Assembly (NCBI RefSeq): GCF_000150955.2
Contig: NC_011686.1
Location: 558,001 to 622,000, forward strand
Direction: 5' to 3'
Length of the DNA: 64,000 nucleotides
From: Phaeodactylum tricornutum CCAP 1055/1
Taxonomy: Eukaryota > Bacillariophyta > Bacillariophyceae > Surirellales > Neidiaceae
Below are positions 1 to 64,000 of this stretch, in pieces (within the stretch, counting starts at the first letter, position 1; each line of letters opens with the position of its first letter). The position numbers were made by a program, and so were the translations under genes. A model generated the notes under the pieces. The model did no database searches. It was not told the DNA's origin and saw nothing but the letters and a program-made list of their open reading frames with translations.

Positions 1-1060
1 CTACCGAGAAGGTGCTGCCGTCATTAACTCTATCCGCAGCAGTGGCCGAAGGCGACAAAGGGAATACGGTATGGAATAGCATACCGTCCAAAAAATCAGC
101 GCCTTCTTGGTAGAGCTCAACCATCCGAGAAGGTAGAAATGATGTCAACCTGGGATTGAGCTTGTTCTGTGCGACATGATGGTTCAAGTAGTCGCGAAAC
201 TTTGGACGGGAAAGGTCTTCTACCCATTGGCATCTGGTTATGTTGGTTTCCTTTGAGTCTATATCCGGAATTTGCGGAAAGCGCGCCACCATGATCGAGT
301 TATGGTCTCGGTGGGCAGGCTCTAGTGCCGACGAACCACTTTCACTGACGCTATTGGTCAGTATGGGCCAAGGTTCCGGATTCGGCAAAGCCAATTTGAA
401 CCGCCATTTCTCGTAGAGCGGGATCCAGGATGGAATGAGTACGCGACCTTGGCAGTTAGTATCCTGGTCTTGAAGCTTGTAAGGTTGCAGTAGAATGGTA
501 CGATTGTGGACTATGGCCCAAGTAATGGTATGCACGGCATTGTGCCAGAAGTTACCGACCCGGTGTGGGCAGGTATAGGGGACAACCGCGAATCGGCGAT
601 TGCGTATAGCAAGTCGGTCATGCAGAAGTTCATATTCGAGGACCTCGTCACTGTGCTCTTGCTGATATGTTTGCCATTCCAGCACCGGGCGCAACAAGGG
701 CACTGCCAGACTATCAGTTGAATCATCGTCGGAAGGTGATGCCGCAATGGCTGTTTTCTTCTCTACAACAGGGGCGACTGTGCCTCTTACCTCAATGTTG
801 GTTTGATGTATGTTTGCGGGTGTAGAAGCGAGTGGGCCTGCATCCTCCAACCTACCAATGACTTCAACAAAGTTGGTAGGCTTGTCTAAACTCCTACTGG
901 TAGAGTCAATGCCTTCCCTAACGGTATGCCTCCAACTTACACGACCGGTACCATCATCTTTTAAGGGTTCCATCGTCAGAACTATTAAAAGGCAGGAAAC
1001 GCACGTCATGATCAGAAGGCCCGGAACGACGACGTGTTTGCGCTGGCGTGACGGGTACAT
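1..1060 (-). CDS. Type II membrane protein, glycosyltransferase-like, truncated by the window edge
   Basis: An open frame runs without a stop from an ATG at 1060 to base 1, so the C-terminus lies outside the window. The N-terminus is short and basic (MYPSRQRKH), followed by one hydrophobic segment (VVVPGLLIMTCVSCLLIVLT, residues 10-29), the layout of a type II Golgi protein. A low-complexity stem follows, then a conserved-looking core containing VVPYTCPHRVGNFWHN, NRTILLQPYKL and later ITRCQWVEDLSRPKF, breaking off at GSTFSV. The stem-plus-core layout and the phrases around 'GNFWHNAVHTITWAI' suggest a fucosyltransferase-type or other glycosyltransferase, but no catalytic motif is certain. The frame is visible only on the minus strand; the plus-strand frames opposite it are shorter and featureless. 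Confidence 0.7.
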   Translation of the reverse strand, partial: MYPSRQRKHVVVPGLLIMTCVSCLLIVLTMEPLKDDGTGRVSWRHTVREGIDSTSRSLDKPTNFVEVIGRLEDAGPLASTPANIHQTNIEVRGTVAPVVEKKTAIAASPSDDDSTDSLAVPLLRPVLEWQTYQQEHSDEVLEYELLHDRLAIRNRRFAVVPYTCPHRVGNFWHNAVHTITWAIVHNRTILLQPYKLQDQDTNCQGRVLIPSWIPLYEKWRFKLALPNPEPWPILTNSVSESGSSALEPAHRDHNSIMVARFPQIPDIDSKETNITRCQWVEDLSRPKFRDYLNHHVAQNKLNPRLTSFLPSRMVELYQEGADFLDGMLFHTVFPLSPSATAADRVNDGSTFSV

Positions 1061-2037
1061 CGTTTCGGAGATCGAACACTCGTCGTTGTCGGTCAGGCTG
1101 AAAAAGTGCCTTTCTACTAAACTATGCACGAATGGCTGGTAACAACAGCAACTACGTATCAGCGTCTTTGTTTCTGTTGTTGAGCTCCTCTTCAAAAGGA
1201 AAGGTTATGGTCGGTCGGCAGGAGTTTGCCGAAGCGTGTCTTTCTCTTTTCGTTTTCCTGTGCCAAAGCATTTTTCGAACAGCTTTTGGCTCGTTTGAGT
1301 ATAAATGAAGTTCACTTTCTTGATTAAGCCACCTTTTGAAAACTTTTTAAAATACTATTTTATATATATGTGAGACCAAACGTATAATATAATTTTTAAA
1401 GCTAAGATTAATACAGCTTGCATCACTATTATCTGTCACGACAGTACATAAGATTTGGTTCTATTCAATGCAAATACTTAATGTACCCATCGGCCTCCTC
1501 AATATTTTCCCATTAATGTAATTTTCTTGGCTATAAATTTCTGGGCGACCTATCAAATCTGTCCTTAACGACAGTTTTTCTCCAGCTCCACTTTTCGTGC
1601 CTCGTGTCAGGGTCAAACTGTGAGAGTGTTTGAGATTTAGTTCTTTGGTCTACATCCAACTCCTCGATAGCGTCATGGTGATCATCCAACCCGACAAGGC
1701 AGATTTTCGTCGTCCTGTCGCTCCCCGCCTTCCGGTGCATTTCTGCGGCGACTGCTGTTTTCACTAGCGCTCCAGAGTGGGCATAAACAGATTGGCAGGG
1801 AGTTCTCCCGCCCATGTTTTCGGCCGTCACTCATATGGATGTTGCAAAACTATCATGCAATACTAAGTTTATTAATATTTGTATATAGGATGCAGTTGAC
1901 GAGCTGGCTTCCATACCGTTCGGCAATACAAAACAGCAGCTCGACTTTTTAAAAAGGAAATGCAAATAGGTGGCATTTTTCATCGCCTTGCAGTATTTTG
2001 CAAAGCTGGATGACTATCAGATTGCCAACTGGATTCT
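1061..2037. other. Intergenic, partly AT-rich
   Basis: Upstream region of the left-edge gene and 3' flank of the next minus-strand gene. Bases about 1320-1520 are AT-rich. A 99-codon minus-strand frame at 1531-1830 (MTAENMGGRTP...) has no recognisable domain or targeting signal; it could be a small gene or a decayed fragment, and I do not call it as a gene. Confidence 0.5.
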
Positions 2038-3735
2038 TTACGGCCTGTTTCCACTGAAGTTTCCAACAGCCCCGGCAGCCATACGAGTAAGAACCCCCAA
2101 TGGATACGCTTCCGTTGAATCCGTGTGTGCTTGCTTCTGTTGAAGTTTGTCGCGGAGGAACGCTTCAATGGCTTGACGAACGTTTAAGGATTCAAACTCA
2201 ATACTGTCAGGATTCACTATGAGCTTTTTGTTCGATGATTGGATCTTTACTTTCTTGTTGTTCTTCGATTCGTGTGTGCCTGTCAAGTGGAACTCTTTCG
2301 GAGAAACCAGGGAACCCTGGAATGTATCGACGTGTCCGCCCTCACAACGGGGGATGACATACTCTTCGAGCGCCGATTTGCTTGTATGAATTACTTCACT
2401 GGCAATCAAGTATTGACACTGAACCTCATTGGACTGTTTTCGCCCAGTTATTCGCGGTGAATCGATTCCCGAATTTTTTTTCTGTGCTGTTGTTGCCCTG
2501 TCGGCTTGCAGGCTGGGTTCGTTTTCCTTGGTACTCGTATTTCCCCATGCAAACTCTACGGAGGGCGACAGCTCAGCGGCAGACGAATCAGCTTTCCACG
2601 TTTCAACATCATGCTCTAGGGATTCACGGCTAATAAGTGCTTGTGGTGAGAGTTGTAAGAAATCTCTTTCGCTTTGCTCTTGCCAATCTCGTCGCTTCAA
2701 TGAAAGTAGATGCCCAACGAATAAACTTTTTTCCCTGATCGCGCCAAAGAAGGGTGGGATAAAATCGAAGACCCACAAAAGCGTTCTACTAAACAGTCGT
2801 ACAAACTTTCCTAGGCCGCTGGCCGTCACAGACACATAAGCCGCTGACAGCGCTCCAAGGAAAGCCAAGTTCCAGGATGCACCACATGCCAATGCAGCTC
2901 CAGCACCAGATAGAGCAGCGAATTGAATCACACATCCCGGAACCCCTTTTTCGATGTCTGGGTCACCCCAAATGCTGTTGAAGATAGCCTGCATAAGGTG
3001 TCTCGCAGTAGAGCCAACCATTTGGAAGAAGTTGGGGATCGTTCGTTCTAAGTATCTATCTTGGTGTTGGTGTCGTTCCGGCCCAGCAGTGCCGAAAACA
3101 CGGATGATCTTCTCCAAATGTGGCTGTAGCCGCGTGTCGTCGCTGCACCTTATTGGTTCTCCAGTTGCCGTTTCTGGCACATCAAATCGGACTTCTTCGT
3201 GTTGGGTATTTGCTAGCTTGCCAAGCAGACTTTTCACAAACTGCGGGTTCTCTCCCGTTTTCATCCATAAACTTTCGCCAAATTGCCGGTTTTGTGACAC
3301 GGCGTCGGAAACCTTGCCCCAAGCGTTTTCTACTTGCCGTTGATAGCCCAGCGCTTTTTGAGAAAGTTGATTGGCCCAATCTTCCACACGCTGTAAAACA
3401 GCCGTTCCGGGTTGGGACCATGCATTCTCTAGCTCCCTCATGGTTGCTGCGAGAGTAGTAGAAGCATCAGTGTCAAACAGCCTTAGTGGGGGACTGTATT
3501 GAGGTGGTGAAGGATCCAGAAATCTCGTTTCCGCTTCACCAAAAGCATTTGCGGCAAAGGTAGGAGTTTTCCATCTCCGCGGACGAGCATCAGAATCCAT
3601 GCGGTGAGCTTGTTTCTGACACAGCGATTTTGTGGTCAAGGAAAAGCCACGCGCTTGCGAGGAGGCACAGCTGAAAACCGCGAAGTAAACAACGAGGCAG
3701 CGCCATGTTCTATGCAACACTGTCGAGTCGCTCAT
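2038..3735 (-). CDS. Plastid array paralog 1: paired-hydrophobic-module protein
   Basis: 565 residues. The N-terminus is a signal peptide (CLVVYFAVFSCASSQA) followed by RGFSLTTK, with Phe near the predicted cleavage point as in diatom ASAF plastid presequences. Residues about 80-200 are helical and polar. At about 258-330 lies the module shared by the whole array: DIEKGVPGCVIQFAALSGAG, a first hydrophobic stretch, then LGALSAAYVSVTASGLGKF and a second stretch LLWVFDFIPPFFG. The same EKGVP...AAY start occurs in the 18403-21933 protein. The C-terminal 200 residues are polar, Ser- and Lys-rich, without a known domain. The gene is the most downstream of five co-oriented relatives. Enzyme function is unlikely; a membrane-linked structural role in the plastid is inferred. 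Confidence 0.8.
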   Translation of the reverse strand: MSDSTVLHRTWRCLVVYFAVFSCASSQARGFSLTTKSLCQKQAHRMDSDARPRRWKTPTFAANAFGEAETRFLDPSPPQYSPPLRLFDTDASTTLAATMRELENAWSQPGTAVLQRVEDWANQLSQKALGYQRQVENAWGKVSDAVSQNRQFGESLWMKTGENPQFVKSLLGKLANTQHEEVRFDVPETATGEPIRCSDDTRLQPHLEKIIRVFGTAGPERHQHQDRYLERTIPNFFQMVGSTARHLMQAIFNSIWGDPDIEKGVPGCVIQFAALSGAGAALACGASWNLAFLGALSAAYVSVTASGLGKFVRLFSRTLLWVFDFIPPFFGAIREKSLFVGHLLSLKRRDWQEQSERDFLQLSPQALISRESLEHDVETWKADSSAAELSPSVEFAWGNTSTKENEPSLQADRATTAQKKNSGIDSPRITGRKQSNEVQCQYLIASEVIHTSKSALEEYVIPRCEGGHVDTFQGSLVSPKEFHLTGTHESKNNKKVKIQSSNKKLIVNPDSIEFESLNVRQAIEAFLRDKLQQKQAHTDSTEAYPLGVLTRMAAGAVGNFSGNRP

Positions 3736-4657
3736 GTTCGTGATGGAAAGAAAGTATGGTTAATATTCGGCCTTGCCAATGGTTCCCGTACTTGTGGCAT
3801 TCAATGTCGACACAACGAAATGGATCAAACCCAGCCGCAATTATTCAAAAACGCAAAATTTTAAACGGAGCTCTATTTAACATTGCCCCATGCTTAGACC
3901 CAACAAAGTACTTACTTAACTTTCGGCTTTATAGTTAATGACTGCCGTTATAAAGTTGGTTTGCAGTGGATTTCCAAAATGCTAAACATACCGAAATGTA
4001 AATGATTTTTTGCCGATAGCATAAGTTCCGGCTGGCATACGTTCTTTTGAAAAATCACGTCACAATTGCCGCGGGAGACATGCGTTTCCGGGGGAGGGGT
4101 GTGGGGGCTTCCACGAACCCTCACTTACATTGCAACTGATGGCGGACCGCAATATCCTTGACCCTGTTTTCGATGGCACCTTTTGGTTCGTGCCATTCCA
4201 CAATTGACTGTGAGCTGCACAGGATTTAAAAAGAAAATCCCGTAAACGTACCGAATAGCAATTTCACACCGTAGTTCGAGGATAAGGTTGTACACTTACA
4301 AACCCATTCCAGTATGCCGAAAAAAATACCATCTAGAGAAGGAAAGGCTTTCCTACGTACTTCTCGAAATCAATAGCTAGCTAGCTACAGAGCAAAGTCC
4401 CATTGCAAATATATAACTGACTACCCTATACAACAAACTATTATGTATACTTGTTCACGGGCGAGGCCCGTCGCGCTGTCCCAGCACGGCAGCGCAGTGC
4501 TGCGGTGCTTTGACACATTCAGTCGCCCGAGACGGACCTTGGCCTCTATCACGGACTGCACTAATCCCTACCTCGTATACTTACTCCATGACAGTGCCCT
4601 GCTTTGGCTTGACCCTTCGTTTCGTGTCACTCTCGTCGTTGCCATGTCAATTTTTCC
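3736..4657. other. Intergenic between array paralogs 1 and 2
   Basis: Promoter side of paralog 1 and 3' flank of paralog 2. It holds a G-rich patch near 4087-4110 and a short tagctagctag run near 4374-4387. No gene or RNA is recognised. Confidence 0.5.
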
Positions 4658-5875
4658 TCAATGAGCGTTCGTGCGACGACGCAAATCACTCAATTTGACT
4701 GATGTTTGTGCGGGCAGCGCTCGCACATCGTCCAAGGTACGGAGGAGACTACTGGAGGAAGTCCAACCTTGACGTTCGGCCTCCGAGGCGAGTTCGTAAA
4801 GGTGTGGACGGCTCTGGTCGCGCCAGGATGGAAACCGGTATTGCAGGGAAGATGTTGCCGCTTCCCATTCATCTCGCACCGAGACAAGTCGTTGATGAGC
4901 CTTGGCTCGGGCCCGGTCCATGCCGTCCGTAATGCGAATGCTGTGAACTTCATCATCCATATCTACCTTTCTGTACTGCCTCGGAATCGAGACGAATTTG
5001 TGCGAGGGTTCGATCGCCATGGTTGCCATCCAAGGGGTCGCATGCATGCTCCTGGTACCGACTCCAGGGCGAATCCAATTAATCTCTACCTTTTCTTGGG
5101 CTTGCCGAGTGACTTCCGTGAGTAGTGACCAAGCCCCACGGGTCGAGTGCTGCACGACGTTTGGGTCAAAGGGCACGGCTTCCAGGCTGTGGCGGGTTAC
5201 GCTGGAAAGGCCGTAGCCGACTTGGTAGAGGATGGCCGAGAGCGGATTGCGCGACAAGGGTTCGGGAAGGCCCGACAGGACGCCCACCATCAACCCGGCC
5301 ATACAGGCCCCTTGTGCGTCCATTGCCCCTGAGCCGAGGCACAGGACGGTGGTGCCCACCGCGGCTCCCCCGACGGCTTCGATCCACTCGGTGTAGGTAT
5401 CTTCAACCACCACGCTAGTGGGCGTGTCGGTCCGGGGGAACGAGTCAACCAACTCATGTTCCATCGATGCGTCGGTTCGATCGGCAAAGAATAAAGCGTC
5501 CAAACTCACATCCGTCTCTTTCAACGACACGAAGTCCAACGCAGTCCGAGTTTCCTTGGGGACAAGGAAAAACGGCAGCGATGGTTCCGTGGGAATCGGG
5601 ACACTCGGACCCAGGTCCACGACGGGACGCGCACTTACGGTTGATTCGACGCTACGGTGATCGTTACGGCCGCGGGAAGAAATAGTCGGGGACACGGAAC
5701 GTGTGGGACGACGAGACGAGGAGGAGAGACTGCGGGTTGCCGTAGTGCGGTGCGGGAGGGTGAGCGTCGCCGACATGCGCAAGTCCCACGCGTCACACCC
5801 AGTACCGACCAAACCGGCAATGGTGATCACCACCACCCGCGTAGTCGCCAGACGACGGTTCATCCAGGCCTTCAT
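4658..5875 (-). CDS. Plastid array paralog 2
   Basis: 405 residues from the ATG at 5875. An in-frame ATG at 5944 is possible, but the shorter start puts the signal peptide at the N-terminus. The presequence is MKAWMNRRLATTRVVVITIA... ending GTGCDAWDLRMS, with Trp near the cleavage point in place of Phe, a tolerated variant of the ASAF motif. A Ser/Arg/Thr-rich transit-like segment follows. It contains SLPFFLVPKETR, the FFLVPK motif shared with the giant paralog. A Gly/Ala-rich paired hydrophobic module (VGGAAVGTTVLCLGSGAMD, then GLMVGVLSGLPEPLSRN) lies at about residues 167-215, and the C-terminus is a charged helix rich in Arg, Glu and Ser. The family assignment rests on module order and neighbourhood because overall identity to the neighbours is low. 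No catalytic motif is seen. Confidence 0.78.
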   Translation of the reverse strand: MKAWMNRRLATTRVVVITIAGLVGTGCDAWDLRMSATLTLPHRTTATRSLSSSSRRPTRSVSPTISSRGRNDHRSVESTVSARPVVDLGPSVPIPTEPSLPFFLVPKETRTALDFVSLKETDVSLDALFFADRTDASMEHELVDSFPRTDTPTSVVVEDTYTEWIEAVGGAAVGTTVLCLGSGAMDAQGACMAGLMVGVLSGLPEPLSRNPLSAILYQVGYGLSSVTRHSLEAVPFDPNVVQHSTRGAWSLLTEVTRQAQEKVEINWIRPGVGTRSMHATPWMATMAIEPSHKFVSIPRQYRKVDMDDEVHSIRITDGMDRARAKAHQRLVSVRDEWEAATSSLQYRFPSWRDQSRPHLYELASEAERQGWTSSSSLLRTLDDVRALPAQTSVKLSDLRRRTNAH

Positions 5876-6513
5876 GGTTTCGTCGGGTCCAAATTGGTCG
5901 AACCGTGGTGTGATTTGGTACAGTACGGTATGATACGGCAACAATCAACGGTGAAATGGTATCCTGTATGCCGGACCGCTGCGGGGATCCAAATTTTCGA
6001 AATACGAACAACGTCAACGTGACGGGAAACCGTCAGACTTCCACTTAACGAAAGTCGTTTCCCACGACCATTTTGTTAAAGAACACGACACAATCTATTT
6101 TTCAACGTGACCAACCGTTTTTCCCAAAGAGGTACCGCGGTAGTCGGAGGAGACACAATTGTTGAATCCTCCACGAACGCTGACGTCCGAATCCGTTTCG
6201 GATTTCACATCAGTTGGTCCGCGAGTTACCCTGATCACGTGATTGCAGTGGGAAAACATAAGCCCTATCTTCAAGTCGGCCAAGCGATCGTATATCCTAC
6301 AACCAATTCCAGGGAGGCAAAGTGACTCGGCGCTGACTGAGGCGAATACACTACCCAGCTATCGTCGATTCGAGACTTTTTCTAGTGATGCTCCCAATGA
6401 CACAAGACAAACAAGCGTTGTCGTCGCATCTGACAGAATAAATTTTTTTTAACCTACATGTTTTACATATTTGTGTCCTTAGCAACCACTATGGGATTCT
6501 ACAATGGAACGAG
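5876..6513. other. Intergenic between paralogs 2 and 3
   Basis: Promoter side of paralog 2. A TGACGT half-CRE lies at 6181-6186, about 305 bp upstream of the chosen start. Nothing else is recognised. Confidence 0.45.
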
Positions 6514-8623
6514 CTACCGGAACGGTTGGTCCACGGGCCAGATTGTCCAGACGGGCTCACGGGGAATATTGTTGCTGGGTTCCGCCATCATTTCATCCGC
6601 CATCTCTAAAGGAACCGAGGTCTTGCTTTTGGCCTGAGGTACCTCGCGATCAACAGAGAGCAAGGCGTCTGTTTCAGCATTTGGAATCTTCTCTCTCCGT
6701 ACGTCATCCACCGGACTAGGATCGATTTGGTCTGTCACCGACTGGTATTCAGAGAGCAATTGCCGGTTTGGAGTGTTGTCAAACACCGGACCTTCCCTTA
6801 CCGGATGTGTCCCTTCGCTGTCGGTCCTGGGAGTCGGGGTACGGGTCGGTGCGCTCACCGCGATCAGATCGAGGTCTTCGGGGCTGGACGGTCGGGGCAG
6901 ACCAAGCTGTTGTTGGTCCAGGGTTTGGCTTGCCCCAGGCGCGTACATGGAAGAAATATCAATGCTGGGGATTGGCTGCAAAGACGAAATGTCGAAGCTA
7001 GGAATAGAGTCCGAGTCATCGACATTATGCTTGGAGTACGGCGAAATCGTATCGTCCATGTTGATGTTGTCGTTTTCCTGGTGCGACGGGACCGAGGCCA
7101 TACTGCCACTGTCTCGGGAAGAAGACTCGATTGTGTCGTCGGTATCTATCGCCATATGTGACGAGGAGACCCTTTTGTCACCTTTATTGTCCTGGGACGA
7201 GGAGACCGTGTCGTCGTCTTTAGTATGCTCGTCGGACCAAACCATCTCTGTGCTTTCGTCGTTCAAATGCGAGGACGAGACCGTGTGGTCCTTCCTATTG
7301 TTGTCCTGGTGCGGGGACGAGACCAAGGCCACATCACCGCTATCTTGGTAAGAAGATGCAATTTTGTCGTTGGAATCAATCTCCTCATGCGAAAAGACAG
7401 TGCCGTCATCTTTCATGTCCAGGTCCGACGAGATCGTGTCGCCGTAGTCACTCTCCTTATCAGGCAAGACCAGCTCCGTCTTTTCGTCGTCCTGGTACGA
7501 GGAGGAGACCAAGGCTACGTTGCCGCTGTCTTGGTTAGATGATGCAAGTTTGTCGTTGGTATCGACGTCCTCATGGAAAGAGACAGTGTCCTCATCTTTC
7601 ATGTCCTGGTCCGACGAGATTGTGTCACCGTAGCTACTCTCATTGCCAGGAAAGACCAATTCCGTTTTGTCGTCGTCCTGGTGCAATGATGAGACCACGG
7701 TGTCGTCGCTGCTTTCTGGATTGGACGCGACCGTACCGTTGGTATCAGTGTCGGTATCGAAATCGGCTCTGGATTCCATCGTAACGGACTCTCCCGACGT
7801 CCGCACGGATTCGGCCAATGTACGGATCGTCGTTTGGACGCGCCCTGAGGCGTGCAGATCCTGAATCGTCTGTATGGCTTGGGCCGTAAGATAATAGCAG
7901 AGTGTGCCACCGCGTCGAGCCATCGTCCCCGCCGCCCCGGGGCGCGTGGTCAGGTAGGCCGCGAGGCAGCCCAGTACACAGGACGTCGGGAGATCGATCC
8001 CACCCACTGATGCGCCGAGTGATGTCACCACTAGGAAGGCACCCGCCATGGATTCTTCCGTCGGGAGGCTCGGGTCCCACCGGGGGAGATTTTTGGAGGT
8101 GGGGATGGATTTCGGTTCGTCTCGAACGAACCAGAGACCGGCGTCGGGATCCACCCAAGTGGCCTGATCGGTCAAAGGACGGCGGTCCGTCTTGACGCTA
8201 TCGTCCTCGCTGATTGTATCAGTGTCGTCTGCCCAGTCGAGATCCACTTCTTTGGATACAGCGATAGCACCAAAACAAACGGAAGAATGAGTGTTAGTTG
8301 AGCTCACCGACCTTTCTACCAATGAACGCACGCATCTAAACACAAGCAAACGTACCACGACGTTCTGAGACGGGTCGAGCTACCGCATCGACCCACGTGG
8401 CGACTGGTTCCTCCAAGTGTACCGGTGAGCGACTCCACGGGGGAGGCGAGGACCAGGGCAGCGGATCCGGAAGGCGCGGAGGACGGGAGGCCAACGCCGT
8501 CACCGCACGGTGGGACGTCGCGACGGAAAACGACGCGGCAGGAGCAGCAAGGATCGATAGACACAGACTGCAGGCTTGCAGAGCCGCTGCTCTGGGAAGG
8601 ACCTCACGTACTTTCCAACGCAT
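6514..8623 (-). CDS. Plastid array paralog 3, two exons, Ser/Asp-rich repeats and SIDISS motifs
   Basis: Exon 1 is 8623-8356 and exon 2 is 8249-6514; the intron at 8355-8250 (106 bp) has a GTACGT donor and a CCAAAG acceptor, and the junction reads ERR-EVDLDWADD in frame. Product about 667 residues. Exon 1 encodes the signal peptide and a textbook ASAF site: CLSILAAPAASFSVATSHR. The paired hydrophobic module is at about 150-200 (AGAFLVVTSLGASVGGIDLP, then LGCLAAYLTTRPGAAG), aligning with LGAAYLAISPGSAG of paralog 5. A long acidic Ser/Asp/Thr region with VSSS-QD repeats follows, including a 186-bp direct repeat. Near the C-terminus are IPSFDISS and IPSIDISSMY, the motif repeated in the giant paralog. 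Without the exon 1 splice the signal peptide would be lost, which supports the two-exon model. Confidence 0.8.
7290..7690 (-). repeat. 186-bp direct repeat inside paralog 3
   Basis: Two diverged copies of a 186-bp (62-codon) unit in phase with the reading frame; for example the phrase starting accaattccg at 7655 recurs as accagctccg at 7469. Each copy encodes ESxYGDTISSDxDMKD and DSGxVALVSS. Outer limits are approximate because flanking units are more degenerate. Confidence 0.7.
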
Positions 8624-9184
8624 GCTGACTAGCGAAACTGGGGAAGAGTGAGAATGAGAATATGCTCTCAATGAAGATTTTGGTGTAGGCGACGACGAAG
8701 GATGCGTTGGGCGAATAGGTAGGTGGTTACAGGAAGCTAGTAGGACCGACGAGACCGAGACACGAAAGCTCCAATCCCCCTCCCCTGTGTTTCATGCATG
8801 CCGGATGGTCTTCGAAAACGAGCAGAAGTAGAGAAAAGGTGTGTCTTTCCCACATTCCTTTGGCGTTGTGTATCCCTTTTTGTCATTATCACTATTGAAA
8901 GATCTCGATTCAAACCGCGGAAAAGTGTCACTCGTCGCGAACGCGCCTTCCAAACATGTCCAAACAACCCGATCGTGCTCCGACGAATCAAAACCCTACC
9001 GGAACCCAAGTTACTTACCTACCCACGGCACCACGCATCGAACTAAAGTAGACTGGTCCAGCGGTAGGTACGAAAGAAAAATAACCCGCATCCAATACAT
9101 TCACCAACGCCAATACTAAGAATAATATACACACACATATCTTACATATAGATACTTGCCCCGCACGGTTGTCCATCGCATTCT
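8624..9184. other. Intergenic between paralogs 3 and 4
   Basis: Promoter side of paralog 3 and 3' flank of the giant paralog, with a short alternating purine-pyrimidine (acacacata) tract near 9129-9150. No gene is seen. Confidence 0.5.
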
Positions 9185-12100
9185 CTAGGCTTGACCCGAC
9201 GATTGACGCGCGGCGGCGGCCGCCCTGAAAATGGCGGGGCGAGACAGAGCCAGAGTCACGAACAATTGCGCCGCCTGGCGGGCGCGTTGGGGCGCTGCCC
9301 GAGTGTCCTTCATTTCGAGAATGGCCGAGTTTCGCCCTCCCTCGCGCGGTTTGGAGTACGTGAAAATGTCCACAAACGTCTCGTCCTGGGATCGGGTCGC
9401 TTTCGGAACCCACACGGCCGGCGACGCGTCTTCCGACACGACACGGCTTTTGGTAGATTCCGGTTCCTCCAAGGCCAAGCGAGTCTCGTTGTCTTTGAAG
9501 TGATGCATCGCTTGGCGACTGTCTTCCTCAAAGCCACGGACAATTCCGTTCTCATTATCTCGAGACGCTTCTTCTGTACCATCCGGATTGACGCCCTTGA
9601 CTCCCGCTGGCACACTACCGGCCACCAGATCTATCACCTCGTCCGCAGGCAGTTCTGCGGCCAAAGAATCTTTGTCTGCTTTGCTAGGAACTGATTGCAC
9701 CGCGAATGTGTCCGATATTACGCGAGGGTGGTCAGCCTCCAGTGGTTTCTCACCCGACCCGTCCATGCGCTGCTGGCGGGGTGCTTGTACGAGCTGTCTC
9801 CTCTCCTCTTCGTCAGCAATGCGCTTCCTTTTCGCTTCCTCTTGCAAGCGCGTTTCTTCCTCCAGAGCCGCAATCAGCACCCTTTGCTCTTCGGCATGTT
9901 CCGTTGCAATACGTTGTTTCCTCGCGACACGTAGAGACTCTTCCTTCGCTTGCCCGGCAGCGACATGCGCCTTCACATTATCGACACGCACTTCTTCGCG
10001 TTTCCGCCTTTCGGCCGCTTGGGTAGCCTGGGCTTCGTGTTCTTCTTTCCGGCGCAGCTCTTCAGCTTTGGCGGCCCGTTCCAACAATAGCTGTTGTTCG
10101 GCAGCGACTTTGTCGTTGCGCTTCTCCTCTGCCAGGCGTGCTTGCTCCGCTTTGCGCTCCCTTTCCGCGGTGAGTTCTGCGTTCCGTTGCTCTTCGATCA
10201 ATCGCGCTTGCTTCTTTTTGCGCTCCCTTTCGGCAATCCTCTTCTCTTCCGCCAATAAAGCCTGCTTTACAATCCGTTCCTCCTCCACCTTTTTGGCTTT
10301 AAGGATCTTGCGTTGGTTATCGGTCAAGACTTCTTCCGGTGGCACCCTGGTAGCTTCAACCTTCAGCTTCGTCTCCGCATTTTTACGAGTTCCCTCCTGT
10401 CCAGCGCGAGCCTTTTCCAATAGTGTTGCCCAAACAATGGATCTGTTCTCCTCTATTCGCTTTACTTCACCTCTTTGTTGCTTCTTCCGCTGGCGAGAAG
10501 CGCCTCCCCGCTGCGCTTCCCGTTGCTTCGTCTTCTGTTCGGACAGAGCTGCCTGCACACGCTTTGCGTCTGCCGCTTTCTGGTCCAATTCCTGCTGGAG
10601 TTGTTTCGCCTTTTGTTCAGAACGAATGCCTTGCTCTCGTCTTGCATCCGCCTCCTTCTGTGCCAGCTCTAGCTGGCGTTGCTTTGTCTTTTGATTGGAT
10701 ATAATATCCCGTACGTGCTTGGCCTCTATCGCTCTCTTGTCGAGCTCCAACTGGCGTTGTTTGGCCTTTTGCTCCGACCTAATGTCTTGCTCACGCTGTG
10801 CTTCTGCCACTTTTTGGGCCAGCTCGAGTTTACGTTGCTTGGCCTTTTGCCCCGATAAAATTTCCTGCACACGCTTTGCTTCGTCTGCTTTCTGGGCCAG
10901 CCACGCTTCTTGCTTTGCCTCTTGCTCGGATAGAACATCCTGCACAAGCTTTGCTTTTTCTGCTTTCTGTCCTTTCCGTTGCTTTTCCTTTTGCTCGGAT
11001 GAAAGTTTCTCTCTACGCTTGTCCTCCATCCCGCTCTTGTCCAGATTTCGCTGGTCTTGCTCTTCTGCCGCTTTTTGGGCCAGCTCGAATTTACGTTGCT
11101 TGACCTGTTGCTCCGACCGAATATCGTGCACGTGCTTTGCTTCTACCGCTTTCTCGACCAGCTCGAGTTTATGTTGCTTGGCCTTTTGCCCCGAGAGAAT
11201 TTCCTGCACACGCTTTGCTTCTTCTGCCTTGTGGGCCAGCTGCGCTTCTTGCTGCTTTCCCTTTTGCTCAGATACAAGTTTCCTCGCACGTTTTGCTTCT
11301 TCTGCCTTCTGCGCATTCTGCTGCTTCGAATTTTGCTGGGATGGAAGTTCCCGACTGATTTTCTGTGGCAGCTCTGCCTCTTGTTGCTTCGCCTTTTGCT
11401 CTGATCTCGTTTCCTTTACACGCTGCGCTTCTGCTGCAATTTTAGTGTTCAGCTGTGCTTTGCTTTGTTTCTTCCTTTTCGCTGCGCGGTCTTCGCGTGC
11501 GGGTCTGTCAGCTACAGCAACGCGGGCCTCGTCCGTAACCGTCCATTCGTCTGTATTGCAAGCTTCACGCGCCAGGCGTTTCTCTTGATCGATTCGATTT
11601 GATTCGAATTGACTGGTTACTTTCTCCGTTAGCCTTACTCTATCGACAGCCTGTGCCTCCTGTATTCGACGGTCCTGCCGTGCATCGGCGGCCAACTGAG
11701 CGTGCCATTCTGGTCCGGCATTTTGCCAAGCACGATTCTCTTCCGCCCACCATGCCATGTTGGCCGCCCGTGCTTGGTCGGCGCGAGCCTGCTGTTCCTG
11801 TATCAGCCGTCGTTGTGAACGTCCTGACCCTGCCATTTTCCGTTGTGTCGCATGAAACTTGAGACGACTCTCGAGTAGAGCGCGCTGGGTCCGTTCTTGT
11901 TTGCAAATAGATTGTTGACGTATCCCAGCTAGCACCCTGCCTTCAAGTGCCTTTAGTTGCTCTCGATAGTACTCAAAAAGCTTGGCTGTATTATTCACCT
12001 CTCTGACCCGCTTCTTTCGCTCCGAGCCGAGGGTCTTCTGGACGACCACAATCTCTCCGACCTCTGATTCAATATGGGCTGTGGAATTGGGCAACGATGG

Positions 12101-15100
12101 CAAGTCGTCTAGTGGAGACAGTGCCTCCTGCCACTCTCGCTGCTGGAGACGGGCAACAAGCAAGCTACGGGGGTTACGTTCCGCAACGGACTTGCGCCGC
12201 CTTTTTCGTTCTTCGCTTTCCAACCTGATCCGGAATTCTAATAGTGCGCGGGAGCGTTGTTCAGCCTTCACCGATTTGGGTACCAAAAAGAAAAGCTGTT
12301 CCATCAAATCTATCGCTGGTAGTGTCTTAGGGACTGTCGTGAATGATTGAGCCTCGGGCAGTAGGATTGGAGCCTTGATAGTCTGCCTTCGGGCTCGCAA
12401 CTCGAGGCGGGCAGCCAGCAAACAGCGAGCGTTTCGTTCCGCAACGCGTTCGCGCCGGCGTTCTCGGTCAGCAGCTTCCAACTCAAAACGGTATTCCATC
12501 AACGAGCGGGTGCGTCGTTCGGCCTTCACCGATTTTGGGACAAGAAAGAAGAGCTCAGAGTGGTCCCAAACGAGCAACACACGTGGTGGAGGATTTTTCG
12601 GAGGGGTTGGGATGCGGCGCTGGAATGGAGCGAGTGCAGCAAACTCGTTAGCCGAGTCCCGTGCCCAAACGGCTAAATCACTTCGTCCGAAGTCGATGAG
12701 CTCGTACACGGCAATACTCCAGCCACGAACTAGATCGCCCTGCCAGCCTGTGGTAACAGAAAGGTATGATGCCCCTGTAGCCAACCACATGGACGTCCAC
12801 AGATCATTACGTTGAAGGACGAAAGACCAGGTAAATGTAGAAAAAACAGCGCTTTGAATGATATAGCCCGGGACGTCCTTCCGTAGCGGCTCTCCGGCAA
12901 CTGAAGGCAGGATTTGTTCGAACAACCGCTGAGCAATTGGTTGCGCCTCGAAATATTGGTTGCGTTGAGTATTGCGCCGAACCGGAAAAGCGACTTGCGC
13001 CCCACTATCCTCCTGGCTTATTGAGGCTGCGGATTTTTCGTCCTCAAGAATCGACCTATTCACGGAAACCAGCGTCGAAGCTTCGGCCTTCCACACGCTA
13101 GCCGAATTTGAACTGGCTCTCTTTTCGTTTCCCAATGACTCTCCAACAGCATCAGATTTATCATCGGACATGAGTGTCACATTCTCCCTAGTAAGTCCTT
13201 GACTTTTTTGCAAGAACGCGTGGGTCCAGGCCTTGTCGTATTCCACAGATGAAACGAGATCGATCAAGAATTTCTGGGTGCGCTCGTAACTTTCAGCCAG
13301 TCGACCCGTGACGGCTTCGAGATGACAACGAAAATTACCGACCCGCAGTAAGGCACCCCACTTCCATTTGGAGAGCGTTGTTGTGCTAACCTTTGCGTCT
13401 CGGGAAGTGCCCTGCCACGAGAGCGGTGCGGAATCATTTAAGCTCGGCCTCTGTCGGACCTGCTTGGGCAGCAATAATCCATCCGTCAGTTCGACGGACA
13501 CGTCTCCGACTGCATTCGGTTCGGAGACATATACAGATGAGACGTTTATACTCAGAATATCATCCATGGTTGTTTCGTCGTCCGGTAACCCAGCACCTTC
13601 TAGGTTCTCGTTCCAGGAGACTGAGACCAGCGGCCTCTGCGGATCAGTCACACTTCGTACCCAATCTTTCCTAGTGTTGGTGGAGACCTTACGGGTAGAG
13701 ATGCATTCCGGCTGGTTTTCAGGCGATTGTCGTAAAACTTCTCGTATCGCACTCGACTCAGATTCGAATATGGACGAGACGTTGATACTCGGAATCTCAT
13801 CTATGTTTGGTTCGTCGTCATCATAGTTCGGCGACCCAGCACCTCCTCGGTCCTCGTCCAAAAATGACGGCCCCTGCGGATCAGTCACATTTCTATCCCC
13901 TCCTTGCGTAGCATTGGTGAGAACCTCACAGATCCCGCTGGACTTCGTCTGAAACTTAGACAATTGTTGGACTTGTATCGCACTCGGCTCGGATACCAAT
14001 ATGGACGAGATGTTGATACCCGGAATGTCATCTGCGATTGCCTCGCCGTCATCGTCGTCAGGCGACCCAGCACCTCCTTGACTTTCGTTCAAAGACTCCA
14101 AGATGATCATCTCCTCCGGCTCACTCACGCTTCGATCATCTCCTTGCGTGGTGCTAGGAAAGGCCCCAGAGAGACCGCTGGCCTTCGTCTGAGAGTAAAG
14201 CGATTGTTGCAAACTTTTTGAAACTTGCGCCTCACGATATCCAACTTGATCAGAGAGCATGTCAAATCGGTTGGAAAAATTCAAAGCGCGCTGTCGGTAG
14301 CTCCGAAACTGCAGCTTGCCACTAGTTGATCGGTGCGCGATTTCATCGGAAAGCTGTTCTAACTGTAGGCCAGCCTCGCTGCTGGCATCCTCTTCGCGGC
14401 ATCCATTCTTAGTGGAAACGGGCTCAACCGCTACTCCGGCGGATATATCTAGGACTGAACGTTGGTGGCGGGCATACAAGGGGGAAACATCGATGCTTGG
14501 GACAAGGAAAAAAGGGCGCTCGTCGCTGCCGCTGTTAAGCAAACCCGGAATAATTCTATCCTCGCTCGATGCTTGAGCACCGACAGCTCGCTGCCGATTC
14601 GTCATCTTTTGGCCCCACAATTCCTGCCCACTCTTTGCAACATTGGTCCATGCGTCCGACAGACGACTGGCCAAGGCAGGGAGCTGCGGGGATTCTCGTA
14701 GATCCTTAGCGGCTTGCGCTGCTCGACTACCAACTTCCTCCGACACGCTGTGAATTTGGCGGAGACTATCACCAATACTCTGCGACTCCATCTCTTCCGA
14801 CAGACGCTCCGTCACCTTTTGAACTTGTTCTTGCATTTTACCCAACCCTGCAATCACTTCCCCCGAATACCGGGATTTTAAGCTCACTGTCAGTGTATTC
14901 TCAGTATTCTCAGCCGAGACCAGACTGGGCACGAGGGCCGCTTCTGTGTGGCTCTGTTTCGGAGAGCGATCGCTCTTGGCTAGACTAGCCTCCTCCACGG
15001 ATCCGTCGGGCATAGCATGGTCCATATCTTGTTGTTTGGATGCGTACAGAGAAGAAACGTCGATACTCGGGACCAGGAAAAATGGGCGCTCGTCGTCATT

Positions 15101-17818
15101 GTTGCTGGGTACCTCCGTAACACTACCATCCTCGCTGGATACTGGCGCACGGACAGCTTCCTGCCGGTTCGTCATCTTTTGGTCCCACACTTCCTGTCTA
15201 CTCTTTGCCACATTGGTCCATGCGTCCGACAGACGACTGGCCAAGGCGGGGAGCTGCGGAGATTCTCGTAGATCCTTGGCGGCTTGCGCGGCACGACTAC
15301 CAACTTTTTCCGACACGCTGTGGATTCGGCGGAGACTATCACCAATACTCTGCGACTCCATCTCTTCCGACAGACGCTCCGTCACCTTTTGAACTTGTTC
15401 TTGCATTTTACCCAACCCTGCAATCACTTCCCCCGAATACCGGGATTTTGCGCTCACTGTCAGTGTATTCTCAGTATTCTCAGCCGAGACCAGACTGGGC
15501 ACGAGGGCCGCTTCTGTGTGGCTCTGCTTCGCAGAGCGATCGCTCTTGGCTAGACTAGCCTCCTCCACGGATCCGTCGGGCATAGCATGGTCCATATTTT
15601 GTTGTTTGGATGCATACAGAGAAGAAACGTCGATACTCGGGACCAGGAAAAATGGGCGCTCGTCGTCATTGTTGCTGGGTACCTCCGTAACACTACCATC
15701 CTCGCTGGATACTGGCGCACGGACAGCTTCCTGCCGGTTCGTCATCTTTTGGTCCCACACTTCCTGTCTACTCTTTGCCACATTGGTCCATGCGTCCGAC
15801 AGACGACTGGCCAATGCGGGGAGCTGCGGGGACTCTCGTAGATCCTTGGCGATTTGCGCGGCACGACTACCAACTTTTTCCGACACGCTGTGAATTTGGC
15901 GGAGACTATCACCAATACTCTGCGACTCCATCTCTTCCGACAGACGCTCCGTCACCTTTTGAACTTGTTCTTGCATTTTACCCAACCCTGCAATCACTTC
16001 CCCCGAATACCGGGATTTTAAGCTCACTGTCAGTGTATTCTCAGTATTCTCAGCCGAGACCAGACTGGGCACGAGGGCCGCTTCTGTGTGGCTCTGCTTC
16101 GCAGAGCGATCGCTCTTGGCTAGACTAGCCTCCTCCACGGATCCGTCGGGCACAGCATGGTCCATATCTTGTTGTTTGGATGCGTACAGAGAAGAAACGT
16201 CGATACTCGGGACCAGGAAAAATGGGCGCTCGTCGTCATTGTTGCTGGGTACCTCCGTAACACTACCATCCTCGCTGGATACTGGCGCACGGACAGCTTC
16301 CTGCCGGTTCGTCATCTTTTGGTCCCAGACCTCCTGTCTACTCTTTGCCACATTGGTCCATGCGTCCGACAGACGACTGGCCAATGCGGGGAGCTGCGGG
16401 GACTCTCGTAGATCCTTGGCGATTTGCGCGGCACGACTACCAACTTTTTCCGACACGCTGTGAATTTGGCGGAGACTATCACCAATACTCTGCGACTCCA
16501 TCTCTTCCGACAGACGCTCCGTCACCTTTTGAACTTGTTCTTGCATTTTACCCAACCCTGCAATCACTTCCCCCGAATACCGGGATTTTAAGCTCACTGT
16601 CAGTGTATTCTCAGTATTCTCAGCCGAGACCAGACTGGGCACGAGGGCCGCTTCTGTGTGGCTCTGCTTCGGAAAACGACCGCTCTTGGCTAGACCACTA
16701 GCCTCCTCCACGGATCCGTCGGGCATAGCATGGTCCATATTTTGTTGTTTGGATGCGTACAGAGAAGAAACGTCGATACTGGGTAACAGGAAAAATGGAC
16801 GCTCGTCGTCATTGTTGCTGGGTACCTCTGTAACACTACCATCCTCGCTGGATACTGGCGCACGGACAGCTTCCTGCCGGTTCGTCATCTTTTGGTCCCA
16901 GACCTCCTGTCTACTCTTTGCCACATTGGTCCATGCGTCCGACAGACGACTGGCCAATGCGGGGAGCTGCGGAGATTCTCGTAGATCCTTGGCGGCTTGC
17001 GCGGCACGACTACCAACTTTTTCCGACAAACTGTGGATTCGGCGGAGACTATCACCAATACTCTGCGACTCCATCTCTTCCGACAGACGCTCCGTCACCT
17101 TTTGAACTTGTTCTGGCGCTATACTCTTACCTTTCAGTTCTTGTTCCGGTGACTTGGGACGTGCCAGTGCATTCTCCATGGAAACCGGCTTGAGCACGAG
17201 TGCCGCCTCGTTGTTGTTGTTGTTGTTGATTGGCCGTTGCCGACTTGGAACAACGGGACTTGGTTCTGTTTCAGCCCGCACGGGAGTTTGCGGGGACGCG
17301 TCCACGGAAGCAACGTCGTCGTCGTCCAAGGGAGGATTGGCGGAGACTGCCGCCGGCGGGAGTGGGGTGGTGGGGAGCCGTGGTGTTACGCCCGTGCGGC
17401 GCACCGTGTCGGTGGCAACCCACGTCGTCGCATCGGACGGGCGATCGTCAAAGGTCTGGGGTGCGACGATTGTCCACGCACCCGGGACCGTTGTGGTGAG
17501 GGGGTCGGCGGGAGTCGACCGAGATTCCGCCACGGAGGAACGTTCCCACCAAGGGTTGGCGTCGGGAGGTGCTCGAGTCCATCCGGGATCGTCGGGTGGG
17601 ATCGCGTGGTACCGACGCGACGGACGGTGGGATCGTGATCGTATCGACGACAGGGATTCCGGCACCAAGGCGGTGACTGTTCCGAACGAGACAGTGTGGG
17701 AACCATTCTCGTACGACCGACAACCGTTGTAGTAGTAGTAGTAGTAGCCACACCAACAACAGTACCAGCAATAGCAACACCACAAGGGTGCCAGATTCGT
17801 CACGACGCACCGTTTCAT
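9185..17818 (-). CDS. Plastid array paralog 4: giant repeat and coiled-coil protein (2877 aa)
   Basis: One exon of 2877 codons. N-terminus: MKRCVVTNLAPLWCCYCWYC, a Tyr run coded by a triplet microsatellite, then SHTVSFGTVTA, which may be an ASAF-like site. Residues about 230-1100 hold five roughly 190-residue repeats. Each contains QVQKVTERLSEEMESQSIGD, a helix, and DERPFFLVPSIDVSSLY (near residues 337, 528, 718, 908 and 1098). Older degenerate units follow (PGINISS, PSINVSS, LSINVSS). The paired hydrophobic module is at about 1643-1698 (RKDVPGYIIQSAVFST, then ATGASYLSVTTGWQGDL). Two FFLVPKSVKAE modules at about 1754 and 1836 each run into a basic helix with RNxRxLLxARL. A very long Lys/Glu/Gln/Ala coiled coil spans about 1950-2650. 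No enzyme domain is seen. A multivalent plastid scaffold or linker fits the architecture (inference). Confidence 0.82.
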   Translation of the reverse strand: MKRCVVTNLAPLWCCYCWYCCWCGYYYYYYNGCRSYENGSHTVSFGTVTALVPESLSSIRSRSHRPSRRYHAIPPDDPGWTRAPPDANPWWERSSVAESRSTPADPLTTTVPGAWTIVAPQTFDDRPSDATTWVATDTVRRTGVTPRLPTTPLPPAAVSANPPLDDDDVASVDASPQTPVRAETEPSPVVPSRQRPINNNNNNEAALVLKPVSMENALARPKSPEQELKGKSIAPEQVQKVTERLSEEMESQSIGDSLRRIHSLSEKVGSRAAQAAKDLRESPQLPALASRLSDAWTNVAKSRQEVWDQKMTNRQEAVRAPVSSEDGSVTEVPSNNDDERPFFLLPSIDVSSLYASKQQNMDHAMPDGSVEEASGLAKSGRFPKQSHTEAALVPSLVSAENTENTLTVSLKSRYSGEVIAGLGKMQEQVQKVTERLSEEMESQSIGDSLRQIHSVSEKVGSRAAQIAKDLRESPQLPALASRLSDAWTNVAKSRQEVWDQKMTNRQEAVRAPVSSEDGSVTEVPSNNDDERPFFLVPSIDVSSLYASKQQDMDHAVPDGSVEEASLAKSDRSAKQSHTEAALVPSLVSAENTENTLTVSLKSRYSGEVIAGLGKMQEQVQKVTERLSEEMESQSIGDSLRQIHSVSEKVGSRAAQIAKDLRESPQLPALASRLSDAWTNVAKSRQEVWDQKMTNRQEAVRAPVSSEDGSVTEVPSNNDDERPFFLVPSIDVSSLYASKQQNMDHAMPDGSVEEASLAKSDRSAKQSHTEAALVPSLVSAENTENTLTVSAKSRYSGEVIAGLGKMQEQVQKVTERLSEEMESQSIGDSLRRIHSVSEKVGSRAAQAAKDLRESPQLPALASRLSDAWTNVAKSRQEVWDQKMTNRQEAVRAPVSSEDGSVTEVPSNNDDERPFFLVPSIDVSSLYASKQQDMDHAMPDGSVEEASLAKSDRSPKQSHTEAALVPSLVSAENTENTLTVSLKSRYSGEVIAGLGKMQEQVQKVTERLSEEMESQSIGDSLRQIHSVSEEVGSRAAQAAKDLRESPQLPALASRLSDAWTNVAKSGQELWGQKMTNRQRAVGAQASSEDRIIPGLLNSGSDERPFFLVPSIDVSPLYARHQRSVLDISAGVAVEPVSTKNGCREEDASSEAGLQLEQLSDEIAHRSTSGKLQFRSYRQRALNFSNRFDMLSDQVGYREAQVSKSLQQSLYSQTKASGLSGAFPSTTQGDDRSVSEPEEMIILESLNESQGGAGSPDDDDGEAIADDIPGINISSILVSEPSAIQVQQLSKFQTKSSGICEVLTNATQGGDRNVTDPQGPSFLDEDRGGAGSPNYDDDEPNIDEIPSINVSSIFESESSAIREVLRQSPENQPECISTRKVSTNTRKDWVRSVTDPQRPLVSVSWNENLEGAGLPDDETTMDDILSINVSSVYVSEPNAVGDVSVELTDGLLLPKQVRQRPSLNDSAPLSWQGTSRDAKVSTTTLSKWKWGALLRVGNFRCHLEAVTGRLAESYERTQKFLIDLVSSVEYDKAWTHAFLQKSQGLTRENVTLMSDDKSDAVGESLGNEKRASSNSASVWKAEASTLVSVNRSILEDEKSAASISQEDSGAQVAFPVRRNTQRNQYFEAQPIAQRLFEQILPSVAGEPLRKDVPGYIIQSAVFSTFTWSFVLQRNDLWTSMWLATGASYLSVTTGWQGDLVRGWSIAVYELIDFGRSDLAVWARDSANEFAALAPFQRRIPTPPKNPPPRVLLVWDHSELFFLVPKSVKAERRTRSLMEYRFELEAADRERRRERVAERNARCLLAARLELRARRQTIKAPILLPEAQSFTTVPKTLPAIDLMEQLFFLVPKSVKAEQRSRALLEFRIRLESEERKRRRKSVAERNPRSLLVARLQQREWQEALSPLDDLPSLPNSTAHIESEVGEIVVVQKTLGSERKKRVREVNNTAKLFEYYREQLKALEGRVLAGIRQQSICKQERTQRALLESRLKFHATQRKMAGSGRSQRRLIQEQQARADQARAANMAWWAEENRAWQNAGPEWHAQLAADARQDRRIQEAQAVDRVRLTEKVTSQFESNRIDQEKRLAREACNTDEWTVTDEARVAVADRPAREDRAAKRKKQSKAQLNTKIAAEAQRVKETRSEQKAKQQEAELPQKISRELPSQQNSKQQNAQKAEEAKRARKLVSEQKGKQQEAQLAHKAEEAKRVQEILSGQKAKQHKLELVEKAVEAKHVHDIRSEQQVKQRKFELAQKAAEEQDQRNLDKSGMEDKRREKLSSEQKEKQRKGQKAEKAKLVQDVLSEQEAKQEAWLAQKADEAKRVQEILSGQKAKQRKLELAQKVAEAQREQDIRSEQKAKQRQLELDKRAIEAKHVRDIISNQKTKQRQLELAQKEADARREQGIRSEQKAKQLQQELDQKAADAKRVQAALSEQKTKQREAQRGGASRQRKKQQRGEVKRIEENRSIVWATLLEKARAGQEGTRKNAETKLKVEATRVPPEEVLTDNQRKILKAKKVEEERIVKQALLAEEKRIAERERKKKQARLIEEQRNAELTAERERKAEQARLAEEKRNDKVAAEQQLLLERAAKAEELRRKEEHEAQATQAAERRKREEVRVDNVKAHVAAGQAKEESLRVARKQRIATEHAEEQRVLIAALEEETRLQEEAKRKRIADEEERRQLVQAPRQQRMDGSGEKPLEADHPRVISDTFAVQSVPSKADKDSLAAELPADEVIDLVAGSVPAGVKGVNPDGTEEASRDNENGIVRGFEEDSRQAMHHFKDNETRLALEEPESTKSRVVSEDASPAVWVPKATRSQDETFVDIFTYSKPREGGRNSAILEMKDTRAAPQRARQAAQLFVTLALSRPAIFRAAAAARQSSGQA
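14480..17180 (-). repeat. 570-bp coding tandem repeats in paralog 4
   Basis: About 4.7 units with a period of exactly 570 bp (190 codons). The same phrases, for example cagccgagaccagactgggc, recur at about 14910, 15480, 16050 and 16620. Inner units are nearly identical over hundreds of bases, while the outermost ones (14480-14900 and 16680-17180) are more diverged, the pattern left by unequal exchange. The period keeps the reading frame, so copy number can change without breaking the protein. Confidence 0.93.
17207..17229. repeat. GTT triplet microsatellite, codes poly-Asn
   Basis: About six GTT units, read on the minus strand as a run of Asn codons (INNNNNNEAAL) in paralog 4. Confidence 0.85.
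17729..17748. repeat. TAG/CTA triplet microsatellite in the signal-peptide region of paralog 4
   Basis: Six TAG units, read in frame on the minus strand as six Tyr codons within the putative signal peptide. Another frame would read them as poly-Leu, but it has no ATG. Confidence 0.85.
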
Positions 17819-18402
17819 CCCGAAGGTACGATTCTCTCACTGTACACCCGAACAACGTCGGACTCGTCACGGAGCTTGGATTGGGAAAAGGAAGATCTCT
17901 TTCGGGACGACGAGTGAATTCTCACCCAATGCACCTGCACACACACCCCTCTCCGTGCGACCAAACCTAGCGGGAACGACAAACCTACACACCCACACGA
18001 ACCATACACATTTTGGAGTGGCGGGAAAGGCAAACGGGCGCGGCCGTCGGCACGCAATTCCTTACCAAGGATTTACGGTACGAAATTGTCGGGACACACA
18101 CCCCGGGGATGATGCATTGAGTATCCATTCAAATCCGTCGGCGCGACGTTCGCGCCCAGAATCACGTCTCACTAGGAGGGTGCGCCGCACGGGACGACAA
18201 ACCGGTCGGCGTGTGTCCGCGCCCGTCGGCGAGTCCCGGATGGATCCGTTCCCGAAACAGAGACCGGGAGAGACTCCCCGAAGGTTTTCTACCGATTTCT
18301 CACAGTCCAAAAGACCTTTTTGGTCGAGGTGACGCACACACCTTCGTTACTTTCCCTATGCGCGACCAGAGAAACCTATATACTATAGATAGAACACGCA
18401 GT
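17819..18402. other. Intergenic between paralogs 4 and 5
   Basis: Promoter side of the giant paralog. Short open frames occur, but none begins with ATG and keeps a signal peptide. GTGAGAAT near 17920 could act as a splice donor for an unseen leader exon; this cannot be settled from sequence. Confidence 0.4.
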
Positions 18403-21400
18403 CTACACTTGGTCGGAAGCCGTCAACTTGGCAATCAAATCGGCCTTGTTTCCACTCAACGGTAGCCCTCGTTGTCGGAGTTCGTCCTTTAGTTCCGCCA
18501 GAGTCAGGCTGCCGTAGTCTGTGGCGGACGAAAGCAGCGGTTCCTTCTCAATCTCCAAGAGATCTTCGTCGCTCGGCTCTTCCACCGACTCGAATCGCTT
18601 CACCGCCTCGCGCGCAGCCCGCGCCACTGCGGCCATGTCCAAATCTCCCAGACCACCCACGCGGTCCTCGCGGTCCAGTTGCGCAATCTCCCGTTCCAAG
18701 TCACGATCCGAGGCCTGTAAGGACGCCACCAGATCCCCTTTTCTCCCCACCGTGGGTAATCCGCGGTTGTCCAACTCGATGCGCAGTTCTGTTGGACTCA
18801 GTCGCGACCAGTCGGTGCTGGGTTCCGGCAGAACGCCTTCGCGATCCACAGAGGCACGAGCCGCCGCCGCCAACGCCTCCCTATCAGCACCGTTCGCATG
18901 GAGCAAATCATTCAACAAATCGTCTTCGGAAAGCTCATCGTCGTAGTCATGGTTTACAGTAAACACGTGTTCGTTACTGGACAAGTTGTCCACGTCTTTC
19001 TCTTCCTCCGCGTTCCCATCTAGCTCACGGTCCGCTGATTCCAGTGCGACCACGAGATCCGCCTTCTTTCCAACCGTTGGTAGTCCTCTCTTGTCCAACT
19101 CAGTCCTCAGTTGGGCAACCGTCAATTTAGACCAATCCCGACCTAGAGACGTGACTGGCTTTTCCATTTCAAGCACAGCCTCGGCAGTGGCAGCCAGAGT
19201 CTCCAGATCCGACCCTCTGCCACCAAATAAACTATCCAAGTCTGCTTCCTTGTCGTCCGCCGCTCCAACCAACGTTGTTGCATCGTATTCGAACGAGCCG
19301 TATTCTTCCTCTTCTTCGTCATCGTCCATTACAGCGGCGGACTCTTGGTCAAGATCAGACTGGGCGAGTGCGGCAATCAAGTCGGTCTTCTTTCCAACCG
19401 TGGGCAAACCACGCATCGTAAGCTCGTTACGCAAATCGACCATTTTAAATTGAGACCAATCCGTGGTAGACCCATGAATAACATCTGTGTTGAACAGATC
19501 TTCCTGGTCTCGTACAGCGGCGCGGGCAGCAGCGGCCAAAGCAGCCAAGTCCTCCATGGGAGGCAGGATATCATCCAAGTTTTCGTCGTCGTCGTCATCC
19601 TCTTCGAACGTGAACGCTGTATCGTCTTCGAACTCCATTATGCCATACTCGTCTTCCACCTCGAGCAATTCCTTCTCTTCTGCCATGACTGGACCAGACC
19701 CTTCACTTTGGACACCCGCTGACGAAGAAATTTCGCCGTTCGACAAAGCCAAATCTGCCGCCTCCAAGGCGGCCACTAGTTCCATCTTTTTGCCAATAGC
19801 AGGCAATCCACGCGTGCTCAATTCGTTTCGTAGATCGGCAACTCTGTAACTGGCCCAGTCTCGCAAAGATGATTCCGACCAAGATTCTCTTTCCGTCTCG
19901 CCAGTAGATTCAGCGTCGTATCGTTCCACGGCCTGGCGTGCTGCCTGAGCCAACGCTTCCATATCGAAACCCTCGTTGTCGAAGAACATATCCAGGTTGT
20001 TTTCGTCGTCATCCTCAGCTCCTTCGTCCTCAACAACTTCCTGGGCCCACGTTTCGCGCTCGACGGCTTTCTCTTGGATCTTGGCATTCATGTTTAGTTC
20101 CATAGCTTCGACCGCTTCGCGCGCCGCTTTGCCCAGGTCCTCTCGTTCACTTGGACTAAGTTCTTCAGCCAATAGCTTGGCGGCCTCCCAACTCGCTTTC
20201 GATTCAGTCTCATCAGTGTCTTGCTCCTCATCGTCCGAGCCAACAATAGTACCATCGATGCTTTTCTGAGCGGCAAGAATTGAAGCTGCCCAATCTTCCT
20301 CGGAAAAACCAACTTCGTCAAAGACTGAAGAGGCTTCGGTTTCAAACACGGCTTCCGTCGGTGTTTCGGCCTCAGGTATCTCCAGCACTGTGGCTTGCTG
20401 TGCTTCGAGCGCGACCCGTTGAGCTTCGGCCGTTACCTGGGCTTCTCGGGCCAGTCGAGATTCTTCTTCCTGAGCAGCGACCCTGGCCTTGATTTTAGCG
20501 ACACGTGCTTCTTCTGCCAGTCGGGATTGTTCGGCTTCCTCCGCTAGACGAGCTTCTTCCGCGATACGTGCTTCTTCCGCAACTTTGGCTTCTGCCATTC
20601 GCCGGGTTTCTTCGGCGATGCGTGCTTCTTCCGCAAGCCGAGCTTCCTCCGCAAGTTTGACTTCTTCTGCGAGCCGAGCTTCTTCCGCCAACCGAGCTTC
20701 CTCCGCAAGACGTGCTTGCTCTACAATAATACGTTCCTTAAGGGCTGTCTCCAACGACAATCGCGCCGCTAGCAATCCCCGGGAAGCTTGTTCCTTTCGC
20801 TGCTTGAGTCGTTTTTGCGACGCGGTCTGTTCCAACTCGATACGGTACGATAGCAACGCGCGATTGACGCGGTCGTCCTTTGTCTTTGCGGGAGCAACCA
20901 CCGGTGTGTCCGCTTTCGGAACAATTTGGTCTTTCTCGGCAAAAGCAAATGTGGGCGAAGCCTCGTCACTCTCGGTTGAACCAGTATCGTTAGTAATCGT
21001 CACGTCGATCGCGTCCGCCTTGTCCCGTGCGATCGCGTTGTTGCTGGCACTGCTTCCGCTCTGGTAAGATTTTTGTTGCAGAAGAAATTGGGTTTGTTGC
21101 GCCGCCGCGGAAAGGCGGTGGAGCAATCCCACGGTGGTTTCCCCAATGTGTTCGGGGCCAATCTTTTTCACCACGTCGACAAAGACTTCGGTGGAAGACC
21201 AGGCCGAGGTACCAATGGCTCGGACGGCATCTCCGGCGCTGCCGGGTGAAATAGCGAGATAGGCGGCGCCGAGAGCCGCCGCCCCGGAAAGAACAATGCT
21301 GTTTCCGGCCAAATAGCTGAGTGTTGCGGCCGTTAACGCGGCGCCTTTGATAGCGTCGGCCGGTACACCCTTTTCTACTTCGGTAGTAGTGAAGGGATGG

Positions 21401-21933
21401 ACGAAGACTTCTTGAGCCAGCGTTTTGGCGGCCTTTTGGACTAGACGATCCGGTGTATTGTCGAGGTCGTCTAAGGCGAGGCGCTCCACAAGGGCGGCCT
21501 TTTTACCAGATACCTGTAGTTTACGAACGGAAAGCTCGGCTTTCAGTGCCTTGACGGTGCACTCTTGCCAATGGTCGTAGCGTGACTGTAAGAAACCTTG
21601 ACGGGGTGAAAGACGAGACTCCTCGTCCGTTTCTTCGTCCAAAAGCGCAGTCCCACCATTGCGTAGAAAGAAGGGCTCGTATTCTTCGTGCAGCGATCGG
21701 AGACGATCAATCGACGGTGCACGCTTCGGTGGGCGTGGTGTCTTGAGCGAAACGGAGGAAGGGAAATCCTGGCTATTTTCCGGAGCCATGCGCAGTGGGG
21801 AAGCAGTTGTCAGCAAGTTGATGCGGAATGAGGCGGGCCCTGCCAAGGCTTCAGTTTCGGACAGTAGCAGGAGGCTGCCAACGACGCCTACCAGCACACA
21901 TGTTGGTACGATAATCATGAACGATCTTCCCAT
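18403..21933 (-). CDS. Plastid array paralog 5: six SAP-like motifs, membrane module and coiled coil
   Basis: 1176 residues, single exon. Signal peptide MGRSFMIIVPTCVLVGVVGS followed by ALAGPASFRINLL, a clear ASAF site. A first SAP-like helix pair is at about 119-150 (TVKALKAELSVRKLQVSGKK). The paired hydrophobic module is at about 181-250 (VEKGVPADAIKGAALTAA, then LGAAYLAISPGSAG). A basic helix RALLSYRIELE...RGLLAARL matches the RNxRxLLxARL helices of paralog 4. An EEARLAEEARL coiled coil spans about 398-500. Five more SAP motifs lie at about 692, 824, 931, 1038 and 1138, each close to DWSxLTVAxLRxELxxRGLP, then GKKADLVxALxxxD, spaced by acidic linkers. SAP motifs usually bind DNA or RNA, so a membrane-linked plastid nucleic-acid tether is a reasonable inference. 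Confidence 0.85.
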   Translation of the reverse strand: MGRSFMIIVPTCVLVGVVGSLLLLSETEALAGPASFRINLLTTASPLRMAPENSQDFPSSVSLKTPRPPKRAPSIDRLRSLHEEYEPFFLRNGGTALLDEETDEESRLSPRQGFLQSRYDHWQECTVKALKAELSVRKLQVSGKKAALVERLALDDLDNTPDRLVQKAAKTLAQEVFVHPFTTTEVEKGVPADAIKGAALTAATLSYLAGNSIVLSGAAALGAAYLAISPGSAGDAVRAIGTSAWSSTEVFVDVVKKIGPEHIGETTVGLLHRLSAAAQQTQFLLQQKSYQSGSSASNNAIARDKADAIDVTITNDTGSTESDEASPTFAFAEKDQIVPKADTPVVAPAKTKDDRVNRALLSYRIELEQTASQKRLKQRKEQASRGLLAARLSLETALKERIIVEQARLAEEARLAEEARLAEEVKLAEEARLAEEARIAEETRRMAEAKVAEEARIAEEARLAEEAEQSRLAEEARVAKIKARVAAQEEESRLAREAQVTAEAQRVALEAQQATVLEIPEAETPTEAVFETEASSVFDEVGFSEEDWAASILAAQKSIDGTIVGSDDEEQDTDETESKASWEAAKLLAEELSPSEREDLGKAAREAVEAMELNMNAKIQEKAVERETWAQEVVEDEGAEDDDENNLDMFFDNEGFDMEALAQAARQAVERYDAESTGETERESWSESSLRDWASYRVADLRNELSTRGLPAIGKKMELVAALEAADLALSNGEISSSAGVQSEGSGPVMAEEKELLEVEDEYGIMEFEDDTAFTFEEDDDDDENLDDILPPMEDLAALAAAARAAVRDQEDLFNTDVIHGSTTDWSQFKMVDLRNELTMRGLPTVGKKTDLIAALAQSDLDQESAAVMDDDEEEEEYGSFEYDATTLVGAADDKEADLDSLFGGRGSDLETLAATAEAVLEMEKPVTSLGRDWSKLTVAQLRTELDKRGLPTVGKKADLVVALESADRELDGNAEEEKDVDNLSSNEHVFTVNHDYDDELSEDDLLNDLLHANGADREALAAAARASVDREGVLPEPSTDWSRLSPTELRIELDNRGLPTVGRKGDLVASLQASDRDLEREIAQLDREDRVGGLGDLDMAAVARAAREAVKRFESVEEPSDEDLLEIEKEPLLSSATDYGSLTLAELKDELRQRGLPLSGNKADLIAKLTASDQV

Positions 21934-22835
21934 TGTGTTTATGATGAAGGGCCACTCGGCTGGAATTTGTCACTAGTCCTTCCTCGTCAACGATACCTTT
22001 GTATCGGTGCTGTTTCCTTTATCCCTTTTTGTATATTCAATTTCTAACTATGCAACGAGGTGCTGCTCTGGGATACAAGAGACCGGAAGGATCTCCGTTT
22101 GTTGACAACCAGAAAAGGCTGATTCCGGCTGGTGGTGCTGATGCGGCTAGAGGCAATCCTTCGGTGAGACCCCCGGACAGGGTTTCCTCTCCCTGTGCTC
22201 GCTTTCTCGAAGTCTCGAGAAACCTTGAAGACAATCTTGTCCAGCTCTCTCTTCTCTACTAATTTGCTAGGCTACGTCGATTTGAATTTTTTTGATATTC
22301 AAAGCGTTTAGGAAAACGACAAAATTGAACTAGATACTTAATCGATTCAGTGACGGTTCAATAAGCCGTTGTACGCAACTTCGCCCCACTCGTGAGTGGA
22401 ATGGTTCACATTTACAATGATAGCGAACCAAAACTCTCCACGTCACGTCTCTGACTGAAGCTGAGATTTCACCGTCAACTTGACTAGCACGAAGTTCTAG
22501 GAACTAGGTCTCCGCTTGCTCCTCTCTGATGACACCGATTCCATTGCCACCATGACATGTCCTTGTTTACAGTCAGTATGAGCGACAAAAATTGGAAACC
22601 GCATTTCTAATGGTGGACTGCCTGTGCACATTTCTGTGTTTCCATTCATGGCAAAATCGACGTCGGCCCGTCTGGACTCTCTTGTCGGACGGTTGCTCGT
22701 TCTTGGTAAAGAGCCTTTGACAGGCAATGGGGTGCGGGATACCCAAGGAAACAATGCCCATTCTCACAGTCAGTAACCGTTACTTAAGAAAATCGCCATG
22801 CACGAGTCACGTGGTTGCCGAGGCGGCGTGGCGTT
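21934..22835. other. Intergenic upstream of the paralog array
   Basis: Promoter side of paralog 5 and 3' flank of the HNH gene. Minus-strand frames at 22497-22767 have no recognisable content. TGACG-type half sites are scattered. No RNA gene is recognised. Confidence 0.45.
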
Positions 22836-23651
22836 TTACCGCGCATATTTTCCAGCCCGCTGCTTGTTCGCCCACCGGCAATAATTGTAAATATTTTCAT
22901 CACGTAGGAGTGATTCTACTGTGCTGTATTCAGTAGCTAACGCGTAATTGTCGTGTGTCCGATGAATCATGGAGTGGCAGGGCCGGCAAATATTGCACGT
23001 CCAAGACTGGAAGGCATCCTTGACGGCGGCACTGCTATTCTCGTTTATTGCATCCAACATCTTTACAAGTAGCGGTCCCACCCACACAGCGGCTTTTTCC
23101 TCGTTACTATTCTCGTGCCATTCGACCCATGCGTTCCGGAACTTGGGTTCCAGTCTAGCCCACGTAGATTTTGGAATCAGATGGTGTTTGGTGAGCTTGA
23201 TTTCTCGTTCACAAAGCTCGCATTCTCCCTCTCCTATGACTGGCATCCCATCCTCGTCACCGCTAGAGATGCAAAACTGTTCCTCACCTTCGGACAAGCA
23301 CGAGCTGCTGATTGACTGCTCATTTTCGTTACTTTCTTCGGGCTTGGGATCGCCGCAAACCCTTCGACGAACCTTGGCCATAATTTCGGCGCTTTCCGTT
23401 TTGGAGAGACCAAGATAGTCGGAAAAGCCCTGACGGTGCGACTCTTTCAATGCAAAAAGACCTCCTTGATCGCAAGCGTCGTCATCAGGAGCCTCATGTT
23501 CGAACAAGAGTTCGGCAACGGCGACAGCCTCGTCGTGCGAGCTACAGTAGCTTTCGTCCTGCAACGCACGAGTCAAGCCCTCAACCCATTTCTTCACCGG
23601 CGGCGATACAAGTTTTTCCATGGTAGTGGCTTTGTCACCAGCGGGCGTCAT
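22836..23651 (-). CDS. HNH-type zinc/nuclease domain protein
   Basis: Start taken at the ATG at 23651 (MTPAGDKATTMEKL), giving about 271 residues; an in-frame ATG at 23750 would add 33 residues of no recognisable character. The N-terminal half is acidic and helical (DEAVAVAELLFEHEAPDDDA, then LGLSKTESAEIMAKVRRRV). The C-terminal half holds an HNH fold: CELCEREIKLTKHHLIPKS, later WTCNICRPCHSMIHRTHDN. Two CxxC pairs and the HH plus final N/H residues are present, so metal binding and possibly nuclease activity are retained. Similar single-HNH proteins occur in fungi and algae, mostly uncharacterised. No targeting signal is evident. It sits alone between two gene-poor stretches. Confidence 0.8.
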   Translation of the reverse strand: MTPAGDKATTMEKLVSPPVKKWVEGLTRALQDESYCSSHDEAVAVAELLFEHEAPDDDACDQGGLFALKESHRQGFSDYLGLSKTESAEIMAKVRRRVCGDPKPEESNENEQSISSSCLSEGEEQFCISSGDEDGMPVIGEGECELCEREIKLTKHHLIPKSTWARLEPKFRNAWVEWHENSNEEKAAVWVGPLLVKMLDAINENSSAAVKDAFQSWTCNICRPCHSMIHRTHDNYALATEYSTVESLLRDENIYNYCRWANKQRAGKYAR

Positions 23652-23814
23652 TCGTGGTGAACCATAAAGTCGATCGGGGCTTCGACTACCGATCGTTTTA
23701 TAAGTGCACCAGTCAGTACCCAGCTGGTTGGAGGATAAATTCGTTGGCATTCACGGCCAGTACCCGGATTTTCGGAGTTGGTCGAATAGAAGAAGACAGT
23801 CTAACCATCGAGGC

Positions 23815-23822
23815 TGACGTCA
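23815..23822. promoter_or_regulatory. Palindromic CRE-like site TGACGTCA
   Basis: A perfect 8-bp CRE palindrome about 165 bp upstream of the chosen HNH start. TGACGT and ACGTCA elements are reported to act in CO2/cAMP control of P. tricornutum promoters; a role here is inferred from sequence only. Confidence 0.35.
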
Positions 23823-25731
23823 AAACTACTTACAGTTTGGGGCTTTTTACAGCTAGTCACTAGCAACGCATCACCAGGCCTCCTTAAACTGCAAAAGCGG
23901 TGAACACCGCAAACACCGCAAACCGCAAATAGCTTATGTTTCCGGTATTCCTAGCCCTAGAGGATTTTACTAGGCAGCTATTTGTCATAGCGATATCGTA
24001 AAATAAAGGAAAGGGGATTTTTTTCATTGTATTGTCTTACTTTTTTTGTCTTGCTCTTTGACAAAAGTAGAGAGCACTTTCAAATCATTATTGTACTGTC
24101 TGCAATGTAAGATGCCTTAAAGGGAGAAGTATGTGAGCCCTTGTCGGCTTGTGCGTTTCTCCCAGTAAATCATTGAGAAATCTGACTTAACAGATACTGT
24201 GTTTGGAAAGACTGAAGCCAAGCCTAGGTAGAATTTTTGCAAGCGAAGAAACCGACCATTTGCTACTGCCCAGCTATCTCAGAAACCTTTCTTCTCATTG
24301 GAGGAGTGCATCAATGCCTCTTTGAATATGATAAATTATAGCCACACAATGCTTCAATTTGATACTACTTTGTAGATAGAATTGCTTAGTTTTAGCATTG
24401 TTTGTTGGAACATCTATCTAGGATTCACTAGTAGCTCTAGATCTTGGCCTCGTTGCCATTTCCTTTTTCCTGGCTCTGTCGTAGGACAGACGCAGTGGCC
24501 AGACGACTGCCTGTGGCATGCCGGAGGAAAATACGAAACGTCTCATAGGAAACCAAATATTTGCGTTATGCATCCAAATTATTGCAGCTTACACAACTCT
24601 GGTTTCCGTTGCATGACGCGTATAAGACGACTTGTCTTATCAAACCTGATATGCTAGGAACGAAATATTCCTGATTACCATACGGTTTCCCCAGATGAAA
24701 GTTGTCAACAGATACTAGTGACACCATCCGTACTCGATGGTTTGGCGATCACTTGGTGATCCAATCGTCTCGACAAAAACTATGTCAATGGTTCGACAGC
24801 CAGTACATTGGCTACAGGGTCCCTACGTTCGTACATTCTGTTTCCAACACAAAAGGTTTCATTTTGGAATCTATATTTTAGTCTCACAATCACAATCTAA
24901 AAACCTACCGATTGAAACAATCGAAGCCTCTACGAGGCTTTCCCCCAACTTCTACTCTTTCGTCGTATTCTACAAATACATTCGTAAGCAGGTAGAATTT
25001 TCTAATATAGTTTGGCGGAGGGGACTTGGTTTAACATGGTTAGAATACATCTGCCCGACTATTTTATTGAAATTGAAGCAATGGTTTTTCTTTGTAACCG
25101 TAATCGATGTTTTCAGGAATTGCCAACAATATACTCTAGACCACCTCCCATTGTCGTCTTTCCAAGTTCCGTGTAGTGTTGGAACAAACAAATTACTTTG
25201 TTCGATGGAGTTCTACCAGCTTTTAGGATGGGCACGTGGGTGGTCATGACCTGCTTCGGTTGTGAAAACTGTCTCTAGCTAGCAAGCGATCATTGCGTCA
25301 TATGATATTTGATTATGACGATCGCTTATGGTTTCGAAACCGCGTCAACGTAAAATGTCGTTGACAGTGAGTAATATAAAAAAAATTCAGTCATATGTCA
25401 GTTTTCAGCCTAAATTGGAAATCAAATGACTTTCACATCCGTACTGTTATAGACCAGGGATACGTAGCTTAGTTCCTATCGATGTAATATCGTAATGGAT
25501 ATGACGGCCAGTTTGCTTACGAAACTAATGGTAAAATATCTATGCAGCTATGCAAAGTTCAATATCAATCGTATTGCTGTTAAATAATTATGGCTTAAGG
25601 GTCATCTGTCGTCGCATACCGACCCTTGCTCGCAAAGTTTCTACCTGGGAGTGGGGTAAATTTTTAGACACTTTTTGCACTTCCAGCATTTGCAACACTG
25701 TTCATTTGACCCCTCGACAATTTGCGACAAC
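23823..25731. other. Gene-poor, AT-leaning intergenic stretch
   Basis: About 1.9 kb between the HNH gene and the cyclase. It contains short CCGCAAA repeats near 23900-23932 and a 170-codon plus-strand frame at 24737-25249 without domain or coding character. A strong imperfect hairpin lies at 25284-25327 (listed separately). Confidence 0.5.
25284..25327. promoter_or_regulatory. Inverted repeat with GCGTCA/TGACG motifs upstream of the cyclase
   Basis: aagcgatc-attg-cgtcata is followed after an 11-base loop by tatgacg-atcgctt. The arms pair over about 15 bases with one four-base bulge. The arms carry TGACGC-type and TGACG motifs, and another GCGTCAACGT lies near 25343. It is about 405 bp upstream of the cyclase ATG, and could be a dimeric bZIP site or simply a hairpin. 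Confidence 0.35.
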
Positions 25732-28152
25732 ATGCCGGTGTTGGAAACAGCAAATCATTGGGCCTCCCATCCTTCCGACTCGGAGAAGGATCCGAGCAAA
25801 CCAGAAGAGAAGATGAGAGCCGCCTGCGCCGAAGGAAACGGGATTGCTGAGAAGGAAACAAATGCGGTAAATGCCATTCGATTGGCTACATTTGCAGTCC
25901 TTGTGCTGGTTGCCCTCACAGTCTCTCTTTTGGTATACTTTCATACTAAAGATACTGAAGAAGGTGAATTTGCGGCTCAATTTATTTCGCATGGGGGGAA
26001 AGTCGTCGATTCATTCCGCGCGAATGCTGAGAGTCGGCTCGCTGCATTGAGTAGTTTTTCTGCGTCTGTCACGTCCTATGCGTTGCACTCGAACCAAAGC
26101 TTTCCATTCGTCACCCTACCAGATTTCGAGCGCAGAGCAGCCTTTACGTTGCAGCTGGCGCAGGTGCTTTCAATAGCCGTAAACGCAATTGTTAGCCAGG
26201 ACAATCGTGCCGAATGGGAAGCGTACTCAGTCCTAAACCAAGGATGGCTCGCTGAAGGTCTTTCACTCCAACAAGCGGTCGTGGACGAGGATGAAAACGA
26301 ATCAGTTCAGCAATTTCAAAATCAAACATCTTCGGGTGTTCTTGGCGAAGATGTTACAAGCAGCCTAGACATTGTCCCGTTCATTTTCAGCCTAGAAGAA
26401 GGCGGAACTACATCAGCGTACGAGACAGGTCCTGGTCCGTTCGTTCCAATTTGGCAGATAGCCCCAGCGATTCCTCTTCCGTCGCTTATCAATTTCAATG
26501 GGCTCACTCATCCAACTACACAAGCAGAGTTGCGCACGGTTCTTGCGACAGGACAGAGACTTGTCGGTCCTGCCGCAGACTATTCTGACGACTTGGACCC
26601 AAGCATAGCGGGAAGGAAAGCGCTACTCAATCTTTTCTTAAATCGCTGGAAGAGTGGGGGGAATGACTATGAGGAGGGACCGGTCAGCGAAATTTATGTT
26701 CCAATCCAGGATAGATTTGGCCCAAATAGCACGATGGCTGGTGTTTTCTCCTCAACCATATATTGGCAGGTCTACTTTACGGATATTTTACCAGAAACAG
26801 CGCAAGGTGTTATCTGTGTGCTGGAAAACACCTGCTCCCAGAGCTTCACTTACGTGATCAATGGAGCTCAAGCGAGTTACCTTGGTCAGGGCGATCTACA
26901 TGACCCGTCTTACGATGAATACATGATTGAAACCGGATTTGGCGCATTTATTGGACGCGACAACGTAGCAGCAAGTCGAGATGGAAATTGTTACTACAAT
27001 GTTCGTGCGTACCCATCGAAAGAAATGGAGGAATTATATATCACGAGGGAGCCTTTATACTTCACTCTTACTCTGGTTGCCGTTTTTGTGTTTACTTCTC
27101 TGGTATTTGTCGCGTACGATTGTCTGGTACAACGCCGTCACACTGTTGTCAACAAATCCGCTCTACAATCAAATGCGGTTGTCTCCTCTCTCTTTCCTGA
27201 AGAAGTTCGCAGCCGGTTACCCAGTCTGTACGCCTCGAAAACTGAACGGGACGCCGCAACCAAATCTATGCAGCATGAGAAGGATGATAACGATGACAGT
27301 TTTGACGACTACTACGACGATTCTCTTCCAATTGCTGATCTTTATCCGAACTGCACTGTGCTCTTTGCAGATATTGCAGGGTTTACTGCATGGAGCTCCA
27401 ACCGATCCCCGACCGAGGTGTTCAAGCTACTAGAGACAATGTACGGCCTTTTCGACAAGATTGCGCACAAGTATTCCGTCTTCAAGATCGAGACTATTGG
27501 AGACTGTTATGTTGCAGTGACGGGCCTTCCCAAGCCTCAAGAAATGCATGCAATCATCATGTGTCGTTTCGCCAACGCCTGTATCGTACGTATGAGCCAG
27601 ATGATGCACGTTTTAGTGGAAAAATTGGGCCCGGATACTGCAAATCTCTCTATGCGTGTTGGATTGCACAGTGGCCCAGTGACGGCTGGAGTGCTGCGCG
27701 GTGAAAAGGCCCGCTTTCAGCTTTTTGGGGACACCGTCAACACAGCAGCTCGTATGGAAAGTACGGGGCAAAAGGGACGAATCCACGTTTCCGAATCCAC
27801 AGCTACATTGCTGATCAACGCGGGGAAACAGGCGTGGATTAACGCACGCGACGAGCTTGTACAGGCCAAGGGGAAGGGTGAGATGCAAACGTACTGGGTC
27901 AAGCCTCCGGATGTTGGTACTAAATCTACCACAACCACTTCTTCGGGCCCCAGCGGCCGGGACCTGTCTCTCTCGCAGGCTCTGCTTGAGGCGCATAGTT
28001 TGAAGATGGACCAGAAGCTTTCCGAAAGCAAAGCGAGCGCGCAAAAGTACGAAGACTTACTTGATAGCTTTCGTGAGATTGAGGTGTCCGAAAAGAAGAA
28101 TGAGGTGGAGTCTTCTCCTGAGCCAAGAAAAAAAGAACACCGTTTCGTCTAA
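25732..28152 (+). CDS. Receptor-type class III adenylate/guanylate cyclase
   Basis: 806 residues from the ATG at 25732 (MPVLETANHW); an in-frame ATG at 25675 lies upstream. Topology: cytosolic N-terminus, TM1 (LATFAVLVLVALTVSLLVYF), an extracytoplasmic region of about 400 residues rich in aromatic and acidic residues, TM2 (FTLTLVAVFVFTSLVFVAY), a linker, then the catalytic domain. Catalytic residues are present: metal Asp in LFADIAGFTAWS, second Asp in KIETIGDCYVAV, Asn/Arg in FGDTVNTAARMES. The purine-selecting pair is Glu (KIE) and Gln (RFQLF); guanylate cyclases usually have Glu and Cys, adenylate cyclases Lys and Asp/Thr, so the product nucleotide is unsettled. The C-terminus is a charged helix. 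One catalytic domain implies homodimerisation. It probably sits in the plasma membrane and makes cAMP or cGMP in response to an outside signal. Confidence 0.92.
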   Translation: MPVLETANHWASHPSDSEKDPSKPEEKMRAACAEGNGIAEKETNAVNAIRLATFAVLVLVALTVSLLVYFHTKDTEEGEFAAQFISHGGKVVDSFRANAESRLAALSSFSASVTSYALHSNQSFPFVTLPDFERRAAFTLQLAQVLSIAVNAIVSQDNRAEWEAYSVLNQGWLAEGLSLQQAVVDEDENESVQQFQNQTSSGVLGEDVTSSLDIVPFIFSLEEGGTTSAYETGPGPFVPIWQIAPAIPLPSLINFNGLTHPTTQAELRTVLATGQRLVGPAADYSDDLDPSIAGRKALLNLFLNRWKSGGNDYEEGPVSEIYVPIQDRFGPNSTMAGVFSSTIYWQVYFTDILPETAQGVICVLENTCSQSFTYVINGAQASYLGQGDLHDPSYDEYMIETGFGAFIGRDNVAASRDGNCYYNVRAYPSKEMEELYITREPLYFTLTLVAVFVFTSLVFVAYDCLVQRRHTVVNKSALQSNAVVSSLFPEEVRSRLPSLYASKTERDAATKSMQHEKDDNDDSFDDYYDDSLPIADLYPNCTVLFADIAGFTAWSSNRSPTEVFKLLETMYGLFDKIAHKYSVFKIETIGDCYVAVTGLPKPQEMHAIIMCRFANACIVRMSQMMHVLVEKLGPDTANLSMRVGLHSGPVTAGVLRGEKARFQLFGDTVNTAARMESTGQKGRIHVSESTATLLINAGKQAWINARDELVQAKGKGEMQTYWVKPPDVGTKSTTTTSSGPSGRDLSLSQALLEAHSLKMDQKLSESKASAQKYEDLLDSFREIEVSEKKNEVESSPEPRKKEHRFV

Positions 28153-28212
28153 AAAGCTGGGTGCCTGATTTGATCCATGACAACATGGCCCTACCACAGG
28201 GTTTTTTACTCC

Positions 28213-28350
28213 AGGCGCATAGGTAGTTTGAGGATAGGCAAGAAGCTCTTCGAAAGCTAATCCAGCTTGCTGAAGTATGAAGACTTATTGAATAGCTTTC
28301 GCGAGATAGAGACGGCGGAGTCTTTTCCTGAGCCCGGAAATCAGGAATAG
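28213..28350 (+). pseudogene. Decayed partial duplicate of the cyclase 3' end
   Basis: This stretch matches the last ~150 bp of the cyclase CDS (27988-28138): aggcgcata, agaagct..tcgaaagc, aagtatgaagacttattgaatagctttcg and gagtcttttcctgagcc all recur in order, with small insertions, a gap of about 20 bases, and frame-disrupting changes. It lies 60 bp after the true stop codon. It is a remnant of a local tandem duplication, not a functional gene. Confidence 0.85.
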
Positions 28351-28734
28351 CCGCTTCATAGGGGGAAACATTGGATGCGTAGATGGAATACTCTTATCGA
28401 GTCTTTACAGTAAACGTGATGTGATATAGTAGAGTAAAACCTGTCGTAGGAAAGGTACTCTCAATGCTCTACCTGTTATTATTGGAAAAGGAGATTTTGT
28501 AGGATGTGAGGGGCACGTAGATAAACGTAGCAGAGGGCGCACATAGAGCGTCCACAGGGCGAGGTACCGTATCATACATGAGGGAGCGCATGCCAGAATT
28601 TAAGAATCCCAAAATACATAGGCCTCTCTAGAATTTCGGGATAAGCCCTAAGTGTGCGATTTAGTTCGCTTACCCAGTCAACCCAAGTTTTGCCGGAGAA
28701 CGGAAATGCATGCGATCGACTTCAAAACCTGACC
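28351..28734. other. Intergenic
   Basis: Between the cyclase duplicate and the next plus-strand gene. Nothing recognised. In-frame ATGs at 28654 and later could extend the downstream gene. Confidence 0.4.
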
Positions 28735-29973
28735 ATGATGGAGGTACGGCAAGGTCGCTTCCGGAAACGCCCAGGGTACAGCGTATCATCAGCTCATCCG
28801 TCCCTTTCCATCCAACTTAGACCGTTAGGTGATTCGTACAATTTGATGGAAGTGATTGATCCGTCGCCTTTGTCCTTGGCGGCAGCATCTCTACCTCCAA
28901 TGCAACAAAGTAGTGCAGCGATGTCGTCGTCTAGCATACTCTGGAAGTACACCGGCTTCTTGCTAATATCATTGTTCTCCTTTGTCGTGTATCTAGTCAT
29001 GCCAAAAGGTTTGCGCAAAGCATACTGTCGAGCAGGACGTAGAAGGTATTCCCAGTATCCGTCACGCACAGAGGGCCGCTGTCCCTCCAAAACCTCGAAA
29101 ATTGATCCCCAGGATAAAGGGAGTGACCTGCAAAGCGATGGTACTTTGCGCTTCACGGATAATGGCAACAGTCTGCGATTGATTAAGTCCTCCAGATTAG
29201 ACGAAACCACCGATCATCAAGAAAAGCTCATGAGGGGCGTTCTGGAAGCCCGCACCAACGGATCTTACGCAGCGGCGAGGAGCCCAACGGTTGTGCATGA
29301 GAATTTCTCGAATGGACTCCAAAATACTGTACCCGCAAAAGAATCTGGGGCGGACAGCAACGCTTCCAGTCCTTTCCGGGGCAATTTATTTCGCCCCTTC
29401 CAGACACTCCGTCGTGCTCCCAGCGCTTCTCACCCTGGAATTCCACATACTCCTAATTCCAAAATTCTCAACATGACCTTCGAGCGGCTCCGATCCCGGG
29501 GAGCCCGATTGGTGGCGCACGGTGTGCAGTGCGATCCCAAACGCGTCTGGATTCGTGTCGATGAGGATACCTGGAATTTGTCGTGGCAAACAGAGTTTCC
29601 GCGAGACGTTACCAACTCTTCTGGCGAAACGACCGTGGTCCTCATGCGGGGTGCCGCCCACACAATTGCTCTCGCCAACGTGCTGTACGTGGACATAGGG
29701 AAGAAAACGGCAGCCCTACTTAAAACGACGCATACTGTACCGGCGTCGACCTGTTTTTCGCTCTTGACGCAGAATGGATCACTGGACCTGCAGACGAATT
29801 CTAAACTGGAAAGGGATGCAACGGTATGTTGTTTGAGCATGATCCTGGATCAGGTGCACGAGACAGACTGGAGACGCATACACGGTGCGAGCCCACCAGC
29901 GTCGGAGCTAATGTCCGTTAATCTTTCGGGCATTGGGTCGGAGGCGTTTCACAATACTATGAATGACATTTAG
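28735..29973 (+). CDS. Single-pass membrane protein with C-terminal PH-like domain
   Basis: About 412 residues from the ATG at 28735 (MMEVRQGRF); ATG 28654 is a possible upstream start. One strong TM helix (WKYTGFLLISLFSFVVYLVM) lies near residues 70-90, followed by a basic stop-transfer segment (KGLRKAYCRAGRRRY), placing the C-terminal domain in the cytosol. A disordered middle runs to about residue 240. The last ~170 residues look like a PH-type lipid- or protein-binding fold: beta strands around RVWIRVDEDTWNLSWQTE, NVLYVDIGKKTAALLKT and CFSLLTQNGSLDLQTNS, and a closing helix (ERDATVCCLSMILDQV). Similar PH-like modules occur in PLC-type and PRAF-type proteins. An adaptor at an internal membrane is an inference. 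Confidence 0.7.
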   Translation: MMEVRQGRFRKRPGYSVSSAHPSLSIQLRPLGDSYNLMEVIDPSPLSLAAASLPPMQQSSAAMSSSSILWKYTGFLLISLFSFVVYLVMPKGLRKAYCRAGRRRYSQYPSRTEGRCPSKTSKIDPQDKGSDLQSDGTLRFTDNGNSLRLIKSSRLDETTDHQEKLMRGVLEARTNGSYAAARSPTVVHENFSNGLQNTVPAKESGADSNASSPFRGNLFRPFQTLRRAPSASHPGIPHTPNSKILNMTFERLRSRGARLVAHGVQCDPKRVWIRVDEDTWNLSWQTEFPRDVTNSSGETTVVLMRGAAHTIALANVLYVDIGKKTAALLKTTHTVPASTCFSLLTQNGSLDLQTNSKLERDATVCCLSMILDQVHETDWRRIHGASPPASELMSVNLSGIGSEAFHNTMNDI

Positions 29974-30264
29974 CATGGGTGGATGTTGAAGGAGCGGAGC
30001 CGTTGCCACGCGATAAAAATGTCAAGATGCAACCATCTGGCAAATTTGCAAAGAAACGTAGGACTCGGTTCACACGAAGTCAATTAGGAAACGGACGGCT
30101 CGCGTCAACAGGCAGACCTCTTTGGCTGAACAGCACACCATCTGTTGTATCACGTTCTGTGTTCCTTGCTAACGTATAATGTTATACTACTACGTGACAA
30201 TCTCCTATTATCATCTAAGCTCCATTCTTGACACTACTAGGCACAGCGACGATGAAGATCGTAA

Positions 30265-32096
30265 TTACTTGCGTGCCGGTGCCGTCAAACCTTGGACTCC
30301 CGTTTTCTTGGCGGTGCCACTGGTAGTAGTGTAGGGACCCCAGGAGCTGACTACTTCCACTTCTTTGTCCATCAACGACTTGGCAAATTCCTTGGCCGCC
30401 TTGACCCGGCGCACTTCCTTCATACGGATCATCTTGTTGCGGACAATTTTACGCCAGTACGAGCCATCCTCGTTGGGTTGTACCACAACGACCGAACCGT
30501 CGTCCTTGTCGACGAGAATGACAGCCTGTTCGCGACCTGGTTCCCCGCCACATTCGATGCCTTCCATCCCAAGCTCGTCGGATATAACGCACTCTTCGTC
30601 GTCGAGTCCCGAGTCGATGACGGCCACGCGCTTGCCGACCAGCTCGTCGGCGCCCACGACCAAACCGAGCGGAGCCAGGGTGGATCGATCGTATTCAATC
30701 AACATGCCCTTAAGCATACCGAGGACACGGCCGTCGGACATGTACCACCATGCCTTGGTGTCTTCGGTCACGTCGAGATCAATCTTGACTTGACCATCGT
30801 CGTTGTAACGCACGTGGCCTTCATCCGGAGCGTGCAAGTCGTCACCGGCGGATGGGGCGTAGACCTTGAAGAGTTCGTCGCCTTTTTTGACTTCGTCTTC
30901 GTGTTCGTAGATACCGACTTCGTTGGTGTCACCACGGTAACTAATGGTGGCGTCCACACGGACCTTGCCATCCTCCTTGTGGTCGACGGTGCAGATTTCG
31001 AAGCCGTCCTTGTTTCCGCGAATCAGGCGGGACTGCTGGCGACCGTCCCGCGAGGATCCCGAACGCATAACCGAAGTTTGGACAAAGGTGCAGGAACCGC
31101 GGTTGGGGTAAGGGCCGTCCTTGGGGTCAATGGTGGGGAAGGTAATGGAATCTTGGTAATCTGTGATTGGGTTTTGCAACAAACGAAAAAGAGCAATTGA
31201 GATTTGGAGGGTCGGGTTGCGTTGGGGCCGTGGCCGCGTCGGCCTCTGGCAGTGTTTTTCCCCCGAGATTACGTACCCTGTCCCAAATGGAAGTGACCGG
31301 AAAACCACGCCTTGATGCAACGGTGCTCGCGTACCAGTTCGATAAACTTGCGACACTTTTTGTCGTTGGAATGGTTGAGCCAGCAACAACCGTTAACGAC
31401 GTGGTTCTCTTGCAGGACGCGCAATCCAGAGCCGTTGGGTGGCGCGTGGGTAAAGACGAACAATCGCCATCCGTCCGCGGCGGGATGATCCTTCAGGGTC
31501 TGTTCGAACCAGGCCATCTGTGCGTCGTCAATGGTAACTTCGTGCGAGGTGTATTCGGCATCCCGAAAGACAGTCGACGAGAGGCCGACCAAGAGCGTCT
31601 TGTCGGCGATCTTCCGGGAGAAATGCGGCGTGGGCTTGCCGTGCTTTTCTAGAAACATTTTGAGATTCTCCTTGTCCGTGGCGAATTCGTCAATACCTTC
31701 CAGGTCGTGGTTGCCGCCGACGACTTCGTAGGGAACACCGAAGGATTGCAAGAACTCGGCGGCGAGTTCGTGACATTCCGTTGTGCCGGCGAAGAGTTCC
31801 GAGGTTTCTTCCGGACGGACCGACTTGGATTCGCCCAAGTCGCCGAGAGACACGAGCGCAACGTTGCCGTGATCGGCCTTGGCTTCATCGATGATATTCA
31901 ACCATTGATCACGACCAGTATAGTAGTCTTCCATGTACCGAGGATCCAAGTGCAAGTCGCCTAGACAGGCGACCGTGAACTGATCGCTGGACATGCGCAG
32001 CATCGACGGAGACGATCGAACTTGCGACACGGGTCGGGAGACCCAAGCCGCCGTCGGCGTGAAGAGAAAGGCGGCAGCAATCGTCCAAGATACCAT
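30265..32096 (-). CDS. Plastid-targeted calcineurin-like metallophosphoesterase, two exons
   Basis: Exon 1 is 32096-31277 and exon 2 is 31160-30265; the intron at 31276-31161 (116 bp) is GTACGT...CACAG. The junction reads GHFHLGQ-DYQDSITFP in frame, restoring the last metal motif; about 571 residues. The presequence (IAAAFLFTPTAAWVSRPVS) has a Trp ASAF variant. Metallophosphoesterase motifs: GDLHLDPRY, LVSLGDLGES, VVGGNHDLEG, FVFTHAPPNG and FSGHFHLG, giving the full set of Asp/Asn/His metal ligands. The substrate is unknown. The roughly 280-residue C-terminal half (GDELFKVYAPSAGDDLHAPD, then AWWYMSDGRVLGMLKG) is beta-rich and unfamiliar; it may confer specificity. Without the splice, exon 2 would have no credible start. 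Confidence 0.88.
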
Positions 32097-32642
32097 GATT
32101 GTGATGTCGAGGAGTTACTGCGAGAGGACTTGGATAGACAAGTGTGTTTATGGATCTAACAGTGAGTGGTCTGCTTGTTCGACGACCGACACGACGAGGC
32201 TCCGAGTGAGAAAGCGGTCTACCATACCTACGCGAGAGAACAAGTACTTTCTTTACGGTGTGCAAACATACCCGGCGTTCCAGTTCCAGGCCTACCGTGA
32301 AGTCGCGGAAGAACGTAACGTAACGTAACGCGTAGGTACAAGCAACGCCCACGGGACGAACGTACTTCATGCTTCGCGCGGTTTGGCGTCAAAATTCGCG
32401 CGCATAGGACGAGGACGACGGAAGCGCTTACGTGGCTCCGGCACTGACGACGCCAGACGGAGCCTCGAATCGTATCCAGATGATCACTGTCAACGCACAG
32501 ACAGACACTCACAGTGACACCGGAGATCCAGCAAAGTTCACACACTCTATTGCGGTATACGTAGATATGTACATAAAATTAGAAAACATATTCAAAAAGG
32601 GAGGAGAAATGGGTTGATCTAACTGCAACCACTACTACTATA
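32097..32642. other. Intergenic
   Basis: Promoter side of the metallophosphoesterase and 3' flank of the ABC transporter gene. A cgtaa pentamer is repeated three times near 32313-32330. Nothing else recognised. Confidence 0.45.
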
Positions 32643-34652
32643 CTACCTAGACTCTAGTAGTTGACGCCGCAACAGCGTTTGCAGTCGCCCAATTTGCTCC
32701 GATTCGTGCGTAATCCAAACAATGCTCATGTGCGCCGTCACGTCTTTGAGGACTTGTACTAACGAGGCTTCAACTTTTTGTTTCGCGACGCCATCCAATG
32801 CGGCCGTCGCCTCGTCCAGTAACAAAACATCCGGTTGGGACGCCAGCGCGATCGCGATCCCGACTCTCTGCGATTCACCTCCCGACAAGGCCTTCCAGTC
32901 CTGATCCAACAAAGACACGTCCATGTCCCAGGTTCGCAGCCATTGTGCGGTCGTTGCGATCACTTGCTGGCACCGAGAGGAAAGAGTGGTAGTGGTTGCC
33001 TTCTCGTCGTCACCGCGGTAGCTTTGAAAAGTAGTCATGCGGGCCAACCAATCCTTCGGGGTGCCCGAAATGTCCGTTTTGGCTTGATTCACGTACCGTA
33101 CCTTTTGTCTCCATAAAGGGACGTCATGATCACGAAAGGAAACACTGTGTAGTTGAATATCGGAAGTAGTGCCTCCAGTAACGCTGGATGGCTCTCCTTC
33201 TAACGGAACCAATCCGGCTAGTAAACGCAAAAATTGAGATTTTCCAACTCCGGATGGACCCGTAATAAGAATCAGATCGCCTCTGTTTATGGTCAGCGAA
33301 CGATTACGGAATAGTGTACGCCCGTTGGGTAAGGTCCGCGACAGGTTTGATGCCTGCAAAACGGGACACGGTGTCTCCGCCGAGCTGAAGCTTTTGTTAG
33401 AAGCCCCGTCGAGCGTCAGATGAGTAACTTCAAATTCTGCTGGTACTGCTGATGTTGTTGTTGCGTCATCCACGGTTTCCGGATGGTGTCCATCAGTCAA
33501 CAAGGGTAAATATACTGGGTCGGTACTCGAATAGGATGCATTATTTTTGGGCGTGAAGGGCGCCGATTCTACTTCCGTCGTGTCTTGATCGGATATCGGT
33601 GCACGTGGCGTCAACTTTTGCACCGTTTCCAAGACAGATGATCGAATGGTTGACACCGCCATGCTCCACATGGACAGCTTCGACGTGCGCTTCGAAAAGC
33701 GCTCCAAGCGCAATCGATGATTTTGTGAATCGAAAGCAACGTAAAGGCAAACCACAATTGCTGCCAAAATGGTACCAAACGCCGTTGCGCCAATTAAGTA
33801 ACAAATCAACATTTGATATCTTGCCGCTTCGACCACGTTGCTGCCGCCTAAAATTTGCCCGGTCATCATACCCGGGATCGATATAAGTCCCATGACTGCC
33901 ATGCTGTTAAGCATAGGCATGGCACTCACTCGGACGGCTTGTTGCGTCATCAACGCAGAGGCTTCCCGAAAGGTGCCTCCGTATGCTAAGCATAATTCAA
34001 TTTCGGCCGTGGCATCTGACACGACGGCGTTAAGAAAGGTATTTAGCGCCAGGGCTACCCCGTTGATGCCGTTCCCTAACAACATGCCAATGATTGGAAT
34101 GACGTACTGTGGATTCCAGAAAGGTGACACTTCGAGTAAAATGCCAAAAGCAAAAGCAGACGTAGTAGCTATGGAAATGACAAAAGATGCAAACACGCAT
34201 GGGATCATGCCGTCAAAAACGTATCGGGATCGTGCCGAGGCTTCGAATGAAGCGAGTGTGATCATAAACAAGACGTAGATCAAGACGATCCACCAGTGCT
34301 TTGCGCCATAGGTAAAAATTGGTTGTAAAATAGCGCCAAGTATGGAGAGCTGTATGCCAACGCGGATGGTGCCTGTGATGAGCGAACTTTCCAAGCCGAG
34401 ACCCCAATAGAATGAAATGCCAGCCATGCCCCAAAGAGGCATCATTGAAATTATCAAGCTAGGAATGGAAACCGGTATGAGACCGTTCGTCAACTCTTCC
34501 CCGCTAGCACCTCGAATTGACGAGTACAGCTCCCGTACTGTCGCCCTTGCTGCTGCTTCTGCAACAGGAATAGAATCCATAGCCAACATTTCTTTTTGTT
34601 TGCATGTGAGGTCTTTAAAGAGCAAAATCTTCACATCATCGGCCGACGACAA
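32643..34652 (-). CDS. FetB/ALS3-type permease fused to a FetA/STAR1-type ABC ATPase
   Basis: 669 residues, single exon. Residues about 45-320 are a FetB (UPF0014, YbbM, plant ALS3) permease with about seven hydrophobic helices and the family phrases IRVGIQLSILGAILQPIF, ASFEASARSRY, PIIGMLLGNGINGVALALN and SIPGMMTGQILGG. A Ser/Thr linker leads to an ABC ATPase at about 430-665: Walker A GPSGVGKS (near 463), Q-loop VNQ, signature LSGGESQRV (near 588), Walker B VLLLDEATAALD, H-loop WITHES. In bacteria FetA and FetB are separate subunits exporting iron; in plants STAR1 and ALS3 are separate and confer aluminium tolerance. Here they form one half-transporter chain, so a homodimer would be complete. 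The substrate (Fe, Al-related or a nucleotide sugar) is unknown. No obvious presequence. Confidence 0.9.
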   Translation of the reverse strand: MSSADDVKILLFKDLTCKQKEMLAMDSIPVAEAAARATVRELYSSIRGASGEELTNGLIPVSIPSLIISMMPLWGMAGISFYWGLGLESSLITGTIRVGIQLSILGAILQPIFTYGAKHWWIVLIYVLFMITLASFEASARSRYVFDGMIPCVFASFVISIATTSAFAFGILLEVSPFWNPQYVIPIIGMLLGNGINGVALALNTFLNAVVSDATAEIELCLAYGGTFREASALMTQQAVRVSAMPMLNSMAVMGLISIPGMMTGQILGGSNVVEAARYQMLICYLIGATAFGTILAAIVVCLYVAFDSQNHRLRLERFSKRTSKLSMWSMAVSTIRSSVLETVQKLTPRAPISDQDTTEVESAPFTPKNNASYSSTDPVYLPLLTDGHHPETVDDATTTSAVPAEFEVTHLTLDGASNKSFSSAETPCPVLQASNLSRTLPNGRTLFRNRSLTINRGDLILITGPSGVGKSQFLRLLAGLVPLEGEPSSVTGGTTSDIQLHSVSFRDHDVPLWRQKVRYVNQAKTDISGTPKDWLARMTTFQSYRGDDEKATTTTLSSRCQQVIATTAQWLRTWDMDVSLLDQDWKALSGGESQRVGIAIALASQPDVLLLDEATAALDGVAKQKVEASLVQVLKDVTAHMSIVWITHESEQIGRLQTLLRRQLLESR

Positions 34653-35792
34653 CGACCGGTGATGTACTGGGTCGTGCGTGCTCTCGGAAGATAGAGAAAT
34701 TCATTGGGAAGATGAAATCACTCGTCGCTGTAATCGAAGCTCCCCCGTCAAGGAAAACAACAAATCCATTCCAACCTGACGTGCACTAGTATCTATCATT
34801 TGACGAACAGGCTTACTTAACGAACATCAAATCTGTTTACACTGGATAACGAAAGAATAACGCTGACGGAAGACGACTAGGAGATTCACTTTCCATCTGG
34901 TACTTACTGTTAGACTCTAGCTAGCTATCTTTTGCAAGTTGCGGATCCAAAACTAAAATCCACTCTATATTTTCATTCGTCGTCACTATTTACGGCTTTT
35001 TCGTCAGTTGACTTTTTGCCGTTCTATCCAAGTACTCGCTTTCAAAGCCTAGATTCGTGATAGAGCAATGGAATTTTGGTGGAGCAAATTGTATATGCAC
35101 CAGCTCCGGCATTTGGAAATTGACCATAGATTCATCAAAGAGCTTCAGTCAAGCAAGGATGAAGCTCCCCAAGTCGCTTAATTAAGTCATAGCTAATGCA
35201 GTTTTATGATAGACGCTGTAAAGCAAGCTCTGGATCACGGTTCGCCCTCAGCAAGAGAGCATGGGAATGATGCGGACAACAACAGTCGCGTCCGAGCTAC
35301 TGGAACCAATTTATAACAGCGAGCGTGAGCATTTTCCCCTAGAACCACGAAAATGGCACCCGGGCGACTCCAATCTTGTTCACCTGACTTAGGTGTGAAG
35401 AGTACTGCGAACTGCTCGTTTTGGACCCCTTGTTTCACGTGATAGCTAAGTTTGCGCGACTTTAAATAGTCGACGGTACCTTAGCTTCATCACAATCCTT
35501 ATTATCTTCCGAGAGGAGCCCGTTTTGCCCAAAAAACGGACGTTTGGTCGTATGACGAAGCATTAGCAGAGTTGTTCCATGTGCCAACGCTAATGGATGT
35601 TTTGTTACGGAACTTCAATCTAGATATTCTGCATTCTGAGGAAGAGATAGTGCCCGTCTTACAAAAATTTGGGAGCAGTGAACTGCAATTCTTGAGTTTA
35701 CGACAGTAACATTGGGGCCGAAAATGAAACAGATTTGGTCTACTGAAAATGTCTAGTCGTGAGTAAAATAATTACCTACCAGAGATGTATGG
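34653..35792. other. Intergenic
   Basis: About 1.1 kb, AT-leaning near 34790-35060, with no convincing coding frame. It is upstream of the ABC transporter gene and downstream of the TPS-TPP gene. Confidence 0.5.
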
Positions 35793-38700
35793 TCAGTCAA
35801 AGAAATCCGACGAGTTTGCACGTCCCCACACCGGGACGCCACCTGTCGGCACATCCCCTTCGGCCAACATTACCAGCGCGTTGGCGACTTCTTGTGCATC
35901 ATTAACGTACGACGAAGCGTGCGTCTGCTTTTTCCCCACTGCTACGGTGAACGCATACATGAGGCCGTTGTCATTAGAAACCTGCATGGGAGTACCGCCA
36001 TCTTGACTACTGTCCCGTTCAGCTTCAACAGCTGACTCCACCGTTCCATCGTCGCCAATAACAGTTGGACCAGGTTTCACCGCTGACTCGTCTTCTTGGC
36101 CCCATTCAGCCAAAAACGAAAAAACCGATGTGAACATCTTCTCATCCGAAATGTCGTCTCCAAAGCACAGGCAAAAGTCGACACCTTCGGGGTGGGCCAC
36201 CGTAGTATCGCGTAGGATTTTACGGACAATGAGACCCTTGTTGAGTTTTCGCGGAACAATCTCGACAATACCTTTCAAAGTCACGAAACGAACGTCATAA
36301 GCGCGTAGCTCCCTTTCCAGTTCCAACACCAAGTGTGCCGCTTGTAAGGAGCCCCATTCCGGATCACAAGAGTAGTAAGACCACCCAATGCTTAGCGACG
36401 TGAGCTTGACAAACGATCCATTAGAGCGAGCCGTGTACTTCGCTAAGACTGGCAAAGCCGTCCGCTTAACGTCATCCCAATCGACGCCCAAATCGAACGT
36501 CATCCACCGGCGTGTTGATTCCCCCGGTGCCAAGGGCGGGGAAAAACGAGCACCGTTGCTAACTGCCAAACCTAGATTGGGCAAATGTCCCAGCGCGTTC
36601 AAAACATTCTCGCTGGAGTCTCCGGAGACGACGTATACCAGATTTCGTGGGTCCTCGCAAAGCGTGGATAGCGCTTCAATTACTTCCTGCGGAGGCTTGT
36701 TCCCACTTGTTCCTAAAATTTCCCGCTTTAAGTACTTACCAGGAGGTTCCTTGAGAACAATGGTTCCATTGAAGTCCGTAATGATCACACGACGTTTCGT
36801 TGCCAAGTACGCTTTTTTCAATGCCGAAAAGTTCAAAGGTGTAAATACAGAACTACTTTCTCTTGCCAAGAACGAAGCTGTAGAGTCAACGGCATCCCTA
36901 CGAATAGGCGTCATGCCCCCGTGGGGTGTAGACGCTTGCGAATTGCTTTCGCTGCCAACCGATTGTTGACGTAGCGTAGCATCGCGCAAATCACGCAAAA
37001 CATTCTTGACCCATTTGTCCGATGGACTAGTCGAGACGAAATCGATGTCACGGTATCGACGTCCTTCTCGCTCTTCTTGACCCATACTCAGCGCTTTGTC
37101 AATTGTGCTAACTGTCATTTGGATGTCGAACGGATTTACACGCAACGCGCCATTCAAAATAGAGCTAATGGCCGAAAACTCGGACGTGATGACCACACCG
37201 GGAACCTCGGGTTCTTTGTGAGCGTGAATGTATTCCATCGGCCAATGGTTCAAACCTTCCCGAATTGGAGTGCTCATCAGAATGTCACTTGCTTTCCACA
37301 TTGCGAGGCGTCGATCCATTGGTATGCTCGAGCCGGCTAGTTCTACATAATCAATGACTTCGGGGCCGAACTTATCTTGAATACGCTTAACCAACGATCG
37401 AAGTTCACTCGTCGTCACCGCCTCATCGGCTTTGCGCGAGCCTGGAACGAGAACGAGCTGGATCATGACGACGCTATTGACCCAGGAAGGATAGTCTTGC
37501 AGCAACCGCTCGTACGCCAGAAGTTTCAGCGAAACGCCCGAAAGGCGCTGACCGATGTCTAATCCACCAATGATGGTTCGCCCGTGGTGTTTCTTTTGCC
37601 ACTCGTCTTTTCCTTGCTGTACCGATGGCAGCATGAGAGCCGCATCTACCATACGTGGCTCAATGGAGACGTTGCTCATGGTAACGAGGACGGTTGATCC
37701 TTGGAAGCTCACGCCGATGAGTCCCCCTGCGAGGGACTCGTAGTTGAGTCCTAATATACGTTTGGCCGCGTTTAAGAAGTGCCGAGCATGGTCAAATGCG
37801 TGAAAGCCTACCACGTCGGCGTGCAACATGCCTTGCAAAATCCGCTCTCCACATTCCAATTCGCGAAAGATTTGACTCGTGGGAAAGGGAATGTGCAAAA
37901 AGAAAACCTTGCGCGTCATCTTCCAGCCATACTTCCCAATTTCCGCTTGCGTCAACTGCTGTGCTAGAAGCGACAAGTGATAATCGTGAATCCACATGAT
38001 ATCGCCCGGCCGCGAGAGACTCGTAATAACGTTGCAAAATTCTTGGTTGACTGAGACGAACGAATTCCACCACGAATCGAGTCGGGACTGGTCCCAATCA
38101 CTTGAGCCAGATTCTTGGTCCGACAACCAGCCACAAGTACTCAAATCTAGTAGATCAATGTTGTGAAACGCTGGCCAGAGCACCTGCTTACAAAATCCAT
38201 AATAGTGTGCCTGTCGGACCTCCGGGTCCAGAATGATGGGAATGCAGTTCATTTCCTGAAGAATCTGACGAACTTCATCCTTATCCTTCTCGTTGGTGAG
38301 TGGAGGGGAGGTAGTGACAGTCCCCACCCAGTAAGCTTCGTAGGTCGACAAGATCTGGGAGCCTTCAGTTTTTGCGAGAATGCTTTCGCTCCACGAAGCT
38401 CGCCACTGACCTGTGGACTGGCTTTGAACCACGACGACAGGTAAATGAAAGCAAATGAAAAAAATACGATTGTGGGACGGAAAGGATGGGGGTGTGGCTT
38501 GTCCGGAAGCCAGGCCTGGATTCTTGGATTTCGCCGTGAGCGGGGGTCGCAATACCCCCGAAGGTCCAACAGCATCTGCCATGCCCATGTCGGAGTCTGT
38601 CCGACTCAAATCGTTGGCGTCTGAAAGTCGAGGTTGGAGTTTGCGATTTTTATCATCCATAATCTGTTTCAGAAGCAGAGGAACGAGTGATCAGAAACCA

Positions 38701-39500
38701 ATTCTTTTTAATAGTTCGCGAGCTCTCGTCAGCTTTTCACCTACCGCTTTGCGAATAACGTAGGACTGGAAGCTATCATCGTCGGGTGCATTCCAGTGGT
38801 CCAAGCGTACTGCGTCCTCCATTCCTCCTTTCAAAAGTGGCTTGCCTGATTTAATATCAATATCGAGAGTGCGGTAGGGCAAATTGCGATAGTTGTCCTT
38901 AGTTACGTGGGTACTGTTTCCTGCAATGGACGATGTTAAACTCGCCGTGGACATTAAGTTTGTGTCGGCGCGAGGATCACGGAGCGTTCCCCACGGATCC
39001 TCCCACTGCATGACAGTCGTGGTACCAATAAGTTCGTTGCTCGTACTGACCATGGCGACATCTTCCTCGTCGTCCGTTTCGATCTCCTTCTCACCGATTT
39101 CCATGTGGCCTCCTCCGCCCGGAGACACTACCAAATATCGATAGTAGTGATGTTGCGTATTTCGTTTGCCGTTGTGAATCACGAGGACGACTGGTTTGCG
39201 GGTCCGCCAGACGGGGTACTCTTCGGGTGTCGTAACCATTTCCACCGAAGACGTATACAGACTCGAGACTGGTGATTGCATTGGCATCATTGTCACTTCT
39301 TCTTCGTTGGCGGATGTGGGAAACCCGGCTTGTTCTGTACGACCAACTGCAGGAGCCGCGTCGGCCGGATCCGTCGCTGCCGTACCTGGAGCCCATAGGG
39401 TAGATCCGGTCACCCGCAGGAAACTTCCAATCGGAACCGCGGCCTTGCAGCGAAAGTGCAAACGCACGACGCGTCCCGTTAATTCTGCGGAGTCTTCCAT
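35793..39500 (-). CDS. CBM20 - trehalose-6-phosphate synthase - phosphatase fusion, two exons, catalytic motifs degenerate
   Basis: Exon 1 is 39500-38745 and exon 2 is 38663-35793; the 81-bp intron (GTAGGTGAAA...GAAACAG) is phase 0. Product about 1208 residues. Exon 1 encodes a CBM20-like starch/glucan-binding domain (VRLHFRCKAAVPIGSFLRVT, then VEMVTTPEEYPVW and YYRYLVV). Exon 2 encodes a GT20 synthase domain (from RIFFICFHLPVVV) and a HAD phosphatase domain. The synthase segment expected as GVDRLDYIKG reads GGLDIGQRLSG, and RDGMNL reads REGLNH, so the usual Arg/Lys sugar-phosphate ligands look lost. The phosphatase nucleophile motif reads DFNGT instead of DxDGT, while GDDISDE is intact. This resembles plant class II TPS proteins, thought to be sensors or regulators. 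If the exons were separate genes they would be only 30 bp apart, and the in-frame splice argues for one gene. Confidence 0.85.
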
Positions 39501-40167
39501 CTTGCGTGTACGCTTTGTTGAAGAATGTACCGAGTCCTTTCTCGAATGTATCGGCTGAGAGTCGATAGATTCTTACGGACGGGAGGCGACTCCTTAAGAC
39601 GCAACGTATCCCAGCGAGTGTCGGGATGCAGGAGGGGGAGGGGCGCTGACACCGTGACGTTTTCGCCCGTAAAGATTTGAACGTCTGAACCATATCGTAG
39701 CGATACATCGCAGCACTCGTCACCCTGTCAAATCCAGACACACTAATGTCGCAATACTCCACCACTAATTTATCTCTGACTCTGAGCGATACACGAAGTG
39801 ACACCATGTCATCCAATCAATATCGCTTTATGACCTATACGATTCTCTCGTCCATTCCATCCTTGAGTGGTGGCAAATCCGAATCTTTCAGTAAATGAAG
39901 GTCATTTTCACAGCTTGTAGAACGAATTCCTTGAAGTTCAAGTGACGAACACAAACACAAGCAAGTCGAATAAGAAAAAATAGAAATCTTTGATGCCCTT
40001 TATTGTGCGATCCCTCAATAAAGATCCATATATACCTCTAGCTAAGAGAGCGGAAACTAGAGTTAGAAGCTCTGCTTTTGTCACTTTTTGGAATATGACC
40101 CGCAGCGAAACGACTCCGGTCAACTCGATCGTACGAACGAACGCCACCCCAGACAACGAAAAAAACG
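39501..40167. promoter_or_regulatory. Divergent promoter region, TPS-TPP and ankyrin genes
   Basis: The two genes face away from each other across 667 bp. A TGACGT half-CRE lies at about 39654-39659. No other feature is recognised. Confidence 0.4.
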
Positions 40168-41103
40168 ATGATTCCTCTTCGTACAAACCTGGATGAACAG
40201 CAAACGATGACGGAAGTGGCGTTCCCCACACGAGGAATAGAGACTGACGGAGAATCAGCATTGATACCACTGACGCCGACTACGTCCGCATCCGTGTCGT
40301 CACAGTTACCAGAAACCGACACAAGTCGACCGATCGGGCATCGCGCTTTGCACGTGGCTTGCAAGCACGATCCGGACCTCACGGTAGTGCGGCGACTCGT
40401 TGAGGCCTATCCCGAGCACCTTCGGATCTTTGATGCACACCGAGATTTGCCCTTGCACGTTGCTTTGCTGCACCAGGCTTCCATCAATGTCGTCGAGTTC
40501 TTGGTAGGATCCTATCCCAAGTCGGTAGAGCTACCTAACGGGGACGATGAGCTGCCCTTAAATTTGGCGATTCTGTGCCACGCTCCCATCGATATTTTAA
40601 GCTTGTTGATGAAAGCCTCCCCCGCTGCTCTGCGGCAACAAGATAGTCTTGGCCATTACCCGTTACATAATATGATTGCGCAAGGCTGTTACACTGTAGA
40701 AGAGATTCAGCAAGTACTGCAATCGTATTCTCCGGCAATGGGACTACCGGGAGCCGAAGGTCAAACGCCCCTGCACGTGGCTGTCTTGGCTGGCGGTGCT
40801 CCTTTAGACTTGGTCTCCTCTTTGCTTGCCACTTACGAAGCAGCCGCGAAACGCTTTGATGATGCTGGCATGTTGCCTTTGCATGCCGCGTTGTCGCAAG
40901 GGGCTTCATTGCCTGTTGTACAGCTGCTCGTGACGACATATCCCCAAGCACTCCAGTTGCGTGACGGCCAGGGACTGCTGCCGATAGAAATAAACGCCAC
41001 CTACGGAGCACATTCTTCGCCTGCGGTGGCAGATTTTTTACGACTTGCAAATGAGAATCTGGACGAGGTATCAAGAGGATGCGACTTGCTGTCTCCATCA
41101 TGA
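40168..41103 (+). CDS. Ankyrin-repeat protein
   Basis: 311 residues; start chosen at ATG 40168 (MIPLRTNLDEQ), with MTEVAF at 40207 as an alternative. About six ankyrin repeats of roughly 34-36 residues: RALHVACKHDPDLTVVRRLV, LPLHVALLHQASINVVEFLV, LPLNLAILCHAPIDILSLLM, YPLHNMIAQGCYTVEEIQQV, TPLHVAVLAGGAPLDLVSSL and LPLHAALSQGASLPVVQLLV. No signal peptide, TM segment or second domain. The xPLHxAxxxGAxxxVVxxLL pattern with a YPxAL ending is the form commonly expanded in diatom genomes. A protein-protein interaction role is likely; the partner is unknown. Confidence 0.9.
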   Translation: MIPLRTNLDEQQTMTEVAFPTRGIETDGESALIPLTPTTSASVSSQLPETDTSRPIGHRALHVACKHDPDLTVVRRLVEAYPEHLRIFDAHRDLPLHVALLHQASINVVEFLVGSYPKSVELPNGDDELPLNLAILCHAPIDILSLLMKASPAALRQQDSLGHYPLHNMIAQGCYTVEEIQQVLQSYSPAMGLPGAEGQTPLHVAVLAGGAPLDLVSSLLATYEAAAKRFDDAGMLPLHAALSQGASLPVVQLLVTTYPQALQLRDGQGLLPIEINATYGAHSSPAVADFLRLANENLDEVSRGCDLLSPS

Positions 41104-41824
41104 ATTCCCTCACTTTCAATCACGATGAGCTAGAAACTGCGTGTGACGACCGAAAGGGTCAGCCTCTTGAATCGCTCGTGGTGAAAGCATGTAAGTTGTA
41201 AAACTTGAGACGCGCAGCTAAAAACAACTTCACTGCGTTTTAAGTGAACGCAATCATTGCCATACTGCCTCTTCATGATTATTTTCTGATTATTGGAGAT
41301 GCCCTCTTTGTACAATTGGAAATGGTTCGAGGAGACAAACTCTATTCTGTCGTATTGATCTATTGCACACAATTACTATCCGGCACATCCTACCTATAAT
41401 ATATGGTTTATTCTCCGAAGGTCTTGCCGTTTTATGGTACTTGTGAAGATAAAGGTGATAGTACAAAGTAAACCTGAAACTCCGATTGTAAAACATAGTC
41501 TGTAGTTTATTAGCCGCGATGTGTTTTTGTATCGATGCCCGTTGTATCCATTTTAAGAGGCGACGCAAGACCACACCAACAATTTGGGCAAAAACGGGAA
41601 ACTATCCAGATAAGCTGGGATACGGACAATCCCGAAATTCCGACAATAGCGCTGCAATTTTCCATCCCATCTTAGATATTTCTATTTACAGCTAGCTGGG
41701 CGATGGACTGCTTCTGACTAGATTTTCTTGGCAAATTGACGCCGAGGTGTACTTATTTCACATACGCTTCAACTCTGAACCGGTTTTCGATTCATTTACA
41801 TGATTCATTCACATTAGTATTCCG
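41104..41824. other. Intergenic, convergent 3' flanks
   Basis: The ankyrin gene and the WD40 gene converge here. The stretch is AT-rich with only short frames. No RNA or repeat recognised. Confidence 0.5.
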
Positions 41825-43600
41825 TCACCACTCGTCCATCTCAATTTCAAAATCACCATTGCCGTTTGGATCTACATCAAAATCATGGACGCAAACAAAC
41901 TTCTCCATGCCATCAGTCACAAGGAGGGCGTCCTGAAAGCATAAACTACTTATTTCCGAGGTGAATCCATCCATTGCGAACAACTCTTTGCCGTTGGAAG
42001 TATCCCAGGCTCGAATAGTACCATCCGCACTGGCCGATAAGAATTTGGTGGAGTCAACAGCACAAAGAGCGGTTACAGGTGCTTCGTGGCCAGAAAACAC
42101 ATGGGCTTTCTTTCGCAGTCGCTGCGACGACATCTTCGGCCACTGCTCCAGCTTGACTGACTGTGTTTTTTCCGAAGTTCCAGGCATTCTCCGAGCGAAG
42201 ACTTCGAATTGTTTCACGGTACCGCTAGCACAACCAGTAAGCAAGACAGTTGTTTCTTGCGCTGACCCACGCCCAAGTGTACCCTTTCCAGCACAAGCTA
42301 AACTAGTGACTGTCTCACCGGGCTCGGTCACCGTCCATTGACCGTTTGGGAGCGGACAGGAAGCACGACCAGTCGAGGCCGACTCTAGCAGCGCCTTGAC
42401 TGTGTATGCTAGCACCTGACCTTCGTTTGTTCCAATGTATATGTTGACTCCGTCCGAATCAGCAGAGGATACATCAAGCAAAGACTTATCCATTGCACTT
42501 TTGTCACCGACAATTTGACACTTGTATAGCAACTCTCCCATGTGTAAATCCCAGAGCGCCAGTGATCCGTCTTTTGCTGCCGAAAATATAACGGTGGGGT
42601 CTTCATCCGGCAACACCGACACTGGCTTGAGACAAACTATGGTATCTTTATGAACCTCGTCGTCCATAAGCCTAGAAGCGACAACTTTCGTTAAGGAAGC
42701 AGCTTTGTCACTTTCATCTTCCGTAACGATCCATTGCTGAATAGTCCCTTCTTGACCAGAGGTGAAGAGGTATCCATCCACCGCCAGCAACGACGAAATC
42801 GGACTAGCGTGGGCCGATATTTGGTTTCGAATCTCAAAAGGCTTTCTAGGTTCGGCGACCGAAGACATTTCGTATTCTTCCTCGTCATCTTGCGCGGGAA
42901 TGGTGCCATAGTTCTCCTCCCGTACGAGCTTACTGGCGACCTTTATAGAATCATTGTCTTGAGCGTTGGCCGCTAGCTTGGAACGAAAGTGTGTCCAATA
43001 TTCGTCCCCTAATCCGACAAGAACAACACTTCCGTCCTGTCGACCCACCCAAACACGGCCGTTATCGTCCAAAGCTACCTTGCAAACATGAACTCGTTGG
43101 TTCGGTAGCATTACATCCAGATCAGCCGATTCCGGGTCGAGGGAGAACCCACGAACATCCCAGTTGCCGCGTTTCCAATTATGCATAAGTTGAGCGTCTT
43201 TTTGCCTTTCGTCGTTTTGTAATCGTTGAATGCGCTCGTGTAACGCGGTCTTGGTCGGATCAATGCCTGGAACCAAATGTTCTGGCGCAGGAGGCAAGTC
43301 GTCGTTGCCGCTTTGGCCAACAAGTCCAAAGTCAGCAAAGTCGTCGAAAAAGATCTCGGAATCACTGGTGTCATCCTGGAGGTTGTTTGACAAGTCTTCG
43401 CTGTCGTCTAGCTGATACAATGCAGTGTACTTTTGTCGATTGCTCCGATATTGACTTGCTGTCTCGGTAGACTGACTAGACACAGCCGCTGACGACCGAG
43501 ATACTACAGAAGGAAATACAAATGAAAAGCCATTGGTTGTCTTCAATGACGCCAAACATATACACAGCAAGATAGCGTTGTCACTTTTGAATAGCTTCAT
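41825..43600 (-). CDS. Plastid-targeted WD40 beta-propeller protein
   Basis: 591 residues, single exon. Signal peptide AILLCICLASLKTTNG followed by FSFVFPSVVSRSSAAVSS, an ASAF-like aromatic site then a Ser-rich transit segment. An acidic spacer (to about residue 170) leads to WD40 units, recognisable at VGRQDGSVVLVGLG, SAHASPISSLLAVDG with EGTIQQWIV, SAAKDGSLALWDLHMGELLY, TGCASGTVKQFEVF, and SGHEAPVTALCAVDSTKFLS with DGTIRAWD. About seven blades could close one propeller. The C-terminus is acidic (GDFEIEMDEW). WD40 proteins are scarce in plastids, so targeting deserves note. The function is unknown; a scaffold for complex assembly or RNA/protein handling is possible. Confidence 0.85.
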   Translation of the reverse strand: MKLFKSDNAILLCICLASLKTTNGFSFVFPSVVSRSSAAVSSQSTETASQYRSNRQKYTALYQLDDSEDLSNNLQDDTSDSEIFFDDFADFGLVGQSGNDDLPPAPEHLVPGIDPTKTALHERIQRLQNDERQKDAQLMHNWKRGNWDVRGFSLDPESADLDVMLPNQRVHVCKVALDDNGRVWVGRQDGSVVLVGLGDEYWTHFRSKLAANAQDNDSIKVASKLVREENYGTIPAQDDEEEYEMSSVAEPRKPFEIRNQISAHASPISSLLAVDGYLFTSGQEGTIQQWIVTEDESDKAASLTKVVASRLMDDEVHKDTIVCLKPVSVLPDEDPTVIFSAAKDGSLALWDLHMGELLYKCQIVGDKSAMDKSLLDVSSADSDGVNIYIGTNEGQVLAYTVKALLESASTGRASCPLPNGQWTVTEPGETVTSLACAGKGTLGRGSAQETTVLLTGCASGTVKQFEVFARRMPGTSEKTQSVKLEQWPKMSSQRLRKKAHVFSGHEAPVTALCAVDSTKFLSASADGTIRAWDTSNGKELFAMDGFTSEISSLCFQDALLVTDGMEKFVCVHDFDVDPNGNGDFEIEMDEW

Positions 43601-44064
43601 GGTCTTGGTCGACGATTGAGAGAGGCGTTTCTTCGTATATCGGAGAGGCAGAAGGCTTGCGTTATTGCATTTTTTCTACTTTCACATTACCAGCAGAGAT
43701 TTCCAGCCGAAGATGCTTTCCAGTCACTTGTTCTGGCTCGGGGAAAGCGGCATCATTCCTCGAAGTTCGAATTCTCATGACACGACCAGATTGGATCACG
43801 CATTGGATTGGAAGGAACGATGTCTCATCAATGTCCGAGTAGGAATTTCCATCTGTAGACAAACGCATGCGGTACCTACCCTTCGAACGGGACACAAGGG
43901 ACCCTTCCGGAATGGATTCACCCTCAGCGCAGCCAAAGATTGGATTGTGTAAAAGTATTCACAGCTTTTGCTGATCTGTTCGATCCCTGGTGTCAAGAGA
44001 CAAGGCGCTTGCAACGGATGCATGAATAAAGCCGAGGTAATTAGAGTATAAGGTGCATTGTTTT
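43601..44064. other. Intergenic
   Basis: Promoter side of the WD40 gene and 3' flank of the AspH-like gene. Short frames on both strands (60-95 codons) show no domain. Confidence 0.5.
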
Positions 44065-45281
44065 CTACTGGCCAAACCCTTTGGGTTTCTTGGTGCCCTT
44101 GCGCTTGTTCGAACCCTTGCGAAGCTTGCCCTCTTTGAACAACTCCGTAGCCTTTGCAAGTTCTCGATCGTAACCAAAGTCTTTCCAAAAATCTAAATTG
44201 CTGACGGATCCGCTGCGAAGAGCGAACTCCAAGCTTTCGTCGTCAAACCCCCAGGGTGCCAAGGCCAATTCTTGCACCGTAAATCGATCCTTGGCAGCAA
44301 ATAAAGTCGCCAGGGCATCGCGTTCCTTCAGCGTCAAAGCAGGATGCCAGCATTCCGACATGAGACAATGCCGATCTTCGGTCCCGTGATTGAAGACGTG
44401 GTGCCGAAATGTGTTGTACAGAATAACCGGCGTCCCTCCTTGAACAATACGAGTTTCAATTCCGTCAACGACAATTCCACGCCCTTCCGCGCACTGGAGT
44501 GGGGTCAAAGTAGAGAGCATGTAGTTTCGACCGTCTGAATGTTCGATCCCCGTACAATTTTGCTTCTGTCGGGCGAGACCCACAAAGCGGTGGGCCGGGC
44601 CCGACTTGCCCATGGCCTTTTTTAAAGCCTTGGTTGTTCCAGGCATCAAAGTGCTCGCCCCACGCAAGGATAGAAACTGCCATCCGTACCTGAACAAGGT
44701 ATATCAAAAGTAAGAAGAACACTCTACGGCGTTGGCTTTACGTACGTCGTTCGGTTTCCTTACCAGGCCGCGCGTTGCCAGGTATCGCCGTCGTTTTCGT
44801 CGATCCCAGCGAAGTCGTCGTCATCGCTAACTAGCGGTTTCGCCTCCAGCAAGATTTCAAGCTCCCGTTGACCGGATCTCATAACGTCTCTAGCCAGTCG
44901 CTTTTGGAGACGCTGGAGCTCGGCGTACTCGGTAGCGGGGTATGCCGTACGCACCACGCCGTCGGCCGGTCCGATACCCGGAAACATATACTGTGTCAAA
45001 AGCTGCTGGCCGTTGTCGAGCATGACCTCAGTACCCGGTCGTTCGTTTCGTAGATTGTAGCAAAAGCCTTGAAAGCCTTCCAGATCCTTATCCGTGCGCC
45101 ATCTAGGGAGGCAAACGTCAAGTTGTGACCAAAAAGTGGACGATTCGTAGCACCCTTGATCGATGGCATCGCGCACATTGGATTGATCGTAGTACACGGA
45201 CGTGCTGTACTCGGTAGCTCTGGAGCTGAAGGATGCTGCGAGTGGCAGAAATACAACAAAAGAGAGAAAAGGTATCTTCAT
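44065..45281 (-). CDS. Plastid-targeted aspartyl/asparaginyl beta-hydroxylase-like Fe(II)/2OG dioxygenase, two exons
   Basis: Exon 1 is 45281-44764 and exon 2 is 44689-44065; the 74-bp intron (GTAAGG...GTTCAG) is phase 2 and the junction reads RAAWYGWQFLSLRG. About 380 residues. Start at ATG 45281 gives MKIPFLSFVVFLPLAASFSS, a clear ASAF presequence. Exon 2 carries the AspH-family core: first iron ligands HSD in GIEHSDGRNYML, distal His in FRHHVFNHG, 2OG-binding Arg in TEDRHCLMSECWHPALTLKE. The WHPALTxxER phrase is typical of the family. The C-terminus is a basic tail (KLRKGSNKRKGTKKPKGFGQ). The substrate is unknown; a plastid protein side chain is the simplest guess. Confidence 0.85.
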
Positions 45282-45981
45282 GATCTTTCCAGAATTTAAA
45301 GGTTTCCGTCTGGTGGCATTGTTGCGGTCCGCCAGCATACGTGGTCACGAGTAAGATTTCGGAGCAGGCACCATCTAACACCTCGAGCGTGAAGAGTGCA
45401 AGTGTCAGATTTCCTTTTGCTACACTTATCGCGTGGTAAAAAGACTGATATTGCTCATTGACAGTGAGAGATACATCTGATGACGTCAGTATACCGGACG
45501 TCTTCAAGTATCCCCATCTTTAATCAGCATATATCGTTGAAGGTTTCACATGTGATCATACACTAGCCGATTTCAATTAACTGCAAGAAATGGATGAGAA
45601 GGAAGGTTTTTAACTATGACCAAATATATCAGGAGCTAGGAAAAACCCATGAACATAGATTCTGTCATCGTTCCATAGGCTTCGAGTCCCGGTAGCTTTG
45701 CACTTACCGTTCCATAGTTTGATGCGAAAGCGAAATCCGTAATGTAAAACAGAATGAATGAACCGACGACGACGGACGGCTAACCGAGACCAAAATAAAC
45801 TACACGCGCAGCCTCTCGATCTTATACGTTAACATGGCCACAGATCCTTGCGACGGCAGCGAAATCGGCCGACGAGTTTGACTGCGAGTGGTAGTTTCCA
45901 GAGCCCCTGGAGCAATTTATATTCTCTGTCGCCAGAGTATCTATCGTTACTGGCACTTTTGCCGATACAGTAAGCTACCAA
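45282..45981. promoter_or_regulatory. Divergent promoter region, AspH-like and PPR-like genes
   Basis: Head-to-head region of 700 bp. It contains a perfect TGACGTCA palindrome at 45481-45488, 200 bp upstream of the AspH-like ATG, and a nearby GGACGTC at about 45497-45503. Confidence 0.4.
45481..45488. promoter_or_regulatory. Palindromic CRE-like site TGACGTCA
   Basis: Perfect 8-bp palindrome in the divergent promoter. It matches the CO2/cAMP-responsive core elements described in P. tricornutum; function here is inferred. Confidence 0.4.
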
Positions 45982-47365
45982 ATGCTTCGTCAGCTCGCTA
46001 TTTCCCGTGGTAAAATACGGAACATTCATTGCAAATACCTGCTCGCTTCGTCCGCGCATATCGTTCGGCCAGTGATTCGATGCTTCTCTGAGACTCCTGC
46101 TGCCGTGGGATCCAAAGGAGCAGCGCAGCCGTCTACACCAACCAGAAAACGAGCCTCTTCGCCACGAAGCCGGCCGTTTTCCCTCGCGGCACTCGCGTAA
46201 ACGCTTCCCTCCTCTTTGCAAGGACCCAGTGGAGCTGAACGACCTGACTCAGAGCGTATTGGAAGCCACGCCGGGGACCTTGTTTGCTTACCAAGACGGC
46301 AAAGATTCCATGGAACAGGCCTGGGATGCAGCTGATGTAAGTGTCCAAAAGGTTGAGTATTTACTAAGAGGATACGCTTTTCACATTCCCGGAACGCAAT
46401 GGAATCGGTGGACACCCAGCGACCCGCAAGGCAAACCGGATAACGCCCTCGAAACGATGCAAAGCTTGGTGGGTCGCATGCTTGATGAAGGTCACGCATA
46501 CATGACTGTGCGAGCGAATCGGATGGAAGAAACTCACGGTATCCGAGAAGATGTGGAAGGCGCATCTCCTCGTATTTCGTTGGGCGAGTCCGCTTCGAAT
46601 TTTGGCAACCTTTTCGAAGCTGGAAAAAGTAACGATAGCGAAAGTATCACCGAGATCTCAGGAAATAATACCCCGGTGAATTCAGCGAATGCTTTAGCCC
46701 CAAAGAGTGAAGAGAACGAGAACAGGAAAAGTTATTTGGACGATTTTGCTTTCCCGGGTCCGACAGTTGTCATGTACAACGCCCTCCTGGATTCCATGGC
46801 GTGCCTTGCCAAAGATGGCTCTGTCAACCCCATCCAAGCCAAGCTCTGTATGGAAAATGTTTTGTGGCGACACACAATTGATGGTGGAGACGCGGGCAAC
46901 CGAAATCCAAGCACGAGACCGTCTGTTCTTCCTTTCAACGCTGCCATTCGAGTCGCAGCGGAGCTACGTTATGACGCGACGAGGAAGGATCCAGAGAACT
47001 TACTCTTGCGAGACGAAGCTCTGCTCCTAGCTTTTGGAACTTTTGATGCTGTCACCCACTCACGAGTAGCAGAAAGTAACAGTGCTACGTATAAGTACCT
47101 GCTAAGGGCCGTGGCAAAGTACTTGCCTCCCAGCCTCTCGAAGGGCAATATCGCTTACGGTATGTGGACGCATGCTCGATTGCAAGGCCTTATCGACCCA
47201 ACAGTTATAGCAGCATATGCCACTGCCAACGAACCTAGCAACGGCGAACTGTTTGATGCATGGGCTCGAGACACATTGTACGGAAAGAACGTTACCGATT
47301 TGCCACAGAAATGGAGACGCAACAGTTTTACGAGACGGTTCCATGGCCGAGAAGCTACATATTAA
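45982..47365 (+). CDS. Mitochondrial PPR-like protein, probably spliced near the N-terminus
   Basis: The main frame (about 46223-47365) is open but lacks an ATG near its start. Upstream, in another frame, ATG 45982 opens MLRQLAISRGKIRNIHCKYL, an amphipathic Arg-rich mitochondrial presequence. A polypyrimidine tract plus acceptor (ccctcctctttgcaag, ending 46222) suits an intron joining the two. The donor is unresolved; a GT at 46105 would keep frame. The body has helical-repeat character of pentatricopeptide proteins: VMYNALLDSMACLAKDGSVN, LPFNAAIRVAAELRYD, ATYKYLLRAVAKYLPP, GNIAYGMWTHARLQGLIDP. It ends in a basic tail. A role in organellar RNA handling is the usual one for such proteins. The start and exon structure are the weak points. 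Confidence 0.6.
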
Positions 47366-49490
47366 CAGTAAACAATAGTAAAAGATTTCGTCACTCACCC
47401 ACCATCAGTGATACGATTCCCCTGGCGAGTAGAAAATGGAGTTTATCCCGACAGAGTAAAAAGGCGATTAACAGTAAATAGCGGAAAACGCAATGTACGA
47501 TCGTTGAAGCATTCTAAGAATTCTTTTTATCCCGATTGCGTAGAGTCTTATCGACTCTGTAATGTGAGACTTGTTTCTTCACACCACAAACAATTTCTAT
47601 TCACTATCCAAACCGCAACACTAAAATAATTAAAAAAACCAATTGTTATGCTATCAGATTTTTACTCCTCGCAAACTTGGCGAATAGAATCACAAATCTT
47701 TTCACATTTGAGTTTGCCAAATATGAAGAAAAAAATCAAATAGGGCAATTTTCAGTTAAATTTATGATGATTCTTTCACAGTCAGTGGAGGGAAAATTAA
47801 GCTTTATGTTCTCTTTGACCGGATCAACTCCTGAGACAAGAACAACTAATTGAATGAATAATCAAACTTTTCTAGGAAAATTTATATTTTGACTATAGAC
47901 TATTTATGTGTACAGTACAAGTAAAATTTATCGATAATAATGTTCATTTAAAATGCATCATGTACGTTTTTATTTTGAGCTTAACACCATACACGTCAAT
48001 TAAGAACCTCTTTCCAGCTTTTTTCCTTACCATATTGAAAAATACTCGGCTCTGCGGCTGTCCACTTTGAGTGTACCTAGTCAAATGAACAGTAAATCAG
48101 TATACTAAATGTCTGCGATCATAACACGGGGAGGTGAGAGGATCATATTTGATAGAAAAAGTCATCAATTGCTAAGATCCATCAAGCCTAAGGGTAACGA
48201 ATTAAAGGAGTCCATCAGGACTGAACGGAAACTATTAGTTGAATTCGGGATGGACAGCATCTTCCTGCGAGATAATTGCTTTGATCTTGATTCCTTTTCT
48301 TTATACACAATTTACATTTTGTTGTTTCGTTTGTCTATTTGCTACTTCTTTTCTCTAAGTCAATTTGCAGTCTCAAAATATTGCCTATACCAAGCAACAC
48401 ATTGCCCTATATCTGCCTTCTTGGATTCCTGTTTCAGAATAGCGATGGATTTTCTCAAAAATAGGATAATCGAAATAATATACATCCCTTAATTTCAATT
48501 GATCGACAAAAGAATTATCCTATTCATTTTTGCAAAAACCAAATGATGTATAACAGATTAGTGGAAAGCGCCCCAGAATAAGCGAAGTCAGTCCATATTC
48601 CTCTTGAGAAGTACAAACGATGAGCCATAAATGCTGACATAATGGACCGGCAAGTCAACGAGATTCCTTTCATTTTAAACTTTAAAAACGAACGATCAAA
48701 TTGCTCCGGATCAACAATGTATGATTGGTGTAACAGTGAGTATTGTCTTTTATAAGATAATCTAAGGTAAATAGTTATTGACCTTCTATCACGCGATCTT
48801 GACTTCTTCAGAAAAACTTAAAAAAATTAGCATCGATATAGCAAGTTCTGGTATGAAATAATTGCAAAGATTGCATCATGAAAGCCAGGCTGTCCTGCAT
48901 GTACTTTCAGATTTAAGGGTTGATTAACGATGACTTCGGAGATTCTTTATGCGCTTCATTATCAGTATTGAAATAAAAAGCAACACTTTGTCATTTACTC
49001 ATCGAGGCTGAAAAATACATGAATTTTGCAAAGCGACGCTTGATTGAGCCTATCCACTCAATTACCTAAAAAAGGAGTAGGTTGTCGTACAAAATAAAAA
49101 TAGGCAGTCACGGGTATTGTGGTGTCTATTTTTTATCAGTCCGTAGAATTTGTTGTTTCTAGCTTGATCAAAAAACCGAAAAAGATCCTACAAATAATGT
49201 GACGAGACTAAAACGAAACGTTTTGGGCTAGCCCGAAGATTTTGTTTGAAAGGTTGTGTCATAGTTAACGAAATTTTGCTTTCGTAGACGACTCACACTC
49301 AGCCAATAAAGGTTTCGATCGTGAAGGACAATGTTATTTTACAAACGCCCCGACTCGCTTTCCATGCGCCAGTTGGTCTGAACTATGAACATATAAGATA
49401 AAATGTAAACTAAATTCTGCACAAGGCACGTAACTCGGTGGAAATCAAAGCAAACTAAAAGGATTGAATGGTATAAATGGGTTCTCAAGA
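47366..49490. other. AT-rich gene-poor block
   Basis: About 2.1 kb with no convincing gene. Sample lines count near 20-30% G+C (for example 47701-47760 and 47881-47940), well below the surrounding genes. A 127-codon plus frame at 48109-48492 is hydrophobic by AT-richness only. Long low-GC stretches serve as centromeres in P. tricornutum, so this is a candidate by composition. Confidence 0.55.
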
Positions 49491-50083
49491 AATCTCCAGC
49501 CTGAAAAGTTTTTTAAATCAGTTGCAAGTACAATCGTTCAACATTCAACCGGTCTCGATCCAAATCAAACCGTTTCATATTTTTCAACCGCCATCGTCCC
49601 GAAACTCGCCCTGTGACTGGAAATAAAGTCAGACCCGCTCTTACAACCTGAAAGTCAGCATTTGATTAACATACAAAGCTCACAATTTTCTCCAGCCTTA
49701 AAAGTTTTTTACATCAGTTGCAAGTACAATCGTTCAACATTCAACCGGTCTCGATCCAAATCAAACCGTTTCATATTTTACAACCGAAATCGTCCCAAAA
49801 CTCGCCCTGTGACTGGAAATAAAGTCAGACCCGCTCTTACAACCTGAAAGTCAGCATTTGATTAACATACAAAGCTCACAATTTTCTCCAGCCATAAAAG
49901 TTTTTTACATCAGTTGCAAGTACAATCGTTCAACATTCAACCGGTCTCGATCCAGAAATCAAACCGTTTCATATTTTACAACCGAAATCGTCCCAAAACT
50001 CGCGCTGTGACTGGAAATAAAGTCAGACCCGCTCTTGCAACCTGGAAGTCAGCATTTGATTAACATACAAAGCTCACAATTTT
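49491..50083. repeat. 196-bp tandem repeat, three copies
   Basis: Copies start at 49491, 49687 and 49883 (tctccagcc...), with periods of 196, 196 and about 198 bp, followed by the first few bases of a fourth. The landmark cagttgcaagtacaatcg recurs at the same offset in each. Copies 2 and 3 are almost identical; copy 1 is slightly more diverged. The unit has no coding content and lies between the AT-rich block and the gene at 50125. Confidence 0.93.
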
Positions 50084-50124
50084 CTAGATGACAAGCTTGA
50101 AAACGAAAAGACAACAACTACACT

Positions 50125-50904
50125 ATGAATGCAACCTCCCGCATTTCATCTACTCCATCATATCTCCACGCTACTCCAAGCAAACGAGTCCAACAGAAGA
50201 AGGCGCAAGTTTGGAACGACCAAGCCAAAGTTAGCTGTCAAAAAAAGTCCTCACCAAGGCGCCCAAACAGCAAATCCAAGCCAAAGAAAGTTACCAAAGA
50301 GCACAAAGAGCCTACCCACTTGCTTCTCAAGAATACAGGAATTGTATCTCTCGCCCCCAATACTCGTCCTCGTGTTTTACAACATTGCAGGGCTATTTTT
50401 TGGACTCGGACACCACAGCAATCTTTCAAAGGGACCGATGACAACTCAACTCTGGCTGGTGCATACATTGTGACGTCAGATCCTACATCCTCCGGTGCGT
50501 CCGCAGCAAGTAGTATCTCAGATATTACCGACAACTCCGCAAGCTTCTTTTCTGTCAAGATTGACGAAGGGGGTACTGACTTTGAACGATCACAAGCCGA
50601 CGCAGATAAGATTTTGGCCAGCCATCGCGTCGACTCGCTTGGATCAGAGGGAAACTCGGACGGTGTCTTCCGTTTTCTGGAAGCTATGCTCTTTCCAATG
50701 GGAGAAATGAGCAACAATGTTTCTGTCCATAGGCATTCGGAGGGGACTGTGATGACATCTCCACCGGAATGGTTCATCCAATGCGTTGACCCAACTGACG
50801 TGGAAGACGCAGAAGCAGACAGCATTCTTGAAGGTATGATGCTCTCGATTTTTGATGAGGACGTTTCGTTCGAACGGGAGATAGCAGCTTTGAGGGAAAT
50901 GTAA
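50125..50904 (+). CDS. Unknown protein, basic N-terminus and acidic C-terminus
   Basis: 259 residues from ATG 50125. Residues 1-75 are strongly basic and Ser/Pro-rich (SKRVQQKKAQ, KKSSPRRPNSKSKPKKVTKE), like a nuclear localisation region. The remainder is acidic with Ser runs (SGASAASSISDITDNSASFF) and ends DPTDVEDAEADSILEGMMLS, then VSFEREIAALREM. No TM segment, signal peptide or known domain. The frame is longer and more biased than its shadows, so a real nuclear protein is plausible. It begins 42 bp after the 196-bp repeats, which would then form its proximal upstream region. Confidence 0.55.
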   Translation: MNATSRISSTPSYLHATPSKRVQQKKAQVWNDQAKVSCQKKSSPRRPNSKSKPKKVTKEHKEPTHLLLKNTGIVSLAPNTRPRVLQHCRAIFWTRTPQQSFKGTDDNSTLAGAYIVTSDPTSSGASAASSISDITDNSASFFSVKIDEGGTDFERSQADADKILASHRVDSLGSEGNSDGVFRFLEAMLFPMGEMSNNVSVHRHSEGTVMTSPPEWFIQCVDPTDVEDAEADSILEGMMLSIFDEDVSFEREIAALREM

Positions 50905-51116
50905 CGACGAGATGCCGGCCCATTTTCTATTTTGCGTCGATTTCGGTACCTTAGTTGCATACATTTAAAAACGTCAAGACCATAAACATTTACATCAGAA
51001 ACAAAGGCTTCGATCTTCCTGTAAAATACCTCTTTCTCAAGATTTGTGCAGAGTAAGGACACTTACATCACTACTTATAGATTGTATCTCTTGGAAATCG
51101 AAAATGCATTTTCTTA

Positions 51117-51572
51117 CTACCACCAACCACTTATCGATCCAGCCAAAGATACAGTGCAACCCATGGCCGCAAGGAATCCGACCCATTTAATACTCCCTCC
51201 TTTTTTGTATCGGGCCGTCGCGACATCGATTTCGGTATCCGCATACCCTTTGAGGAAGAGGAAACTGCCCACGTGGTACAAAACAGCCGAACCAGCAGAA
51301 ATTATCGGATGCTTCAGGCCACCGATCAAGGCCATGAGCGCAAATACTGAATACGTTTCAAAGAAGCACTGATGACCACGTTGAACGCGGTTGAAAGCGT
51401 CCGCCTGCTTATGAAAGCCCGGAGTTGCATACAAGTTGGGATAAGGGACCTGATATTGAGCGCGAGCTTTCATGACAAAACCGCCAAGGATAGTACTCGT
51501 AACAAAGCCTCCAACGACAGACGTGAGAACGACATAGCCGTACTCATTGGGAACGGCGATGGAAAGGCTCAT
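51117..51572 (-). CDS. MAPEG protein, microsomal glutathione S-transferase 3-like
   Basis: 151 residues from the internal ATG at 51572 (MSLSIAVPNEYGYVVL). The open frame extends upstream to ATG 51722, adding a Ser-rich 50-residue segment with a hydrophobic stretch; the shorter form matches the usual MGST3 length of about 150. Family marks: NEYGYVVLTSVVGGFV, YPNLYATPGF, FNRVQRGHQCFFETYSVF and YADTEIDVATARYKKGG. Four hydrophobic helices fit the MAPEG fold. The protein would conjugate glutathione to, or reduce, lipid hydroperoxides and leukotriene-type substrates in ER or outer organelle membranes. It is convergent with the unknown gene at 50125. Confidence 0.9.
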   Translation of the reverse strand: MSLSIAVPNEYGYVVLTSVVGGFVTSTILGGFVMKARAQYQVPYPNLYATPGFHKQADAFNRVQRGHQCFFETYSVFALMALIGGLKHPIISAGSAVLYHVGSFLFLKGYADTEIDVATARYKKGGSIKWVGFLAAMGCTVSLAGSISGWW

Positions 51573-52179
51573 TTTAGAGAAAGCGACACGTGAGCTTAAT
51601 GCGGATGAGGAGGAAGCCGAAGTGAAGCTTCGAAATGAGAGCGAGGAAAAAGATATCGCAGGTAGTGTAATGAAATATTGAATATATAGCGCACGTTGGA
51701 ACATCTGACGCGACGCAAGCAACCAAATTCATATCCCTCCCCTAGTTCCAATGTTGATACTCTGCGTCTTCGGAATTAACAGTAAGAGTAAAACAGATGG
51801 ATAGGCTTGTAATAGTATTCATTTTGTGCTAGGTATTCTGGTACCATCTAGAATTAAATTTTTCAAAGCAGAGGCAATAGCAGGTTTATGTTACGGCACT
51901 CATACCCTTTACAGTTAGACTTTATAGTTAAGATTGGTCACGAGATGAACTCACTGCCAGGCAGGATCGATGAAACTGACACCATGCCTTGCCAAGTTTG
52001 ACACCTGTAGAGATCCAAAGAGAAAGACGCTCATCAAAAAAGAAGAGCACTTTCTCGAGTGGCTCAATTAGTATGCTTCCACATTGAACAGTGTCATAAT
52101 AGCTAATGTACAGTTGTTTCCAGCTTTTTGCGGCAAGTCTGACGGGCTGGCCTGCTTCACCACTCACGTTCAAAAAAGA
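51573..52179. other. Intergenic
   Basis: Contains the possible 5' extension of the MAPEG gene (to 51722) and the 3' flank of the SET gene. Nothing else recognised. Confidence 0.45.
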
Positions 52180-53178
52180 TCAATCCTTGCCAGGGTTCAG
52201 ACTTCTATCGGCAGCCAACGACTGTCCTTTTCGTGCAGCATACTGAATGGCTTTCCCGGCGAGATCACCCCTGATAAGTGGATCTGGCACAAATCCGTAC
52301 GAGCAGAATGCCGCCAATGCGTAGGCGATCCCATAGCTGATCGTCAACTCTTCACCTTTTTTAATGTTCCGTTCTGCTACCATGTGTAGTCGATCATCAC
52401 CCTCTGATTCCGACAGTCGGCAATTAGAGTCGTCCATATGATTGGCACAATCGAAAAAAGGCAGTAGCGCGAGTTTTCCCGCGGATCCTTTTTGGTGCGT
52501 GCGGCTGAACACCAGAGCAACAGCCTGGTGGCAGGTAAGCATGATGACATCGTCGCTATGAAGACAACCGTTTTGATGTAAAATGGGGAGCAAGACTTCT
52601 GCAAGCTCTGTCCCGATTTGTTTCAGATTCAAAACACGCCTTTTGGCTTTCAAACATGTATCGAACACGTCAGCAGACGACTCGTGTGTGGCATGCAAGT
52701 CCTCTGCCAGAGCCATTTCGGTTCCATATATTAGTGCTTGGTCTAACACGCTTTCGCTCCACACGATAGGCAGCTGCCACATGCAGTCATCCCATGGTAA
52801 TTGGGATATATAGGAAATTACACTCGGTCCGACGCCCAGCTTGCTAGCCACCGGGACTTCGAGAAGACGACTGCACACCAGTGCCGCCGCAATGGACCAG
52901 AAACCACGTTGGGATTCGTTATCGTCGTCTGGGCTCAGGCGCCGTACAGTGACATCGGCCAAGTAGCTGTGCGGCTCGCATCCATAAATAATATCGGCAC
53001 GAGAAATGTCCAGTACAGATAATCCGGCTTGAATGTCTTGCTTGGCAAAGAGACCCTTTCCTCCGAAGGCATCCGTTCCAACGTCTGCCAACGCAGAGTG
53101 CTGGACTGCCAAAGCTGTCGTCAATCGACTGTGTAACATTGCGGTCGCGAAAACAGCTCCCAGCTTCCTTTTAATCAT
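52180..53178 (-). CDS. SET-domain protein of the SETD3/Rubisco-methyltransferase type
   Basis: 332 residues. The N-terminal part begins the split SET fold (GGKGLFAKQDIQAGLSVLDI). An alpha-helical insert follows (WSIAAALVCSRLLEV, ISQLPWDDCMWQLPIVWS). The catalytic C-SET segment is LLPFFDCANHMDDSNCRLSE, with the conserved NH, then NIKKGEELTISYG and the aromatic FCSYGFVPD. These are the AdoMet and lysine-channel motifs of SETD3, SETD6 and large-subunit methyltransferases. The C-terminal substrate-binding domain usual in the family is nearly absent, so the protein is short. The N-terminus (GAVFATAMLHSRLTTALA) is weakly hydrophobic and might be a presequence. The methylation target is unknown. Confidence 0.85.
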   Translation of the reverse strand: MIKRKLGAVFATAMLHSRLTTALAVQHSALADVGTDAFGGKGLFAKQDIQAGLSVLDISRADIIYGCEPHSYLADVTVRRLSPDDDNESQRGFWSIAAALVCSRLLEVPVASKLGVGPSVISYISQLPWDDCMWQLPIVWSESVLDQALIYGTEMALAEDLHATHESSADVFDTCLKAKRRVLNLKQIGTELAEVLLPILHQNGCLHSDDVIMLTCHQAVALVFSRTHQKGSAGKLALLPFFDCANHMDDSNCRLSESEGDDRLHMVAERNIKKGEELTISYGIAYALAAFCSYGFVPDPLIRGDLAGKAIQYAARKGQSLAADRSLNPGKD

Positions 53179-53803
53179 ACTTCGTGGTGTTTCGTGTCCT
53201 GCTGGATTGATGGCCGAGGAAGGGCATCAGCTTGTAGGATGATTTTTGTGTGAATAAGGGATACCAATGTAGGTCAGAATCGGAAGTCCAATCCATCGGG
53301 ATTCCAACGGATTTCGCAATTCCTTGGTTTCCCGGATAGGATTTCGTTGGATACCGTTCATCCAAACCGATCGGATGACGATACGGATATGCATTGACTC
53401 GGATACATTAGTACGGGTATCCGATCTCATAATTGTAAATGTCGTCGGATAATCTAGCATCGAAACTCCGACGCCAAGGCAAAAATCTTCCAAACTGAAT
53501 GGAACCCTAAAATTGTAAGGAGACTGAGCGTAAAACAAACAATGTTCACCGTAGTAGTCTTGGGAGTTTCGTTCGATCTGAGGATCGGGAAGAGAGCGGT
53601 GATATATCTGATGGTCCACGGGGCCTCATCAATCAAGAAACAGCATACATCCAAGTTGCCTCTGCACACACGCCAAAGAGTCGCGGCAGCGGTCGGGGAA
53701 GCGATCAACGCCGATTCAGTGTCATGCAAAGAAAGTTCGAGTATTGACTGTCCCACATTGCTTCAAATTCGTCTGTGGACAATTTCGCAGTCACTAGTTT
53801 GTC
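53179..53803. promoter_or_regulatory. Divergent promoter region, SET and 2OG-oxygenase genes
   Basis: 625-bp head-to-head region. Bases 53270-53430 are packed with degenerate CGGAT/ATCCG words. No gene is recognised; the 142-codon plus frame at 53542-53970 overlaps the next gene's start and has no domain. Confidence 0.45.
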
Positions 53804-55483
53804 ATGAGCTGGCCAACGGTACGCAACGTCCAGAAACTCATCCTCCTTACTATTCAAGTAGTGAGCAGTTTTGTTCCGAGACCGACCGCTCGCTCCAGAT
53901 TGCAGTGGACGACTCGAGCGACTGCCTCCTGCAGACTACTGTCGTCTACCGAAGGACCAAACAGAGATGACCTACCAACTCCCATATACCACCACATAGA
54001 TCTATACAACGAAAACTCGTATACCGACGACGTTGAGACAGTCTTGGGGCGTGTCGATGGGTTTATGAGACTGCTTGAGCAGCAGGAAGCCTGGCCACTT
54101 CTACACGAGAGTAAAATCCGTGATAGAATTCATAGCCAGCATACACGAGATTGCGAGGCAGCGTCTCTTAACTTGGCGCCCGAATCGCCAGTCCTGCGCG
54201 ACCAGCAATGCAGTACTCGGTACGAATGGATTTTTTCTGGCACCAAATCCTACCCGTTAGCGGCGCAATCGTTAGAGCCAATATTGAATACAACGGCTAT
54301 TTCTACAATTCGCGAAGCCGCAGAAGCGCATTGGGAAAATCCGGCTTTCTGTACATCCCGGTTCACCTATCAGCGCCCAGGAAACTATGAAGCCCACGTA
54401 ACGGACTTGGGCGAGCGAGTTCGCTCGATTGTCAACGAAACATTGACAACTAGAATTTACCCACTAATTCGCGACGTGTTTTGGAATGACCCAACCTGTT
54501 CGTTGGCTCCAGTTGATCAACTTTGTGTGTACGACGCTCTCTACATACGCTATAATTCCACACAAGCCAAGCTACTGGATCACATTGGTGCCGGGCAACC
54601 TTTGCACCGTGACTTGGGACTCATTAGTATCAATATTCGACTGAACAACGATTTTGAAGGTGGTGGCACCTTTTTTGAAAATCAGCTCCTCGACCGAAAG
54701 GAGTCCGATCTCGAACCAGGAATAACACCTCTGACACCTCTCGAGCGCGGCCACGTCCTATTGCACAAATCATCGGAACGACATGCTGGTGCCAGCACCG
54801 TAGATGGAGTGCGAGACATTCTCGTCTTTTTTGTATCAGGAGTCTCCTGCGAGACAGGCTCCGGCAGTGGCTCGACAGTACCGATGCCAATTCAATCCGC
54901 TATTGCGAAACAGTCTCGTGGATACTGCGACGACTGCTATTCGAATAATCCACTACGGGCTATCTTTTGTCGCATCGCACATCAACGCTACGCGGTTCGG
55001 GTTGCGCCTTCGGATGGGGAAGCTTGGCAGTACTTGGGTACTGCCTTCATGGAGTACGATACCTACCTGGCAGTAATGAAGGCTTCCGCCGGGCTTCGAG
55101 GGGCCGTACTCCAGACGGCGACACGATGTCTACAGCTCGCCACGAGACTGACGCCGTGCGATTCGCGTGTCTGGAACAACCTGGCTCTCACGCTGAACCG
55201 GCAATGGAAATTGAAAAGCGACGCGAGTTTGCTTAATACCACGGAAATGGCTTTTGCGACGGCTCACCAACTTCTGAAAATGTCTCGAGAAAAGTGCGAT
55301 GTTGAGGGCGAATTGGACAATGTGAATGTAAACTATGGACTATTTCTTTCCAATCAAGACAGGTTTATGGAGGCGGGGTGTATTTTGGAAGGCACTGCAC
55401 TGAAGAAGATCATAGATCAAGATTGCGGAAAAGCGGTTGAAGATGCCTATGAATTGTGGAAGTTTTGTAGACAACAGCAATAA
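53804..55483 (+). CDS. Prolyl-4-hydroxylase-like Fe(II)/2OG oxygenase with TPR-like tail, putative plastid preprotein
   Basis: 559 residues. The N-terminus MSWPTVRNVQKLILLTIQVV runs into SSFVPRPTARSR, an ASAF-type site with Phe followed by Pro as in AFAP plastid presequences. The middle domain (about 140-350) is a double-stranded beta-helix oxygenase: HRD iron ligands in GQPLHRDLGLISINIRL, the strand FEGGGTFFEN, distal His in HKSSERHAGASTVDG, and Arg in VRDILVFFV for 2-oxoglutarate. The C-terminal ~200 residues are helical with TPR-like phrases (GEAWQYLGTAFMEYDTYLAV, SRVWNNLALTLNRQW, VNYGLFLSNQDRFMEAGCIL). A Cys motif (YCDDCYSNNPLRAIFCR) separates the halves. Most P4Hs act in the ER, so plastid targeting would be unusual; the substrate is unknown. 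Confidence 0.85.
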   Translation: MSWPTVRNVQKLILLTIQVVSSFVPRPTARSRLQWTTRATASCRLLSSTEGPNRDDLPTPIYHHIDLYNENSYTDDVETVLGRVDGFMRLLEQQEAWPLLHESKIRDRIHSQHTRDCEAASLNLAPESPVLRDQQCSTRYEWIFSGTKSYPLAAQSLEPILNTTAISTIREAAEAHWENPAFCTSRFTYQRPGNYEAHVTDLGERVRSIVNETLTTRIYPLIRDVFWNDPTCSLAPVDQLCVYDALYIRYNSTQAKLLDHIGAGQPLHRDLGLISINIRLNNDFEGGGTFFENQLLDRKESDLEPGITPLTPLERGHVLLHKSSERHAGASTVDGVRDILVFFVSGVSCETGSGSGSTVPMPIQSAIAKQSRGYCDDCYSNNPLRAIFCRIAHQRYAVRVAPSDGEAWQYLGTAFMEYDTYLAVMKASAGLRGAVLQTATRCLQLATRLTPCDSRVWNNLALTLNRQWKLKSDASLLNTTEMAFATAHQLLKMSREKCDVEGELDNVNVNYGLFLSNQDRFMEAGCILEGTALKKIIDQDCGKAVEDAYELWKFCRQQQ

Positions 55484-55866
55484 ACAGCGACCCAATGCCT
55501 CACCGTGACTCTTCTCTTTGGGGAGATGTAATCTGTAGCTGATAGATTCAAGGTACTTGCAAGGGGCATAAACTGACCTGACTGGAATTGAGTATGAATC
55601 CAGCGGCTATGTTGCCTTCATGACTCCGATGCTTTAAACACCTGCAGCAAAGAACCAAACAATGTGTTAATAGCGCTTGTTGCGCTTCACTGAATGCCGA
55701 GGGTATCTTTGTCTTTTCGAGTACCTAACCTATTCCGACCAAAATGTGGCATTCGAAATCAACGTTGTACTTCGACTGCGAGCTATTCCGCTCGATGTCA
55801 ATGCAATGAGCCGACACAAGCAACGTAGAAGCATACGGACCCAGCAACGATTTATTTATTTATTCC
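55484..55866. other. Intergenic
   Basis: 3' flank of the oxygenase gene up to the transposon's target duplication. The 89-codon frame at 55677-55946 runs into the transposon and is not supported. Confidence 0.5.
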
Positions 55867-55875
55867 AAAGCAGAA

Positions 55876-56077
55876 GAGAAAAACCGCTATTTCGGCCTCT
55901 GCAACATGAAAAAATCGCTATTTCGGCCGAATCTGAAAATTTTTAAGTACTTTAGATTGAGCGCGAAGCGGCTTCTAAGTAAAATTAGCAGTTAGAAAAT
56001 AATTCAATGCTTGGTGTATGCTCTGTATATGATATGGCGGAGGTATCGCGCTGGCATGGATGAGCTGCTTCCAACCC
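55876..56077 (+). repeat. Left terminal inverted repeat
   Basis: About 202 bp, containing two copies of cgctatttcggcc within its first 60 bases. Pairs with 56882-57082. Confidence 0.92.
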
Positions 56078-56294
56078 ATGACCTACTGCATTCCAGCCAC
56101 GCTTTTTCTTGTCCTGGTCCAAGCGCAGCCCAAAGGCAAAGGGAGATTCCTGTAGCAGTTCACAGGAAAAATTATTCCAGGATGGTTGGAATAGGAACTA
56201 ATGCCAAAAGCAAATCAAAGTAACAATGATACGGAATCGCTGTTGTTGCAGCAAGAACAAAGCAAGGGATTGCCAATGACTATCTGCCAGAAAA

Positions 56295-56530
56295 GTCAGG
56301 AGTTCGTCGTCTCCCCAAGACTCGCCAATAGTGAAGCAATGTCAACCCAATATACATCACTCCATACATAGTATGCCAGTACTAGACCTACAAGAGGGAG
56401 TGCAAGAGTTGTGAGTACTGCCTCAATGGGTCCAGCAAATTTGTACTCGAACGCTGCCGCTGCACGGTTTTGCTGCTTGGGAACAGCCGTCGCAACTGTC
56501 GTTGTGCTATAGTCTTCCGATGCCTTTCTA
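56295..56530 (-). pseudogene. Possible captured host exon, sterol-reductase-like fragment
   Basis: Read on the minus strand, this part of the transposon has an ATG-less open stretch that includes FEYKFAGPIEAVLTTLALPL then VGLVLAYYVW, ending in a stop. The phrase resembles the first membrane segment of sterol C-14 / delta-7 reductases (FEFGGPxGAxxxxLxLP). There is no start codon and the rest of such a protein is missing, so it would be a captured fragment. The resemblance is by eye and short. Confidence 0.35.
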
Positions 56531-56881
56531 GGCGTCGAAGGAGACTTTTAATTCTTGTGTAACAATCAAGATTTGTTTCAAAAACCAACAGTACTTTTCT
56601 TCCAATTTCACGTCTTGTACCGTTTCCCATCGTCATCGACTGTAAGGTCGTCCGTCCCGTTGGCCTACGTAGTTTATCCGTGAGCGCTGTCAGTTGCAGC
56701 TACTACAAGAAAAGGCATTCGCACAGTGGCATTAATCATGCAAAAGACTGGTGGTGTATCCACACTTAATATGCATTTGCTGTTCAAAACTCCTGGAGTC
56801 CTGGCGACAGTTTGTTCTCTGTATGCTTGGGGTAAAGTGTTCACAGTCAACTGCTGTGAAATAGATTGATGGAAGCTTGAC

Positions 56882-57082
56882 GGGTTGGAAGCAGCTCATC
56901 CATGCCAGCGCGATACCTCCGCTATATCATATACAGAGCATACACCAAGCATTTGATTATTTTCTAATTGCTAATTTTACTTAAAAGCCGTTTCGCGCTC
57001 AATCAAAAGTACTTAGAAATTTTCAGATTCGGCCGAAATAGCGTTTTTTCATGTCGCAGAGGCCGAAATAGCGGTTTTTCTC
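56882..57082 (-). repeat. Right terminal inverted repeat
   Basis: About 201 bp, reverse complement of the left end. Ends ...gcggtttttctc just before the target-site duplicate gaagcagaa. Confidence 0.92.
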
Positions 57083-57091
57083 GAAGCAGAA

Positions 57092-57611
57092 TTGATCAAC
57101 TTACTGTTAAACGGAGAGAAACGCACGATCAGAGATGAAAGTTCTAACTCTAGCGGGCTAAAATCACCTCTTATAGCTGTGTAAAAAGAACTCCGCGATC
57201 GCCCTACAACTGTGTAAAAATTCAAGAAAGAACATACTTGCCGTACTTAATACGTTTATCGATGCAGACACGGAACTCTTTCATCTGACGTACAAATGCA
57301 GTCTTCGTACACTGTAGCTGTTAACGAGTAGGACTTCTGGGTGGTACTTGCGCTAGTGCATCTCCGCCGTTGAAGATGCTCGGAAGTTGCCTCGCATCAT
57401 GTGAATGCCGGTGAAATAAGTTCTCGTTACCCCGACTGATGTAACAGCAGCTGGCGCGACCGACACAAACACGGGCGACTGAAAACACTGACAAGTTGTC
57501 ACAAGTTCAAGCAGCAACAATAATACTGGTAATCGATTCTTGTCCACTTTTCCTTGAGACAGCTCTTGGATTGATTTCCCTTGTGGTCCCTCTTGTCCAT
57601 CAACGCTACCG
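57092..57611. promoter_or_regulatory. Upstream region of the GRDP-like gene
   Basis: Sequence between the transposon and the next ATG. A 64-codon minus frame at 57353-57547 (MDKNRLPVLLLLLELVTTCQ...) looks like a signal peptide but ends quickly; I cannot support it as a gene. The transposon sits about 530 bp from the downstream start. Confidence 0.4.
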
Positions 57612-59376
57612 ATGAAGTCTCTTAAAGATAGATCCGCTCACTGTCAATCAGATCAGCACTCCACTATGCTGTTCTCGTGCGATCTCGTTGGTGAGGCAAG
57701 AAAGCATGTTGCTTTCTTGAAGGCCCTCCATGGGCTCGGAGTCTCCTTGAAATCGCCGTCCAAAGAAACTATCAACCGATACGTAAATTTCTGGTTGCCC
57801 CTTGTGGTGAGTGCAAAGCCTTCTACCGAGCTCATTCCGCCAGACGATGTTGCCTGGCTGTGGCATTGCCACCGCCTTGCGCCTTTGGATTATGAGCGCT
57901 TCGTACAAGATCGCTTTCGTTTACTTCTTGAAGCCACGCCCTGCTTCTGCTTTCAATCGGGGCAAACGACGAATTTATCAACAAATGCCGCCATTGAAAC
58001 GCAAGCGACCTGGGCCCGCTTGTATCCCGACGAAGCGTTCTTCTTGTCGGAGGAAAATTATGGTAGGGACAATGGATCCAATAAAGACTCCGCGGCGCTC
58101 TTGGGTAGCTTCGACCTTGTCGAATCGGCAAAGAGTCAATCAGCATTTCTATGGCAAGTGTCGGATTCCTTTTACGAAAAGCAGTGGTTCTTGGAAGACG
58201 GAGTCCTTCGGTACTACAATTTCCTTAAGCTGCCCTGCAGAAGCGGCTTTTCACTTGTCCCGACGTACCAGATTGATCTTATGTGGCACACGCATATACT
58301 GGTATCGTCGAAAAAGTATACCGAGGACTGTATGCGGATTCGAGGGGAAGCATTTTATCATGACGATTCGCTCAACGATCGGACCCCTGGAGCCAGCTTA
58401 GATATTTCTTTTCAACATACGAGCAGATTGTGGAAAAAGGCATACGGGATCGACTACGTTGTCCCACACGGAATGTACCGAGGGGAGCCTCCGCTAGCGT
58501 TTTTTTCTTCGATGTGGTCCCCCTTCACGAGTCAGACTTCAGTCTCAGAAGTTTCTACAGAGGTATCCTCGGTGATATCGCCATCCCAGAAAGAGAGAAA
58601 TTTGTTGTGGCTTGATCCAAAAGATAGAAACGCCGAGCGCAACGGCCGTATAGCCTTTTTCCCCCCAGGTAATCTTCAAATTCCATTTCAAAAGGTTATC
58701 GATGGACCAATTGCCGGCTATGTTTTTGGGAAAGGCAGCGTCGGGACAGGGTACTATTCTTTGGACACGCGGGACTCGCACCAAATACTACACAAAAGAC
58801 TGAAGCGATTAGAGCAACACTATCAAATGGCTTATCACCAAAATGAGAGCAATCGCTGCCTGTCTTGCGGAAAGAAACAATCAACTAAACATCAGCTAGC
58901 AATGAAGAAAAATTTGGAGAAAGCCAAGGATTTTTCCCTGATGGCGGCCGTCGTCAAGGCACAGTATGAGGCGCAAGGGCCACTAGCCCCGGTTTCATCG
59001 GGAGTCCTGAAGAAGTACGCTGACAAAGACTTCAATGACAGAGTTACGTCTTCTACACAAGTACCGTTTCCTCCTAGTATATATGCTGCATGGGAAGCTG
59101 CTGGGTGCGGAGGAGGTGGTACTGGAGGTAGTGCTTGTGGGTAAGTGACTGTTGCTCTGAAGGCAAGGCAGTTGTCGCCTTATGACTTAGCAGTCCAAAC
59201 TAAACAACGGGCTCTTGTTACTTTCTAGAGCATGCGGTAGTGGGGGATGCGGGGGAGGAGGATGCGGTGGTGGGGGATGCGGGGGAGGAGGATGCGGTGG
59301 TGGGGGATGCGGGGGAGGAGGATGCGGTGGTGGGGGATGCGGGGGAGGAGGATGCGGTGGTGGGGGATGCGGGTGA
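57612..59376 (+). CDS. GRDP/DUF1399-type glycine-rich domain protein with Gly-Cys repeat tail, two exons
   Basis: Exon 1 is 57612-59140 and exon 2 is 59229-59376; the 88-bp intron is GTAAGTGACT...TTTCTAG, phase 2. About 558 residues. The DUF1399 signature appears twice: LIPPDDVAWLWHCHRLAPLD near residue 75 and FSLVPTYQIDLMWHTHILVS near residue 218, each with the WHxH/WHCH histidines. Further family text: FQHTSRLWKKAYGIDY. A Cys pair is seen in CLSCGKKQ. Exon 1 ends AAGCGGGGTGGSACG and exon 2 continues it as GGGGC pentapeptide repeats coded by a 30-bp minisatellite, until an in-frame TGA at 59374-59376. Plant GRDPs are linked to stress and development. The Cys-rich tail could bind metal or be lipidated. 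Further splicing downstream is possible because later repeat units contain GT donors. Confidence 0.85.
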
Positions 59377-59432
59377 GGAGGATGCGGTGGTGGGGGATGC
59401 GGGTGAGGAGGATGCGGTGGTGGGGGATGCGG
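59232..59432 (+). repeat. 30-bp G-rich minisatellite, about 6.7 copies
   Basis: Unit atgcggtggtgggggatgcgggggaggagg. Copies begin near 59232, 59262, 59292, 59322, 59352, 59382 and 59412. The first five code GGGGC pairs in the GRDP frame. At 59371 and 59401 the unit has gggtgagg, introducing TGA and a GTGAGG donor-like word; the array then ends in gggtacgtgc, another donor-like word. Confidence 0.95.
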
Positions 59433-60489
59433 GTACGTGCGAGATCACATAAGCTCTATGGTGTGCTTTGACTGTCATTTTTTTCAAATTTGCTGGCCTT
59501 ACCTATATTGCAATCTCCATTTTGAAGCAGTGGCTAGTGTGAAAGATTTTGCAATTAATAGAGAGGGAGGTTCGTTTTCCTCGTCGGATTTTCGTTCCAG
59601 CGAATAACACTATGATCCTTGAAATTTCAAAAATACTATTTCACAGGTAGCGCGGAAAAGATTAAGGGAATTGCATAGATTAACTAAGATGATAGTAAGA
59701 GCAAACAACAGTTATACCAGTCAGAGCAAACAACAGTTCGTAAATTTTCAGGGTTGCTCACAGTTACAGCAAAACACTTGCTTTTGTTTCCAAACCGTAG
59801 GACAAACGCTAGCCCCGTCAGATGACTCATTGTCAAATGTCTTCCGAGTCTAGACGGGGCAAAGGAAGATTCCGAAAGTGGATGTTCACTAGCCCTAACT
59901 AGTCGAAGCCTCAAGAGAGCTGAAACAAGCTAATCCGGCGATAATAAATATGCTGGTTAGTTGAATGGAAATGTAATCGATTTCGGAGCGCTAAATTACT
60001 CCTAGCTTTAATGTAGAAAATTGGTAGTGCAAACAAAAGATGCTTCCCGTCCGCTGTTTCTACGTACCGAGTTATGTATCGAACCCATTCGTCTGTCCGT
60101 AGGTAGATCCTAGCAAGCTTCTTCTAGCTAGCGTCAAATCGTTGATACAAGCTTCGACCGTCGTTCCCAATCCCATCCTCGCTTCGCATCACTTCATTCA
60201 AAAGCTACCGGCCGAAGCGCTCTACCTCCGGAGACCGTCAGTTCCAATCGGATACGGGAGACGTGACCTGTCCGCACTACTTCTCTTTCCTCACACGGAA
60301 CGAACGCATGTACATTAGAATATAAATGAGTCCACACTAAGTCGACAACTCTACCAAAAGAGTTTTCTTCAGCACAGTGCAAGGTTTGAGTTTTGGAAGA
60401 AGAGGGAAGGGAACGAAGAAACAAACGAGGTCAGTGGGGAAACGACCAATCGGGTAGGACACGGTAGAAGAGGACAAACGAGACTCGTC
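59433..60489. other. Intergenic, HBS1 upstream region
   Basis: AT-leaning sequence with no convincing gene. A further exon of the GRDP gene could lie at its left end, but no acceptor stands out. The last ~150 bp are the HBS1 5' leader. Confidence 0.45.
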
Positions 60490-62310
60490 ATGTCGCGACA
60501 CCGCAATGTCCGGCATTTGGTTGCCGAAGGCGATTACTACGACGATGAAGATTACTATGACGACGATTACTACGACGACTTTGACGATTATGGCGGTGCC
60601 GCTCCAATGGCTCCCAAAACCGGCAACAATAGCAACAAAGCAAAACAGACGCAGCCCAAGAAACCGCAACAGCAAAAATTGAATTCCAAGCTGCAGTCCA
60701 GCAATGGAGCTACCGCCGCGGTAACATCTCCTCCTCCTGGTTTTGCTTCAAACCGGTCACCATCGTCCGGGACAGACACGTTGATATCAACACCGTCTAT
60801 GAAAGTAGTCCCCGGAAGTACCGTAGCGTCAACCACCAAAGGCAGTGTAGGAGGAGTGCTGACTTCACCCGGTGCCACCACCACCACTTCATCTACCAAC
60901 GTATCCGCGACGCCCCCTCCGTTGCCGGCGATACTGAAGGAATCCTCGTCGGGTTGCAAACCTCCCTTGACGGTAGTAATCTTGGGACACGTGGATGCCG
61001 GGAAATCGACCGTGACAGGACATTTGTTGTACCGCAACCAGCAAGAGCAACAATCATCGTCACCGTCTCTCTACGGTAGATCGCGTCCGCCGACCAATTG
61101 GGCTTGGTTGTTGGACGAGGACGACCAGGAGCGGGCACACGGGGTGACCATGGACATTGCTACCAAGACGATCGAAACCGCACGGTACAACGTTGTCTTG
61201 CAGGACGCTCCGGGACACGCGGACTACGTACCAGCCATGATTACCGGTACGGCTTCGGCGGATGCGGCCCTCCTCGTCGTGGACGCTACGGACGGAGCCG
61301 CCCACACGGCCCTCCAATCGGGACAACTCAAGGAACACGCCTACGTGGCACGAGGACTCGGTGTCAACCAAATTTTGGTGGTCATTAACAAAATGGACTT
61401 GGTCGACTGGAGCCAGGAAGTTTACGAATCGATGCGATTCACGCTCGAAACGTTCTTGACGAGTATTGGATACGCCGAATCGAAGCTACGGTACGTTCCC
61501 GTTTCCGGATTGACGGGAGTCAACGTCTATACGGACAAACGAAAAAGGGTTGACCCCACCACGGCCGCAGAGTACGCAGCGCTATCATCCTGGTACGAGA
61601 ACGGTCCCACCTTGTGGCAAGCTTTGGACGGCTTTGTCGCCCCGGTACGCAAAAACGTAGAAAAGCCATTGCTCGTAATTGTGACGGACGTGCTGGGTGA
61701 GCAAGGCAAAGGTGTTGCAGTCCGCGCCAAAATGGCCACGGGTTGGCTAGGCCTGAACGAAACGTTGATCGTGTTGCCGATTGGGGACGCCGTCACGGTG
61801 CACAAATTGGCCTCGGTACAGTCACTGGAAGCCTCGGGATCTCAGTCCAGCGCAACAGATCGCTCCAAGTACGCTATTTCGGGTGAACTGGTGGATTTGA
61901 CGCTGACCGGCATTGACGTTAGTCGTATTTCCACCGGTAGTGTCTTGTGTCGGGATGAGTGGCGGCCTCCTTTGGGGCGATATTGTCGGGCCAAGATATG
62001 GATCCTCGACGCGTTGTCCATTCCCTTGATCCGTGGTGCGCAAGCCATTTTCCACATGCATCACTTGGATGTGCCCTGCTACTGTTCCAAGCTGATTCGG
62101 ACGTTGCAGAAGGATGGGGTCACGGTCGCCAAGGAGCGACCGCGGGCTTTGACGGCCAATACCCAGGCTATTGTCGAACTGACTTTATCCAACGCTATTG
62201 CCATGGAAGCCTTTACGGATTGTCGCGCGTTGGGACGTTTCGTACTGCGACGGAGCGGTGACAGTGTTGCGGTTGGACGAATTGAAGAAGTGCTGATGGT
62301 GAACCGATAA
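60490..62310 (+). CDS. HBS1: HBS1, ribosome-rescue GTPase
   Basis: 606 residues, single exon. The N-terminus MSRHRNVRHLV followed by an Asp/Tyr-rich stretch (DYYDDEDYYDD) is the standard HBS1 opening. A low-complexity linker leads to the GTPase domain: G1 GHVDAGKST, switch I QERAHGVTMDIATKTI, G3 DAPGH, G4 NKMD, G5 SGL. Domains II and III follow (VTDVLGEQGKGVAVRAKMAT, then ANTQAIVELTLSNAIAMEAF and ALGRFVLRRSGDSVAVGRIE). With Dom34/Pelota, HBS1 binds stalled 80S ribosomes in no-go and non-stop mRNA decay. The GVTMD switch and opening distinguish it from EF-1A and eRF3. The ERERG of most homologues is ERAHG here. Cytosolic. Confidence 0.93.
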   Translation: MSRHRNVRHLVAEGDYYDDEDYYDDDYYDDFDDYGGAAPMAPKTGNNSNKAKQTQPKKPQQQKLNSKLQSSNGATAAVTSPPPGFASNRSPSSGTDTLISTPSMKVVPGSTVASTTKGSVGGVLTSPGATTTTSSTNVSATPPPLPAILKESSSGCKPPLTVVILGHVDAGKSTVTGHLLYRNQQEQQSSSPSLYGRSRPPTNWAWLLDEDDQERAHGVTMDIATKTIETARYNVVLQDAPGHADYVPAMITGTASADAALLVVDATDGAAHTALQSGQLKEHAYVARGLGVNQILVVINKMDLVDWSQEVYESMRFTLETFLTSIGYAESKLRYVPVSGLTGVNVYTDKRKRVDPTTAAEYAALSSWYENGPTLWQALDGFVAPVRKNVEKPLLVIVTDVLGEQGKGVAVRAKMATGWLGLNETLIVLPIGDAVTVHKLASVQSLEASGSQSSATDRSKYAISGELVDLTLTGIDVSRISTGSVLCRDEWRPPLGRYCRAKIWILDALSIPLIRGAQAIFHMHHLDVPCYCSKLIRTLQKDGVTVAKERPRALTANTQAIVELTLSNAIAMEAFTDCRALGRFVLRRSGDSVAVGRIEEVLMVNR

Positions 62311-62463
62311 TGATAACTACGTTTTCCATCCTAGCAATGTGTCACTTGCCATTATGTATAGCAAAACTGGTATTGAATGCATTGTTCCAAAATTGTAGAA
62401 GTATATATGCTTATGTAAGGAACGTACACTACGACTCTTTGCTTGAGGATGTTCCCCTTTTCA

Positions 62464-63657
62464 TTAGAGACGGCGGTATCCTTGCGCTTTCGTTCCACGT
62501 TGGACCGTACGAAAGGTGTTGTTCTTGGACGCATTGCGGCGCTTGCGGAGCGTTAGGGCCAAGATCATACCAACAACCGCAATGCCCACTACAAGCGGTC
62601 CATTCAATCCGAACAAATTCTCCTCTCGGGAATTTCCACCCGGCGCCGCCAGCTGTGGTGAACTATTCGCACTTGTTCCACTATTGGTCGCGGGCAGGTC
62701 CATGGATGGGAGTTCAAGGTCCTTTGGATTGTCCGGCAGCGAAGGCTTCTCGGGAAGCACGATGTTGTCCTCGCTCTCCATGTCATCGTCTTTGCTATCC
62801 TCTTCTTCATCCTCGCTGTCTTCGCTATCCTCTTCTTCATCCTTGCTGTCGTTGCTAACTTCGTCTTTACTGTCATTGTCACCTTCCGGCTTTTCTTCCT
62901 CGTCTGTTTCTTCATTATTCTCTTTGGCATCCGCGCTTTCACGGTCTCCACTGCCGCTGGTGTCGTCGTTCGAAGCGTTTGCATCTTCCGTTTTGTCTTT
63001 ATTCGCATCCACTTCGTCGACTTTCTGTACAGAATCGACGTCCTCACTGCCTCCACCGGTTCCCTCGTCTGCATCAGTGGTACCCTCTGGTGTTTCTTCG
63101 TCGTTGGATTTACTGTCGGGACCCTCGTCCTCCTTTTCCTCCACAGCTTTCGTTGGGTCGGCGCTGCTCGATTTCGCTTTCATCGCATCCGCATCTTCTC
63201 CGGATTCGTCCAGCGCTTCTGCGTCTTTAGACGCTGCGTCCGTCTCGATGCCCTCCTGGGTTGGTTCCTTCTCTGGATCTTCTTCCTTCTCTTCTTGTTC
63301 CTCCTCGTCTACTTCCTCTTGTTCCTCCTCCTCGTCTTCTTCTTGTTCCTCCTCCTCGTCTTCTTCTTCTTCTTCTTCTTCTTCCTCCTCCTCGTCTTCT
63401 TCTTCTTCCTCTTCTTGTTCCGTCTCTTCTCCATCTTCCATGTCTACTTCTTCACCGTCTTCCACCTCTCCCTCTTCATTGACTTCACGGAACCCTTCTT
63501 CTGTATCTTCCGTGTTGACTTCTGAACGGGCTTGTTCCGCCGCAGCCACGTCGGCGGGAGGCGGAGGATAGATGGACGGTGGAGGCGGCACCGCCGCGTC
63601 GTCTTGGACCCGACGGCTTCCCCGCAAACCGACACTGACATCGAGAGTGCTCATCAT
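62464..63657 (-). CDS. Acidic protein with C-terminal membrane anchor
   Basis: 397 residues from the ATG at 63657 (MMSTLDVSVGLRG); an in-frame ATG at 63699 adds 14 residues. After a Pro-rich stretch (VPPPPSIYPPPPADV), residues about 60-330 are dominated by Glu, Asp, Ser and Lys, including a long Glu/Asp run coded by a GAA/GAG-type triplet tract. A single TM helix (GPLVVGIAVVGMILALTL) lies about 45 residues from the C-terminus, followed by a basic tail (RKRRNASKN ... GYRRL). No signal peptide is present, so it could be tail-anchored or have an unseen leader exon. The acidic region may bind Ca2+ or basic proteins. The function is unknown. Confidence 0.7.
   Translation of the reverse strand: MMSTLDVSVGLRGSRRVQDDAAVPPPPSIYPPPPADVAAAEQARSEVNTEDTEEGFREVNEEGEVEDGEEVDMEDGEETEQEEEEEEDEEEEEEEEEEEDEEEEQEEDEEEEQEEVDEEEQEEKEEDPEKEPTQEGIETDAASKDAEALDESGEDADAMKAKSSSADPTKAVEEKEDEGPDSKSNDEETPEGTTDADEGTGGGSEDVDSVQKVDEVDANKDKTEDANASNDDTSGSGDRESADAKENNEETDEEEKPEGDNDSKDEVSNDSKDEEEDSEDSEDEEEDSKDDDMESEDNIVLPEKPSLPDNPKDLELPSMDLPATNSGTSANSSPQLAAPGGNSREENLFGLNGPLVVGIAVVGMILALTLRKRRNASKNNTFRTVQRGTKAQGYRRL
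63291..63425. repeat. Triplet-rich tract coding a Glu/Asp run
   Basis: Imperfect TTC/CTC/GTC triplets on the plus strand, read as GAA/GAG/GAC on the minus strand inside the acidic protein gene. Likely variable in length by whole codons. Confidence 0.85.
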
Positions 63658-64000
63658 ATTCGTTTGGTTTGGGTTTCGATCGAAACAATGGACAGGCAAC
63701 GAGGGAATGGATCCGGTGCAATCGTACGGTGTCGAAGGGGAGCCTTTTTTTTTTTGCGAACGCCACTAGAAAACGATCCAGCCCAAACGATTCCTCGACC
63801 CGTTCGCCCGCTACCTACCATACGGCAATTTCCGTAGAATTCGTTCGTTCGTTCGGGAGTCGTGTGTGCAGCAGGGCACCCCGCGCGACTCTACTTGCCT
63901 TTTTGCGCGGGGGGTCCCGAGCGTTCGCAAAATGTCTCTCCGGATTTGCGTGACCCCTGTACCGAACCTACCAACGTTCTACTTACCTTTTACTCCTCCG
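63658..64000. other. Right-edge intergenic region
   Basis: Promoter side of the acidic protein gene, with a T-run at 63747-63757 and a short ttcg repeat near 63841-63857. Nothing coding is supported before the window ends. Confidence 0.5.

Follow-up and report, generated by a model that had tools for sequence, protein, structure and literature searches.

A run of five consecutive genes on one strand of the diatom Phaeodactylum tricornutum raises the question of whether they form a single family and, if so, what that family does. In the window (the whole 64,000-nucleotide stretch of DNA analysed), an ORF listing returned five long minus-strand ORFs in the same orientation, at the positions where an earlier note made from the sequence alone had placed a tandem array of plastid-targeted, scaffold-like paralogs. 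The array is real, and its members are less uniform than that note described. No ORF of at least 120 aa was found by the listing in the gaps between the five genes, and ATG-started ORFs of 60-82 aa are present in the three gaps examined more finely.

Gene models and targeting signals

The gene models, all on the minus strand, are as follows.

2038..3735, minus strand: g1, 565 aa; signal and transit-like peptide, N-terminal part, module, C-terminal part
4658..5875, minus strand: g2, 405 aa; signal and transit-like peptide, FFLVPK motif, module-like stretch
6514-8623, minus strand: g4, whole model, 667 aa, one predicted intron
8356..8623, minus strand: g4 exon 1; signal peptide, AAS↓FSVA
8250..8355, minus strand: g4 predicted intron, 106 bases, GTACGTTT..ATCCAAAG
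6514..8249, minus strand: g4 exon 2, ORF
9185..17818, minus strand: g3, 2877 aa, single ORF
18403..21933, minus strand: g5, 1176 aa; SAP domain 1, module, RxLL block, coiled-coil-like stretch, five units of AAR helix plus SAP domain

The 5′ exon at 8356-8623 and the intron at 8250-8355 are both needed, and with them g4 gains a signal peptide; this intron was picked by its donor and acceptor (GT..AG) from many frame-keeping options. The first ~50 codons of g3 are of uncertain reading frame. A tRNA-Gly prediction within g2, on the opposite strand, was judged a chance match.

Targeting signals were judged by hand on the rule that complex-plastid leaders carry F, W, Y or L at +1, as given in an excerpt of PMC4329603. 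A cleavage-like ARG↓F follows residue 30 of g1, the aromatic +1 sites of g2 and g4 are CDA↓W and AAS↓F, and the leaders of these three proteins are basic, with 0-2 acidic residues in 20. Candidate sites in g5 are TEA↓L or PAS↓F, the latter with P at -3, and g3, whose start is odd, offers a TVS↓F site. Plastid signals appear clear in g1, g2 and g4, likely in g5 and doubtful in g3, where all five members had been credited with a signal peptide, four or five of them with an ASAF-like aromatic site.

A Gly/Ala-rich two-helix module

Each of the five proteins contains one Gly/Ala-rich two-helix module, the g2 copy being only module-like.

2692..3027, minus strand: g1 module, aa 237-348; core EKGVPG...AAYVSVTASGLGKFVR
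5153..5407, minus strand: g2 module-like hydrophobic pair, putative; z 4.1, to g4 only
7795..8082, minus strand: g4 module, aa 146-241
12620..12955, minus strand: g3 module, aa 1622-1733
21115..21450, minus strand: g5 module, aa 162-273

We aligned 120-residue stretches in all ten pairs by Smith-Waterman and compared each score with those of 500 composition-preserving shuffles. None of the 500 shuffles matched g1-g5 (z 15.5), g3-g5 (z 12.8), g1-g3 (z 11.4) or g4-g5 (z 7.9); g2-g4 (z 4.1) and g4-g3 (z 3.5) each gave p 0.006, and the other four pairs (g1-g2, g1-g4, g2-g3 and g2-g5) were at chance level. When held-out module HMMs were searched over the 884 stop-to-stop ORFs of the window, g5 (E 7.4e-7), g1 (E 1.4e-6) and g3 (E 2.2e-4) were recovered, g4 was marginal (E 0.043, next ORF 1.4) and g2 was absent at E<10. 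A profile built from g5, g1 and g3 found g4 among the same ORFs at E 0.048 and did not list g2 at E<=50. Aligned to that profile with hhalign, g4 gave P 0.0018 but a probability of just 14.9%, and g2 gave P 0.53.

At the level of sequence, a module of ~110 residues is thus shown to be common to four of the five genes, namely g1, g3, g5 and, moderately, g4. Because the profile tests miss g2, its copy is without profile support, and the earlier claim of one module in every member holds for the other four; the possibility that the modules are unalignable above chance, also raised by the earlier note, is borne out by these tests only in the case of g2. The proposed serial duplication with fast divergence is likewise supported for g1, g3 and g5 by pairwise z and held-out HMMs, and moderately for g4, while the case for g2 consists of its FFLVPK motif, its position and one weak module pair.

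AlphaFold2 modelled the g5 module with a mean pLDDT of 72.8 (core about 86) as an N-terminal helix, two short helices and a long C-terminal helix; at 17 and 16 residues, the module helices are short for helices that cross a membrane completely. Kyte-Doolittle values exceed 1.2 on both helices in g1 and g2 only and reach 0.5-0.7 in g3, and summed apparent insertion energies were positive for 10/10 helices (1.3 to 11.4, computed without position terms). Small-xxx-small spacings, which number 5-7 per helix in g1 and g5 and 1 in g3 helix 1, partially support packed membrane helices. The membrane link proposed earlier is plausible, but the module is only weakly hydrophobic, least of all in g3.

The module matches no known family in Pfam, PDB sequences or folds. 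Scanning the five modules against Pfam at E<=10, with HMMER filters that drop most matches >0.1, returned one family, YobH, in one module (0.27). The same scan did not find the CAAD domain, which we take to be the mark of CURT1/CAAD-type thylakoid-curving proteins. Kinship with PsaK or subtilases was rejected, as the best PDB-sequence matches (E 0.33 and 0.084, respectively) are both at chance level. Foldseek returned 32 matches of the module model to the PDB at E<=10 (best 3.4) and 76 to viral models (best 1.7). Comparable Gly/Ala hairpins may also be present in further ochrophyte algae. No relatives were found for the module profile in viral contigs or prokaryote genomes, for g3 in viral contigs (nor any DNA match in plasmids) or for g5 in prokaryote genomes; since these collections hold viruses, prokaryotes and plasmids, this says nothing about diatoms.

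Arms and short motifs

Around the module, g5 carries a coiled-coil-like stretch together with six SAP domains, g3 carries five repeat units with a sticker-like motif plus a long basic coiled-coil-like region, and g1, g2 and g4 carry other arms.

14375..17110, minus strand: g3, five ~190-aa repeat units, each a helical hairpin plus a linker with FFL(V/L)PSIDVS(S/P)LYA
11819..12550, minus strand: g3, two FFLVPK plus RxLLxxR blocks and one further RxLL; very basic, pI 10.7
9719..11641, minus strand: g3, long basic coiled-coil-like region; 26-aa repeats, pI 9.8
5555..5572, minus strand: g2 FFLVPK motif, linking g2 to the set
6940..7005, minus strand: g4 motifs IPSFDISS and IPSIDISSMYA
20704..20871, minus strand: g5 RxLL block RALLSYRIELE...RGLLAARLSLE; z 8.8 to the g3 block

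Four of the g3 repeat units are nearly identical and one has diverged; the model of a unit predicts a helical hairpin followed by a low-confidence linker that holds FFL(V/L)PSIDVS. Four Pfam matches in this repeat region (Ntox4, UXS1_N, YopE_N and Put_DNA-bind_N), all below cut-offs, were rejected as weak matches arising from helical composition.

Mobile pieces shared outside the module do exist, with a narrower spread than first stated. Among the five proteins, FFLVP is confined to g2 and g3, PSI(D/N)(V/I)SS to g3 and g4, and RxLL blocks to g3 and g5; g1 has none of the three. The 45-mer around the g2 FFLVPK aligned to g3 with z 6.3 (0/1000 shuffles). The g4 protein, which connects to the set via IPSID(I/V)SS(M/L)YA, scored 48 against g3 with IPSIDISSMYA (best of 300 shuffles, 30), and the g5 RxLL block scored 93 against the g3 block (best of 60 shuffles, 56). 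Coiled-coil-like stretches, which the earlier note had listed among the shared pieces, occur in g3 and g5 and not in the other three genes when judged by a crude measure of composition. A PFFL stretch in g5 was not supported as an extra FFLVPK copy when compared with the g2 and g3 FFLVPK stretches (p 0.12, 0.57 and 0.77), although its p value was 0.046 with the g3 repeat stretch as target and 0.007 for the motif taken bare.

SAP domains in g5

Pfam identified six SAP (PF02037) stretches in g5 (E 1e-56, 188 bits against a curated cut-off of 23.9), each located by Pfam and sequence pattern.

21466..21573, minus strand: g5 SAP domain 1, before the module
19753..19860, minus strand: g5 SAP domain 2
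19354..19461, minus strand: g5 SAP domain 3
19030..19137, minus strand: g5 SAP domain 4
18706..18813, minus strand: g5 SAP domain 5
18412..18519, minus strand: g5 SAP domain 6

These domains keep the pattern L..L..EL..R.L...G(K/R/N)K..L. SAP is the only Pfam family to reach its cut-off in these proteins, and no SAP match was present in g1, g2, g3 or g4 at E<=1 (g4 being scanned in both cases from the internal ATG at 8049 only); NCBIfam gave only matches far below cut-off for g1, g2, part of g4 and g5. Of the seven sequences that a PDB search listed for g5, six are chains of SAP type (THO1, MKL1, E1B-AP5 and Hcc-1), all with weak E values of 0.025-0.42; these proteins handle DNA or RNA. The earlier view that no known family fits is therefore correct for the module and, given the six SAP domains, wrong for g5. 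Judging from sequence, the SAP domains likely bind nucleic acid. The whole protein is acidic (pI 4.4) and its SAP region very acidic (pI 4.06), which is awkward for plain DNA binding. Among the sub-compartments suggested earlier, the nucleoid gains support because of these domains, and the pyrenoid and girdle lamella are without direct support.

Comparison with known systems

MFP1, as described in excerpts of PMC10801857, is anchored in the thylakoid, has a Tat signal, a short transmembrane domain and a stromal coiled coil, and positions starch-granule initiation. Compared by description only, the present proteins would resemble it in plastid targeting, a membrane anchor near the N-terminus and a long coiled coil; g3 and g5 are coiled-coil-like by composition only, and the candidate anchor is weakly hydrophobic. 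Unlike MFP1, they form a tandem family whose candidate anchor is a two-helix module, and the excerpted MFP1 description does not name SAP. The part of PMC4154389 consulted counts both MFP1 and PEND among nucleoid anchors, listing MFP1 for angiosperms and PEND for dicots only; PEND shares the proposed tethering of nucleoids to a plastid membrane but uses a bZIP domain (PMC4154389). By description only, g5 is also like pTAC3/PAP1, listed with a pI of 4.6 (9.6 in brackets) in PMC4154389 and carrying a SAP domain according to an excerpt of PMC4080259, in being a putatively plastid SAP protein of acidic pI; it differs in having six SAP domains, the module and a coiled-coil-like stretch. Excerpts further describe one Rubisco-binding motif shared by EPYC1 and RBMP1/2 in Chlamydomonas (PMC10473226) and diatom PYCO1 as a repeat protein with stickers (PMC10288592). 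The likeness here lies in a repeat protein whose short motif is shared with putative membrane-linked partners; unlike in PYCO1, KWSP and GTGYNP occur 0 times in each of the five proteins, and a Rubisco link is unsupported here.

A tentative model and its alternatives

The reading we favor, at a probability of roughly one in three, is a tandem family of nucleus-encoded, plastid-targeted tethers that combine a common module with different arms and hold a nucleoid or related body on a membrane. That the proteins insert into a membrane, reside in the plastid and bind DNA is our inference. The module would form a short hairpin of helices, followed by an amphipathic one, and sit in the stromal face of the thylakoid or inner envelope; the g5 SAP array would grip either plastid DNA or nucleic acid belonging to the transcription machinery; the g5 coiled coil and the RxLL helices common to both proteins would join g5 to g3; and the repeated FFLVPSIDVSS motifs of g3 may recruit many copies of one common stromal partner. 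In this way g5, and perhaps g3, would tie plastid DNA to a plastid membrane, and the set would hold the nucleoid or related body against it, MFP1- or PEND-like in working, family membership aside. Module homology, the SAP stretches and the weak SAP-type PDB matches, the module model, the g3-g5 block, the repeat motif and the bipartite-like leaders of g1, g2, g4 and likely g5 argue for these tethers, as do the precedents of MFP1, PEND and the likewise acidic pTAC3. The weakly hydrophobic module, its short helices, the acidic SAP region, the presence of SAP in only one of five genes and the doubtful g3 leader argue against them. We consider unlikely the fuller version, in which the diatom plastid would have a scaffold, specific to the lineage, that runs from membrane to nucleoid and combines a new hairpin anchor shared by the members, a six-SAP DNA gripper, a 2,877-residue multivalent linker and a common FFLVPSIDVSS address code; tandem duplication would have supplied the parts, and the ring nucleoid, or else a body next to it, would be built on the membrane.

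The acidic SAP region, the module hairpin with its following helix and the absence of SAP matches from g1, g2, g3 and the scanned part of g4 would also suit a plastid membrane scaffold with no nucleic-acid role, its SAP domains serving as protein-binding helices and the family shaping or linking thylakoids or the girdle lamella; the six domains retain the G(K/R/N)K turn, however, and we regard this explanation as possible but doubtful. Similarly tentative is a soluble stromal condensate scaffold, in which the module would be an Ala-rich helical bundle that oligomerises with no membrane anchor. The low hydrophobicity of g3 and g5 helix 1, the positive insertion sums and the short helices favor it, against the moderately hydrophobic helices of g1 and g2 and, in part, the small-xxx-small spacings, which are common in g1 and g5 yet scarce in helix 1 of g3.

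Rather doubtful is a pyrenoid or Rubisco scaffold in the manner of EPYC1 and RBMP1/2, with g3 as a multivalent linker bearing FFLVPSIDVSS stickers and the module proteins as tubule tethers sharing the motif. The motif does occur once per g3 unit, in low-confidence linkers after the helices, with parts in g2 (FFLVPK) and g4 (PSIDISSMYA), and the shared-motif logic and repeat-plus-sticker design have precedents in the excerpts of PMC10473226 and PMC10288592; this explanation nevertheless leaves the g5 SAP domains unexplained and meets no KWSP or GTGYNP in any of the five proteins. For plastid transcription or RNA factors, with a pTAC3-like g5 and neighbours serving other ends, the SAP domains and the pTAC3 precedent (excerpts of PMC4154389 and PMC4080259) are set against the module homology of g1, g3, g5 and g4, making this improbable. 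If the five were secreted or cell-wall proteins that join signal peptides to low-complexity arms, their wealth of small and charged residues and the absence of a textbook plastid site in g3 and g5 would be accounted for, but F or W at +1 and basic, acid-poor leaders in g1, g2 and g4, together with the g5 SAP domains, make this very improbable.

Among the matches listed, we recognised no paper describing these genes. To our knowledge, the placement of DNA, pyrenoid and lamellae in complex-plastid algae is poorly understood. A tandem family whose members pair a common anchor with distinct arms, a six-SAP protein among them, would provide definite genes, domains and motifs for tagging or deletion, and the PSI(D/N)(V/I)SS motif would be a concrete bait for a stromal partner.

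Gene cluster layout and gene models

Five long genes, labelled g1 to g5, all lie on the minus strand at 2038-21933 in the ORF listing. Along that strand they follow the order g5, g3, g4, g2, g1, with successive gaps of 584, 561, 638 and 922 bases.

2038-3735, minus strand: g1, 565 aa
4658-5875, minus strand: g2, 405 aa
6514-8623, minus strand: g4, with a predicted exon at 8356-8623 and a predicted 106-base intron
9185-17818, minus strand: g3, 2877 aa
18403-21933, minus strand: g5, 1176 aa

The ORF listing of the window contained no ORF of at least 120 aa in the intergenic gaps of the cluster, and the three gaps examined at finer scale held ATG-started ORFs of 60-82 aa. G+C content was 53.8% in the cluster versus 48.3% in the rest of the window (about 50% overall). 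This overall value, the small number of introns and the aromatic +1 leaders are consistent with a diatom, which the earlier note took the source to be, without amounting to proof. ARAGORN reported a tRNA-Gly at 4994-5077 (plus strand), within g2 on the opposite strand. This hit probably arose by chance, and scanning the window with Rfam at gathering thresholds gave no hits. The cluster is adjoined by a protein at 22836-23750 (minus strand) with no more than a sub-threshold match to HNH endonucleases (E 0.57). The domain scan identified three further proteins:

25732-28152, plus strand: adenylate/guanylate cyclase catalytic domain protein
32643-34589, minus strand: UPF0014 (FetB/STAR2-like) permease fused to an ABC ATPase domain in one protein
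35793-38660, minus strand: single protein combining a trehalose-phosphate synthase (GT20) domain with a trehalose-phosphatase domain

The g4 ORF as first listed begins too late, and the predicted 5′ exon at 8356-8623 supplies the leader MRWKVREVLPRAAALQACSLCLSILAAPAAS/FSVA. The 106-base intron (GTACGTTT..ATCCAAAG) is a prediction, since it was picked by splice signals among many frame-keeping candidates. The annotated start of g3 (17724-17783, minus strand) reads as a Cys/Tyr/Trp run, whereas the next frame of the same DNA, VVLLLLVLLLVWLLLLLLQR, has a Leu/Val signal-peptide-like core with no in-frame ATG upstream of it; the start model is thus probably wrong in some way (start, intron or indel).

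Leaders were compared by hand with the ASAFind rule, described as a signal peptide followed by F, W, Y or L at transit-peptide position +1 (PMC4329603). Leaders of this form were seen in g1 (ARG/FSL), g2 (CDA/WDL) and g4 (AAS/FSV). The g5 leader has a strongly hydrophobic start, but P stands at -3 of its F site, an alternative site being TEA/L. In g3, a TVS/F site follows residue 44, yet the start is the Cys/Tyr/Trp run.

A module shared by most of the cluster

The earlier note had proposed that all five proteins carry one Gly/Ala-rich double-hydrophobic module. Stretches of 120 residues around each hydrophobic pair were compared for all ten pairs, with 500 composition-preserving shuffles per pair. 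Pairs g1-g5 (z 15.5), g3-g5 (z 12.8), g1-g3 (z 11.4) and g4-g5 (z 7.9) stood out, with observed scores of 71-102 versus 25-41 for reversed sequences. Pairs g2-g4 (z 4.1, score 52, reversed sequence 40) and g4-g3 (z 3.5) were weak, and the remaining four of ten were at chance level in these shuffles. In a stricter held-out test, an HMM built from the other four genes (rows of 85-112 residues) was run against all 884 ORFs, defined from stop to stop, in the window. It recovered g5 (E 7.4e-7), g1 (E 1.4e-6) and g3 (E 2.2e-4) far ahead of the next ORF (E at least 0.8), and g4 at E 0.043 (next ORF 1.4); g2 was not recovered at E<10. Likewise, a g5/g1/g3 profile found g4 (E 0.048) and not g2 among the window ORFs, and hhalign of this profile gave P 0.0018 (probability 14.9%) for g4 and P 0.53, no support, for g2. 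Because of these shuffle, HMM and hhalign results, the modules of g5, g1 and g3 can be taken as certainly homologous by sequence and that of g4 as likely so. The g2 module is suggested by its position and the weak g2-g4 pair, and here the profiles did not support the proposal of one module in five genes.

An AlphaFold2 model of the module (five rows; overall pLDDT 72.8, pTM 0.58, core pLDDT about 86) shows an N-helix (2-15), then a pair of short helices at 31-47 and at 52-67, and finally a long C-helix at 71-97. The fold had no match at E<=0.001 among PDB or viral models, and the sequence gave nothing beyond chance in Pfam or PDB sequences. Kyte-Doolittle means of the two helices were 1.4/1.6 (g1), 1.3/1.3 (g2), 1.1/0.9 (g4), 0.7/1.9 (g5) and 0.5/0.7 (g3), and summed insertion energies were positive in all cases. 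The modelled short helices and the helix that follows would be compatible with a hairpin seated shallowly within a single leaflet.

Distinct arms and pieces shared outside the module

The Pfam scan placed six SAP stretches in g5 (E 1e-56, 188 bits versus a cut-off of 23.9), which the earlier note had overlooked, as it had the five-unit repeat of g3. The first SAP lies ahead of the module. The other five occupy the C-terminal half, and before each of them come an AxAAR-like stretch rich in Ala (one being LAATAEAV) and acidic linkers. The G-K-K turn reads GKK in four of six, and GRK and GNK in the other two. The region is acidic (pI 4.06).

The g3 repeat comprises five units of 190-191 residues starting at 237, 428, 618, 808 and 998. 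Neighbours among units 2-4 share 97% DNA identity, and the first and last neighbouring pairs 59 and 48% when compared without gaps. Over 151 residues, units 1, 3, 4 and 5 are 94, 99, 97 and 69% identical to unit 2, which marks four units as young or homogenised and the fifth as diverged. An AlphaFold2 model of the unit (overall pLDDT 65, pTM 0.26) shows two long helices (2-45 and 49-83; block pLDDT 70-89), with the FFLVPSIDVSS motif in a low-confidence linker. The part of g3 that follows the module is strongly basic (pI 10.7, then 9.8), and its composition resembles that of a coiled coil; 78-base (26-residue) repeats occur in this part at 10755-11310. The acidic Ser/Asp-rich arm of g4 contains a 186-base repeat in roughly two copies (7303-7697).

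Three pieces recur outside the module: a helix block after it in g3 and g5 (RALLSYRIELE..RGLLAARLSLE in g5; score 93 versus a maximum of 56 in 60 shuffles), FFLVPK in g2 and g3 (45-mer z 6.3, 0 of 1000 shuffles), and IPSIDISSMYA in g4 with VPSIDVSSLYA in g3 (score 48 versus a maximum of 30 in 300 shuffles). In the comparison that gave the helix block, the other outside-module pairs among the best twelve listed reached z 2.7 at most. Loose patterns of the three motifs occurred twice elsewhere among the 884 window ORFs, once in each of two short ORFs. None of these pieces was found in g1, and sharing is narrower than the mobile pieces of the earlier note implied. Because of the sharing of module, helix block, FFLVPK and PSID-type motif, all five genes are linked, as far as their sequences tell, through differing pieces.

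A putative plastid membrane tether

Beyond the module homology, SAP domains, repeats and shared motifs established by the analysis, we infer an arrangement of one anchor and many arms, in which the common module would fix each protein at a plastid membrane and the arms would bind different things. The g5 arm would be the six-SAP array, whose plainest target would be the DNA of the plastid or else nucleic acid within the transcription machinery; the g3 arm would be the multivalent repeat and basic coiled coil, and g3 and g5 may pair. Against this tether stand the acidity of the SAP region, the weak hydrophobicity of the module and the four of five genes (g1-g4) in which the Pfam scan, covering g4 from its internal ATG at 8049, gave no SAP domain.

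The chief alternative considered is that the cluster serves the pyrenoid, in which case the repeated motif would be a putative tie to Rubisco. It is argued here by analogy with the shared-motif logic described for Chlamydomonas (PMC10473226) and the precedent of the diatom pyrenoid linker PYCO1 (PMC10288592), but the PYCO1 motifs KWSP and GTGYNP occur in none of the five proteins.

The tether reading has land-plant counterparts. MFP1 is described as having a membrane anchor and a stromal coiled coil and as placing a stromal body (PMC10801857), and a nucleoid-anchoring role has been proposed for it (PMC4154389); an anchor with an arm that positions a body is the likeness proposed for g1-g5. The SAP protein pTAC3 (PMC4080259) of plastid nucleoids is listed with an acidic pI (PMC4154389), and g5 is likewise acidic with SAP domains. 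Module and cluster had no match in the sequence collections searched, which were of viruses, prokaryotes and plasmids, and the literature search gave no paper recognised as describing either. As a type of system, it would count among the variants of plastid membrane tethers rather than form a new category.
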